Assembly: GCA_963971285.1 (NCBI GenBank) | Contig: OZ020255.1 | Coordinates: forward strand, 8,576,931-8,640,930 | Length of the DNA: 64,000 nt | Source of the DNA: Astropecten irregularis | Taxonomy: Eukaryota; Echinodermata; Asteroidea; Paxillosida; Astropectinidae | Direction of reading: 5' to 3' | In this document: positions 1-64,000 of the stretch, one piece after another | Layout of the letters: each line of letters opens with the position of its first letter | Position numbering within the stretch: the stretch's first letter is position 1 | Translations under genes and position numbers: made by a program | Notes under the pieces: model-generated | Databases searched by the model: none | Seen by the model: the letters and a program-made list of their open reading frames with translations, nothing else | Told to the model about the DNA's origin: nothing

Positions 1-3000
1 TATGATATCAAAACGACTGTTGGGTTTCATGTGTTCAGACAAAAAGTTGAAAAGAATGCGACATTTTTTCAAAGTTTAAGTTCAAATCTAAGCACAACTC
101 AGTTGTGGTATACATGTATTTGTATATTAACCAAAAAGGTATACGCTTGCTTGTTAAATGCCCGTTTTTCAGACTTAAAGGCTGAACAGTTTTGAACTGA
201 TTTCAGATGATGTAATACCTGAGAATTGAAATAATTAATTGTACTCTTAGAGTAGAAACCCAATGGTATCATAAACCCTATTTTTGTATCAATTTTGCGA
301 TTTATGTAGAAACATTTCAAGTTAATATCCGAGTAATACATATCTTGTGCAGTGCATTTTGAAATAATAGAAATAAAATACTTTTCTGATACATGTAAAA
401 TGAATGAGTGTTCAAGGTGTATTATTTGTATTTTTTGTACAAAATGTCGATTTGTTATATTCATACAGTGATATTGCTCCGTGGAAAATTATCCACCATA
501 TGGTTTAACTTATTCTTAACAAAGTGTACACATGTACAGTATAGGGAACTGCATGAAAGTTGCAATTTTCACTAGTACAATGTACATGTATTTACAAGAG
601 AAATAAGCCCAGTTGTACAAACTAATTTTCAGTGCAGCAACAAACGTATTTCCCCCTCTGCTCATTTCCTCTTATGTGTTTTTTCAGATCAACAGTTGAC
701 TACTGGAATCAGTACAGTGTATTTGGCAAACCATTAATTGCACGTCTAGAATGGTGCTTGAAAAAATTTTAACTCCTTCATTTGCATAAAAAGGTGCCAT
801 CATCGGCCAATCACGATGCATTTGGTTGCAGCTTTCATTTTGATTTTATTTCTTTGGGGCTAGATATTGGGGAAGAAAAAGGCCAAGCAAGACAAGTATA
901 CACCCGTGGGCAAAATTAGAACAGAAATTGGTATAACTAAATATAAATCGATATTTCATTTCTGGCATAACCTCAGTTGCAAGGTTAAGGGAAGGCCAGC
1001 CTATACATTGTATGTTTCCGCAGAAAATTAGACGCGAACGAAATCAGACGTCACAAAATTGGCGCCAAAAATATGGCATAAAGTTGAAATTTGCTCAAGC
1101 GCTTCTGAATATCAATGTATGACGTCATACTTGCCAATCATCATCTCTCTACTGCAAGTCCAGCGGTTGGTATCATCCAACACGAACCGTGACATTGCAA
1201 TTATAGGCCTATATCTAGCTAGCAGGGCAGGTAAAGGTCACCGTTTACCAGTTTCGATTTCAGGGACTGTAAAATTACAGCCTTCCCTGAAAAAGCGCAC
1301 ATCTTACCTCGATCGATGGCGTTCATTATCTGCTATTAGTAATGGGCCACACTGCAAACATAATGACATCCTCCTCATTATATAAACCTACAGTATCAAA
1401 CAGGCTGTGCACAAAGGCATAGCCGCTCACTGTATAGTCTTCATACTATCAGGTGAATTGGCCGAGGCCTATACATCAACAGATAAAAATAGGCTTTTAT
1501 TATAATCATGGAGGACGTATTGTTATAATAGGACAATTGGACCTTTCGTGCAAACCACTTTGTGTATTTTTTTGCATGTGAACCTGAACGCAGTCAACAC
1601 ACGCAAACGTAATAATTATTCCCTGTGCGTCAGTATCACGCACAATTAACAAAATGGTTGGTCCAATATTTATTGTTCATGTTTTATTACAATAATTTTA
1701 TATTATCTTAGAAATGAACGTGCAGGGAGGCAACTACAAAATGGCACTGCAGTTTGACAATTTCAAATACCGCAAATTTAGTTCCGTTTATTGACAGTAG
1801 ATGATAATGTTAAATATATACAAAATAAAAAGAGTTTTTAGCTTCATAAATGCATACAAGCCATCAAGCCCTATTTATTTATTTTTAAATTTTCTTTAGC
1901 AATAGGTTATATCTATATAAAACAGCTTTGTTTTACATTTTTAAAAGGCACTATCCATACATTTTTAAGCTGATGATTCGTCAGTCTTCTCCACTATTTT
2001 CTAGGTAAAATAAAATTTGAAACTCTAATGAAACACCACCAAGTGTCTCCTTTTTAAAACGATAAAAAATTATATGACATTATGGTGAATCTGGTGGTTC
2101 GTTGGAATGAGTTTGAAATTCACAGAAGCTAATCATATTGCCTACGGTTTCTGCAACTTTCTTGATCAGTGCCCCCTGGCTATTGTCTCAGGGCCCCTGG
2201 TCATTGCCTTGGTGCCCCTGGTCCGAAGTTGCCTTGGTGCCCCTGGCCATTGCCTTGGTGCTCCTGGTCATTGCCTAGGTGCCCCAGGTCAAGATTGTCT
2301 TGGTCATTTCCTCAGTGCCCTTGGTCATTGCCTTGGTGCCCCTGGCCATTGCCTTGGTGCCCCTGGTCATTGCCTTGGTGCCCCCTCGTCACTGCCTTGC
2401 TGCTCCTTTGTACCCTTTCAAATGTTCCAGTACAATTTCTTCACTAATAATGATAAGTTTGTACACTCAATTAGGGGAATTCCCCAGCCCCGGCCCCTGA
2501 GCCCTCCTCTGAACCTTAACTTGATGGGCTACTACTTGGAGTGGCATGGATGGCCTGTGCACACAGCCCCCGCCTCTCACCAATGTAGCCCAAGGTTGAC
2601 CACAGCTGGGCCATCAAGTGAGCCAATGCTACAAGGGTTTTCCCCAGAATCTCGGGAGTTGTTCTCCCTCTAGAAAAAAAAAATCAAATTATCTCAGTCT
2701 CAGATTGTGCTGCTCTGTGGTCATGAAGTACTTAGGTTGATGAAAATAGCAATAAGATAAATGAAAGTACCTTTAAAAATAATCGAAGTGCTGTATAAAA
2801 TCAAAGAGACAAAGACAGGGGGTTACAACTTACAAGTACAAGAACGTTTTAAGAGGCTTCTTTAAGACAGCTTTAGAAAGTGCTTTCCCGATTTTACTGA
2901 GGACAGAGTTCCACAGTTTGGGACCAGCTAAAGAAAAACAACTTATTTCAAAAAGATCCATCACAATTCATGTTTTCAGCTATGAGCGAGGATGATTTAC

Positions 3001-3184
3001 TTCAAATCTTTGTACAACTTAGACACAGCTTAACTACTTATTAGAAATGTTTAACTTGGAAAATATTCTTGCAGGCGAGAACCACATCACATGGACCTTT
3101 GGTTGGTGACTTTCTTTCTAATAATGCTGTGCTTATGAGCTCAGTGAAACTGGTGTCCTGGCCCTTAAGATTCACTTCCTTGTC
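1..3184. other. Intergenic region downstream of EXOG
   Basis: No supported gene is visible. The stretch is AT-rich, with many short TACATGTA-like words and a minisatellite at about 2170-2400. Open frames such as the one at 1059-1385 have no family resemblance and no splice context, so they are treated as chance. The 3' UTR of the minus-strand nuclease gene probably extends below position 3571 into this region, but I did not find a convincing polyadenylation site. Confidence 0.6.
2172..2400. repeat. 21-bp minisatellite
   Basis: About ten imperfect copies of a 21-bp unit of the form TGGTCATTGCCTTGGTGCCCC lie head to tail. Because 21 is a multiple of three, the frame stays open and yields a false seven-residue protein repeat (LGAPGHC-like) in the plus-strand frame running from 2107 to 2673. 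No start context, splice site or homology supports coding. Confidence 0.85.
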
Positions 3185-3570
3185 TCACTTGAAGCCAGGG
3201 TCATCAAAGATGTCTTGGGCTTCTCTGGCCATGATCACCTCCTCTTCTTGTGACGCTCCGTGGAGTGTTTGGCCTATTGGACTCTCTTCCTCAAGCCAAG
3301 TTAAGCTCAAGTGTAAGAGTAGATCATTCTTTTTGCAACACCGATTTGAATCAACTCCGATTTGAATTGATTTCAAGAGGGCTTTCTTGCCAATTTTAGA
3401 GCCACAAGGTCTGGTCATCAGGCCATCATGAAGTCCTCCTTGATAAAGCTTCTCCGGCAATTCAAGCAGCCTCTTTAGATCTCTCTTTCTCTCTCTGTTT
3501 GTCAAAGTAAAGTATGAGATGTAATATTTTAAAATGTCTTAGGGCAAGCTCTCCACAGCACATATCTAAA

Positions 3571-6500
3571 TCAGAAAGACACCTTCTGCTTCTCCTTCTC
3601 CTGGAGTTCTCGTTTCTTCCTCCGATAGGCCTCCTGGAGATAGTCATCAGGCTCCAGGTTCCTCTTCTCCAGCTCCTTCCAGCTTTCCTCCAGACGGTGC
3701 ATCGTGGTTGCATTCTCAACACGACGGCCGATGACATAAAGCTGCATCTTCTTGGGCGACATCAGACTGCACGAGTCCACCTCACACAGGTCGCGCACCT
3801 TGATCCCGCTCCCGAGTTTGGAGAGAAACTGAACCCCGGCACTCTCCGACAGGTTCTCCAGCGGAACCTGGTAGTCCTTGAGGTCTTGGTGAGCAGACGG
3901 GATGGCGCAATTGGGTACGATAAATGCACCGACCGCAATGGTCTGTTCGGCGTCAGTACTATCATCTGACGTATGATTTTCTTCGGGAAGGGCGACTGTG
4001 ATGAGTTTGTAGAGATGGGTCGGAACGGCAACATTATTCTTCCCAATAACCTGGAGACGGAAGAAAGAATCCTCAAAACAAGATGCAAACCAAGACTTTC
4101 CACAAGAGCAGAGCTAATCATTTCTTTTTAACAAAACTGTCAAATCCATTTATTTTCTGGTTTGATCTCAGGCAAAAATATAAAATCCCTCACACGAGCA
4201 ACCGTCATGAATATTTTTCAAACATCAAATAAACCACAAGGGATACTGACTGAATTTAAAGTAATTGAAGAATAAACAAAGAAAAATTGACTGGAGCGGG
4301 ATTGGAACCGGCGACCTCCTGAATACCGTACAGGCGCTCTACCAACTGAGCCATCCAGCCATACGTTGGTGGTGACCCCAATAGTCAATTATCTTTGTTC
4401 GTTTGGCAGTCAGAAGCCATGAAACCACGCACACACAGGAGGTCGCCGGTTCGAATCCCACTCCAGTCAATTTTTTCTTTGTTCACTTTTCAATGACTAT
4501 TTCGTCAGAGAATGTTGTCCTCTCCGTATCCTATCTTCTCGTTTCCAACATCTCACCTGGTACTTGACGTATTTCTTCCCATCCTTCTCCACCGTGGGCA
4601 AGATCAGAGGTCCCGTCGTGACCCACACATCCGAGTACTTCGCCACCAGGCCGCGGCAGTAACTCTCCAGGCGATTCCAGAAGTCCCTGTTGTTGTCGAT
4701 GTCTTGGGGGACGACATTGGACAAGTAGAAAGACTCATCCATAGCAGCCTGCACATTTAAAGAGAGGACATTGAAAAGGACCACTCCACTTACAACTTCA
4801 TCACAATTAATAACAATTGTCTTGTTTTAGTAGCTGTACTAAGATTGTACAGGACTATATGACTGATGGAGATAAAATTAAGCAGTTCGTGAATAAGTCG
4901 TAAAGTGATTTCATATTCTTAAAGGTAGTATCATACTTTAGTAAGAAGCCAAAACAGAAATGTTCACAGATGTACGTATAACTTCCAGGGTACGAAGATG
5001 GTGATGGTAGAAACATACCATTAAAATTCTTCCGCCTGAAATGCTGCATTTATCCAGAAAAGAGTAAAACAACGACCGAAAATCTTTTTGATCTTTTCAA
5101 AGATGAAAAATAAAAGAGAAAAGACTTAAGAAATACTGTGGCCGTTTTTCACTGTTTTCTCAAAAAGTGGGCACCGTATGGGACTGAAATTTTCACAGAT
5201 GACTGTCACTGTATCTGTCTTGATATTTTTGCTCATGAATCTGTATTTCTTTGAAAAAAACCAAAGTATGATACTACCTTTAAAGTAAGCATCAGCCTGT
5301 CTACCTAACGGGCCTTTTCTTAAACCTTGGCTTCAGGTCCAGCTTTATCTCTTTCTCTGACCCCCCCAAAAATTGAAAAGATTGTAGTCTTTTGTTGAAG
5401 CTGAAGCTCCACTTTTTTATCAAAAACAAACAGAGCATCTACTTCCAAGCCATAGCCACAAGCCTCAATTTTGATACCAATTACAAGTCAAAATTAATGT
5501 AAGAAATGGAGGCAAACTGAAGCTAAGCTGCAGCCCAGACAGATGTTTCAAAAAGGGAAATGGAAATCTTCTCAAGTGGGTGTCTGATTGCAGACTTTTA
5601 TTCAAAATATTGCTGTAACTTAAAAATGTCATATACGTGAATTCGTGAAATAACCACAAGGGAAACTGACTAAGTCATTGAAAAGTGAACAAAGAAAAAT
5701 TTACTGAAAACGTCATGACGGAATGTTCCTTTTAATCCAAACAGTTTATCCAAGTGATAAACTAGTCTGGTTCCCGGACCTAAAAAGCACCCGACTACTG
5801 TCTGTCAAATATAGGGTCCGGTATCGGCTACGTGTACTGGGGGGTCACGTGACCAAAAAAGTCAATTTCTGACTTTTTACGGAAAAATCCAAAACATTAC
5901 GAACTCGTTTTCGTTCAACTTCGGATAGTAACGTTGACTTTCGGCTATTTCCGACAGGTCACGCGAGGTCATATACTACAGGGAAAGACACGTCATGTAC
6001 ATAATTATGTTTCATTCCGGCTACAGTTAGCCCAAATAGAGCATAATTATTGTCCACATACAACAGAGCACTTTTGAGGAGTTTGTTGTATGGTTTTTTC
6101 CCACTCTTTGATTTCTTATTCTGTCCAGATAAAATTGCATTTGCTTACAAAAGTGCAAAAAATGAATGTTAAAATTGAATCTCTCTAAACTCTAAAACTA
6201 GCTTCCGCGCCTGCGCAGACATGACAGCTGTGTCATGTTCTATTTTTAACCGTAGCCGATACCTGACCTAAGATTTTTAATAAGAGTCGTCAGGGAATCT
6301 TTGGGCAGGGAACCAGACTAGTGATAAACTAGGACTATAATTTCATTTGTGATGTGTAGACTCTTAACCAGTCCCTCTATTCTCATGATTAAATTAGCCT
6401 TGTTTCAAGCAAAGTGACGGACCTACCTGGCTGTGTTTGTGATCTGCAGCGGGCGCCATGTGGCCCCGTGACCAGCCACTTCGCTTGTAATCACTATTCT

Positions 6501-9500
6501 GAGAGCCAAACAGTGGAGGGATGCTTGGATCCATTACGAAGTTAGCGTGCTTCCGATGTGCATCCCCTGTAAAATAAAAATAAAAGAAGCCATCAATCAA
6601 ATAGTAATGACCAAATGATGGAAAGTATAATTATTGTCTCTTAAAAGTAATACTCTGTGATATTCATGAATATTGTACCTAAAGCTAATTTTCATTTCTA
6701 ATGGGTTAATAAATGATCTTTTAATAAATATACATAAATGTATCCTAGAAAACCACAAAAAGAGACTCACTACTAAATAATAACCTAAGAATCTGGCCCA
6801 CCTGCAAGCTCATTCTTACTGCTACTTCTACACCTAAACCTGGTACTCCACACTATAATTTAGAGTTTTCTCCTAAGGTAATGATATTAACAGGAGACAA
6901 GACATATCAGCTTCTTCCTGTCGAAAATTTTAAGGCATCATTCTTAAAAGCACCAGCTAGTCTGGACTGTTTCTCTAGCAACTAGGTATTAACAGCTTAA
7001 CCTGACACAAAAGCCTGTTTTAACTTGTCTACTCTCTTTAAAGTTTTTGAAAAGTGAACAAAGAAAAATTGACTGGATGGGATTCGACCCGGCGACCTCC
7101 TGAATACCGTACAGGCACTCTACCAACTGAGCTATCCAGCCCTATGTTGGTGTCCCAAATAGTCAATTATCTTTGTTCGTAACTTCGTTTGGCAGTCAGA
7201 AGCCATGAAACCATGCACACACTGCCATAACCCAAGGGATCATGTCACCGATGTGCGCAACAATGCTGCAACCTGAGAACAGTACATGGGGGATTACTCA
7301 AAGAGGATACGGCTTTTAAATTAATATAATCCTCAAATTACCACAAGGGAAACTGATGGTGTGTGCGTGGTTTCATGGCTTCTGACTGCCAAACGAACAA
7401 AGATAATTGACTATTGGGGTCACCACCAACCTAGGGCTGGATGGCTTAGCTGGTAGAGCGCCTGTACAGAATTCAGGAGGTCACCGGTTCGAATCCCGCT
7501 CCAGTCAATTTTTCTTTGTTCACTCTTTAAAGTTTGACACTTCAAATTAAAACTAAACATTTTTAACAAGAAACACCACACATTCACTGACTGAGCCATT
7601 TAACTCACCAGGCAATTAAAGTTCTCTCCTTGATCCTGATAAACTGTTTTTCGGGTGTTCCTGTCTTATTAAGATGCTCCTGGAAAAATCCTCTTGCCAA
7701 ATATTCCTCTTGAACATGGTCTTCAACGATAACTTGCTTGAATACCAATGCGCTTTAAAATGTATCGTACGGTAATCAACTTACAATTTATATCTCAAAC
7801 TATCCAAGTTTGACAACTACTTGATCAGAGCCTACCAACAAAATCTAGGCAAAACCTGTTTAGCTTCACTCCTATTATTGTAGTAAATGTATTTATGTGA
7901 TGTTACTCTGAATAACAGGCCCTATGTTATGAAGTTATCCCTAAAGTACCAAATAACTGAAAGAGAAACTGACTAGATTAAAGTCATTGAGGGGTGAATA
8001 AAGATAAATTACTGTCAGAGTGGGATTCGAACCTCCGATTTAATTCCCTAAATGGAATCTTATGAATGGATAAAAGTCATAGAGCTATATTAAAATTACT
8101 AGAGCACTGAGCTCTGTGTACAAAGTGATGCCTGCTGGCGCATCCATGTTTGTGCACAAACCTATGGAAAACACACAATTTTGTACATCTTTTTATGAAG
8201 GCATGTAACTTTTGTTTTACAATAATAAACACATTTCAATTTCACAGCTCATCACTGCTACTCCTATAAGCATGATAAGAGCAAGCTGACTGTATCTAGG
8301 CCTTGAATTTGGTTCTGAAAGGGGCAAGGCCACTTTTCCATAACAATAAAGCCCACAATATCCGGCATGATGAATTTCAGTTTCAAATTCAAATAATTTC
8401 TGCTTCCTAAAATTTAAAGGAATTACACAAAAATTTATAACCTACAAAAAAGGATATAAAAAAGGACTTTCTGCTCTCAGAGTGACTAAAAAGAAAAGTG
8501 CTAGTATATATAGTCCATTGCAGTGGGATTACCAGAATTATTTCAGACCATGATATCATTTTTTTTCACGACTTTGTTCTTGATTTACTTTTTTTTTTAG
8601 CTTTTATTTATTTATGTTAAAACTTTTTCACTTATTTGTTTAAATTTCAAATATTTGGCACAGTACTTTTTATTTGATTTTTTTTATTTTTTTTATTCTC
8701 CATTTTAAAAAATAACTACAACGTACATTCAGGAGTGAATATCAATTTGGGGCACAGTATAAGCCTAGAAAGGTTTGTTAATTCTGTTAAAGTGAGTTGG
8801 GTTAGGCGTTGGTTACACCAGGGGCCAATTTCATAGAGCTGCTTAGCACAAAAATTCGCTAAGCCTGACATTTCTGTCTGAGTAAAAACAGGATTAACAA
8901 CCAAATGTCCGTGTGTTGTGTATCACTTGCAATTGTTCTTTGGCTGTTGTTTGCTGACCATGAATATCAAATGGAATTTTCAATGGCTGTTTTGTTTTAT
9001 TGGGCAAGCTTTTATTTTTGGTGAATTGGCGCTAAGCAATTTTTTGTGCTAAGCAGCTCTATGAAATTGGTCCCTGGACTGCACTTTCCTTTTTACATGC
9101 CTGGTTACATTGGTGCACATGGGGTGTACACATTGAAATTGTTACGTACACAAGGTGGGCGCATGTACCTGGTACTTGATTTGTGTAGACCGAGCACAAT
9201 ACACTAGCAGTTAAGTTGAATACACTATGTCTCCACAGGCATATTCTAAAAGTGTAGGGCTAGTACGCCTATAGGTCTCCACAAGGTTTTAACAAAACTG
9301 ATATTTTATGAATTAATTCAAAAAGGAGGAATTTTCAAGGTATATTTATCAGGGATGAGATTAACCAATGATAAAAATATCTGAACTCTGAAAAATCGCC
9401 TATGAGAAACAAAATGTGAAATTCAAAACAATAAAAACTCTGAAATCAGATTAAAATCTGAGAAATCTCATCCCTGATTTAGGCCTATCTGTCGCAAAGA

Positions 9501-12500
9501 GAATTACTTTAGTATGTAAATTGGGACATTCGCTAGAAATTTCAACCCAGGAAAGTGATTATGGTTCAATGTCAATTCTGCTTTTCAGAGCATGTTCATT
9601 AAATAGTACAATATGAGAACATAAAGACAAGTCTCCACAAGGAAATACACATATGGTTGTAGACGGCAGACCTTGATTTTTAAGGAGAGTGAGAGTGATC
9701 ACTCTCCTCCGCTCTCCTTAATGTTTTCCAAGGAGAGTGAAAAAAAAGAGCTCCTTAACAATTTAAGGAGAGCTGCCTTTTTTTCAAAACATCACATACA
9801 TTTTTCCAGCTGACATTCAACCTTTATGGAAAATACAAAGATAGTACTTATCTTTTTATAATCTTTTTCAACAGGATTTACGCAAAATTTTGCATGCTCT
9901 CTTTTTCTGACACCGGTACCGGTCACATGCAAAAAATTGGTTTAGCAAGAGATAACTGCTCTCTTTATTCACTAGTATGAGTAAGCCCTATGTTGATTTA
10001 AGGAGTTGAATTTGTACAGGTAGCTCAAACTTGATTTTTGTTAGTGAGAGCAAATCACTTTCCTTAATTCTCTACGTTGATTTAAAGGGAGCATATAGGA
10101 TTTGCAAGGCCTCCAAATAAAAATTATTGAGTTTGAGACAGAAAATGGACTCTACAGTTCGTAAACAGTGCAAACAGTCACCATGGGAAATCTTGGTTCA
10201 TCAGATGCTGGGTTTTTCAAGCAAATCAAGATTTGGTGTCTTTTCCAAAGATCGCTCGTCCGAATGATTTTTGGAACAAACATATAAAAGTTAACTATTC
10301 TTCATATATTTTTGGAGATTCATTGTGTCAAATCCAGTGTAAAGGTGGAAAATTGTACTCACTATTTAGTAACGTTTCACTGATAATCTATCAGTTTCAT
10401 CAGACTGGCGACTGAAACTGATAGCTTATCAGTGAAACGTCACTAAATAGTGAGTACAATTTTCCACCTTTACACTGGATTTGACACAATGAATCTCCAA
10501 AAATATCTGTCAATCTACAATCCAGATGAATCTATTCAACTATTCTTCATGTTTTATAAGAAAAATTGAGTCGGGTTTTCGCTATTTTCTCCTGACTCAG
10601 GTGTCCGATTGAGCTCAATTTTCACAGGTTTATCATTTCATGTACATGTTTGATCAGACAAAGTATAAGTGCAGTCCTGTGACCTTTACCAATCATGTAT
10701 TGTACCTTTAAGGAGAGCAATTTGCAGCTCTCCTAATTTGTATAAAAATGAAGGCCTGTAGCCGTACATGTATGATATATGTACATAAGATTGTATACTG
10801 TACAGTTTGACATGCAGTCAATATAATTTCAATTACTACATGTATCTCTGCTATGCCTAAATGCATGGTCACTGGTCAAGGTCAACCTTTATTGCCACTC
10901 AGCATTAATAGGCAATAACACCATCATCATCAGTCAATCTTCCATAGCAACCGTCTTAGCAACCACTAACAGAATCAAAAATTCAGTAGCTCATCAGCAA
11001 AAAGCCAAACTGTTACAATACATGTACACCTGTTTACAAAGGCCTGTTTGCAGTGTAAAATTCTGCGATTGTGTATTCCCTTTGTTCATGATTATTGGGA
11101 GCAAATGTTTGGTTTGATTTTTTTTCTCTCAAATGTTGCCATATGTGGAGTTCATCTTTCCTATCCAGCCATTATTTCTTGGGACCGAGACCGACGCTGG
11201 CCTCGTGTCATATAACACTGCTAATAACCACTTAAAGATCAAAAAGATTTTCGGTCGTTGTTTTACTGATTTCTGGATAAATACACCATTTCAGGTGGAC
11301 AAATTATAACGGTAGGTTTCTACCAGCACCATCTTCATACCCTGAAAGTTATACGTAAATCTGTGAACATTTGTGTTTTGGTTCCTTACCAAAGTATTCT
11401 TTAACTTCATTACCTTTCAGTAAAACTAACATGTCAGTTGGTGCCTTTAGTAAGTGTACATGTACACTTCACTTAGAAATTATACATGTATTATAATTAT
11501 CTCGAATTAAACATTATTCAATATTCAACCCAAAATATACATGGTGTAGGACCTACCAATTAATTTCATTTAGAAATACATGTACGTACGCATACATGTA
11601 CAGGTCTACACAATTATCATAACCTGAGAAATGTACAACACGTATATATATAATATATGTTTATGCGAAGGGTTTTTTTGTTCAGCAATTGGTATTTTTT
11701 ATTCCTTCCTTTCGGTTGCTGAGGGAGCCGACCATTATAATTATTCAAGGGTATACGACAATATTAATGTCGGTATACTGAGTTGAATTTGACCTTTTGA
11801 CTAAATGGTGCTTTTAAAAATTCACTTGAACAGGTCTTTTCCCATTACATATGGTTGAAAGTACATGTGTACAAATGGCACAATAAGAGCACCGACGTGC
11901 GTGCACTTTCAGTATCTGTGACTGTGAGTTGGCATTTTTTAGCCAACCTGGCAGGCACGATAGAAGGTAAACAGTGTACAAAAAACAGCACACAATTTTT
12001 ATTTTTTTGCCCAATAAATAGCGCCCTCGTGCATCTCATTCATACTTTGAATAGGCCAAGTGGATTTTTACAGCAATTTTCAATGCATTTGAGATCGATC
12101 TTAAAGGTAATATCACAGTCGCACTTTGGTTTTTGTCAAAGAAATACAGATTTATGGGCAAAAATGTCAAGTAAGATACAGTAACAGTCATCTGTGAAAC
12201 CTTCAGTCCCATACGGTGCCCACTTTTTTAGAAAACAGTGAAAAATGGCAACAGTATTTCTTAAGTATTTTCTCTTTTTTTAGGTCACTGGTTTTTACTC
12301 TTTTCTTGATAAATACAGAATTCCAGGCAGAACAATTTTAACGGTATGTTTCTACCATCACCATCTTAATACCCTGTAAGTTATAGGTAAATCTGTGAAG
12401 ATTTCTGTTTCGGTGCAAATTGCTTTGCTAATTGCTAAGTGTGATGTCACAGACTTAACAACTCAAAGTTAAGATTAACCCTAACCCTAACCCTAACCCT

Positions 12501-15261
12501 AACCCTCTGCATGTATCTAGACAAGAGCCGAGTGTTTACCACACATTACCAGTCTCCACAGGGGGACTGGACCATAAACCCATGCATTACCACACAAACC
12601 AAAAATACCACAGAAAAAAACATGCGTGGTAAACTGTGGTATGCAGGAGTGAGGGTTAGGGTTAAACTCAACATCATGTGAAACTGTCCCCTGGTGGTAT
12701 ATATAAGTCATACAAACAGAAATTGAACGTTACCTTTTATATCTGACGGGATAATGTGCTCGGCGACCCACAACGGAATCTTCTTCGATCGGTCATAGCA
12801 TAGAGCATGGTTGCTATAGATACGGACATCCGGGCCCCGGTCGGGCATCCCGTACTTGAAGATATCTTTGGTGCTGTTCAGAAGTTTGACAGACGCAGGT
12901 TCTGCACAGGGATGGAATAGACAGAAGTATATATATTATTCATAGGTAATTACTAATTGTGCATTTAATCTGAATAATGGACAAATTCATTAAATTTGAG
13001 ATTGGGGGCCTGTTTGTTTGAGATCTGACAGTGATCATGATGATCAAGATGTTTAGATCCCATTTTAGCGTAATCCTGCATGGGACGTGGAACTGCATGA
13101 CCAATGATCACAAAACACATCTAGGCCCTAGCTCTATAACTTGATTATAAGCTCATGGAGGAACCAAAAGTCCAGAATTAGTTCCACAGAGTGTCCCAAA
13201 AAAAAAACGATACCCATTTTAAAAAAATGATGGGAAGAAATTGTATGTTTTCAGCTATTTGATTTTTAGTCTATTGCATTCGATATCTCCCAGGCCATGT
13301 TCTGACGAAATTTCAATGCAATCCATTTTGCATCACCAAGAAATTAATGATTGTCTGGGAAAGTCCATTTTCTGCACTTACAATTGAGTGACAATGGTGG
13401 TCATCTTAACATTCTTAGTTGTGATCTGTAAATCTCCCCTTGACGTGGCCACATTCACTACACACAGATTACCACTAAGATGACAACAACTGTAACACGT
13501 TTGTAATGGCAGGAAAATGGACTTTTCAGACAATCAGTAATTGCTCGGTGATGTATGCATGGATTGCTTTGAAATTTGGTCAGAATTTACCCAGTGAAAA
13601 GGTGAATGTAATAGACTAAAAATCAAATACATGTAGCTGAAAACATGCAACATACGCACATGATTTGTAAACTATGATTTCCTCAACAATTCTGTTGTCA
13701 AGCACTAGTACCCCAACGTGTAGCAAGGAGGTTTCACTGAGCTATATTCTGTCTTTTCAACCCTAACCCTCCTGCATACCACTGTTTACCACACATAGTC
13801 TGAATACCACAATAAACCACAGTGTGATTTGTGTGGTAATACATGATGGTTTACGATCCAGTTCCCTGTGAAGACTGTGGTAATGTGTGGTAATAAGCAG
13901 CTCTTGTCAAGCATTGTGTGGAGTTAAGTCCTCCTGGTGGAGACTTTGGTAACGTGTGGTATGCAGCTCTTGTCTTGTGTTGTTGGTGCAGAGGGTTAGG
14001 GTTAAGTCCTCCTGTGGAGACTTTGGTAATGTGTGGTAAGTAGCTCTTGTCTTGTGTGGTAAGTGTAGAGGGTTAGGGTTAATTTCCAGTCCCCCTGTAG
14101 AGACTTTGGTAATGTGTGGGAAGCAGCTCGTCTTGTGTGGTACTTGTAAGTGCAGAGGATAATGCAATGAATCCTACTTGGCAGTTTTCTAGTACAAAAA
14201 CTGTAGAAGTGAAAATGATTAAATGGAGCTTTATTAAATTTTCAAGGTCGATGGTTGAATCAAAGAAAGCCAGGAAATGAAGGTTGGTTTCGTTTGTGAC
14301 ATCAATTTATCTGACTCATACTCTAAATCCGTTATTATTGTACTTTCACTTTGGGGAAAATTTCCACGTAAACAGACAATGAACAAAATTATTGTTTCAT
14401 ATTCTTTATAAAAATGTAATAAATAAATAATAATTAATATGTACTTTATGTGACTTACCATATGTACACTTTGAACTTAAAAGATTAACCTGTGAAAACT
14501 TTGGGAAGTTGCAAGTATTTACTTTATAGAACACACTTTGAATTCTTCAGTTTAGTCCCATAGGGTTTGTGTCGTGTTGCTCCTTTTCCATGAACATTAA
14601 TGTACACATTGTTATTGTAGGCCTAGTAAGTAGTATTATTTTTCGGCCCCTAGTAGTAGTATGGTAGTAGTAGTAGTATTAGTAAAACTAAAAGTCTTTA
14701 GACTTTTTACTGTGTTAATTTCCTTCATCAAGTCGGCGTTACCGGAGATTAGTACACTCAGGGCCAGCTTCGCTTCTACAGTAAACTAACTCACCTAAAT
14801 ATGACGAGCTTCATCTATTGGGTCTGGGTACCAGCTAACCTGAGTGTACTATACTACTAAACTGAAGTAACCCCCTCAAGTCCATAATAAGCCTTATCGC
14901 AAATACCGCCTGGTTGATTTTGGACAATAGTCGAAAGGCACTGTGGGAAGGGAAAAGGGACAAAATATGGCCCTTTTTCCTTCCCATGGTGCCTTTCCAC
15001 CATTTTCCAAAATCAACCAGGCGGTATTTGCGATAAGGCTTAGCCTATGGTAAAATGGCCACATGGTATACAGTACAAAGGCCTGTGTGCTAAATATTTA
15101 ATTAGGCCTAATAAATATTATTAAAAACCGGTGTCGTACATACCTTCCCTGATAACCTTAACACCAGGTTCTGCTTGTATCACGTAAGCATACAGACTGT
15201 AGATTGCCACAGAGGTTACTGCACCAGAGGCAAAGGCTCCTGCCAAAAGTCTTGCCGCCAT
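3571..15261 (-). CDS. EXOG: EXOG-type mitochondrial endo/exonuclease G, complete, 5 exons
   Basis: Coding exons in transcript order are 15261-15144, 12901-12734, 6566-6427, 4748-4557 and 4050-3571. They join in frame with phases 1, 1, 0, 0 and GT-AG borders, giving 365 residues against 368 in human EXOG. The first ~28 residues are hydrophobic with an early Arg, as expected of an inner-mitochondrial-membrane anchor. The nuclease domain carries SRGH at residues 128-131 (catalytic His131; Ser in place of the Asp of ENDOG, as in vertebrate EXOG), the metal-binding Asn153 in FYLSNVVPQ and Glu170. The C-terminus (about 270-365) matches the EXOG-specific extension, including an EPDDY segment and a charged helical tail. 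Family knowledge: it cuts and trims DNA, and 5'-exonuclease action in mitochondrial repair is known for EXOG. The start is the only ATG before the hydrophobic segment. Introns are loaded with SINEs and MITEs. It is divergently paired with a paralogue starting at 19118. Confidence 0.95.
4288..4360 (-). repeat. tRNA-derived SINE (family A), tRNA-like head
   Basis: Read on the minus strand, a 73-bp segment folds as a tRNA: acceptor halves GGCTGGA and TCCAGTC pair, an A-box-like D arm has AGTTGGTAGAGC, and the T arm carries a B-box-like GGTTCCAATCC. The SINE body spans about 4230-4480 and includes the conserved flank reading GACTGGAG...CAAAGAAAAATTGA. A second partial T arm in the opposite orientation follows at 4440-4470, so the copy is composite. 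Repeated copies elsewhere and the shared flanks make this a SINE and not a tRNA gene. Confidence 0.8.
4919..5283. mobile_element. MITE with TTAA target, family T (full copy)
   Basis: A 365-bp element opens with TTAAAGGTAGTATCATACTTT and closes with its inverse, AAAGTATGATACTACCTTTAA, leaving TTAA at both ends. Internal sequence is shared with copies in introns across the window (about 12101-12425, 16151-16515, 18257-18576, 23803-23960, 52557-52942, 56235-56597). TTAA duplication suggests a non-autonomous piggyBac-type element. No transposase is present. This copy sits between the fourth and third coding exons of EXOG. Confidence 0.8.
7040..7525. repeat. Two SINE A copies in opposite orientation
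   Basis: A minus-strand copy (about 7040-7250) and a plus-strand copy (about 7336-7525) face each other inside intron 2 of EXOG. The plus copy has its tRNA-like head at 7435-7507, with acceptor halves GGCTGGA/TCCAGTC, a GGTAGAGC D arm and a perfect GGTTCGAATCC B box. Both share the downstream CAATTTTTCTTTGTTCAC end. Fragments of the same family occur at 5645-5702 and 7976-8040. Confidence 0.8.
8817..9077. mobile_element. Foldback MITE with GGGGCCAATTTCAT termini
   Basis: About 260 bp with inverted ends (AGGGGCCAATTTCATAGAGC against its complement ending GGTCCCTGG). A related copy lies at 46473-46724. Both are in introns on the minus strand (EXOG and CYP51 respectively). No coding capacity. 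Confidence 0.7.
10306..10506. repeat. Near-perfect inverted repeat, ~94-bp arms
   Basis: Arms 10306-10399 and 10413-10506 pair with about two mismatches around a 13-nt loop. The transcript would form a long hairpin. It lies in EXOG intron 2 and has no recognisable coding content; most likely a recent foldback transposon. Confidence 0.85.
12475..12665. mobile_element. Repeat with telomere-like ends (CCCTAA)n
   Basis: The element opens with TTAACCCTAA followed by four more CCCTAA units and ends in AGGGTTAGGGTTAA. The interior has TACCACACATTACC and GTGGTAAACTGTGGTATGC motifs in inverted arrangement. Related copies are at about 13758-14165 (with several internal GGGTTAGGGTT tracts), 29041-29290 and 30481-30690. 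The shared interior shows this is a repeat family and not a simple interstitial telomere. Confidence 0.75.
13236..13650. repeat. Imperfect inverted repeat, ~180-bp arms
   Basis: The segment from about 13236 is echoed as its complement up to about 13650, with shared words such as GAAAATGGACTTTTCAGACAATCA against TGATTGTCTGGGAAAGTCC. The arms have diverged by many substitutions, so this is an older foldback element than those at 10306 or 28130. It lies in intron 1 of EXOG. Confidence 0.65.
13758..14165. mobile_element. Compound copy of the telomere-ended repeat
   Basis: Begins CAACCCTAACCCTCC and contains several repeated blocks with GGTAATGTGTGGTAAGCAGCTC followed by GGGTTAGGGTTAA. It looks like a tandemly expanded copy of the 12475-12665 element. 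It falls in intron 1 of EXOG. Confidence 0.65.
14886..15042. mobile_element. Short palindromic MITE
   Basis: Ends of about 36 bp are exact complements (AAGCCTTATCGCAAATACCG against CGGTATTTGCGATAAGGCTT), with a partly complementary interior. It lies about 100 bp downstream of EXOG exon 1, inside intron 1. Confidence 0.8.
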
Positions 15262-16649
15262 TTTGAAACTAAAGTCAAAATTAAAGACGATACAAAAACG
15301 TCTGCTCCTCGGCTGGCAAAAAAACTTAGCCGTCTAACTTCTTCCTTCTTACAACACGCCCCAGTGACGCAGCACTCCGAAAATTTCGAGGTGTTAGTCT
15401 TCTTGCACAATTAAACAGCAGAGTTGTGACATCCTCGACTAAAATTGCTCACTGTTTTCACTTTCTGGACACAATTTTGCAATTTTGCAGACGACAATGG
15501 CAAAACCACCATGCTTCGACTCCCGGTGCAATGATTATAATCATTGATGATAGAGGGCGCTAGCACTTGTTTTGGCTAAAAAAAATTTTTAATTCCCCCA
15601 CAGTCAACGCGCTTTACGATTCTTGTCAAGTGAGTGTAGCACTAGTAGGTAAAACAACAGACAAACAAACAAAATGTATAGGCCAACAAACAAAACAGAC
15701 AAGCAGACTGACAAATAAACAAACAAACAAAAACCTACAAGTCACTTTATTAATAAATAAATATAAATGACAGCCTGAAAATATGGCAGGTGGAAATCAA
15801 AAAAATTCGTCTGAATTTTCCACTATACTCGTTATCTTAATAAGATTATAATTGTATACTGCTTTATCAGCGGTGGAGTCGATAATTGAATAATTATCAT
15901 TCTAAACAAAATAATAAGTATTGCATTTGTTAACGGACGGGGTCAAAAAATGCAGAACAACTTCGATAAGAACCGCCACCTTTGAATAAATGAATTCTAC
16001 ATCAAAATAATTACGTATTTTGCCCCCAGATAAATTATGTATGGGTTTTATTTCATTCGTATTAATAAAGCCATGATCTCTACTTCTAAAGAGAGTTTAT
16101 ACTCTTTGAATCTTGCGGGTTGATTTGAGAATAATCCTGCTCTGGTCCTCTTAAAGGTATATCATATAATAATAATATCATACCTTGGTTTTTGGTCAAA
16201 GAACTGCAGATTCATGGGCAAAAAATATCAAGATAGAGTAACAGTCATCTGCCTGTGAACAGTCATTATGCGGTGTCCACTTTTTGAGAAATGACAGTGC
16301 CAAAACGCCCATGGTATTTTTAAAAATCTTTTCACCGTTATCTTTTTGATCTTCCGTAGATCAAAATTATTTTGATCATTGGTTTTATTCTTTTTCTGGA
16401 TAAATACAGCATTGGAGGCAGAAACGTTTTAACGGTATGTTTCTACCATCACCATCTTTATACCCTGTAAGTTATAGGTATAAATCTTTGGAGATTTCTG
16501 TTTCGGTATGCTACCAAAATCGGAGATCTAGGGCCTGTTTGTTTAATGCACAGGATCACGAACATATGCGTATCCGAATCCCATCAGTTTAGCGTACTAG
16601 GAGGTGGATCCCTCATATCGGATCCTTTGCGTTAAACAAACAAGCCCCA

Positions 16650-18090
16650 AGACTGAAAATAAAAATACTGGACTTGTAACTATGAATTTTCCTCAGTTTG
16701 CCCTAGAAATGTGCAGTCAGATGGAGAAGATCGTGCTCAGAATGTATACCATTTCCACTGCGCGCTCATGCCATAATTATACAAAAACACATAGAACGGT
16801 ACGTTATTGCATGACTATAGGCCTACATGTAACCATTACAGATTTCGCTAAGCAGGGCGATTTCAGGTTAAAAAATACATGATCTCTGATCTAGACTGAA
16901 AATAAAAAGAGTCGTGTAACCGAAATTTTCCAGTTTTGGGGCGTTTCAGGGCTATTTTTCTTTTAATGTACTTTTTGGCAACAAGTCATCGGTTACCGGT
17001 AACCTATACGAAATTGAATAGAAATTGAAAATTGAAGTTTTCACCTTTATTTTGCCGTATTGGTCGTTTACCTCAGAAACTTGTGAGTATTTATAATCAT
17101 TTTTTAATTAGCAATTTTGCGTGGGAGCCTATGGGAAATTATTAAGTGGTCTTCAGCCGTACAGCGCTTTAGCAATGGTCCCATGCACAAGCCTATGCAC
17201 GAAGTCTGGGAACTTGACTGAATGTTACTGGCTATGCCAAACATATTCAATGACCGTTTCATGTCACAACTCATGTTGGTCCACGCAGGCTCAACGGGTT
17301 TGCCTATAAGCGTGGCATGAAACAGTCTTTAATAAAATTTGGCATATAGTCAGCGACATGCGGTCAAGTTCCCAGCCTTCGTAATATGGTTTGTACACGG
17401 GGTCAATGCTAAAGCGCGCGAGGATTTTTTTTCAGAGTGCACTAACGTTTGCGAGGTATAGGCGGCTCTTCCTACCACTTGTACATTAGAAACTGTTGTT
17501 GTGTTTTTGTTAGAATTTTTCAGTTTGCCCTAGATGCATGTGTAGGCAGATGGAGAAGATCGTGCTCAGAATGTACCATTTCATTCACAGCGCGCTTCCA
17601 TATTGAAAAACACATAATAGAACGGTATTGCATGATATAGGCCTATTACAGATTTCGCTAATCATGGCAATTCCACGTAAAAACTAAACATTTTCTCTGA
17701 TCTAGACTGAAAATTTAAAGAGTCGTGTAACTGGAATTTTTCTCAGTTTGCCCTAGAAATGTGTAGGCAGATGGAAAATACCGTGCTCAAAAAGTACCAT
17801 TTTCACTGCGCACTGCCATATTGAAGAAAAAAACATAGAACGGTATACTGCATGATATATTAACCATTACATATTTCGCTAAGAAGGGTGATTTCAGGTT
17901 AAAAAAAAATATATGATCTCTGATCGAGACTGAAAATAAAAAGAGTGGTGAAAATTTCCTCAGTTTGCCCTACTCAAATTACTGTGTAGGCAGATGGAGA
18001 AGATCGTGCTCATAATGTCCCATTAACACTGCACGCTGCCATATTGAAAAACACATAGAACGGTATATTGCATGATATACTACCTATAAA
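16650..18090. repeat. ~240-bp direct repeat, about four copies
   Basis: Blocks starting near 16680, 17515, 17745 and 17950 share TTTTCCTCAGTTTGCCCTAG, CAGATGGAGAAGATCGTGCTC, the AACACATAGAACGGTAT segment and GATTTCGCTAAGCAGGG. The copies differ by small indels and substitutions. Between copies 1 and 2 lies an inverted repeat (about 17130-17420). No coding potential is apparent. Confidence 0.75.
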
Positions 18091-18123
18091 CTACCTACAA
18101 CTTAAAGGATATAACGAATTAAA

Positions 18124-18251
18124 GGGTGCATTCGTTTAGCTCCCCCGGGTCGACACAGTCAACCTCGTCCCCATACTCTCGCTTGTTTTGTGCAGTATAA
18201 CACGACCATTCCCAGAAAGGGCTGACTCGGGGGAGCTAAACGAATGCACCC
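18124..18251. mobile_element. 128-bp MITE with GGGTGCATTCGTTTAGCTCC ends
   Basis: Terminal inverted repeats of about 25 bp (GGGTGCATTCGTTTAGCTCC and its complement) surround about 75 bp of unrelated sequence. It is compact and has no coding capacity. Confidence 0.8.
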
Positions 18252-19117
18252 AAAACTGATGATGGTAGAAACAGGATATAGAGAATTAAAGATGATGATG
18301 GTAGAAACATATGCCGTTAACATCTTTCTGCCTGAACTAACTGTATCTATCCAGAATAGAGTGTAAGACCAGAGACCAAAATAAGTTATATATTTTAAAG
18401 ATCAAAATAAAAGAGAACAGAAATACTGTGGTCATTTTTCACCGTTTTCTCAAAAAGTGGGCATCTCGTACGTATGGGACTGTAGTTTTCACAGATGACT
18501 GTAAGTACTGTATCTTCTTTGATATTTTCGCCCATGGATCTGTATTTCTTTGACAAAGACCAAAGTATATACCTTTTATACAACATCAGGACCTTTTTAT
18601 ATAAACTCACAACATCTAAGCACCGTCATCATTTCACACCTGATTTTATGCTGACTAATAGCCAATTTGAAGTATATAATGAAACCCCGTGTGAACCAAC
18701 TTTTGTTCCCATTGTTATAATATATTGGCCTTGACCCAATAGGTCGAGTTTGGGTACATAGCGACTGGAGACAAAGTCCACGACCCTTCAACTTCCGAAC
18801 AGGAATTTGCACTCATCGCCAACAAAATCAAACAGACAAAAAATTAGCATGTGTATATACTTTGAACTCTTGTCAAGTGTATAATGTAGGCCTACCTGTT
18901 CCCTGTTGTTGTTCGATAAAGAATAATGTATAACTTCAGACAACAATGTTGGGCTAGAAATTGACTGGTAGTTTGTGCTCAGTGTATGTGTCCTATGGGA
19001 CTTTCCTACAGGAGAATAGTTCTTTTCACTCCATTGTTCTGATCCATAGAAATAGCGCAGAGTTTGACGAAAGTTCAAGTTAAATGTGAGAGGTATCGAA
19101 GCTACACAACAGCGATA

Positions 19118-22100
19118 ATGGATGAGAACGACAGGAAGTTTTTCAACATCGGCTTTGCCATCGGTTTCATAACGTCCATCTTTCTGTGTTTCGCCTACTG
19201 GGGATTGATGACTGTCGAAACCGAGGGGAATACTACGGGGGCTCAGGCCCCGGAGGTACCCGTGGAGGTCTACAGATACACGGTGCCCAAAATATCAGGT
19301 CAGTAGGCTGGGATAGGGTGACACTAGTCGCACGTTATTATTGTATTGTGCCGGAAATAGCTTGCACAATATAGTACTCTCAGTGAACTGTATTATTTGT
19401 TTCTATGTGTGAAATCTATAGCATGTAAACCGTGCGGGGAAGAGACTGTACCGAAAATGAAGTTCGTTCGAACAGCTGCAGGAGCTAGCTAGGGCAAACA
19501 AGGCTAAAGTGGCCCTTTTGGAGGCTTTCCACTCAATTTGTGGCTCTATTTTTGTAAATAATTATTCTGCACAGTAGTCATGTTGTTCATGTTGGCTGTG
19601 GAAGCTTTACAGTGAAGGCCTAACTGCAATGATTATTTCCTTTAAAAATCATTATTGTGTTATTCAACAATCACTTCAATCTATCTACAGTTATGTATTT
19701 ACCTAATGTGGTGTATTTTTACATAGATTTAAAAATAATGAAGATGGCCAGAGCATACGAGCCGAAACGTTGACACGCGCGCATAGTCTATCGTTACTTC
19801 ATCCTCGCCAAAGCATTGACTTGACGTTTTTCACACCATCGGCGTGCCCCGTAAACCTTGTCACTTTCAACAGTTGCATTAACCCCAAGCCTCAAATCTT
19901 CTTCATGGCCGTTCAAAAGCTAATTTTTACTTATTCTGATTTCAAATGTTTAAGATACAGAATTGGATTCATCGACCTCCCAGATTTTGAAGTACGGCAT
20001 ACCGGACAGAGGTCCACGGGCCCTGAGATACATCAACCATGTGGTCGGATACGACCAGGCCAGAAAGATACCACTGTGGGTTGCCGAGCACATTACAAAG
20101 GATCACATCGTAGGTAAACAAGAACAACAACAACAACAACAACAACACAATAAGACAGATACGGGCGATTCACAATAATCTATAGTGCCCCTCCAAGAAT
20201 TTGCAACGCGTTGGCCAATCAATACACAGAATCTGTCGACGGGCCAATGCGCATCTATCTGGATTCTGTGCAATGTGATTGGCCATAAACTTATGGTGGC
20301 GCACTATTGTTAATCGCCTGTATTGCAATTGAGACTAGTCATCACAGTTATACTAACAAAATACAAAGTCATTTTCGGTTATCAGAGGTAGTCATCGTTT
20401 ATAATTAAATTTTGTTACCACTAAAATGAGCGCGGAAAGAGCTTTCCAACGGTATGCGACATTGGCCGGTATGTTTAAAACTCGAGACAATTCAGGAGAC
20501 GTGAATATCAAAGCCCACAAAAAGGCTATTGAACTCCCCAAATAGTCGTGCTATCGAGATACCAATTACACCAAAATGTAGTTGAGGATATTCCCTATCC
20601 GATGATACCTGTCCAGTTGCGGTGCATTAGAACATTTTACATGTATTTTTATACTATGCAAAGTATAGCTCATAATGAAAACTTGGTCCGCATTTTGTGA
20701 CGGTCGCTATAAGCAAGAAATTATCGCTTGAAAAACTGCCATTCACGTATTTTCGAGGGAAGCAGAAAAATTTTAAAGGGAGAGAAAGCTTGGTTATAGT
20801 TTGACAGGAATGCGACAGGGAGCTGGAATGGGAATGAATTGAAAAGCACAATTACATTGGAAACGCCGGAACTAAGGTTGTATAGCACTTAAGGGCTATA
20901 ACTATAACCATGGTATAGCAGTAGATGAGATAAAAACGGATACATTGTTGAAGAGTTTCCTTCCAGGTTTTGCTTTCATGCTGCTCCTTGAAGTTTGTTT
21001 CATAATTAATTACTTGCATGGTGTGGGCAACTTCTCATTGATAAGGCGACGGCGACCGGGACAAGTGCAGCTTCAAGCCGGACAGTGAGAACGTAGACGG
21101 AATGTTCTCGTCCTCCCTGGACGACTACAGCAAGAGCGGGTTCGATAGAGGTCACATGTCACCGGCAGCCAATCACAAATACAGCCAGGTGAGTCGTACA
21201 GGTTTCACACAAGGAGGGTTCACACGGAAAGTGACCAGGGACTAAGTTAACCAGGGTCAAATTGACCCACTTTGCCGCGATCAAGTTTGTTTCTGTCTCA
21301 ATCCATGTACAAAATGAAAGCAGGCTTGCACTTAAGATAATGGAAGCTTGGCTTAGCCTTATTTTGGCAAAGTAGCACCCAAGTACGCCGTATAATGATT
21401 ATCTTCAAGTACAGATATATAGTTTGCATTTCACGGGCAGCCCACGTGCATATAATTATGATGTTGTTCATAATTATATACGTACAAGTTAAAATCAAAT
21501 GGAAGCTTGACTTGGAATAGCTTATTTCGGCAAAGGAGCACTTACGTTCGCAATACAATAATTTAATTGTGGATCGGTTTGCGGAAACACCATTATTATA
21601 AGAATCGTTCGTGCTTTTGCACTTCTATTTCGTTCGCACTTCTCGTAAGGTCTCAACGTTTCGACAGATTCGACTAGCCTGCTCTAGTCCTTATGAGGAT
21701 ATAAATTGTTTCCAGATAGTTTTCATTTCACGGGCAGCATAGTGATATTGTACGTATAGGCCGATACTAAAAATACATAGGCTTAATTCAACTATTTTGT
21801 TTGGCTACACTGAGTAGGGTTGAACTTGGGGGGCTTTCTGGTCAACAACATTTTGCCGAGTATTAATTTCAAGCAAACGGCACACAGTAACCCGACAAAC
21901 AAGCCAACAGACCAACCAACTAACTAGGCAAACTTATCTATCAATCAATTTTCTCAAAGGAACGCCATGCCTTAGCACACAGGCATAATATAGAATGTGT
22001 AATTATTTTGTCAACACAGTTGGATCGAATGAAACTCTGACAGCAACATTTTGCAAGAAAACATTTCTACAAAAACTAGAGCAAGCAAACAAAACATCCC

Positions 22101-24423
22101 AGCAGACGAAAAATAAGCAAATTCATTTAACAATTTATCCTCTCCAAGGAAGCCATGTGCGACTCCTTCTATCTGACGAACGTCCTACCCCAAGACAGCC
22201 AGCAGAACCAGCAGTACTGGCGAGAAGTGGAGACGTACTGCCGGGACCTCGCCGAGAAGTACGAGGAGGTACGAGTGATCACGGGCCCGGTCATCCTACC
22301 CGAGACACCGGCTGGTGCTGAGCAGGGAAAGCGGTTTGTCCAGTACGAGGCAAGTGCCGTAAACCGTCCTTAATAACCCCCTCAAGAACTCATCATATAG
22401 TTTGGTGACAAATACCCAAACAGAAATGTTCACAGATTTAGCTATAACTTTCAGGATATGAAGATGGTGGTGGTAGAAACATATACCGTTTAGTTATTTC
22501 CACATGAAATGCTGTATTTATCCAGAAATTAGTAAAACAACAACAGAAAACAGTCTTGGGGTAAGATCAAAACCATTCTTCGTGTTTTATAAGGGTAATT
22601 GCCGATTCGGGTTTTCGTTATTTTCTCGTGACTTTGATGTCGGATTGAGCTCAAATTTTCACCGGTTTATCATTTCATGTATACGTCGTGTTGGATTAGA
22701 CAAAGTGCGAGTGCTGTTCTGTGACCATTATATCAATCGTGAATACATTTAAACGAACATGTCTTCGTAAATAAAGGTGGCCAGCACAGCAAAGAGGCAT
22801 ACAGAGAAAAATGTCCCACGTGGTTCCAAAGTTTGTTGCAAAGTTTTAGTTTGTATTGAGGGTCCAACCTAAACGATTGAGAATCTAGTAAATCAGGTTG
22901 TTAAGTTTTGCCTCAAAAGCTGAATTCTGTGTTCTTCCGTCGGTACCGGCCTACTAACCATCTTACCGAACGTTACCACAGAAAAACCGACGGTTTTTCG
23001 GTATACATATTGTTTTCAGATGTCAATCTGACGATTTAACAATGTCTTGCTTCAATGAAAAACACAGTCGAAAAATAATTGTATCATAATAATAAATATA
23101 CCTTCCTCAAACTTCGTCACCACCCGCTAAATGTCGAAGTTATAGGCCTAATTGTATATTGACTATCTGTTTTTGATCGAATATTTATCATTTTTCAGGT
23201 TATTGGAGAGAACAATGTCACCGTACCGAGTCACCTCTTCAAAGTCATCGTGGTGGAGAATGCTACCGAGACGTCCAACACCACGGTATTCTCGACCGCG
23301 TTTCTGGTTCCCAACAAGCCGATAAGTACTGGGGAACCGCTTATCAAATTCAAGGCAAGCATTGGGCGTTATTCAATCAGGGCTGATAGTACTGTATAGG
23401 TCTACACAATTGGAAATATTTTTACTTTAACATCTGCACTTTTTAGTAGTTATACGCTACCAAACAGGACACATTTTGTCCTTTTGTAACTTTTGAATCA
23501 ACCACGGGGGAAACTGACCGGATTACGAGTCATTGAAAGGGGGATGAAGGGTAAAATTGGCTGGAACGGAATTCGAACAAGTGACCTCCGGATTTAGTAA
23601 CTTTCAACACAACTGAGGTATTCAGCAATATTATATTGGTGGTTGTTTGTTTTTGTTTTGGGGTTTTAACTTCTTTTTAACTGCGTTTTTTAGAATGGGG
23701 CCTGTCACTCAACATACATGTACTGTTTCTAATAACAAGCAGCCTATTGTGGACATTATACTGAGGATTTTCCCACTCCTTGTTTTACTATGTCGGTAGT
23801 TAAAGGTAGTATCGTACACAGATTTACGTATATAAAAACAGGGTATAAAGATGGTGATTAGAAACATACCGTTGACAGGGGACGGTAAAAACAGTGACGT
23901 GACCACAATTATTTTCTTTTTTTATTTTATCTTTAAACGGATAAAAAAGAGAAAAGACTTTTGAAAAGATCTTTGAATTTGTTCCGAGTAGTCATGCACT
24001 TACCCAGCATTCGTCCACCGGTCCAATTGCCTCATCTCCCGGTCTTCAATCCTGGCCCGTCCCGCTGCTTATTCTCGGTAACTCGTACCGCCGCCTGCAG
24101 TTGCACAAGCTTTGTAAATTGTCTCAAGCGTATGAGTCTCCTTTTGACTCCTTATGAATCTTTGCATGTCCATACAGGTTCCACTGGCCAAACTTGAGGC
24201 GGCCGTCGGAGTCCGTTTCTTGCCGTACCTGGACGGCGCGCCGGTGGGGGATTTCTGCTCTATCGACCCGTGCCGACTGAGCAGCGAGACGGCAGGCATC
24301 ACTTTCACCACCAAGGGAACCGTCCTGTCTGGCGTCCTGTCTTCCCTCGTTGTCTTCATATGGGTTTTCGCCATGTACAAGTGGAAACAGCAAATGGAAA
24401 ATGCCGACAAAGAATTGAACTAG
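19118..24423 (+). CDS. EXOG/ENDOG-like DNA nuclease paralogue with two membrane anchors, 6 exons
   Basis: Exons are 19118-19298, 19961-20113, 21046-21188, 22149-22349, 23199-23354 and 24178-24423, giving 359 residues in one frame. The first four introns match EXOG in position and phase (1, 1, 0, 0); a fifth is added in the last part. The nuclease core has DRGH at 145-148, Asn170 in FYLTNVLPQ and Glu187, so it should be catalytically competent. Differences from EXOG: an acidic N-terminus followed by a hydrophobic segment at about 10-32, a second hydrophobic segment at about 327-346 replacing the EXOG tail, and four N-X-T sequons (Asn38, 232, 247, 253). This suggests a membrane-tethered nuclease facing the lumen or the outside rather than a mitochondrial one, which is inference. 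Introns 4 and 5 use GC donors (22350, 23355). AATAAA at 24907-24912 could serve polyadenylation. Start chosen as the first ATG ahead of the hydrophobic segment. Confidence 0.9.
20120..20150. repeat. AAC microsatellite
   Basis: About nine AAC/CAA units lie a few bases after the exon 2 donor (20114) of the EXOG-like gene. Confidence 0.85.
20163..20318. mobile_element. Short element with GGGCGATTCACAAT-like inverted ends
   Basis: The segment begins GGCGATTCACAATAATCTAT and ends ATTGTTAATCGCC, complementary ends about 155 bp apart. Two TTGGCCAATC/GATTGGCC words inside also pair. It lies in intron 2 of the EXOG-like gene. Confidence 0.55.
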
Positions 24424-26142
24424 GAGGACTCACATTCAGTGTCTGATGAACCAGTTTCGTGTAAAGCTAAACAAACAAGCCTACTTTTGTTTAAAACAAA
24501 AAAAGGCCCTACCCGAAATTGAGCTCAAGAAATTACGATACTTTTAAAAATATGACTGAAGCATCCGACTATTTTTGGTCCTCGTGCACATGACGTCATT
24601 TCAGTAGGGCGCCATCTATTGTTGAAAACACCGGTTGTGGGTTTTTGTTGAAGTTCGAACTCCTATTCTTTGTTCAAAACATTTTGTATATACTTTGAAG
24701 CCGTAGTCAAAATTAAAAAGCCAAAGATGAATGAGCGAATTGCAACTGAAGCCACAGCCGGAACAAGAGCCGAAGCAAAAGCCAAAGTTTCAAAAATGCT
24801 CACGGCTTTATTTGCACTCTGAGATGGCCGCCTGGCAGGTGACACCATTACTATTGCGCCGGCAATGTATGATGTTATGATTGATGATAGTTGTATCCTT
24901 ATGTTAATAAAACCAACGCACGTGTGAGAGTGAAGTTGATTGGTCTTAGCCAAGTGCACACCTGCCCAATGAGAATTCATGCTTTCTAGTAATACGTTCT
25001 GATTGGTCAATAAAATTGGTCACGTGGACTTGCATTAATTGCCTAACTATATTTCGATCTTAAGAAAACCAATTATTTTGAGGAAAACTACTGGTACCTA
25101 CATTGAAAGAAGTTTGCTAATTATTTTGGTGAATTAAGGCAAGTTGTTGAAGGTTTAGAATAATTATGCGAAGAAATATGAAATTCATAATCTCAAGGAT
25201 GTAAAAAGCGCCCTCTATCGTTTCAAGCAACCATAACAAGAAACCCGAAAACCTGAAATAAAAATCTTCTATTCCGCTTGTTCTGTGCATTTACTTGTTG
25301 CCAAAGCTATCAATGGGGGCTAATATGCAATCACACTTGTGAAAATTTTGCTTGCTCACACAGCCGAGTGTTTTTATTTTAAATTGTTTCATAACCAATT
25401 CATTTGACTCAATGTTGTGATATTAATTCTATTACCTTGTTTTCAATTAAATTAAACCAGGGGTCGATTTCACGAAGCCCTAGGATCGATCGTAACTCGG
25501 GTTGTGAAGGATAATCCATCGTATCCTACGCAGGGGCTGCAATTGCATCATAAGATTGATAGTAATTATAGTGATAATACGATGAGTTTTTTTTTAAATC
25601 AACCCCAGTCTATTGTCTAATTACATTAAATCATTACAGGTATTAACTGCTGCAAGCTGCCCATCAGCCAAAGTAATGACCTGAAATTTATAATCAAATC
25701 ATGCTTGGAGTTAGGAGGGTATGACGTTTCGATCCTAGCAGGGTCTTTCTCAAATTAAATCATTGATGATTGCGGCCAGTCTAATAAAAATAAATAATAA
25801 TTGGGGACCGTGCACCTGCTAAAATGTGTTGCGTACATTGTGGCAGTTATTTACGAGGTATGGATTTTGTGCGTAGGGTTGTTTGTTAGGCGCTCCTTAG
25901 GTTATATTAAATGCATTCACAAAATCAATGAATGACCCACGTTCATTAATTTACGATTCAGTGCACAAACAATAAAAACGAACATCCTTGGTCTTTGTAC
26001 AACTACGGGCACTCTTAGCACCAGAAAAAGAGGGCGCCCTCCAGCCGCGTGTACACATATCACTGGTACACGGCAGCCGATGCTAATTTACTTCCATAAT
26101 TACTAATGCTGTGCGCTGAGTACCAGTATCATAGAGGCAAAA
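24424..26142. other. Intergenic region between the EXOG-like gene and SARNP
   Basis: Contains the likely 3' UTR of the nuclease gene, a foldback element with GGGGTCGATTTCACGAAGCCC-type ends at about 25459-25612, and a minus-strand hammerhead-like repeat at about 25712-25760. No coding sequence is recognised. The SARNP promoter should lie just upstream of 26143, and no motif could be assigned to it. Confidence 0.55.
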
Positions 26143-29100
26143 ATGGCTGAGGGAATGGATCTTAAAAAGCTGAAGGTAAACTTAGGTTTTGGGTGGTTTA
26201 TCAAACATCTGGTGTGTTACATTTAATAAGATCTTTGTGACAGGAATGTTGATGGCTTAATCGTGAAAAGATTGAATGCCAGTGCGTTTCGTAAGAGTAG
26301 ATTTGTTGGGGATTGTGGGTTAACGGGTCCTAAAACTATAAAGGAAAGGAAACTACTATTTGAAAAGTAACTTACCTACATATACTTTGTTGGTCTCCTC
26401 CTCTATATTACCAAGCTTAAATTTTTGGAAAGAGGGCAGGGCTTTGATTTTTGAGGGAAATTATGGGGTAAAAACGGTAACCAAGATTGTAACATTTCAC
26501 CGCCGCACGGACGGCCGCAGACGAGAATAGTCTGGTTTCCACTCTGACATTTTGAGGACTCTTGGTCTGTTGGGTCTGGGCACTAGACTAACCAGACCAG
26601 ACAAAATGGCCTCACGCGATCAGACGGTCTGTTTTAATGTTTACAAGAAGCGCGTAAGAAAATTGAATTTTAACCCTGAAAAGTTAAACAAATTTCTTCA
26701 ATGTAGGCTTTTAAGGTCCCAGGAACATTTGCTGAAAGTCAAAAGTATCATTTTTGAGGAGTAGAAGTTAGTTCAGAGCCAAAAAAATCAATGTGTTTCG
26801 GGATCCCGTTAACCCACAATCGCCGATTTGTTGGTGTGAATAGATTCAACGATTGAAATTGTACAGGCAGTCGCCTTGACCAGTTACGATATGGACAATA
26901 CATGTAGTACAGCGTCTTTTATTAAGTTTTGAGACTGGTTTCCCAATGGAAAAATAAATGGGGATTGTAGCTTTACGGGTCCTAAAACTATAAAGGAAAG
27001 GAAACTTCTTTTTGAAAAGTAACTTACCTACATATACTTTGTTGGTCTTCTCCTCTATATTACCAAGGTTAATTTTTTGGAAAGAGGGCAGGGCTTTGAT
27101 TTTTGAGGGAAATTATGGGGTAAAAACGGTAACCAAGATTGTAACATTTCACCGCTGCACGGACGGCCGCACAAGAGAATAGTCTGGTTTCCACTCTGAC
27201 ATTTTGAGGACTCTTGATATGTTGGGTCTGGGCACTAGACTTACCAGACCAGACAAAATGGCCTCACGCGATCAGACGGCCTGTTTTAAAGTTTACAAGA
27301 AGTGCGTAAGAAAATTGAATTTTAACCCTGAAATGTTTAACAAATTTCTTCAATGTAGGCTTTTAAGGACCCAGGAACATTTGCTGGAAGTCAAAAGTAT
27401 CATTTTTGAGGAGTAGAAGTTAGTTCAGAGCCAAAAAAATCAATGTGTTTTGGGATCCCGTTAACCCACAATCGCCAAATAAATTAAGTCCAAAAAATGG
27501 CAAAAGACTTTCGTAAGCTATCATCCAAGGCAAAATTAAATTCCAAGTAATTGGCAAAATAAATTCTGCAATCTGACAAAGAAAAACATGCCAAAAGTAA
27601 GAAGACAATAGGCCTAGTTGAAGCTAAAAAATAAATTGATAAAATGTTTGGAAAATTTATATGAAATAATTATTGAATAAATCACAAGGGAAACTGTATT
27701 GATTGGAGTCATTGAAAAATGAACATGATATAAAGTTGACTTTGATAGTGCATTAGTGGGGTTTGAACCTGGGACCTGCAGAATACCGTACCAGTGCTTT
27801 ACCAACTGAGCTAACCAATGTTTTGTTGACAGTGTCTCAAATAGTCAACTGAAATAATGTTAAATATAAAGGAATGATTATGTAACTTCGGTTTGTTTGT
27901 CCGTCTGTGTGATTGACTAGATTGCTGATTTGAAGAAGGAGTTGACATCTCGTGGTCTGGCCTTGAAGGGCAACAAGCAAGATCTGGTCGACAGACTCTC
28001 GCAGTACCTCGAAGAAAACGGTAAGAAGATTCAGCAATGCAAAAAAACATCAGTCGTTAGAAAAAAATCAACATCTTTAAGCCTTACAACGAGTCTAACG
28101 TTAGTTCTGTATTTGGCCCTGTCACAAATGGGCAATTCCAGCGTAACGGACATGACAATTACACAGTTTTTGCCTTATTCAGAGGGTCATAAAGTAGGAT
28201 TGGCAGTTTGCAAACAATTTTAATTAGGCTTATCAGACACATTTAACTATCAGTGACATATGTAGTAAATTTTATGTAATTTCATTGAACAGTTGTAGAG
28301 AAAATGCACTTCTTGTGACCGTAACGGACATGACACTAAGTTGTCATGTCCGTTACGGTCACAAGAAGTGCATTTTCTCTACAACTGTTCAATGAAATTA
28401 CATAAAATTTACTACATATGTCACTGATAGTTAAATGTGTCTGATAAGCCTAATTAAAATTGTTTGCAAACTGCCAATCCTACTTTATGACCCTCTGAAT
28501 AAGGCAAAAACTGTGTAATTGTCATGTCCGTTACGCTGGAATTGCCCAAATGCAACAGATAACAGTGTCTTGAATGCTTAGAGTTAGGAGGGCCCGACGC
28601 GTTTCGATCCTGGCTGTAGCAGGATCTTTCTCAAAAGCTAAAAGTGTCTTCATTCTGACGAAACAAATTTAGGCTGCATCCGAATCTGTAGTCTAGAGCT
28701 AGGTCTAGGTCTTTACTCCATTGGAAATACACGGAGACACCAAGACAACAGACCTAGCCGTAGCTCTAGAAGCCCGTTTCAGACAAGGCCTCAACTACGT
28801 TTAAAAGGCTTTTTGTCTAAATTGTTTCTGTATTCCTTCCTTAATTTTTGCCTGCCCTGCCTGTAACGCCATCAGGCGAGGAGGGTATGCCTTTGGGTCA
28901 GAACCCTAAGACCCTCGAGGAGCCACTAAAACAATCTGGAGGTTTGTCCTAGAAATAAATTGCTGCTAGTTTTTGCTTTGTTTCTGCTGCTGCTGTAGGG
29001 ATTTAGACTAGATTGCCATTTTGGGGTCGTTTGTAAGCTGTATTAACCCTAACCCCACCTGTAGGCCTGTACCACAGTTAACCACACATAGATAGGTTTT

Positions 29101-32100
29101 TCTGTGGTAAACATGGTATCCTGCATACCACAATACACAAGAGTGTGGTACTGTGGTTTGTGTGGTAATGCTTGGTTTGTGATCCAGTCCCCCTGTGGAG
29201 ACTTCGGTAATGTGTGGTAACTGGTAAGCAGCTCTTGTTTGGAAATGTGTGGTAAGCAGCTCTTGTCTTGTGTGGTAAAAGGTTAGGGATCTGAATCGGC
29301 CAAAGATCTGCCCCCTCAGGTTTTTGGAATTTGAAAAATATAGGACATGGGATTGTCGATTCCCATCGTTGACAGAGGCAGTTCCCTTGGTGTTTCAGGA
29401 ATGCCTTGGTGGCTCTCCAAATATGGACACAAGGGTAAAAGAAACCATCGCTAAGCGGAAAATCGAACGCTACTTTGCGTAGTAATTTTCCGTTAAGTGG
29501 TGGATTTGGGCTTTAGTGATGAATGTAAAGCGTTAGTGAAATCGGCCCCAAGTCTCTCACTGAGGTGCCAATTGCTATGAGAAAATTGCCTTTCCCCTTC
29601 ATTTGTATACATGAACATTAAATCTTCAATAATCCTTTAGAGAAAATGATGAAAAATATTAGTGCTTGTAAGACGCTGTGCCTGGGTTGCGGTTTTTAAA
29701 TGGTTTTTGCACATAAATGGTGGTGGAGCATAGTTAGACATACTAGAGTGAAAAAAAAAGGATAATAGATATCAGTGATGACTTGGGTTACCGGTAGTAA
29801 CTCCCCAATATTCTGTAATTCATTGTTTTTCTTCTGTTACAGATGAGTCGGTTCTTGACAATGGCACCGAGCCCTCCGATGCAATATTAACACCCGAGGG
29901 TCAGTACCTTGAGATAAAGTATACCATTTCAGCTGCAGAAGTCCAGGACCCAGACTCGAGGAAGTCAGGGTCCCAGATTTGCTGTGCAGTTAGTGCTATA
30001 AATGGCACGGACACCAGACTATTTTGTGTTGTAATTTATGAGGCCAAGTACAAATCTCTGGTTGACGCTACAAATATTATCAAAGTCTATTGGAAAACAC
30101 ATGTGGTCACTACATAGATGTCTGTGTTTACACTTGAAGCTTGCAGCCTAACCAATGATTTCGGACACAACCTTCAAGACTACAAAATTATAAATTTGTC
30201 CTTTTGATTTTTTTTTTAATCAACAGCTGAGGAAGAAGGTGATCTTTTAGCTCAAGAGGTAAATATTCTCTTCTAATGTCGTAAAAGTTTCATTTCCATC
30301 ATAACCTGCCTCGAGTTTTGTCACATTTTTAAAGTACATGTAACTGTCCTCTAGACCGATTACGTCATATACTGGTATGGAATTTGGTTCAAGAATGTGT
30401 AGGGCCCTTAAGCAGTTGTAAGGAGTTATACTTTCACTGGGAAATTTGAATAGGGCAACAGGATTGGAACAAGATTACAACCTTAACCCTCACCCTCTGC
30501 AGCTATCACTAAAGACAAGAGCTGTTTACCACACATTACTAGAGTCTGCACAGGGGGACTAGATCATAAATCATTCATTACCACAAATACCACACTGTGG
30601 TTTATTGTGGTATTCAGGATACCAAGCTTACCACAGGTAAAACCATGTGTGGTGAATTGTGGTATGGAGGGAGTTGGGTTAGGGTTAATTGTTGGTCTTT
30701 CACATTCCACCATCTTTGTGTATGTGACGAACTCCTTAGAAGGAGCCATTGACCTGATTGGACTTGAACCCGAGCCCAACTGGATTCACTTTTCATCTCG
30801 TTATTATCTTATCATCAAGGATGAGCCAAGCCTGCTTGACGATGAGGAGGATGAACCGCCCATAGCAACTGTAACCAAGGTTACATCCCCCGTGGTCCTG
30901 CAGCGGCAGACGATCATTCCTGCGCAAGACTCCAAGCCCGCAGAGGCTGAGGCGGGAGCGCAGAAAATAGCCATTGCTACTGTGGCTGCCCCAGCAGCCC
31001 TGACCGCTGCACAGGTAAAGAACCAGATAGTCCCTGTCTATTGCACAGTTGGCAGGAGTCCAACAGTGCAATAGGTGCTTAGTCAATAGTCAAAGTACAT
31101 TTAAACAACCGAATGGTCATTGCATGTTGCTCTGTTGGCAGGAGTCCAACAGTGCACTAGACACCTATGCAATAGTCAAAATAATGCATGTTAACCAAAC
31201 ATTCACTGCCTATCACACTGTTGGCAGGAATCCAACAGTGCACTAGGCACCTATGCAATAGTCTATTTTAAAGTACATGCAAACAACAAGACAGTCATTG
31301 CCTATTGAACTGTTGGCAGTAGTCCAACAGTGCACTAGGCACCTATGCAATAGTCAAAATACACATAAACAATCGAACAGTCATTGCCTATTGTACAGTT
31401 TGGAGTAATCCAACAGTGCAATAGGCAACTATTCAATAGTCACAGTACATATTGTTAACGACCAAGCATTCACTGCCTATCGCACTGTTGGCAGGAGTCC
31501 AACAGTGTGATGGGCACTTGGTCAAATGTCATAGTTCCGGTTTTATAAAACATTAATGCTCAAGACAGGTCTCTTCATTATTTTTCATATTCATGAGAAG
31601 AGATCTTCTATTCTTGGTCTCATGGTAAACCTCTTGTACTATTGTCCCACGATCAAAATCTTGGCACCTCCTGAATTGATTATTCTATTACTGATCAAAT
31701 TTCTTGTATTCAGAAAAAGGCGTTAAGAGCAGAGAGATTCAACACACCACTGACAGAGGATGCCAAGAAACAAGCCCGATTAGAAAAGTAAGTGACAGTC
31801 ATGAATATGCATTGGTTATGTGTAGACCAATGTGTAGTCTCAAATAACAAAGTATATGAATATTCATATTACTGTAAACCAATGGAAAGTAACTTACAAT
31901 CTGACACCAGTCATGAATATGCATTAACAAGCTTAATACTCTACTGCCATTGGGCAGTCATAATGTATGCAATTCAATAGCCAGTGAAAATTCTTGAATA
32001 ACTAAGTACCAATGAATATGCATGATTACTTTATGACTAATGAGAAGTAACCGTGCCAATTTCTCACTTGAAAGGTTTGGAGGCAAGCCAGCAGCAACAG

Positions 32101-33433
32101 CAACAGTTTCTGCAGGAACTGTGCCCAAGACGCAAGCAAAAGCAGAACCCACGGTAAGTCAATTAATTAAACCCTTTAGCCTACCTAACCCCACAGTCTG
32201 TCCTAGTACTGAGACAGTTTGAAAGTTTGATCTCAGCTGTATCTCAACATGAGGTTTTCTTTTCTTTGATACAGTCTGAAGCTTTGGAGAAACTGAAGAA
32301 GAGATCGGAGAGGTTCGGCACTGCCGTTTCACCAGTTGTCAAAAAGGTCAGTTCTATGTAAAGTGTTGCAAGTTCTGCATTAGAATTATCAAGTGATATG
32401 TGCCAGTCACAAACACAAAACCTTGTCTTCTGCATAATAGGTATAAAGATTATAAAACGTAACCTGGAGCTTCATGTTTTTTCTCAGCAAGTAAGCTGAA
32501 GGGATTGATTTAACCACTTGCAATTGCAGTAGAACGCCGCTTTAACGAACGCGCCAGGATGCACAGAAATTGTTCGTTATAATGGTCGTTCGTTATAGTG
32601 AACAATGTTCAGCATGCGTATACATTGTACATTAAAAAATTGGGAGCTAAGGATGATGTTCGGTATTGCCAAATAATTGGTATAGTGGTGTCCGTTACAG
32701 TGGCATTCCACTGTACATGGCTTCTGACAGATACCTTTATGGTTGGGTGACCACATTGCAAATTTTGTTAATTTTATAATGATGGTTTATGTGTTTTTTA
32801 ACCAAACAGACAGAGGAAATGGACAGACTAATGAAGAGAAAGAAGCGATTCGGTGTGATAACCAACACAAGTTCAGTGACCACAACAGCCATCAAGAGAA
32901 CATCAGTAGCTGGTGATGATGCAGAGGTACATCAGCTAATTTACAATTTGATATCAGCTTATATACAAGTTGATATCAGCTAATTAACAAGTTGATATCA
33001 GCTTATTAACAAGTTGATATCAGCTAAATTACAAGTTGATATCAGCTAATTTACAAGTTGATATTAGCTAATTTACAAGTTGATATCAGCTAATTTACAA
33101 TATATCAACTTATACAAGTTGATATCAGCTAATTTACCTGTTTGTATCAACTAATATGAAAGTTGATACACCCACAAGTTTATCAGTTTACACGATATCG
33201 TTGAAATGACAAACTTGAATAAATAACACCTGCTACAAGAAATGTGTTCATCCATTTCAAAAATCATCAATACTCCACTAATATTCCTGTATTCATGACT
33301 TGTGTCATGTTGAATTTTGTGAGACAACTGTATTGTTGTTTTTGTTTGTCAACTGATGAATGTTTTAAATTTCTTTGCTTTTGCACAGGACAAGAAGAAG
33401 AAACGTGCAGAAAGATTTGGTTTGACGGCGTAA
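26143..33433 (+). CDS. SARNP: SAP domain-containing ribonucleoprotein, 10 exons
   Basis: Exons are 26143-26175, 27921-28020, 29843-29899, 30227-30258, 30820-31014, 31714-31787, 32075-32153, 32275-32346, 32810-32926 and 33389-33433; all join in frame to 267 residues (human SARNP has 210). Residues about 7-44 form the SAP DNA-binding motif (LKKLK, then DLKKELTSRGL and KQDLVDRLSQYLEE). Downstream are acidic stretches and several short basic motifs of the RAERFG type (near 145, 164, 200, 223 and at the end, KRAERFGLTA), which characterise SARNP/CIP29/yeast Tho1. In that family the protein binds DDX39B/UAP56 and ALYREF in mRNA export. The extra length comes mainly from exon 5 (residues 75-139), rich in Ala, Val, Pro and Thr. 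A possible AATAAA lies at 34275-34280. The ATG at 26143 is the first in-frame start next to a good donor. Confidence 0.93.
26308..26824. mobile_element. 517-bp non-autonomous DNA transposon, copy 1
   Basis: Terminal inverted repeats GGGGATTGTGGGTTAACGGG and its near-complement ending ACCCACAATCGCC are flanked by a perfect 8-bp target duplication GATTTGTT (26300-26307 and 26825-26832). A small open frame (26552-26764, 70 aa) is present in both copies but is not a recognisable transposase. Eight-base duplications are typical of hAT and P superfamilies. It lies in SARNP intron 1. Confidence 0.9.
26960..27476. mobile_element. 517-bp non-autonomous DNA transposon, copy 2
   Basis: Same element, same length and orientation as the copy at 26308, flanked by a different perfect 8-bp duplication AAATAAAT (26952-26959 and 27477-27484). 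The distinct duplications show two independent insertions, not a tandem duplication. The shared 70-residue open frame differs by several substitutions. Confidence 0.9.
27680..27850 (-). repeat. tRNA-derived SINE A, diverged
   Basis: Minus-strand copy recognisable by CACAAGGGAAACTG, GTCATTGAAAAATGAAC, a T-arm-like GGGGTTTGAACC and ACCAACTGAGCTAACCA. It is more diverged than the copies at 4288 and 48260. It lies in SARNP intron 1. Confidence 0.7.
28130..28547. mobile_element. Perfect foldback element, 206-bp arms
   Basis: Arms 28130-28335 and 28342-28547 appear to be exact complements around a 6-nt loop. Each arm is itself bounded by a direct copy of GTAACGGACATGACA (near its outer and inner ends). 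AAAT lies immediately on both sides and may be a target duplication. Located in SARNP intron 2, so the pre-mRNA would contain a very long duplex. Confidence 0.92.
29041..29290. mobile_element. Telomere-ended repeat, copy 3
   Basis: Starts TTAACCCTAACCCC and ends GGTTAGGG with the GTGGTAATGTGTGGTAAGCAGCTC interior seen at 12475 and 13758. It lies in SARNP intron 2. Confidence 0.65.
30481..30690. mobile_element. Telomere-ended repeat, copy 4
   Basis: Starts CTTAACCCTCACCCTCTGC and ends GGGTTAGGGTTAA, with the same CCACACATTAC and GTGGTATTCAGG interior as the other copies. It ends 130 bp before SARNP exon 5. Confidence 0.65.
31032..31520. repeat. Six tandem ~86-92-bp units, each with a hairpin
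   Basis: The core GTTGGCAGGAGTCCAACAGTGC recurs at about 31048, 31134, 31220, 31312, 31398 and 31487. Each core sits in a larger inverted repeat (CTATTGCACTGTTGG against CCAACAGTGCAATAG) with a 7-nt loop. It begins immediately after the SARNP exon 5 donor. Confidence 0.85.
32936..33150. repeat. ~22-bp minisatellite in SARNP intron 9
   Basis: About ten copies of a unit like ACAAGTTGATATCAGCTAATT with small variations, beginning shortly after the exon 9 donor. Confidence 0.85.
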
Positions 33434-36064
33434 CCAGGGTGCAGTGCAAAGCCAGAATTATTTTCCGCAATTTTGGGAAATGTTTGTAGAATATTGCAGT
33501 ATGGCTGTTGGTAACCAAAAAAACAACAAAAAAAGTGTTAAAGAGTGTTAAAGTGGTCAGACAAGTTGAGGTTGACGGTCAGTGTGAGTGGTCACTCTCT
33601 GGCCAGTAGTAATTAGCGATACCGGTCAGGAATTGCACAATGCAAGCTTTAAGTTATAGGTCATCTGCACATTGCCACGGCAACAACATTCTGTATCTTA
33701 CCAAAATGCCATTTTTTAAAAGGCGCTCAAAAGAAAACCTCAGAATACAAGTTTTTAAATTTTTTTAAACATTTTTTTTCCCGACTTTTTTTAGTGGTGG
33801 CAGGTTCACACATTCCTCGTCTTCCCCTAGGTAGAGAGAATTTTGTATATTATTAAACACTTTATGCCACATTTCTGCTTAAAATCTGCATCAATTTGAA
33901 CGTTCTTCCTTCATTTTCGGACCTCTGGCATACAGTTATTATTGTCCATTTTTGTAGAAATGTAGAAATGTTACCTTAGTGTAGCTCGAGGCTTGGTGAG
34001 CTATGTGGTCGATTTCACCAAACTCATCACAACTTAATATCAATCGTAATCGTATATGTCATATGACGCATTGCAGCTCTACGTAGGATACGATGGGTTA
34101 TCCTTTGTAACTCGAGTTACAATCGATCGTAGGGCTTCATGAAATTGACCCCTGGCTACAAACATGTACATAAATTTGCAGCTTGGAGCCAAAAACGTTA
34201 TCTTCAAATGCGAAATGTAGCTTGAGCAACCAAATTTGAACACAAATGTAAATTTTACGTAAAACCGTTGGGGAAATAAAGAGCTACATCAGTGTGACAC
34301 AACTTGTTTTGTTTCATATTAAAAACCGTTTTTAACCCCGGATGTCTAGTTATCATTTAAGTTTCTTCATCTAGCCTCTGTGCACTGTATGGTAGTATGA
34401 GGCTATATACTCCCCAGGGAGCTGAGATTGTTTCAGAAATGTAAAATGGGCCCGATGACCAGGGATAATAATAGTGTTAGTGTAAAGCGTTGTGATACCA
34501 CTCTTGTGTGTAAGAACGCTATATAAATGCCTATATTATTATTATTATTAATCCTTGTCAAGTATTGAGGGGATTGGGTTCAAGAGCAAAATTTGACCTC
34601 CGAGCAGCTTTCAGTGTACACACTGCAACTTGCACTGCCATTAATGTATGTACTATCATTACACTAAGTGCCACCACATCACACACTGTAGCAAGATTTG
34701 AGCTGTATGTAGGGATTTGCTGGGTGTGGTCGTTTGTACCACCCATTTGCTTCATCTGCAGTGAATTTGAAGTCGGACGCTTTTGCCTTTGTAGTGTGTC
34801 ACCTTAGATTCACAACGCAACCTTTATGCAGAATGTGAATACCAGGGATGTGATATTTAAGGAAACATCCTGATTTCAGGTTTTTCATCCTCACTTTGCC
34901 CTTAAAGAAGTATAGGAAATATGTGATTTTCAGCCTTGATGTCTATATTTTCAGGATTATGTATGCAAGTACAGCCCTGGAATACTGTGGGAGTGAAGAT
35001 TTTGTCGTTAAGCCTCAGATTCTGCACTGAAATGAGCGCACATTTTTTTAATGAAGAATAAATTTTTCTTCCAAATTAACAATTTCCCTTGTGTCACACT
35101 TGAAGCAAACAATCGATCCTTCTATGAAATCAGTTTCCACTCTGAACATTTCTGAAACTGCGAAGAAACACTTCGCAAAAGCTCTGAAATGAAAAGCTGT
35201 TTATAAGAAGTCCAAAAGTGAAAGAAACTCTCAATAACTGTATATGTTGAGGACCACTACTGTATACAATGTTTAGTAACTCTTTTAGTAGCTGCTTAGA
35301 TTGAAAATCATTTGTGTAGCTTGTACATAGTGTTTTTTTTCTCTGTTTAAATGTAAAATTGTTTTAGGGCTTTATCATTTTAACTTTGTAATTTTAGTCC
35401 TGATTCGAGTTTCAGTTTCTGATCAATTTTGCTTTCGTTTTTGTTTCCTTGTAAAAAAAGAAAAGAAAAAAACAATCTGTATTGTATGATTTTACATTGA
35501 TGTCAAAGGGATTTGTATATAAGGGCTATGTTTAGATTTATTTAACGTGCCAATTTTTCTCCATTTGAAATTTTCACCTCAATTTTGATTATTTGATGTT
35601 GAACAATTCAATTGATTCCATTATTAAACACCACCCCCAGTTCTCAATAGCTCCGCCCCTTTCTTTTTGTCCCACACTCTGAATTGTACTCGTATTAATC
35701 GGCTTTGATGTAAAATTATGCAATTTTGGAAATTTTGCCTTTTGAATCCATTTACTCACAAATCTCAAATTGCTCCATGTTTTGTACATTTACATCATTT
35801 TTTGAGGCATAAAAGGCAATAAAAAACAAAGTCCCTGGACATTTCAATGAAAATTTGACTTTTGCGATTTGTCGTTCTTAACTTGGGTGCAAACACTAGT
35901 ATTCCCCATTGGAATCCAAGTTCTAGTGGTAGTCTTTGGTATCAGTTTTATTTTTGTATACTTTGGCTTCTAATTTTCAATCGCAGCAAGACATCAGTAA
36001 AAAAATCTTTTGAAATCCAGACTTCAAGAAAGATTCAAGGCTTTGCATGGTGATGATTGGTATG

Positions 36065-36182
36065 TGGATCGGTTTGCGGAAACACCATGTAAGAATCGTT
36101 TGAACTTTTGCACTACTATTTCGTTCGCACTTCACATAAGGTCTCAATGTTTCGACTAGCCTGCAGCAGTCCTCATCAGGAG
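36065..36182 (-). mobile_element. Retroelement fragment with hammerhead-like motif
   Basis: Read on the minus strand, CTGATGAGG is followed by a short hairpin closing on CTAGTC and then GAAAC, the order of the hammerhead core. The same block, including the adjoining GGATCGGTTTGCGGAAACAC segment, recurs at about 21568-21715, 60922-61040 (minus) and 61045-61170 (plus). Confidence 0.6.
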
Positions 36183-36389
36183 AAATCCATATATTAAAGG
36201 GGGTGGTAACCAGGGGTAGGGGGACAGACATCAGTGGATGGGCACATGCTCCCTGCCCCCTGTGCCTCTCAAATCAATGACAGAAACTGTCCGACAAAAC
36301 AGACGAACAATCAGACCGATGTGGAAGGTAGCAGAAATGGCATGCAGTATAGAACTAGAAGGTTATGAAAATTCCAAGTCCCACTGAAG

Positions 36390-37375
36390 TGACACCTGAC
36401 AGATCAGATAAACAAGCAGACAAATGCAGTGGCAAAGCCATGTCTCAGTGAGGTGAGCAACCACCTGACAGAATAGACAAATAAGAAGACAAATATAGAA
36501 TATGGTGGCAAAGCCATGTCTCACTGAGGTGAGCAACCATATGATAGAACAAACTACATGTAGCAGGTAAATGTAGAAGGTGGTAAAAATGCAATGTCTC
36601 ATCGAGGTGAGCAACCACATTACAGAACAGACAAATAAGAAGACAAATACATGTATAGAATATGGTGGCAAAGCCATGTCTCTCTGAGGTGAGCGACCAT
36701 ATGATAGAACAAACTACATGTAGCAGGTAAATGTAGAACGTGGTAAAAATGCGATGTCTCATCGAAGTGAGCAACCACCTGACAGAACAAACGTAGAAGG
36801 TGGTGGCAATGCCATGTCTGACTGAGGTGAGCAACCACCTGACAGAACAGACAAACAAGCAGTCAAATGTAGTAGGTGATGGCAATGCAATGTCTCATTG
36901 AGGTGAGCAACCACCTGACAGAACAGACAAACAAGCAGACAAATGTAGAAGGTGGTGGCAATGCCATGTCTCACTGAGGTGAGCAACCACCTGACAGAAC
37001 AGACAAACAAGCAGACAAATGTAGTAGGTGATGGCAATGCCATGTCTCACTGAGGTGAGCAGCAACCTGACAGAACAGACAAACAAGCAGGCAAATGTAG
37101 AAGGTGGTGGCAATGCCATGTCCCACTGAGGTGAGCAACCACCTGACAGAACAGACAAACAAACAGACACATGTAGAAGGTGGTGGCAATGCCATGTCTC
37201 ACTGAGGCGAGCAACCACCTGGCAGAAGAGACAAACAAGCAGACAAATGTAGAAGGTGGTGGAAATGCCATGTATGACTGAGTTTAGCAACCACCTGACA
37301 GAACAGACAAACAAGCAAACAAATGTAGAAGGTGGTGGCAATGCCATGTCTCACTGAGGTGAGCAACCAACAACA
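36390..37375. repeat. 76-bp satellite, about 13 copies
   Basis: A unit of about 76 bp containing CCATGTCTCACTGAGGTGAG and CAACCACCTGACAGAACAGA is repeated head to tail; the 5' third is more diverged and includes blocks with CATATGATAGAACAAACTAC. The regular period produces long overlapping minus-strand frames that are not genes. Confidence 0.92.
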
Positions 37376-38519
37376 GATAAACAAACTTTTTCAAGGTTTT
37401 TCCGTGAGCAACAAAGGTCTGACCCGCAAAGAAGAGTGTATATTATTCTGTTTTTAGGAATATTTTATTTACTTTTTAGAACTAACGTGCACACCTGAAT
37501 TTAAATAGTTAAAACTTTTACATTAAGGAAAATATTTTATATCATTTGTGGTTATTATTATAACAATAGATTAAAATTACTGATGCATAAAATGCTGATC
37601 AAATATGCACAGGCTTAGTATTTTAAAGTTATTTTTAATAATTTGGATTTTCACCAATCGAATGCGTTGTTCCCTGAAATAAATATTTGATCGAAGAAGA
37701 TTCCTGATTTTCTATTTGTGAGTTAAACTTTGATATCAAACAGTGGAATGCTCTGTTTGTTGTATCATAAAAGATGTTGTAATCTGGGGCCAATTTCACT
37801 TACGCTTTGCGATCATCCCTTAAGCCAAAATCCATCACTAAATAGAAAATCCGTTTAGTAACAGATTTGATCTTTAGTGATGATCGTAAAGCGTTGGTGA
37901 AAACGACCCCTGGAATGTATTAAATCATTCATAATATGACTACACTGACAGGAATGCATTTAAGATGAAGCCATTGAAAAGTAAACAAAGAAATATTGAC
38001 CGAAGTGGGATATGAACCAGCGACCACTGGAATACTGTATCCAATGCTCTTATACCAACTAAGGTATGAATAAAGCGTTGGAATGATGACGTTGGAATGA
38101 AGACACTTAGAAATCACGAAGAGGTTTGTTCAGGCATCAGTGCTGGGTGTCTTAAGAAGCATGATGTATGCTTCTGTGTTCCAATCGAAGAGGTACTTCC
38201 ACTTACAAAAGTCTTCCATCTTCCTCCGTCCTTTGTCAGCTAGCGAATGTCTAGCCTCTGAAGAACAGGCTGGGTCAAGAACTGTGAACTGTGATACTCT
38301 GACTGACTTATCTAAGCCTGCCTTTGTCCATGGTGGTCGAGGTTGGATAGTTGACCATCTGGAACCAATCTTCGGTGCAGGGTGGTGCGGGTTCATTGAT
38401 GGTTGTGTCTTCATGGAAAGTTCCGATGAATGTTGCAGGGAGTCATTGGTTACTGCTGGGTCACATGGAGCAGTTCATACTCAGTTCAGTACTCAGGCCG
38501 GCGGACAGTCCGCTATATA

Positions 38520-38896
38520 TCAAACAAGGAAATGTTGCTGCGTTGCACTGGAGTCATCATATGATGAAATACAATATAAAATTAAAACAGTGCACAAAGA
38601 ATTAAATAACCCAAGCTTGCGATGCAATGCACTTTCTTCAGGGGAAAGGGAAAAGCATTGAACTCAATGTTCATTCCGTCAGGATGGAGCGTGCCGAGTT
38701 GGAATATGATGCGCTGTTCCAGAGAATGGCGCTGCGTGTCGGAAGAGGCCGTAGCAACAACGCAGACACACATGTCCTTGATGGAGTGTGATGGCGCGCT
38801 GAAATGTTCAGCCACCGTCAGGGCCAGGTGTCTTGATGAGGCGGACACTCTGGAGGTGCTCCGTAAAGCAATAGGCGAGATGACGCTATATATCAC
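38520..38896 (-). pseudogene. Penelope-like retroelement remnant, C-terminal end
   Basis: A minus-strand frame reads VAEHFSAPSHSIKDM, then DTQRHSLEQRIIFQLGTLHP and NIEF. This pattern (EHF..P.HS..DM, then a basic helix and LGTLHPDG) is typical of the C-terminal end of retroelement proteins carrying GIY-YIG-type endonuclease domains. The upstream GIY-YIG core and reverse transcriptase are not readable, so the copy is broken and truncated. It lies downstream of CYP51. Element class is inferred from the motif alone. Confidence 0.5.
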
Positions 38897-39049
38897 TGAT
38901 TGTTTACTAACTTGTGCTCAAACTCAAACGTATGAAGGACCTACGTGCGAAACCTCACAAATTCCAGCGAGTAATATATAAAAGGAAAATGAAACATCCA
39001 AGGCATATACCGTAAACAAGTTAAAACATCTGCACTCCAAATCAAAACA

Positions 39050-39305
39050 GCGATCCGACGGATCCACCATTACTGGTGTGTCCCTGCATGCTTTTTTATC
39101 CGACAACAAAAGAATTTACGCTCCGCCACACTCTATAATTGCAGGGTCTATAATCCCATGATTAGGGGACGTACATCCTGCAATGAAAATAGAGTGCGGT
39201 GGATGTAAAATCTTTTGTTGCCGGACAAAATACAGGCGGGGACACACCAATAATGGCTGGTGTTTTTTACCTCCATGTTTGCGCCGTCGGATTGGTGTAT
39301 ACATA
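39050..39305. mobile_element. Palindromic MITE with CGATCCGACGG ends, copy 1
   Basis: About 250 bp with inverted ends (GATCCGACGGATCC and GCGCCGTCGGATTGG) and an interior complementary pair TCCGACAACAAAAGAATTTA and AAATCTTTTGTTGCCGGA. A second copy lies at 44668-44915 in a CYP51 intron. Confidence 0.75.
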
Positions 39306-39359
39306 CTGTTTAATACCATGCAACAAGAGAGCGTCCACTTCGGGCCGATAGAGGGCGCT

Positions 39360-42300
39360 CTACTTCCTGAGCTTGTAGGCAATGACGGGCTTGTAGGGCG
39401 TGTGGATCATGGTGTTGTAGTTGATGGTGGGGAAGTAGCCGTCCACGAGGGACAGCTCGTACTTGCGCAGCAGGACCGACATGATGGTCTTGATCTGGAC
39501 GTAGGCGAAGTTCTCTCCGATGCAGCGGTGGCGGCCGGCCCCGAACGGCACGTAGGAGAACTTGTCGCTGTTGGACGCATTCTCATCAATGAACCTGCAG
39601 GAGATCGAACCAGGTACAATCAATTAAAGGTACAGTACAGGATTGGTTAACTAGTAAGCAGGAGGTCGTGGGTTCGAATCCCACCTGAGCCAGCATGTGA
39701 TTTCACATGCTCTCACAAGCACTGAGTATACAGTGCTCATCCAAGTTGGTGAAGGGCAAGCCTAATTTGCATATTATCTGTTTCCCGACCAAATCATTTA
39801 ATATTCATGATTTACTGCGGTTCCCGCCGCGATATTGGATTCGATTCACCCCGCTGACCCCAGCTAGCTCGGTGGCCTAGCGGTATGGCATCTGCACTAG
39901 TAAGCAGGAGGTCGTGGGTTCGAATCCCACCTGATGAGCCAGCATGTGATTTTTTTTCATGTGCTCTCACAAGCACTGAGTAAGCAGTGCTCATCCATGT
40001 TGGTGAAGGGCAAGCCTAATTTGCATATTATCTATTTCCCGACCAAATCATTTAATATTCAGGATTGGTAACAAACAGAAACAGAAATGTTCACAGATTT
40101 ACATTGCTGTATTAGACAAAGGGGATGTGGGTCCTGGAAACCATTACCAATCATGCATTATACCTTTAAGCTTTGAGCTAACTTCAATCTTTCATCCAGT
40201 TAAACCTCCCCAACACAACCAACTGAAAAAGCACATTGGTTTCTGGGGCACGGATCTGAAATGGGTTCGGGGTCAGAGTTGTTAGGTCGGATGACTGGAA
40301 GCCTGTGTTAAATTTTATTTGGTTGCGGCTTGAATCGACACAAGTCTCTTAAGGAGCAACTTGAAGCCGCTTCCCATACACCTGTGTGTAACTGCATTAA
40401 AGTCGTAGCCAGGTTATTCAGACATAGCCTAGATGATTGGTGTTGGGGCTTACCGGTCAGGGTTGTAGGTCAATGGTTCCGGCAGCCACTGGTCGTGAAG
40501 ACGTTGATTGACCGTGGGCGACACGCAGACTTGATGACCAGGAGGAATGACGTAATCTTTGAAAGTCTGCAGAAAGAAAACAATTCAGATGTTCTTTTAG
40601 CATTTGCAATAAAGAACACTATACAAGTAATAAACTTAAGCCTTTGAGAAAGATCCTGCTAGGATTGAAACATCAGACCCTCCTAACTAGCCTTTGAGAT
40701 AGATCCTGCTAGGATCAGAATGTCAAGCCTTCCTAACTAGCATCTGAGAAATATCCTGCTAGGATCGAAACATCAGACCCTCCTAACTAGCCTTTGAGAT
40801 AGATCCTGCTAGGATCGAAACGTCAGGCCCTCCTAACTTGCATTTGAGAAAGATCCTGCTAGGATTGAAACATCAGGCCCTCCTAACTAGCCCTTGAGAA
40901 AGATCCTGCTAGGATCGAAACATCAGGCCCTCCTAACTAGCCCTTGAGAAAGATCTTGCTAGGATTGAAATGTCAGGCCGCCCCTTAATACCTTCCAATA
41001 ACATTCCGAAAGAAAGTAACACAAATACAAAGTGTAATGATTCTAAGGTTTGCAAAGAATGACATTAATAAATTGACAAGACATAATAAATGAGGTAAGT
41101 TGAGTTGATCCTCACCATTGGTACTTTGGCCATTCGCATCATGGTCATGATGGGTGGGCGGAGCCTCAGAGACTCCTTCAGGCAACGGTCCAATAGCATC
41201 ATCTCCTTCAGCTATGAATAATTCATCATGACATGAATATTCAATATCCAGAGAAACATGATTCTAGTTGATACATTTTTAATTTCTTAAGAAATACAAT
41301 CATTGGATCAACAACTGTAAAATGTAGACGTTTCCTTTTAATGAAAAAGAAATACTTTTTCAGAACCTTAAAACAATTTCATGTGGTACAATTAAGAAGA
41401 CAAATCATTCCAAAGTTTTAATATAAATTATTATCTCAGTGGAACCAAAACTCTAGCAAGCGAAGATAAAAGCGATTTTGCAAGCCTAGATGAACAGAAT
41501 TCCAGCAATGATACTAAATAAAAGGTCCTCTCGTATGAACGAAGGAAAGGCTTCGTATGAATAATTGAGTAGTTATACCTGGTCATAGGTTAAAGGCTCG
41601 TCTATGTCATCTCCGCAAACTCTCAACTGCTCTTGGTAACAGCGTTCCTGTTTGAATACAATTTTAAACCTACATTTAATAACAGATTGTTTAAGAAGAG
41701 ATAGGGAAAGCTACAAACTCAACTAAATACAATCCAATCCATGACCTAGTCTACATCCCAGCCACCTCTCTCCACCCCTACCCTACCCCTCACCCAATCC
41801 TACCCATCTCTTTCCCTACTCCAGTTGAGTCCCTCCTACCACCACCCACCTGTAACTCCTTGTCCTTGGCCATGAAGAATGCCATCCATGAGCTGGTGGT
41901 AGACGATGTGTGCTGCCCTGCCACCTCTCTCCACCCCTACCCACCCCTAACCCATCTCTTTCCCTACTCCAGTTGAGTCCCTCCTACCACCACCCACCTG
42001 TAACTCCTTGTCCTTGGCAAGGAAGAATGCCATCCATGAGCTGGTGGTGGACGATGTGTGCTGTCCCGCCACCACTCTCCATCCCTACCCACCCCTAACC
42101 CACTCCTACCATACTCCTTGCACCTACCCCAGTTGAGTCCCTCCTACCACCACCCACCTGTAACTCCTTGTCCTTGGCCATGAAGAATGCCATCCATGAG
42201 CTGGTGGTAGACGATGTGTGCTGCCCTGCCACCTCTCTCCACCCCTACCCACCCCTAACCCATCTCTTTCCCTACTCCAGTTGAGTCCCTCCTACCACCA

Positions 42301-45300
42301 CCCACCTGTAACTCCTTGTCCTTGGCAAGGAAGAATGCCATCCATGAACTGGTGGTGGACGATGTGTGCTGTCCCGCCACCACTCTCCATCCCTACCCAC
42401 CCCTAACCCACTCCTACCATACTCCTTGCACCTACCCCAGTTGAGTCCCTCTTACCACCACCCACCTGTAACTCCTTGTCCAAGCCAGGAAGAATGCCAT
42501 CCATGAGCTGGTGGTGGACGATGTGTGCTGCCCCGCAACCTCTCTCCACCCCTACCCACCCCTAACCCACTCCTACCATACTCCTTGCACCTACCCCAGT
42601 TGAGTCCCTCTTACCACCACCCACCTGTAACTCCTTGTCCAAGCCAGGAAGAATGCCATCCATGAGCTGGTGGTGGACGATGTGTGCTGTCCCGCCACCA
42701 CTCTCCATCCCTACCCACCCCTAACCCACTCCTACCCCACTCCTTGCACCTACCCCAGTTGAGTCCCTCTTACCACCACCCACCTGTAATTCCTTGTCCT
42801 TAGCCAGGAAGAATGCCATCCATGAGCTGGTGGTGGACGATGTGTGCTGCCCTGCCACCTCTCTCCACCCCTACCCACCCCTAACCCATCTCTTTCCCTA
42901 CTCCAGTTGAGTCCCTCCTACCACCACCCACCTGTAACTCCTTGTCCTTGGCAAGGAAGAATGCCATCCATGAGCTGGTGGTGGACGATGTGTGCTGTCC
43001 CGCCACCACTCTCCATCCCTACCCACCCCTAACCCACTCCTACCCCACTCCTTGCACCTACCCCAGTTGAGTCCCTCTTACCACAACCCACCTGTAATTC
43101 CTTATCCTTAGCCAGGAAGAATGCCATCCATGAGCTGGTGGTGGACGATGTGTGCTGTCCCGCCAGCAATAGACCTATACACATCCCAGCTATTTCATCA
43201 TCATTCAACAGTTCCCCATTCCTGTAATCAAAAGCAAAGAAAGATACACGTGAATAATCTGCTGCTAACTGCTCATCATCAGACAAAGTAATGACCTGAA
43301 ATTTATACAAAGCTTGGAGTTAAGTTAATGGCTTAATGGAGTTAAGTTAATTGAGTTAATGGCTTTTTCGCCATTAATTAATGATTTATTGTTTGACCTA
43401 GAGTAATTTATTTATTTGTCCACATACATGTAATTGTTTATTTATTGCTTTTATTGTTTGTACATTTTGTTTAAATGTAATGTTATGCATGGCAGCATTT
43501 GGAGAGCCACTCGATTGTGATTTAGTTCGCATTTGGCAATCCTTCAGGGGTGTTACCATGCACTGTTCTTCTACTGTTTGGTTTTGTCATTTTGTTAATT
43601 TTCCTGTTTGTATTGTGCCTTCTGTTGCTTGCCCTGAGAAATAATAAATGAAATGAAATGAAATGAAAAAGGTGCCCTGACGCGTTTTGATCCTGGCAGG
43701 ATCTTCATCAAAGGCTAAAGGCTTAGCAAAAGCAAAGAACAAGACAATGATTCCAAGTATAACAGAAGCAAATTTGACACAGCCCAGAGTCAATCTTGAA
43801 ACCCTTGATACAAGCTTCCTGAAGTTTCGGGTTCGAATCCCAACTCAGTCTGATTTTCTTCATTCACGAACAAAATCTTCAAGGGTGTATTGAATAGGTC
43901 AGCATTATAGGTCAGCAGTATGCTACCTATGAATAGCTGAAACATTCTGTTTCAACACCTGACATCATTTGTGGCATAAGAGCCAAAACACTAAGATGAG
44001 TTTGATCAGCAAGAAGTATTCATCAAATATGAAGTCTTGGGACTTCAGTATCTGAATCTTATCACTTACTTGTAGGTCGTCGTGAGCAAGGTTTGAAGCA
44101 TATCATCATCAGGGTCTTCAGCAGCTCTCCTCTGTTGAATGGCCTGTCGAGAGGTCAAACAACCATATTAACCAAAGTTTCATGATAACTGGGAAGGATT
44201 CTCCATTCTTCAAAATATGAAAAACGTTCCTTTTTATTCTTTAATAACCCCACACCAACTGAAGTGAAAAGAGCCGGAGCAACCCAGTACAGTGTGATAT
44301 GTCCATCATAAGGAGGACGTTGGGATTCTAACAAAGGAAAATACTCGTATGGAGTCTAGGTGCAGATATTAGTGTAAATTGTGAATCTTGGGCCTTTTCC
44401 AAACCTTGACTTCGGCCCCCGGCTCCGTCTCCGTCATCCAAATGCTGAAAATATTATTACAATAATAGTATGTGGTCTTTCATTGAAGCTGAAGCTTTGT
44501 TTTCTGGTCCGAAACAAAGTATCTACATGTACTTCAAAGCCATAGCCAAAAGCTTCCATTTTGATATCTGTTCTGCCAGGTGGTTTTAAAACGGATGCAC
44601 AAAATAGAGCCAGAGTAGGAGCCGAATTCGGATCCGAGATTTGGAAAAGGCCGCTGATTTCTATAGACCGATCCGACGGCACGATTTACTGCCCGCCATA
44701 ACTGGAGTGTCCCTGCCTGCCTTTTGTCCGGCAACAAAAGAATTTATGCTCTGTTGCACTCTATAACTGCGGGATGTATTAGGGGACGTACACCCTGAAA
44801 TATAGAATGCGGAGGACGTAAATTCTTTCGTTGCCGGACATAATACAGGAGGGAACACTCCAGTAATGGCGGGTGTTTCCTACCTCCATGGTCGCGCTGT
44901 CGGATCGGTGTATTTGCTGTATTAAAAACAGTGCCCTCTTGTGTTTTTTATTTTATTTTGTGACAGCGCCCTCTTGAGTAAAAATACCTGATAGAATATT
45001 TTCTTGACCTCCAGGTGGGCGCGGTCTCGCTTACGGAAGCTTGGGAAGGGAATCCAGCTGGGGAAGAGCCAGGCAAGGTGACTGAAGCCACCGTCTAGAT
45101 CCATGTAAAGCTGAGCGACGTGCTCGTTCAACATGGACCTTATTTCCTTCCCTAGAAAAATAAAGAAATTTATCGAGACAAGTTAGCAAACCTAAAGAGC
45201 TACATGCTGTACATGAAGTAGTATATGTCCATGTACATAATTTATGTCTGTATGTAATCTGACAACTATTTTTGTAACAGCGCCATCTTGTGTTGTGTTT

Positions 45301-48300
45301 TCTCTTGCGTTGTGTTTTTTCCAAACAACTCACTGAAAGTACAGGTAATACAGGCAAAGGTTGATCAGCGACTATTTGTCAACCACTGGCTTGCTTGAGC
45401 CTGGTACCCATGGAATACTTTGTGTAGTGGTTACCAGACATAATCCTCCACCGATTGACAAATATTTTCGATCAAACTTGCCCATATGATATGATATGAC
45501 TACAATGAACTTTTCCTGTTGTTCTTCAAAAGAGTTCAAATCGCTTTCCCGAAAAATTACGATTTCATCAGCCACCATTTTGAGCAACATGGTCAATCTA
45601 TCTTTAACCATAGCTTTTTGGCATACATCTGGAAACTTTAGTGCATTAAACCTTGTGTGTAACGTAATGCCTCAACATCGTCACAGTTTTCTGAACTATA
45701 ACCATTTTACACTGATATAATGAGCTAATATTTCTTTTATGTTCCTCTGCTAATTGTGATGATGAGCAAAAAGATACGAAGAGGACAAAAGTTACCATGG
45801 AGACACCGGCTCGCAGTCAGAATGATCAGCTCAGACATAGCAACAAACATATCTGAAAGAAAAAAAATAAACAAACACCAAAAATCCATTAAAATACCCC
45901 AAAATCAAATCACAGGCAACTCTCATCATAATAGTGTACAGTCTTTACAATGTTGTTGTCCATTGTCAAGCCAAACAATGGCAATATTGTTCATGATTCA
46001 TGTTCAAATTTCCACGGCTTCTAAGGCGACTGACACTATAAAATTGAAGCTCACTTTAATCACCTTTTAACTGATCACTGTCTTGTCTAATTTCCATTAG
46101 AAACCAATCCAGTTGTCCTATTTCCACACCAGATGTGCATATTCTTGTGTACAAGTACACACTGACATGCAAATGAGCAAAGATAACAAAGGACACCGCC
46201 CAACACAGGGCTAAAATAACTCAGATGGTAGAACACTTGTACAGTATTCTGGGGGTTGCAGGTTTGAATCCTGCTCCAGTAAATTTCCTTTGTTCACCAG
46301 TTTTAATGACTTTGTCTTAACATCTTGCTCGGATGAAAACATGAAGAAGCCAGTAAGCATATGGAAATGCTTCATGATAAAATCATTTGGGTTTGCAATC
46401 AGCGATGAAGCTCTAATTCTCAAGTGAATCTACAGAAGTTTTTTCTATAAGCAGCAAAGGCAAGGGACCTGGGCCCAATTTCATAGAGCTGCTTAAGCAA
46501 GAAATTTGCTTAAGCACGAAAAGTCTTCCTTGATTAAACAGGATTACCCACCAAATGTTCATGTGATGTTTACTGCTTTTGGCTTGTATTCAGCCATTGT
46601 TTGTTGAGCATAACATTCACAAGGAGTTTTGGCCGGCATACTGATTTTATGTACTAAGGTTTTTGGTGCTTAAGCAAATGTTTTTGCTAAGCAGCTCTAT
46701 GAAATTGGCCCCAGGGGTTGATTTTCACGAAACCCTACGATCAATCGTAACTTGAGATACAAATGATAACCCGTCGTATACTTCAAATTCTTTACGGGGC
46801 TGCATTGTATCGTAAGTCCTACGATTGATATTAAGTTATGATGAGTTTGTTGAAATCGACCCCAGGGGTCAGTTCTTACTGTATGTGCCTGTGTCACCCT
46901 TCCATCGCGTCAGGTAACTGATCGTTTCTTCCTGCACCAGCTCGATGTGCTTGCGGAACTGGGCAACATTCAGGCCCATTTTCAATATCTTCTTCTGTTC
47001 CAGAAATTTCTGTATTAAAAAGGGCAAACAAATATATAAATTTGAATGAAAATTTGTAAAGAATCAAACAATTTTTATTTGGAACAACAAAACTGTGTAA
47101 TTACGGTATTTAGGAGGTCGCCGGTTCGAATCCCGCACCAGTCAAGTTTTCTTTGTTCATCTTTCAATGACTTCAGTCATTTTCCCTTGTGGTTATTTGA
47201 TGATTAAATAAGTTAAGAGAATTTGGTATTCAGCAAAAATATGTATCCCGGTACATAATGAATAGAGAGATCGGTACATAATGAATAGAGAGATCAGTAC
47301 ATTAGATAATTTATGATTCTTTATACTGTATATTCATACACAGTTACACACTGACTAAAAATACATGGAGATTGCGTAAATACCAGCAGAAATTTGTGGG
47401 GTGTTTTTTTTACAAGTCTGCTTGTCTGCATACATCATCAGGGGAAAAATGACACAGATTATAAAACTGATTTCATGATAAGTACCAGCAAATATTTCAG
47501 AGCAGAAACCATCACTTCCTCTCCTAGTCTACCACGCCAAATAAACTGTACAAGAACGAAAACAGGGTTTATAACCTGCTGAGCTCTAAATATTATTCTC
47601 TTCCAGGGAGGAAATTCCTTTTTGGGGTACAATTTCCATTCATTTCTGTTCTCCTGGGATTTGACATCAGTTTAATCATTATTTGAATACGGTACCCGAA
47701 TAAACTTAAAAAAAAACAACCGAAGAATCAATTTTTGAATTTATGTTCAGATATCTCTAAATATATTTTAAAATAATGAATTTGGTACTCAGTGATTACA
47801 ATTTGATCAGTCTTTATGATTTTAAAATACTAGGGAATTGATTTTGGTAGATTCCAGCTTGACATACTGTAGTTGAAGAGATCAGATCAATACTAAGAAT
47901 ACTTAATTACATCATAATAGGATCTCTTAAAAAAAAATTAATCGCCTTCAGATTACCTAATTTCTATGTATTTTCTCAATACAAGAAGCGGACAGAAATA
48001 TTCATCCAAATATAGATGTTTGATCTGATCTCATTTAGAACAAAAATATCTAATCTGTGTCAACAATGATCAAACAAAAATAGGATTCACAAAAGAAGTC
48101 TGTGTTGACTTCTAAAAGTCAAGTGGTTTCCACACAATGAACAATCTTGAAAACTCAGACACTTCAAACCAAAAATAAATGTTTTCCATTGTCACAATGA
48201 ATTGAATTGCAGACAAGTATAAAGTAACAATCAAACATCTTGTTGAAAAGTGAACAAAGAAAAATTGACTTGAGCGGGATTCGAACCAGCGACCTCCTAA

Positions 48301-51083
48301 ATACCGTACAGGCGCTATACCAAATGAGCCATCCAGCCCTACGTTGGTGGTGACCCCCGTTAGTCAATTATCTTTGTTCGTTTTCCAGTCAGAAGCCATG
48401 AAACCACGGACACACTGCCATACCCCAAGGATCATTTCACCGATACGCGCGGCAATGCTGCAATCTGAGAAACGGTACCACCGTACAGTATGGGGGATCA
48501 CTCAAAGAGGATACGGCTTTTTAATTAATACAATCATCAAATAACCACAAGGGAAACTGACTGAATTTAAAATATCTTGTATTAGAATGTTACTTTTATA
48601 AACTTGAAGAAATGCAGAAGGGTGAGCGGGGCTAATGTGGCAAGGAGGGAGGGTCCAGATGGCAGGTAAGGTAAAATTTACTACACTATCACGAGTGTGT
48701 TGCGTTTTATCACTTGTTTTGCAGACATTGCAACAAAATTTGCAAGGAGATACATAATGGTACTCACTGCATTTGGGATATCATAAGCCACGCCCTTCCC
48801 AAAGACGGGCGTGGTCAGTCGGCCGTAGACCTCTTCCGCATTCAGCTGGTCGTTTTTACTGTTGAACAGAACGGCACTGGCCTCCGGACCAATGAGATAA
48901 GTGAAGGTTTGTCCGACCATTGTAAAGCTGAACACCTCACCATACTAAGGGGAGAAATATTTATAAAATTACAAGAATATGAGACTATTTGAGAGGTACA
49001 ATGTATTGGTTAACAATAAGCACCCTGTTCCTATCAGAGAAGAGAATAGGGCACCGCCCTCGAGCTATTTATAGAATACACCCTTTATTCTCCACAGCTA
49101 TAGTTACCCGGATGTTCAAACAAATATCACAACGTTTACATGTAAGTTAATGGGGCAACGTGCGACTTGTTTGTCTGAACCTCTGAATGTGACGTCACGA
49201 GCGCGAAGCCCTATTACACTTCGCTATTTATTACCTAACTCACATGACCTGTTTGTTTGATACATGTATCCATTTTGACGTCAGCAAGCTTTAAGGTTTT
49301 TAGTGGATGGAAGCGCACACTGACGTTATATTTACGACTTGCTTCAAAAGTGGGTAAGATTGTGACTCGATTTTCTAAGTGGTGAAACAGAATTAAAAAT
49401 TCAGACAAGAATTCCACTGATGACCATCACTTCGGCACAACTATATGGAACCAGCAGAGGGCATTTTTAGATAAATGGCTGCCGCTGCATTTGAAGTATA
49501 TGTAAACAAAAACCTGTAAAACTCACTGTTCAGATATGCTACCCCAGTGTTACACAGCTGAGATTGAAGTTCAATTCAGAGTTGTAACCAAGTCAAATTT
49601 TCACAAGTCAAGTCAAGTCGCAAGTCAAATTTCCTCAAGTCAAGTCAAGTCTTGAGTCATTTCCTTCCAGGTCAAGTCAAGTCGCAAGTCACGAAAATTG
49701 GTGACACGAGTCGGACTCGAGTCCAAGTCACCGACTCGAGTCAACAACTCTGAAGATCATCATAATTTGTATTGGATCCAGTAACAGTATTCAAAGGTAG
49801 AATAGGGCCTAGACTTAACCCTCAAGTTTCTTCGTAATGGTCATCAGTGGAATTCTTTCCAAAATTCCAGAACGTAGAAAATTATAAGAACATTTGTTAC
49901 CTTCTTGTACGCTTTCTCTAGAAACTCAATGGGGCTTTCTCCAAATTCAACAGCTTTGCCTAGAAATGGAATTCCGGGGATATTTGGAGGTAAATTCCCA
50001 TCCTGAAAAATAAGACAAACAAACAAATGAAAATGTTAATAACAAAAAAATTTAAACTTAATTTTAAACTTAAGTTTTGATCAAAATAACCAAAATAGTT
50101 CTTCCAAAAGCACTCCACTTAATTTGACTTGTAAGTTGTACTTGTAGAAAAATGAAATTTTCCACCATGTACAAGGTTAAATTTGTACAAAAAATAAAGT
50201 TTTTAAATAGGCCGTACACATTTTATTTTGAAAATAATGAAAAATCTTCCTTTTTTTTCTCTATTTTCAAATGTCACACTCGAGTATCACTGCAAGGTGT
50301 ATTTGTCTTTTCAGTGACTGTCAACCACTGAAAATAGCGTAATTATACTAGGAAACTTCAGAACTCCACGAGTGCCATTTCACTCACCGGTATCCAGATA
50401 ACCACATTATTTATATCACCAAGTCGACTTATTAAGCCCTAAAACTATAGAAAGGTCGAATTATCAAGATAATTTATTCGTACAAGATGAATAGTGAAAC
50501 TTAGTCGACATATCCTGGTAATTTATCTCGCCAAGACGACTTTCTGAATTGAAAGAAGGAAGTTGACTTGTCCTGATAGAAATAGCTTGTAAAGATGAAG
50601 TTAAGTTAAAAAAACTGAGGTTATTTATCAGAATAGGGCCTAAGACGATTTTTTAACGTTAGACGACTTGGCCAGATAAATTATCAGGATAAGTAAACTT
50701 TTCGTTTTCCCTAAAACTAAAAGTCACCTTGCTGAGATAATTATTGAGACAAGACGATTTTTACCACTCCAAAAGCTAGTCGACTTGGCGAGATAAATTA
50801 TATGATTATCTGGATATGAAGTGGAATGGCACTCGTAGAGCTCCGTAGGAAACAGTTATACGCCCATCCGTGATAAGTTTTATACACAGCACAATGGCAG
50901 AACAGCAGACGAATTTGTCTGATGACTTACTATTTTGCTAGTGGATTTCCCCAACATCTTCCTGAAAACGGCCCCAAGAACGAGCACAAATGCCGTCGTT
51001 ATCAGCACCAGAGTCGTGGTACTGTAGTCCTGCCATCTTCCAATGGCTCCGTCCATGAGAGAACTTCCTGTTCCCGTCGCCAT
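39360..51083 (-). CDS. CYP51A1: Lanosterol 14-alpha-demethylase (CYP51), complete, 12 exons
   Basis: Exons in transcript order are 51083-50931, 50002-49901, 48944-48768, 47009-46880, 45852-45796, 45151-44988, 44143-44070, 43221-43092, 41647-41579, 41211-41116, 40566-40454 and 39594-39360; all join in frame to 499 residues (human about 503-509). Residues 22-42 are the ER membrane anchor. Diagnostic P450 features: I-helix AGQHTS at 306-311, the ExxR motif E365-S-L-R368, and the heme loop [10 protein letters not shown] at 439-448 with Cys446 as the axial ligand. CYP51-specific segments such as [13 protein letters not shown] and [12 protein letters not shown] are intact. The enzyme removes the 14-alpha methyl group of lanosterol in three oxidations, needing cytochrome P450 reductase. 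It diverges from LSS, which makes its substrate. Part of the I-helix exon is amplified in intron 8 (41851-43093). A GTG 21 nt upstream is in frame but the ATG at 51083 is the proper start. Confidence 0.97.
39645..40062 (+). repeat. tRNA-derived SINE B, two copies in tandem
   Basis: Copies at about 39645-39805 and 39866-40060 share a tRNA-like 5' part (GCTCGGTGGCCTAGCGGTAT, anticodon-arm-like CTGC...GCAG and B box GGGTTCGAATCCCACC, acceptor GAGC) and a body ending in TGGTGAAGGGCAAGCCTAATTTGCATATTATCT. The pair interrupts another inverted-ended element whose halves lie at 39627 and 40064-40170. A third copy is at 59098-59270. In the last CYP51 intron. Confidence 0.8.
40639..40980 (+). repeat. 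Seven-unit 50-bp tandem array, hammerhead-like
   Basis: Unit of 50 bp with a stem GATCC-TGCTA-GGATC preceded by TTTGAGAAA and followed by GAAAC(A/G)TCAGGCCCTCCTAA. The order of elements resembles a hammerhead ribozyme strand (CTGATGA, helix II hairpin, GAAA), but the first core block is altered. Single relatives lie at 25712-25760, 28590-28640, 43680-43720, 59313-59400 and 63908-63950. It sits in CYP51 intron 10, antisense to the gene. Confidence 0.8.
41851..43093 (-). repeat. Tandem array of CYP51 exon 8 end plus intron start
   Basis: Nine units, the last being the real exon end at 43092, start at about 41851, 41999, 42159, 42307, 42467, 42626, 42785, 42933 and 43093, so spacing alternates around 148 and 160 bp. 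Each carries about 70 bp matching the exon's last 24 codons, which include [10 protein letters not shown] and AKDKELQ, followed by the GTGGG donor, plus intron sequence. Some copies (near 42470 and 42626) have a 1-nt loss that shifts the frame. The units lack the exon's 5' half and its acceptor, so they are not full exons. Confidence 0.93.
43680..43720 (-). repeat. Single hammerhead-like repeat
   Basis: On the minus strand this reads TTTGATGAAGATCC, TGCC, AGGATCAAAACG: a 5-bp stem between a near-perfect UGAUGA core block and an AAAAC in place of GAAAC. It is the copy closest to the expected first core block among the GATCC-stem family. Confidence 0.6.
44390..44662. mobile_element. MITE with GGCCTTTTCCAAA ends
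   Basis: Opens GGGCCTTTTCCAAACC and closes TTTGGAAAAGGCC. Relatives lie at about 5312-5530, 56893-57128 and 57755-57960; the copy at 56893 carries an internal GGCTCC hexamer run. All of them are in introns. Confidence 0.7.
44668..44915. mobile_element. Palindromic MITE with CGATCCGACGG ends, copy 2
   Basis: Same family as 39050-39305: GATCCGACGGCACG at one end, GCTGTCGGATCGG at the other, and the TTGCCGGACA inverted pair inside. It lies in CYP51 intron 6. Confidence 0.75.
46195..46310 (+). repeat. tRNA-derived SINE A, plus-strand copy
   Basis: Contains CTCAGATGGTAGAACAC, GGTTTGAATCCTGCTCCAGT and AATTTCCTTTGTTCAC. Another 3' fragment with GGTTCGAATCCC lies at 47110-47200. Both are in CYP51 introns. 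Confidence 0.75.
46473..46870. mobile_element. Two adjacent foldback MITEs
   Basis: The first (46473-46724) opens GGCCCAATTTCATAGAGCTG and ends with the complement; it matches the element at 8817. The second (about 46710-46870) has TTGATTTTCACGAAACCC against TTGTTGAAATCGACCCC, matching elements at 25459 and 34008. They abut CYP51 exon 4. Confidence 0.7.
48240..48560 (-). repeat. tRNA-derived SINE A, near-complete
   Basis: A long minus-strand copy runs from GTGAACAAAGAAAAATTGAC through the tRNA-like head (about 48264-48338) to ATAACCACAAGGGAAACTGAC. It is the best full-length guide to the family body in this window. In CYP51 intron 3. Confidence 0.8.
49580..49745. repeat. CAAGT-rich simple repeat
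   Basis: Imperfect reiteration of CAAGTCAAGTC with variants such as CGCAAGTCA and ACTCGAGTC, in CYP51 intron 2. No coding potential. Confidence 0.8.
50365..50852. mobile_element. Inverted-ended element in CYP51 intron 1
   Basis: AACTCCACGAGTGCCATTTC at the left is mirrored by GGAATGGCACTCGTAGAGCTC at the right, with further complementary words inside (ATCCAGATAA/TTATCTGGAT). About 490 bp, no open frame. Confidence 0.75.
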
Positions 51084-52341
51084 TATTGCTGCTTCAAATT
51101 TCACCGCCTTCGAAGCTTAGGAAATCTGACAGAAAATTTCGACCAGAAATTGTCTGTGTCCGTGTACACGCTCTTCTATCGTGCACATGTTATGCAGTAA
51201 AAGTGGTCCGAGGTTGTTGTGTGGTCATAAAGGGTCAAAGGTCATTAAATAGCCAATCAGAATGGTGGAGCTCGAACATCTAAATATTGATCCCCGCCCT
51301 ATTTAAATATCTATCGGTATATTTTTGAAGATTGTTGACATAAAATGGCCGAAAGAAGCCTTATTGATCAGGAACAGACAGTGTCTAGTTCACCCACAAT
51401 CATATTTACCCTCAATCAGGCAGTTTTAGTATATATTTCGATGCTATTTCTGGACTAAAAAGCCAAACAACAACATTTGTGGGCGGAGCCTTATTATAAA
51501 TATTCATAAGATCATCGGGTCAAAGGTCGATCTTCTGAGACTAGACACTAGCAAATGGAGCACGGTTTCGTCCAATTTTGCGAGGTGAAATAACACATTT
51601 GCAGATTTCTATTCAAAAACGTAGGTAAGTGTTTCAAAAGCTTGATATCTGAAACATCTAATGGACGGAGATCGCTCGTGAAACGTTATTTCTGTTTGAT
51701 TTTATAAATCCCAGTCGAAAATGTGTTCGGTTAAAAACTTCGCAGTACGCTGCACAGTCGTTCGGTGCGCGGTTTGAAGTGATGTGAAATACTGAAATAC
51801 TTTAGGCCTGTGTTTTTTGTTGTTAACTGGCCATTGTTTTAGTGTTCAACAGAAAGTAAGTTTTGAGGTAATGCTGGTTCTGCATCACTACAACATGCAC
51901 TCAAAGAGTTAATTAATTACAACTACATCTATACTTACTTGAAGTTTTAACACCAACAGTAACACTAACAGGAACAGGTTAAAGAATATCAAGCAAAGTA
52001 GATCGCTCAAGGACAATTATAAAGTGCAGTTCTGGTCATGCGTGAACATCCTGCAATTTCAGGGATTTGTAACAGCCATAATGCACAATCAAGATACTTT
52101 CATGCAATTACTACAAGTTTTAAAGTTGATATATTTTATATGGAGACCTTAATTTTTGTTAAAATATTAATATTATCAATCGTCTTAATTAATATATTTT
52201 TTTTTTTTCATTTGGGGTTGTTGTTTTTGTTTGTTTGTTTGGTTGGTTGTTTTTGCCTTTTGTCTATTCTTCCAAAGATCCTTAATTAATCCTTGACTTG
52301 AGGACATTTGTCATTATTACAGATTTAAGTTTGCAGGGATC
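51084..52341. promoter_or_regulatory. Shared upstream region of CYP51 and LSS
   Basis: Only 1,258 bp separate the two start codons. Features seen: a DR1-type motif GGGTCAAAGGTCA (51232-51244), a second GGGTCAAAGGTCG (51517-51529), a CCAAT box in AGCCAATCAG (51251-51260), a GC-rich CCCGCCC near 51294, and TCACCCAC at 51390-51397, which is one base short of a sterol regulatory element. A good donor GTAAGT after 51624 and an acceptor at 52321-52322 suggest a 5' UTR intron in LSS, which would put its transcription start near 51.55 kb and leave about 0.5 kb of shared promoter. DR1 sites bind HNF4, COUP-TF or RXR heterodimers; whether they are used here is inference. Confidence 0.6.
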
Positions 52342-55300
52342 ATGAGTGGGAGACGGAACCGAGGCGGCCCGCACAAGACCGAGCCAGTCACTGATCTGAC
52401 AAGATGGCGGCTGTCCAACGTGGACGGCCGACAGACCTGGCGCTACATCGAAGAAGGCGAGCCAGTAGACAGGCCACAGAATGTGGTTGAGAAGTTCAGT
52501 TTGGGATTGGACATTGTGAGTAATTGTTCCACCTCAGAAACTAATTTTTTTCCCGTTTCAAGGTAATATCATAGTACTTTGGTTTTTATCAAAGGAATGC
52601 AGATTCACGGGCAAAAATGTCAAGGACGGTACAGTTACAGTCATCTGTGAAATTTTCTGTCCCATATACGGTGCTCACTTCTCTTTTTGAGAAAACAGTG
52701 AAAAACAGCCACAGTGTTTCTTAAGTCTTTCCTCTTTTATGGTTGATCTTTAAAATATCAAAAATAATTTCGGTCACTGGTTTGACTCTTTTCTGGATAA
52801 ATACAGCATGCCAGGCAGAAATATTTTAATGGTATGTTTCTACCATCACCATCTTTACACCCTGTAAGTTATAGGTAAATCTGTGAAGATTTCTGTTTTG
52901 GCTTAATTGCTACCAAAGTATGATAATGATACTACCTTTAATTAAAATAAAATGTTGTAAAATGCTGTGAATGGTTCTACAGGTTTCTACAGACAGAAGG
53001 TTTGAGCATTGGCAGTGTCTAGTAGTATAGCTAGTCCCAATATTGAGAAAATGTACATATATTATTGTAAATTATTATCATATGTGAACTTCACTTATTT
53101 ATGACTGCCGAATACTAACACAGTACCAGCAGTATTGCATGATATTGCAATGGCTGTGTTCAAAATAGAAGTGTTCTTATTTGTAACAATATAACAGGTA
53201 TGCATCCTTAAATAGAAAAAGCCTAAAAATATATGAGCATCACTGACAATGTAAACTTATACAGACACTTTGTGGACTTAATCAAGCAATCCTTATCATT
53301 GTGCACAAACAACTGATATGATTCATAGCTGGCTTCAACTTAAAAGAGCAAATAAAAGAGCAAGGACATTTCAATTTAACATTTGATTGGTGCAAGCTTG
53401 ATACAATCCTAGACAATATAACTTGAACCCTTATCTTATAGGCAGATAGGTGACATAACCACAGCAAAATGAGGCATAAGTCCAGAAAGATGATTTTGAG
53501 GTAATAAAAGCCAATTATATAACTGTTCCACAATGGAAGTTAATAGGATGTCAGTTTTGATGTTTATTTCAATTTGTGTTGACAAAATTCTGTAGAGCAA
53601 AGAGGCTCCGCCCTTTCCCAAGCCTACCACGCCCCAAGAAGCTGCCAACAATGGAGTAGTCTTCTACTCCAGGCTGCAAACAGAGGACGGTCACTGGAGC
53701 GGAGACTATGGAGGCCCTCTCTTCCTCATGCCAGGTGACCTTTGGATGACCTTTGACCCACAAGGGTCAAGTCTTTTCCCATTGTTAAAACGCAGAAATA
53801 GGGGAGGCTGGAAATATAGAAATAAGTTAGGCCTAAAAAAAAAATTGTTGTTTTGTCCTCAAGTTGAAAAATAAAATGTTTGGGTCAGTCGGTCGATTGT
53901 TGTTTTTTTTGTTTTTTTTTTGGCAGACTTTCAAACATTTAAGAATAAATACATGTACAGGATGTATGGTCACCAGGGCTTATAAATCAACGGTCTTTGG
54001 TCGTTTTGAGAAGACACGCTTTTTTACTGCGAAATCTTACATTTTCTGTCAAAAATTGTGAGTTTTTATACTTTAGGACTCAGAGAAAAGAAAAAAAGAA
54101 AAAAAAAACGACCCAAAGTTTTGGCATTTTACGGTCGGTCGCTGAGGGCAACACAACCATTTTTTTATAGGCCTTATGGGGAAACATGTGTACATTCTGA
54201 ATTGCCTTGTTTTCAAATTCAGGGTCTACCGTCTCATATCTGCAATTTGGTTGACATAGCAACACCATGGCAACCACTCCATTTTCTAAATGACTGGTCA
54301 TTGATCTGTCATTATTTGTTACCTTGATGACATCAAATTTTGCTCATAAATATGCAAATCTATATTCATAAAAACAAACAAAACATGATTGCATTGTAAA
54401 ACAGCTGTGAAAATCAGTACAATTACGAACACTATAGGAAAAATTAAAAGTCAGCTGTTACAGTGTTCTTAGTACATATTCATTTGAAGCTTCTTTTTTG
54501 TGTCAGGTTTGCTGATAGTCTGTTACATCACCAAGACCGAGCTACCAGATGCCTTCAAGAAAGAAATGGTCCGGTATCTGCGCTCCGTTCAGTGCCAAGA
54601 AGGGGGATGGGGACTGTAAGTATTACCCCAATTCATATGTCTTTGTCATTCTGTGATATAAGATTTTCAGTATTTTCGTGTTAGAGCCTTGAAACTTAAA
54701 AAAAGTTTTTTTACACTAGAATTCGCGGCAGATGTAAGATTAAAAATTCTCCCAAAATGTGAAATTAACAATTCCCCCAAATGTGCACTAAAGTTCCCCC
54801 AAAATGTGAAATTAAAATTCTCCCAAAATGTGCCACAAAACTGAAAATAAGATTTGTTGAATATATATTTTTGATGGAAAGTGATATAGGTGTTAATTGT
54901 GAACCAATTTTGAAGTTTTGCTGATTTCCAAAAATATGAGAGAGAAAAATGGGCATGATATTCAGGTATAAAGCATTGCTAACATCTGTATGAATTTTCT
55001 ACCAGCACTTCTTGTTTGTGTAGGTGCTGTCATGCCGTAGTGGGAATTTAATCACAGGAAGTGATGTTCTCATTTTACTACCTGCATATCTTTTTGTATT
55101 AATATGCAGGTAGTTTGGATAATGATCTAATTTGCTTAATATATTCAGCATGCAAATGTCAGGAGTGACATCATATTATTGTCATAATATGCTAATTTAA
55201 AATTAGCATAATGACAAGTACTTGATGAGATAATATGCAAATTGATGAGATGTTTAGGCTGTACCTGAGGTGCAATTTATGGCCACGTGAATACCTTTTT

Positions 55301-58300
55301 CAGATATCAACTATGGACATTTCTGTGAAATAGAACCAATTAGGTCTATCTACTAGCTTCCTTATAACCGATCCCAAACAAAACTAGACATTTAAGTGTT
55401 CGTGGATGAACACAGAGCTGTTCCAACTTTATTTAATTAGCTTGAAGTTTCGTTCCTAAAAGTTCAATCAAACTGTCATCACAGAAATTACTATAAAGAA
55501 GACGATTAGAAAAGATTAGGAATAAACAAACTTACTACACTTAAGCTATGGAAGGAAGCCAATAAAGTAAAATAATGAAAAGCAGAACGAAAATTAAACC
55601 TGTTCTGACGTCGGAAATGTCGGAACAGCTAATGATCCCATTAAAAAACAATTAAAACTTTAATTCTTTGTCTAGTCCGTCTAAAATGATAACTTGATTC
55701 ACAATTCTAACTTTTTCGATGTTTACAGACACATTGAGGGGCCAGCCACTGTCTTCGGTTGTGCAACCAACTATGTAGCCATGCGACTACTGGGTGTTCC
55801 CCCTGACGACCGCGATCTCATCAAATGCAGGAAGCACCTTCACTCCCTAGGTACGCATACCAGCAACTTTAACACGCATCAGAATCACAGACATATCTGC
55901 ATATTCATTTTGTCAACAAATTCTTAAAAATAACACAAGAAAATTAGTTGTTTTTCCTTCTTTAGTTGCTAGACAAACTTGGGACTTGAGAATTAAAATG
56001 CCCTCAAAGTTGTGTATAATTTTCACTTGTTAACCGTAACAAATCTCATACAACCATGACAACTATAATAAACAAAATTGTTACAAAAAATAAACTACTT
56101 GAAAATTGAACAAACAAAAACTTGGAATTCTTATCTTGCAAATTCAAGAACATTGCATGGGAAAGATGAAAAAAAAGTTCAGGATTTTTAAGATGAAATT
56201 CCAAAGTTTGTCGATCCATTTTTTATTTAGTCTTTAAAGGTAGTACTTTGGTTTTTATCAAAGAAATACAGATTCATGGGCAAAAATATCAAGGAAGATA
56301 CAGTAACAGTCATCTGTGAAAATTTCAGTCACATACGGTGCCCACTTTTTTAGAAAACAGTGAAAAACAGCCAAAGTATTTCTTAAGTCTTTTCTCTTTT
56401 ATTTTTGATCTTTTGAAAGATCAAACAGTTTTTTAATTGTTGTTTTACTAATTTCTGGATAAATAATCCATTTCAGGCAGAAACATTTTAACTGTATGTT
56501 AATTTCTACCACCACCATCTTCATACCCTGTAAGTTATACGTAAATCTTTGAACATTTCTGTTTTGGTTTCTTGCCAAAGTAGGATACTACCTTTAAACA
56601 ATGTTTTATTATGTCTTACACAAATGTTGACTGATTGGCTTGTCGGTCTGTTTTCATCTGTTTGTTTATCTGTGTATTATATGAAGGAGGAGCTGTGGGT
56701 ATACCATCATGGGGCAAATTCTGGCTGTCTGTGCTCAATGTCTACAGCTGGAATGGAATGCACACACTCTTCCCAGAATTATGGTGAGTCTGGGAGATAG
56801 ACATGCTTTCCCTTGTATGATTCATAAACTCCATTTTGTGATTGGCACCAGACTAATCTAGCGAGGCTAGTTGCTATGCAGAGAGATTGCCCTGGGGCCT
56901 TTCTCAAAACTCGGCTCCAGCTCCGGCTCCGGCTCCGGCTCCGGCTCCATTTCTAAAATTACGGGTATCAAAATAGAGACTTATGGCTGCGGTTCTGAAG
57001 TGGATTCTCTGGTTTGAATAGGAAAACAGAGCTTCAATGAAAAACCACAGCCTATATTTTCAGCATATGGATCACAGAGATGAAGACGGATCCTGAGCCG
57101 GACTGGAGCTGAGCTTTGAGAATGGCCCCTTGAATCAAAACACACCCTTAGCAACAGCGTTATAGTCAGGGGAATTTGAATATTGAATACACCTAGTAGC
57201 CACAATGCAAATTGAGTCAGAGTACTAGACATTGTTTAAATTAAGGCCAAGTTTGAGCAGGGTTTATTTGTCCACAACTGTTTGATTGTGCCTGGTACTC
57301 GGGCATTGTTTCGTGTAGAAGGTCACCAGGCAAAATCCACCATTGGTTGACAAATGAGCTCTGATTAAACTTCTTGTGAAACTTTGTCAGTTGATAACAT
57401 ACAGTTCATGTCAACATCAATGATTGGTTATACTAAGGCTAATAGATATCATGAACTGTACTGTACCTATTATAGGCTGTTTCCAACGTGGATCCCGGCC
57501 CATCCCTCAACGATCTGGTGCCATTGCAGGCAAGTCTATCTTCCAATGAGTTACTGCTATGGAGTCAAGTTCCAAGCCCAAGAAGATGATCTGATCAGGG
57601 AACTGCGAAAGGTATTCAAATTCAAGATGTAAAACAAATTGTGGAATTTTCATGTTTTGTGAAATGAAATATCCGTAGAAGGTGATAGGTTTTCACATGC
57701 CTTTTCCTCATTTTCTGACGAATCTATCTCAAACTGGAAAAGTCCATTATTAGGGAGGTTTACGAAACAGAGTCTGAGGCTCCGGCTCCATTTCGTGAAT
57801 CCATTCTAAAATAACGGGTATCAAAAAAGAGGCTTTTGGTTGCGATTTGGAAGTAGATTCTCTGCTTTGAAAAGGAAAACAGAGCTTCAGCTTCAATGAA
57901 AATCACAGCCTATATTTTCAGAATATAGATGACGGAGCCAGAGCCTGAGCCTGAGCCTCTCTTCCGTATCGTATAATATTAGAAGTCTTGAGCCCTGACT
58001 TCTTTAAATTTGTGTGAGTCAATATTTTGCATTATACGAATGTCTTTCTTTTCTATGTAGGAGTTGTATGTACAAGATTACCAGACCATTGACTGGCCTG
58101 CTCAGAGAGATAACATTGCTAAGGTGGACCTGTACACGCCTCACAGCTGGCTGTATAATTTTGCATTTGGTAAATATAACTCCTTTCTTCTCTTTTGGAG
58201 AGGCAGTATCCCAATGACACATTCTTTGGACTCAGACCAAGTTGGGGCTTCAAGCACCTAGATAAAGTTACAGTGCCTGGGCTCTACAGCCCTGTGTCCT

Positions 58301-61300
58301 TCAAAATACTACACTATGCAATATCCCTATGGCACATTATTTAGACTTGGACCAAGTTGGGCCATCAAGCCCCATATAAAGTTACAGTGCCTGGGCTCTA
58401 CAGTCCTGTGTCTTAAAAAGCCACACTGTGCAGTATCCCTATGACACTTTTGGTGGACTTAGACCAAGTTGGGTCATCAAGCCCCATATAAAGTTACAGT
58501 CCCTGGGCTCTACAGTCCTGTGTCCCTCAGAATCAGTAATACCATAGCATGGATTTCTGCAGATTTGGGAAGATAGAATTATCTAAAATGAGAATTATCT
58601 TCATGATCAGAAAGAATAAATTTTAAGCTTTAATATAGTGTATGACACGTTGTAGGTCTGTTGCTTGTTGCATTGTGAAGCTACGCACGCTCCAATGAAA
58701 AGACTTAAGATGGTTTAACTATTTCAATGTAGTCTCTTCATGTATATCGCCCATAAAGTGTAATGCTGTGAGATATGTGACTCATTTTGACATCTGTACG
58801 CCATTTTTGACTTGCAGGGTTTTTGGACATTTACGAGGCCTACCATTCTGCATCTGCTCGACAGTGGGCCTTGGACGAATGTCTAGAACACATTAGGGCA
58901 GATGACCAGTTTACCAAATGTATTAGCATCGGTCCTGTGAGTATGGTACCCTGTCTCCTACTCCTTACCTTCAACCCTCTCCACCTATGCATACCTAACG
59001 TGGCAAGGTGCCAGTCTGTCATTGTCAAAAACAGAAGCTGTAAAGAGTTGGAAACTTCTCATCAACCAAAATAATGACCTGATTATATAACTCCGCTGAC
59101 CCAAGCTAGCTCGGTGGCCTAGCAGTGTGGCATCTGCGCTAGCAAGCAGGTGGTCGTGGGTTTGAATCCCACCTGAGCCATTGCATGATTTTTTCATGTG
59201 CACTCAGCAAGCATTGAGTATGCAGTGCTCATCTACGTCAGTGAAGGGCAAGCTTAATTTGCACACTGAAATATATAAAATACTTATAGATGTAGAGTTA
59301 TAGGGCCAGATGTTTTGATCCTAGCAGGATCTTTCTCAGAGGCTAAATAGTTGACATCTTGATCATTGGATCCAATGGATTGAAATATCAGGCCCTCCTA
59401 ACTGTAAGCTTGTCAAAAAAAAAAAAACCTATAAGTTATCAACGCATTCGGCTTATTTAAGTTTTTATTTAGTGTATGCTATAACAAAAAGCTCAGAGTA
59501 CCAAATGACACATCCCCCCTTAAAAAATGTTCTCTTTAATTTACATAGGAAGAATTTCACAAAAAAATGTTCTAAGTTATCAACACGTTCAGCTGAATAC
59601 ACTTTAAGTTTTTATTTGCGATAATGCCTATGCTCTTTTGTCTATAAAGTTTGACTCAGCTAGAGTTTCTAACAAGGGAGTAAAGAAGGGTTTTATTGAA
59701 TAGCGTACAAGTTTTAAATAGAAATGTCGGCATAAGTTTATAGCATCCATATTTTAATGGAGGTCCAATGTTTAGTGTTTCTTCTTATATGTTTTGAATC
59801 ATCTAGTATTCAAATTACACAATATTTGTAACAGCGTGCTAATAAATTCTTGGGCTTTATTGTGAATTTTGGATAGCTTATAGGTTGTTTTGTATTTGGG
59901 ACAGATTTCTAAAGTTATCAACATGTTGGTAAGATGGATGACTGACGGGCCGGAGTCAGAGGTTTTCAAGCAACATGTGGAACGCATTCCGGACTATTTA
60001 TGGTATGGTCTGTTTGTCTGTCGTCTGTTGTGCTGTCTGTGTATTTGGCAGATCGGTCTATATGGTTGTCTTTCTATAGAGGAATATCTTCAACTTGTAT
60101 GCTTTAATCAAAGTGGATGGTGTTGAAAATTATACATAAGAGAGTGATCCAAATCCGTCCCTCACGTGAGGGACGGACATCAATGCATTAATTGCTTCGC
60201 CAAAGATTTCTTGAATACTTATTGTCAGTAAAAAACATGTGAATGCTTAGCCCTGACACCAGTGCAAGTTGGCCACATGCCATTTTGAATTTGTCTATTT
60301 TGAGGGTTTTTATTAAAAGAAGATTTTAGGGCGTGAGGGATGGACATCAATAAAAATGACCAGATTCCCCTGAGTCTACAAAAAAAAATTTCCTTAAAAC
60401 TTTGAAACATTTTGTTCAAATTTCAGGATCGGTCTGGACGGCATGAAAATGCAGGTAAATTAATCGTAATTCTCAGAATCAAAAAATCCTATTCTATCAT
60501 TGGTGCCCAAGCCACCAATCAGAAGCATGCTGTCTCCGGATTGGACGGGGCATACACCAATCAAGGACCAGGGGCCGATTTCACTAACGCTTTTCGACCA
60601 TCGTAAAGCCCAAATCCATCGCTCAACAGACAATCGATCGCTACTTTATGTAGCAATTTTCCGTTTAGCGATGGATTTGGGCTTTACGATGATCGCAAAG
60701 CGTTAGTGAAATTGGCCCCAGGATCCAACACAGCCAAAACTAATTCAAGCACGGATATAAATTGAAACCGTGCAAGTGTCTTCATCATCAGCTTGATAAA
60801 GGCTAGCAGTCTGCAGCCGAAACGTCACTACCTTTCAGCCTACATCGTGAGCCATCGAACACATTTTCCACGATAAAAAACTTTCCTAGTATCATATCTT
60901 ATTTGTAGATTAAGAAATGAAATGTGGATCGGTTTGCGGAAACACCATGTAAGAATCGTTCGTACTTTCGCACTTCTATTTCATTCGCACTTCTTGTAAG
61001 ATCTCAAGGTTTCGACTAGCCTGCTCTAGTCATCATCAGGAAACCACCAGACTACATGACTAGAGCAGGCTAGTCGAAACATCGAGACCTTATGAGAAGT
61101 GCGAATGAAATAGAAGTGCGAAAGTAGGAACGATTCTTACATGGTGTTTCCACAAACCGATCCACATACCAATATTGTCACCATGCAAAGCCTCAAATCT
61201 TTCAAGAAATGAAATGTTATGAATGAACGCTCTCTTGACAAATACAAACATGATGGAATGATGAACTTTACCTTTCGATCTAAATTTTGCTGGGTTACCG

Positions 61301-63647
61301 GTTGTGTGCAGGGTACCAACGGCTCTCAGCTCTGGGACACGGCCTTTGCGGCCCAGGCTTTGCTGGAAGCTGGGGCGGCAAAGAATGCAGCGGTGAACGA
61401 GTGTTTGCAGAGGACGCATGACTTCCTGGAGCTGACGCAAATCCCCGCCAATCCACCCAACTACCAGAAATACTACAGACAAATGAACAAGGTATTATTA
61501 AGTAAGGGTTTGCCCTTCACAGAATCTTCAATTATCAGCACAGTATACTGAGTGGCCTCAGTGCCCATGAGATAAGTATCATATGGTTTAAATGGGGTTC
61601 GAACCCATCACTGCGTAGAGTTGATGCAAGTCCCCCTCCTAACTACCAGAAAATAAAGGCAAATGAACAAGGTATTACCGTACTCAGGTAAGGGTTCTGC
61701 CTGCACCAACATATATCAGCACTGTACTAACAGGTAGCCTTAAAGTGCTCAATGAACACAAGCATCATACTGGCTCGAGTGGGGTTCGAACCCATGACTT
61801 CCTGCTTACTATTCCAGATGTCTTACCTGATTACACCACCAAGCTAGCCAGTGGATTACCGGTAAGCACAGTCATTCCTTATGCGAATTGCAAAGCCAAG
61901 AGAAGTATGAAGTCATATATAAAGTGGAAATGTGCTCAACTTGTTGGGAACATTCGTTTCAAACATTCATTTGTGACATGAATTTCATTTCGCTTGAAGC
62001 TCTCGCAAGAAGCATGAACCAGGCCTTAATTTAATTCCAGTGTCTGTTGCTAAGGTTCCAGACAATGAATTTGAGGTGAATATGATATAATAATTACATG
62101 TATTAAAGGTACAATACATGATTGGTAATTTATAGAACAGCACTTACACTTTGTCTGATCCAGCATGTACATGAAATAATAAACCTGTGAAAATACAAGC
62201 TCAATCAGACATCTGAGTCGCGAGAAAATAGCGAAAACCCGACTCAATTTTTCTTATAAAACATAAAGAATGGTTTTGATCTTGGCCCGAGATCAAAACT
62301 GTTTTCAGTCTTTGTTTGACTAATTTTGGATAAATACAGCATTTCAGGAGGAAATATTTTAACAGTATGTTTCTACCAGCACCATCTTCATACCCCGAAA
62401 GTTATAGGTAAATCTGTGAACATTCTGTTTGGTTTTGTTACCAATCCTGCAGCCGATTTCACGAAAACATTGCAAAAACATGATCTTACTTTGCCCGATT
62501 CCAGATGACTGTTTGTTCATCGCCTCTTGACTCATTTGAGGGAGAATATCCATGGCTCAATATGAGTTCTCATATTTTTTATTGCCAGGGTGGCTATCCA
62601 TTCAGTACCAGGGACTGTGGGTGGATCGTAGCAGACTGCACTGCAGAGGGGCTCAAGGCAGCCCTGATGTTAGAATCACAGTGTCCGGACATCAGAAACC
62701 ACATCACCAAGGAGAGGCATTGTGAAGCTGTAGACGTGGTAAATGAAAATAAAATTTAAAATGACCTCCGATTATACATAAAATCATCAGTTATGGTTAT
62801 ACTCACGGATTAGCAAGGAAAAACAAATTCTGGCAAAAATGATATTCGGATCAAATTTCTTTACTTCTTTACACATTTAACTTGTTTTCTACATCAACCT
62901 AAAAAAAGTTGTATTGTTTAACGTGAACCCCTAAGCTTTGTCATTGCTGCGTTGATATACCATTAAACTCAATATTTGTTGAGATTCCGGGCTAGCTGAC
63001 AGTAAATGGGTTATAATTATGGCTTCTGACTGGCACCCTGAGCAAAAATAGTTGATTATAGGGAGGCTCCATCATAGGGTTGGATAGCACATATGTAGAA
63101 AGCTGGTATGGCAGTTAATGGGTTATATGGATTCCGACTGGCACCCCGAGCAAAGATTGTTGACTTACGGAAGGCCCCATCATAGGGCTGGATTGCTCAG
63201 ATGATAAGAGTGCTGGTATGGCAGTTAGTAAAAGGTTATAATGGCTTCTGACTGGCACAACGAACATGGTTATTGACTACAAGGAGGCCCCATCATAGGG
63301 CTGGATTGCTCAGATGGTAGAGAGTTTTAGAGGAAGTTTTGGGCTCAAGTCCTGGTCCAGTCAACTTTCTCCTCAACCAAGAACAAAATCAAACTGAAGG
63401 TTTCTTACCTTGTTCCTTTTCGACAAGATTCCCTACAAACTTTTTCCAGATCTTGTCTCCCTTGCGAATTGTCAAGTTGTTTACAACCTTCTAAGATGTT
63501 TCACGCTCTTCTGCCAATGGAAACATTGTTTTTTTTTTCTTTGCTTCTAGATTTTGAACATGCGCAACAGCGACGGCGGCTTCGCAACCTATGAAACTAT
63601 GAGAGGGGGAATGATTCTTGAGAAGCTAAACCCGTCAGAAGTATTCG
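52342..63647 (+). CDS. LSS: Lanosterol synthase (oxidosqualene cyclase), 13 exons, 3' end outside window
   Basis: Exons are 52342-52515, 53596-53734, 54507-54615, 55729-55850, 56687-56783, 57476-57611, 58061-58169, 58818-58936, 59905-60002, 60427-60454, 61312-61491, 62589-62738 and 63551-63647, all in frame, 519 codons plus one base; human LSS has about 730 residues, so the last quarter or more lies to the right. The N-terminal RGGPHKTEP...DLTRWRL block, [35 protein letters not shown] and the catalytic DCTAE (Asp453, human Asp455) are intact. His230, Thr379 and Phe442, which correspond to human His232, Thr381 and Phe444, are those expected of a lanosterol-forming enzyme. It cyclises 2,3-oxidosqualene at the ER membrane. 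Exon 10 is only 28 nt. The neighbouring divergent gene encodes CYP51, the next enzyme. Confidence 0.97.
52557..52942. mobile_element. Family T MITE in LSS intron 1
   Basis: Opens CAAGGTAATATCATAGTACTTTGG and ends ATGATACTACCTTTAA; the interior matches the 4919 copy throughout. A further copy at 56235-56597 lies in LSS intron 4. Confidence 0.8.
56235..56597. mobile_element. Family T MITE in LSS intron 4
   Basis: Opens TTTAAAGGTAGTACTTTGG and ends GGATACTACCTTTAA, again with TTAA at the borders. It lies about 90 bp upstream of LSS exon 5. Confidence 0.8.
58190..58535. repeat. Three ~110-120-bp tandem units in LSS intron 7
   Basis: Units share CAAGTTGGG(C/T)CATCAAGC, ATAAAGTTACAGTGCCTGGG and CTCTACAGTCCTGTGTC. 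The first copy begins about 20 bp after the exon 7 donor. Confidence 0.8.
59098..59270 (+). repeat. tRNA-derived SINE B, copy 3
   Basis: Contains AGCTCGGTGGCCTAGCAGTG, GGGTTTGAATCCCACCTGAGCC and the body CAGTGAAGGGCAAGCTTAATTTGCA. In LSS intron 8. A related minus-strand tRNA-like segment lies at 61772-61850. Confidence 0.75.
60569..60722. mobile_element. Foldback MITE with GGGGCCGATTTCACTAACGC ends
   Basis: About 150 bp. Both halves pair over most of their length (CGTAAAGCCCAAATCCATCGCT against AGCGATGGATTTGGGCTTTACG). Related, more diverged copies are at about 29440-29560 and 37786-37912. In LSS intron 10. Confidence 0.8.
60922..61170. mobile_element. Two hammerhead-like fragments facing each other
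   Basis: A minus-strand copy (60922-61040) and a plus-strand copy (61045-61170) of the same ~115-bp block form an inverted repeat around a ~20-bp centre. The minus copy keeps CTGATGATGACTAG, a GACTAG/CTAGTC stem and GAAAC. The plus copy has lost the first core block. In LSS intron 10, just upstream of exon 11. Confidence 0.7.
62103..62450. mobile_element. TTAAAGGTACAATAC-type MITE (relative of family T)
   Basis: Opens TTAAAGGTACAATACATGATTGG and ends GTTACCAATCCTGCAG-like; the right half shares the TCTACCAGCACCATCTTCATA segment with family T while the left half has its own GTCGCGAGAAAATAGCGAAAACC block. Partial relatives are at 10545-10715 and 22560-22755. In LSS intron 11. Confidence 0.65.
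63005..63365 (+). repeat. Tandem SINE-like units in LSS intron 12
   Basis: Three repeats of about 115 bp with ATGGCTTCTGACTGGCACC, GGAGGCCCCATCATAGGGCTGG and ATTGCTCAGATGGTAGAG; the last continues to a B-box-like GGGCTCAAGTCCTGG and CAGTCAACTT. These look like 5' parts of a tRNA-derived SINE multiplied in place. Confidence 0.7.
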
Positions 63648-64000
63648 GTAGGTCGCGGCGAGATTCTTCTCACATTTCAAACTTTTGATCGTGTTAACAG
63701 TGTCCTCAGCATCCTTAATTTCCTGCTTAATAGGGCTTTGTGCTCGTGATGTCACATTCAGATGTTCGGACAAACAAGTCATACGTCATATATCCAACTT
63801 ACACGTAAACAGTGTGCAATTTGACTGAACATCCAGGTAACTATAGCTGTCGATGTAAAGGGCATATTCTATAAATAGCTTGAATGCGGAGCCCTATTAA
63901 TATTGAAGTCTTTGAGAAAGATCCTGCCGGATCAAAATGTCAGGCCTTCTTTACTGTGATTATATTTTTCAAGTCATTATTTTGGTTGATGAGCAGTTTG
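63648..64000. other. LSS intron 13 start and inverted-ended element
   Basis: After the donor at 63648 lies a sequence (about 63715-63900) that is the complement of 49040-49215 in CYP51 intron 2, both with AATAGGGCT-type ends, so they are copies of one MITE. A hammerhead-like GATCC-stem repeat follows at 63908-63950. No exon is seen before the window ends. Confidence 0.65.

Follow-up and report, generated by a model that had tools for sequence, protein, structure and literature searches.

Why do the genes for two consecutive sterol enzymes, lanosterol synthase (LSS) and sterol 14-alpha-demethylase (CYP51), stand head to head in the sea star Astropecten irregularis: is the arrangement genuine, how old is it, and does the DNA between the two start codons control both genes? 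The locus had been described in an initial annotation of the window, the whole 64,000-nucleotide stretch analysed (C19:8576931-8640930), which belongs to a 475.7-Mb assembly of 168 contigs. Several comparisons below draw on PMC9236903, which we take to be Thimmappa et al. 2022.

Spliced protein-to-DNA alignment was performed with an aligner written for the purpose, which allows only GT-AG and GC-AG introns. Human LSS and CYP51 sequences served as references, and the products were confirmed against PDB chains. CYP51 was placed on the minus strand and LSS on the plus strand, head to head, with exactly 1,258 bases between their ATG codons, confirming the divergent pair of successive steps that the initial annotation had reported. 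Two alignment products were discarded: a spurious 8-base first exon of LSS (52229-52236) and three residues ahead of the CYP51 start codon. The coding features are as follows.

39360-51083, minus strand: CYP51 (sterol 14-alpha-demethylase) coding region, 12 coding exons, 499 amino acids, by spliced alignment
50931-51083, 49901-50002, 48768-48944, 46880-47009, 45796-45852, 44988-45151, minus strand: CYP51 exons 1-6
44070-44143, 43092-43221, 41579-41647, 41116-41211, 40454-40566, 39360-39594, minus strand: CYP51 exons 7-12
41756-43165, minus strand: array of tandem repeats with periods of 148, 160 and 308, in intron 8 of CYP51 and the end of its exon 8
52342-64000, plus strand: in-window part of the LSS (lanosterol synthase) coding region, by spliced alignment; 726 amino acids for the whole protein
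52342-52515, 53596-53734, 54507-54615, 55729-55850, 56687-56783, 57476-57611, 58061-58169, plus strand: LSS exons 1-7
58818-58936, 59905-60002, 60427-60454, 61312-61491, 62589-62738, 63551-63647, plus strand: LSS exons 8-13

The CYP51 frame is open from its ATG at 51083 to a stop ending at 39360, and all 11 introns are GT-AG. The protein gave a single end-to-end match to 8yqo, a lanosterol 14-alpha-demethylase (E 3.6e-218), and all eight PDB sequences reaching E ≤ 1e-100 carry the name sterol or lanosterol 14-alpha-demethylase, each with E ≤ 1.1e-215. A Pfam p450 domain was found, two motifs of 11 and 13 residues are retained, the latter being the haem-binding cysteine motif, and identity to the human CYP51 reference is 322 of 496 aligned residues. 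The full-length best fit to CYP51, together with the haem-binding cysteine motif, places the protein in the CYP51 class.

LSS has 18 coding exons, 13 in the window and five beyond it, with the stop codon at 65933-65935; the right end at 63647 in the initial annotation is the end of coding exon 13. Its frame is open and its introns are GT-AG throughout (17/17). The model (725 residues used) aligned to human LSS 1w6k with 1151 bits over residues 5-722, both Pfam domains SQHop_cyclase_N and SQHop_cyclase_C were found, and identity to the human LSS reference is 467 of 724 aligned residues. H232, F444, D455 and Y503 (human numbering) are retained and DCTAE is present; a full-length oxidosqualene cyclase (OSC) with DCTAE and the lanosterol-type Phe444 is a lanosterol synthase by class. 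With both frames open and the LSS catalytic residues and CYP51 motifs retained, the earlier statement that both enzymes are intact also holds.

An exon-by-exon search of the 475.7-Mb assembly (both of two candidates scored) returned one SQHop_cyclase_C match, an exon of this LSS. A protein search with CYP51, in which 86 of 170 candidates were scored, returned 73 matches; every match with more than 39% identity falls at C19:8.616-8.628 Mb. The LSS-CYP51 divergent pair is thus real, intact and apparently single-copy. For one given pair of genes, the probability of adjacency by chance is about 2 divided by the gene number, or roughly 1e-4 at an assumed 25,000 genes.

Other P450 sequences were observed on contig C10, where 12 matches with open frames of 289-413 codons occupy 52 kb (C10:8481153-8532696); three of the 12 contain internal stops, and the cluster reads as mostly intron-poor tandem genes.

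The arrangement is known from one assembly, and might in principle be an artefact that joins unlinked sequences. This is barely credible here: contig C19 is 20 Mb long, the 264 kb of window and flanks contain no N, the exons are in order, and the arrangement fits both a prediction from the human loci and a published echinoderm figure legend (PMC9236903).

The tandem array within CYP51 is a separate feature of the gene. Its units carry the 3' end of exon 8 and the splice donor (the last codons, followed by GT), and six array copies of residues ~304-330 lie beyond the true exon, with a 21-residue peptide intact in four of them; within the gene, pieces of the exon end have multiplied along with their donors. 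Six Rfam tRNA matches were also recorded (39629-39692, 39869-39934, 48266-48338, 59108-59180, 7435-7507 and 4288-4360), four of them inside introns of CYP51 and LSS. ARAGORN accepts only three of the six, one without a proper anticodon, and the set looks like tRNA-derived SINEs.

Mitochondrial-type sequences were noted on three contigs. C168 is the 16,335-base mitochondrial genome, in which COX1 has AAA at asparagine sites (DDQIYNVIV, DRNVNTTFFDP) that are presumably conserved as asparagine in animals; this fits NCBI code 9. ND1 and ND2 are encoded on the opposite strand to COX1, and tRNAs A+, L-, N- and Q+ precede COX1, an order that we take to be the asteroid arrangement, with ophiuroids presumably carrying an inversion as well. 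Code and gene layout together indicate an echinoderm, and most probably a sea star. A COX1 fragment with 7 TGA at C25:9951047-9952018 is a probable nuclear insertion of mitochondrial DNA. A COX1-type gene at C131:32162-33484 stays open for 552 codons when read in the standard code, free of stops; C131 is probably a bacterial contig in the assembly.

We then considered which product the pair would make. Residue 444 is described as a switch in PMC9236903, with F in lanosterol, Q in lanostadienol and L in parkeol synthases; since LSS retains Phe444, its predicted product is lanosterol, the CYP51 substrate. The initial annotation had pointed to marine invertebrates with rerouted triterpene and sterol synthesis, but this animal does not look rerouted: its Phe444 is the lanosterol-type residue of PMC9236903, and rerouting to parkeol or lanostadienol is disfavoured by that residue and by the presence of one LSS match only. 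The same evidence bears on the idea that LSS and CYP51 act in saponin defence, as a specialised triterpene cluster like that of sea cucumbers. The host belongs to the echinoderms, among which sea stars produce steroidal saponins according to PMC9236903; with Phe444 retained rather than Leu or Gln, a single cyclase match and an intact CYP51, such a cluster is nevertheless very unlikely.

Linkage of further pathway steps was searched across the assembly. The squalene epoxidase domain, representing the preceding step, was found on C22 only, and ERG24-family reductases, which include the following step, on C8 and C11 only, in each case unlinked to LSS-CYP51. The proposal of a metabolic cluster therefore survives only in its narrow form: two successive steps are adjacent, but squalene epoxidase and C14 sterol reductase lie elsewhere. 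A larger sterol cluster is not supported as far as the two flanking steps searched go, both being on other contigs.

Whether the pair shares control turns on the interval between the start codons, for which a motif scan covering 1,257 of the 1,258 bases gave the following features.

51084-52341, no strand: candidate divergent promoter between the start codons, 1,258 bases
51232-51244, plus strand: DR1 nuclear-receptor-type site GGGTCAAAGGTCA, a match to the consensus only
51251-51259, plus strand: NF-Y-type box AGCCAATCA; as many occur in 17% of 300 randomised sequences, which is not beyond chance
51294-51299, minus strand: GC box GGGCGG, from the motif scan
51481-51486, plus strand: GC box GGGCGG, from the motif scan
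51517-51529, plus strand: DR1-like site GGGTCAAAGGTCG, a consensus match

CpG observed/expected is 0.84 over the whole interval versus 0.60 for the window. In 300-base sliding windows it ranges from 0.78 to 1.38 between 51084 and 51983, and from 0.23 to 0.46 between 51834 and the LSS start. This profile may represent promoter DNA free of methylation and, after it, a leader intron of LSS; the CpG fall thus points to a possible 5' leader intron, in which case transcription of LSS would begin well upstream of the ATG. With a relaxed DR1 pattern, two of the six matches in 264 kb fall in the interval (Poisson 1.8e-4 from the other four, for a motif picked after sight of the sequence); with a stricter pattern, one of seven does so. 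Two GC boxes, or as many, occur in 0.3% of 300 randomised sequences, and plain CCAAT boxes number 2, below the 3.4 expected. SREBP is a known sterol regulator; the consensus scan found no SRE, the SREBP site, in the interval, and no CRE or NRF1 consensus site. A sigma-70 promoter scan is not meaningful for animal DNA and was set aside.

Under the mechanism that we propose, the 1.26-kb interval would set the output of LSS and CYP51 together, with CYP51 draining the lanosterol that LSS makes, and the two DR1 sites and two GC boxes would be candidate inputs common to both genes. That the interval serves as a shared promoter in this animal is plausible, with a chance slightly below even. The usual limit for a bidirectional pair is ~1 kb between transcription starts. 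The same two genes could also be inert neighbours, members of an ancestral block that have separate promoters and no shared control, a reading that differs on the promoter only and to which we give appreciable weight, if somewhat below an even chance. The 1,258 bases suffice for two separate promoters, the interval holds no SRE, and its NF-Y box is within chance. Against this, LSS and CYP51 catalyse consecutive steps and are placed divergently, and the possible leader intron would narrow the gap between transcription starts.

The age of the pair was approached through its neighbours. A gene with a PACT domain, of the AKAP9/PCNT type, was predicted near the window from human gene order ahead of the search; the window with all flanks makes up 5.8e-4 of the genome. 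Across 475.7 Mb the PACT_coil_coil profile gave one strong match, the only other match having E 3.5.

C19:8647575-8647811 (window coordinates 70645-70881), minus strand: PACT_coil_coil match (PF10495), profile search, E 6.4e-23

A Pfam check of the PF10495 domain gave E 2.6e-20; a PDB search with the PACT piece returned one match only, unrelated, at E 0.27. The near edge of the match lies 4.7 kb past the LSS stop, so LSS and the PACT gene stand tail to tail. Coiled-coil-like stretches, two of them 2.6 and 4.0 kb long, continue from the match on the same strand to 151,128, and the match and these stretches would together make up one gene. Farther on, an open stretch at 172,003-172,248 is lysine-rich and begins MQLANFQKKK, and may resemble the N-terminus of AKAP9 and PCNT. 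With its PACT domain at the C-terminus of a very long protein of coiled-coil type, this gene is identified as AKAP9/PCNT-type, and it is the first gene recognised beyond LSS. From the LSS stop to the PACT match, coding-like stretches are listed only at 69,211-70,087, where several overlapping frames score on both strands; the best-scoring ones on the minus strand may be the last exons of the PACT gene, which would then end ~3.3 kb from the LSS stop, although this assignment is not settled. We know of no sterol role for a centrosomal scaffold gene of this type. A PACT neighbour of that kind shows that adjacency can persist without function, which favours the view of LSS and CYP51 as inert neighbours.

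On the other side of the pair, the recognised gene nearest the CYP51 3' end contains a SAP-domain exon (27921-28046, plus strand). On the minus strand, a DNA/RNA non-specific endonuclease domain lies at 3580-4754, of which 4554-4754 matches Pfam PF01223, and a second set of stretches at 19990-24408 on the plus strand looks similar to it by eye. An integrin beta gene lies left of the window, at window coordinates -27857 to -17304.

The initial annotation's placement of human LSS on chromosome 21 and CYP51A1 on chromosome 7 agrees with published gene lists. On chromosome 7 the listed order is MTERF(1), AKAP9, CYP51A1, (LRRD1), KRIT1, ANKIB1 (PMC2702084, PMC6834745). The chromosome 21 list gives LSS at 46,188,141, MCM3AP, YBEY, C21orf58 and PCNT at 46,324,141, placing LSS and PCNT about 136 kb apart by the table of PMC8854775. 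In each human locus, CYP51A1-AKAP9 at 7q21 and LSS-PCNT at 21q22.3, one enzyme thus lies beside or near a PACT-domain gene, as it does here; in human, however, the enzymes are on different chromosomes with other intervening genes, whereas here all three genes are adjacent. The inner gene order also differs from human, as presumably does the orientation.

Because the PACT neighbour ties this one locus to both human loci, it is suggested that adjacency of the two enzymes is the ancestral state and their separation in human a derived one. In the proposed history, an old neighbourhood of CYP51 (minus), LSS (plus) and an AKAP9/PCNT-type gene (minus) would have been kept since at least the echinoderm-vertebrate common ancestor. 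In vertebrates the block would have been doubled, one copy keeping CYP51 and its PACT gene and the other keeping LSS and the other PACT gene; the simplest route would be whole-genome duplication followed by reciprocal loss. Linkage of CYP51, LSS and one PACT gene in that ancestor is highly probable, and an ancestral block that was split in vertebrates is probable on the gene orders compared. Reciprocal loss after genome duplication is the cause of the vertebrate separation toward which we lean. AKAP9 and PCNT would themselves be products of the vertebrate genome duplications; the openly licensed PMC literature yielded no paper on such an origin.

Alternatively, LSS and CYP51 could have been joined in the echinoderm stem, the nearness of PACT genes in human being coincidence or the residue of other linkage. 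In keeping with this, and counting against the ancestral block, three other gene families of the human regions match other contigs: SAC3_GANP (MCM3AP family) was found on C23, C14 and C11, DMAP_binding (DIP2 family) on C16 and PEX-1N (PEX1) on C27, all absent from C19. We regard an echinoderm origin as unlikely, since the genome's only strong PACT match lies in the next gene recognised after LSS, and the two human loci each join one enzyme to a PACT-gene paralogue. The positions of the three families indicate that three genes, not a chromosome region, were retained, and broad retention of human 21q22.3 or 7q21 content is absent for the families tested. Human ITGB2 lies in 21q22.3 with LSS and PCNT, and the integrin beta gene left of the window might be a further linkage remnant, although integrin beta is a multi-member family.

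Should the block be ancestral, the dispersal of the human genes for two cholesterol steps is the derived state, and the sea cucumber loss of CYP51 and doubling of the cyclase happened around one old locus. The locus would also offer a testable case in which control of consecutive enzymes by shared DNA gave way, after genome duplication, to a common factor. An extended version is offered tentatively, as a possibility well short of even: the block, served by a shared sterol-responsive divergent promoter with nuclear-receptor DR1 sites, was already present in the ancestor of deuterostomes and perhaps of bilaterians, the vertebrate genome duplications broke it through reciprocal loss, vertebrates had to put control in trans (SREBP) in place of coupling in cis of the two successive cholesterol steps, and AKAP9-CYP51A1 and PCNT-LSS are its fossils.

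Among known systems, the closest is the echinoderm locus itself. The legend of Extended Data Fig. 10b describes the genomic neighbourhood of OSC genes with CYP51 genes in orange, and as here CYP51 is drawn near the OSC; from this legend, the echinoderm OSC-CYP51 pairing is very likely already in print (PMC9236903). The sea cucumber route differs from the locus described here, CYP51 having been lost and two divergent OSC genes standing in tandem in the account given there (PMC9236903). The string 'AKAP' has no occurrence in the main text of that paper, and its passages on OSC and CYP51 make no mention of the human loci or of a shared promoter. Searched by title and the start of the abstract, the openly licensed PMC literature gave no paper on an AKAP9/PCNT neighbour, on the human loci as relics or on a shared LSS-CYP51 promoter; as far as the literature so searched shows, the third neighbour, an AKAP9/PCNT-type gene beside LSS, is new. 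In some vertebrates, LSS and a sterol 3-beta-glucosyltransferase are bundled with 4 to 19 intervening genes, according to PMC12833800, so that LSS lies near another sterol-acting enzyme, as here, but with a different partner; 'CYP51' does not occur in that paper.

Among ten bacterial OSC loci, several of whose stretches end at contig ends, none had a CYP51 match at E 1e-3. In plants, the avenacin cluster of oat links Sad1, an oxidosqualene cyclase, with Sad2, a CYP51H, and so joins a cyclase to a CYP51-family gene as here; avenacin genes, however, form a many-gene defence cluster, whereas the sea star locus is a pair of primary sterol enzymes. In animals, PPAT-PAICS of purine synthesis is a divergent gene pair of one pathway in which, as in LSS-CYP51, the genes of two enzymes face away from each other across a short interval. 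The PPAT-PAICS interval is much shorter and has been experimentally tested, whereas the LSS-CYP51 interval is a candidate divergent promoter.
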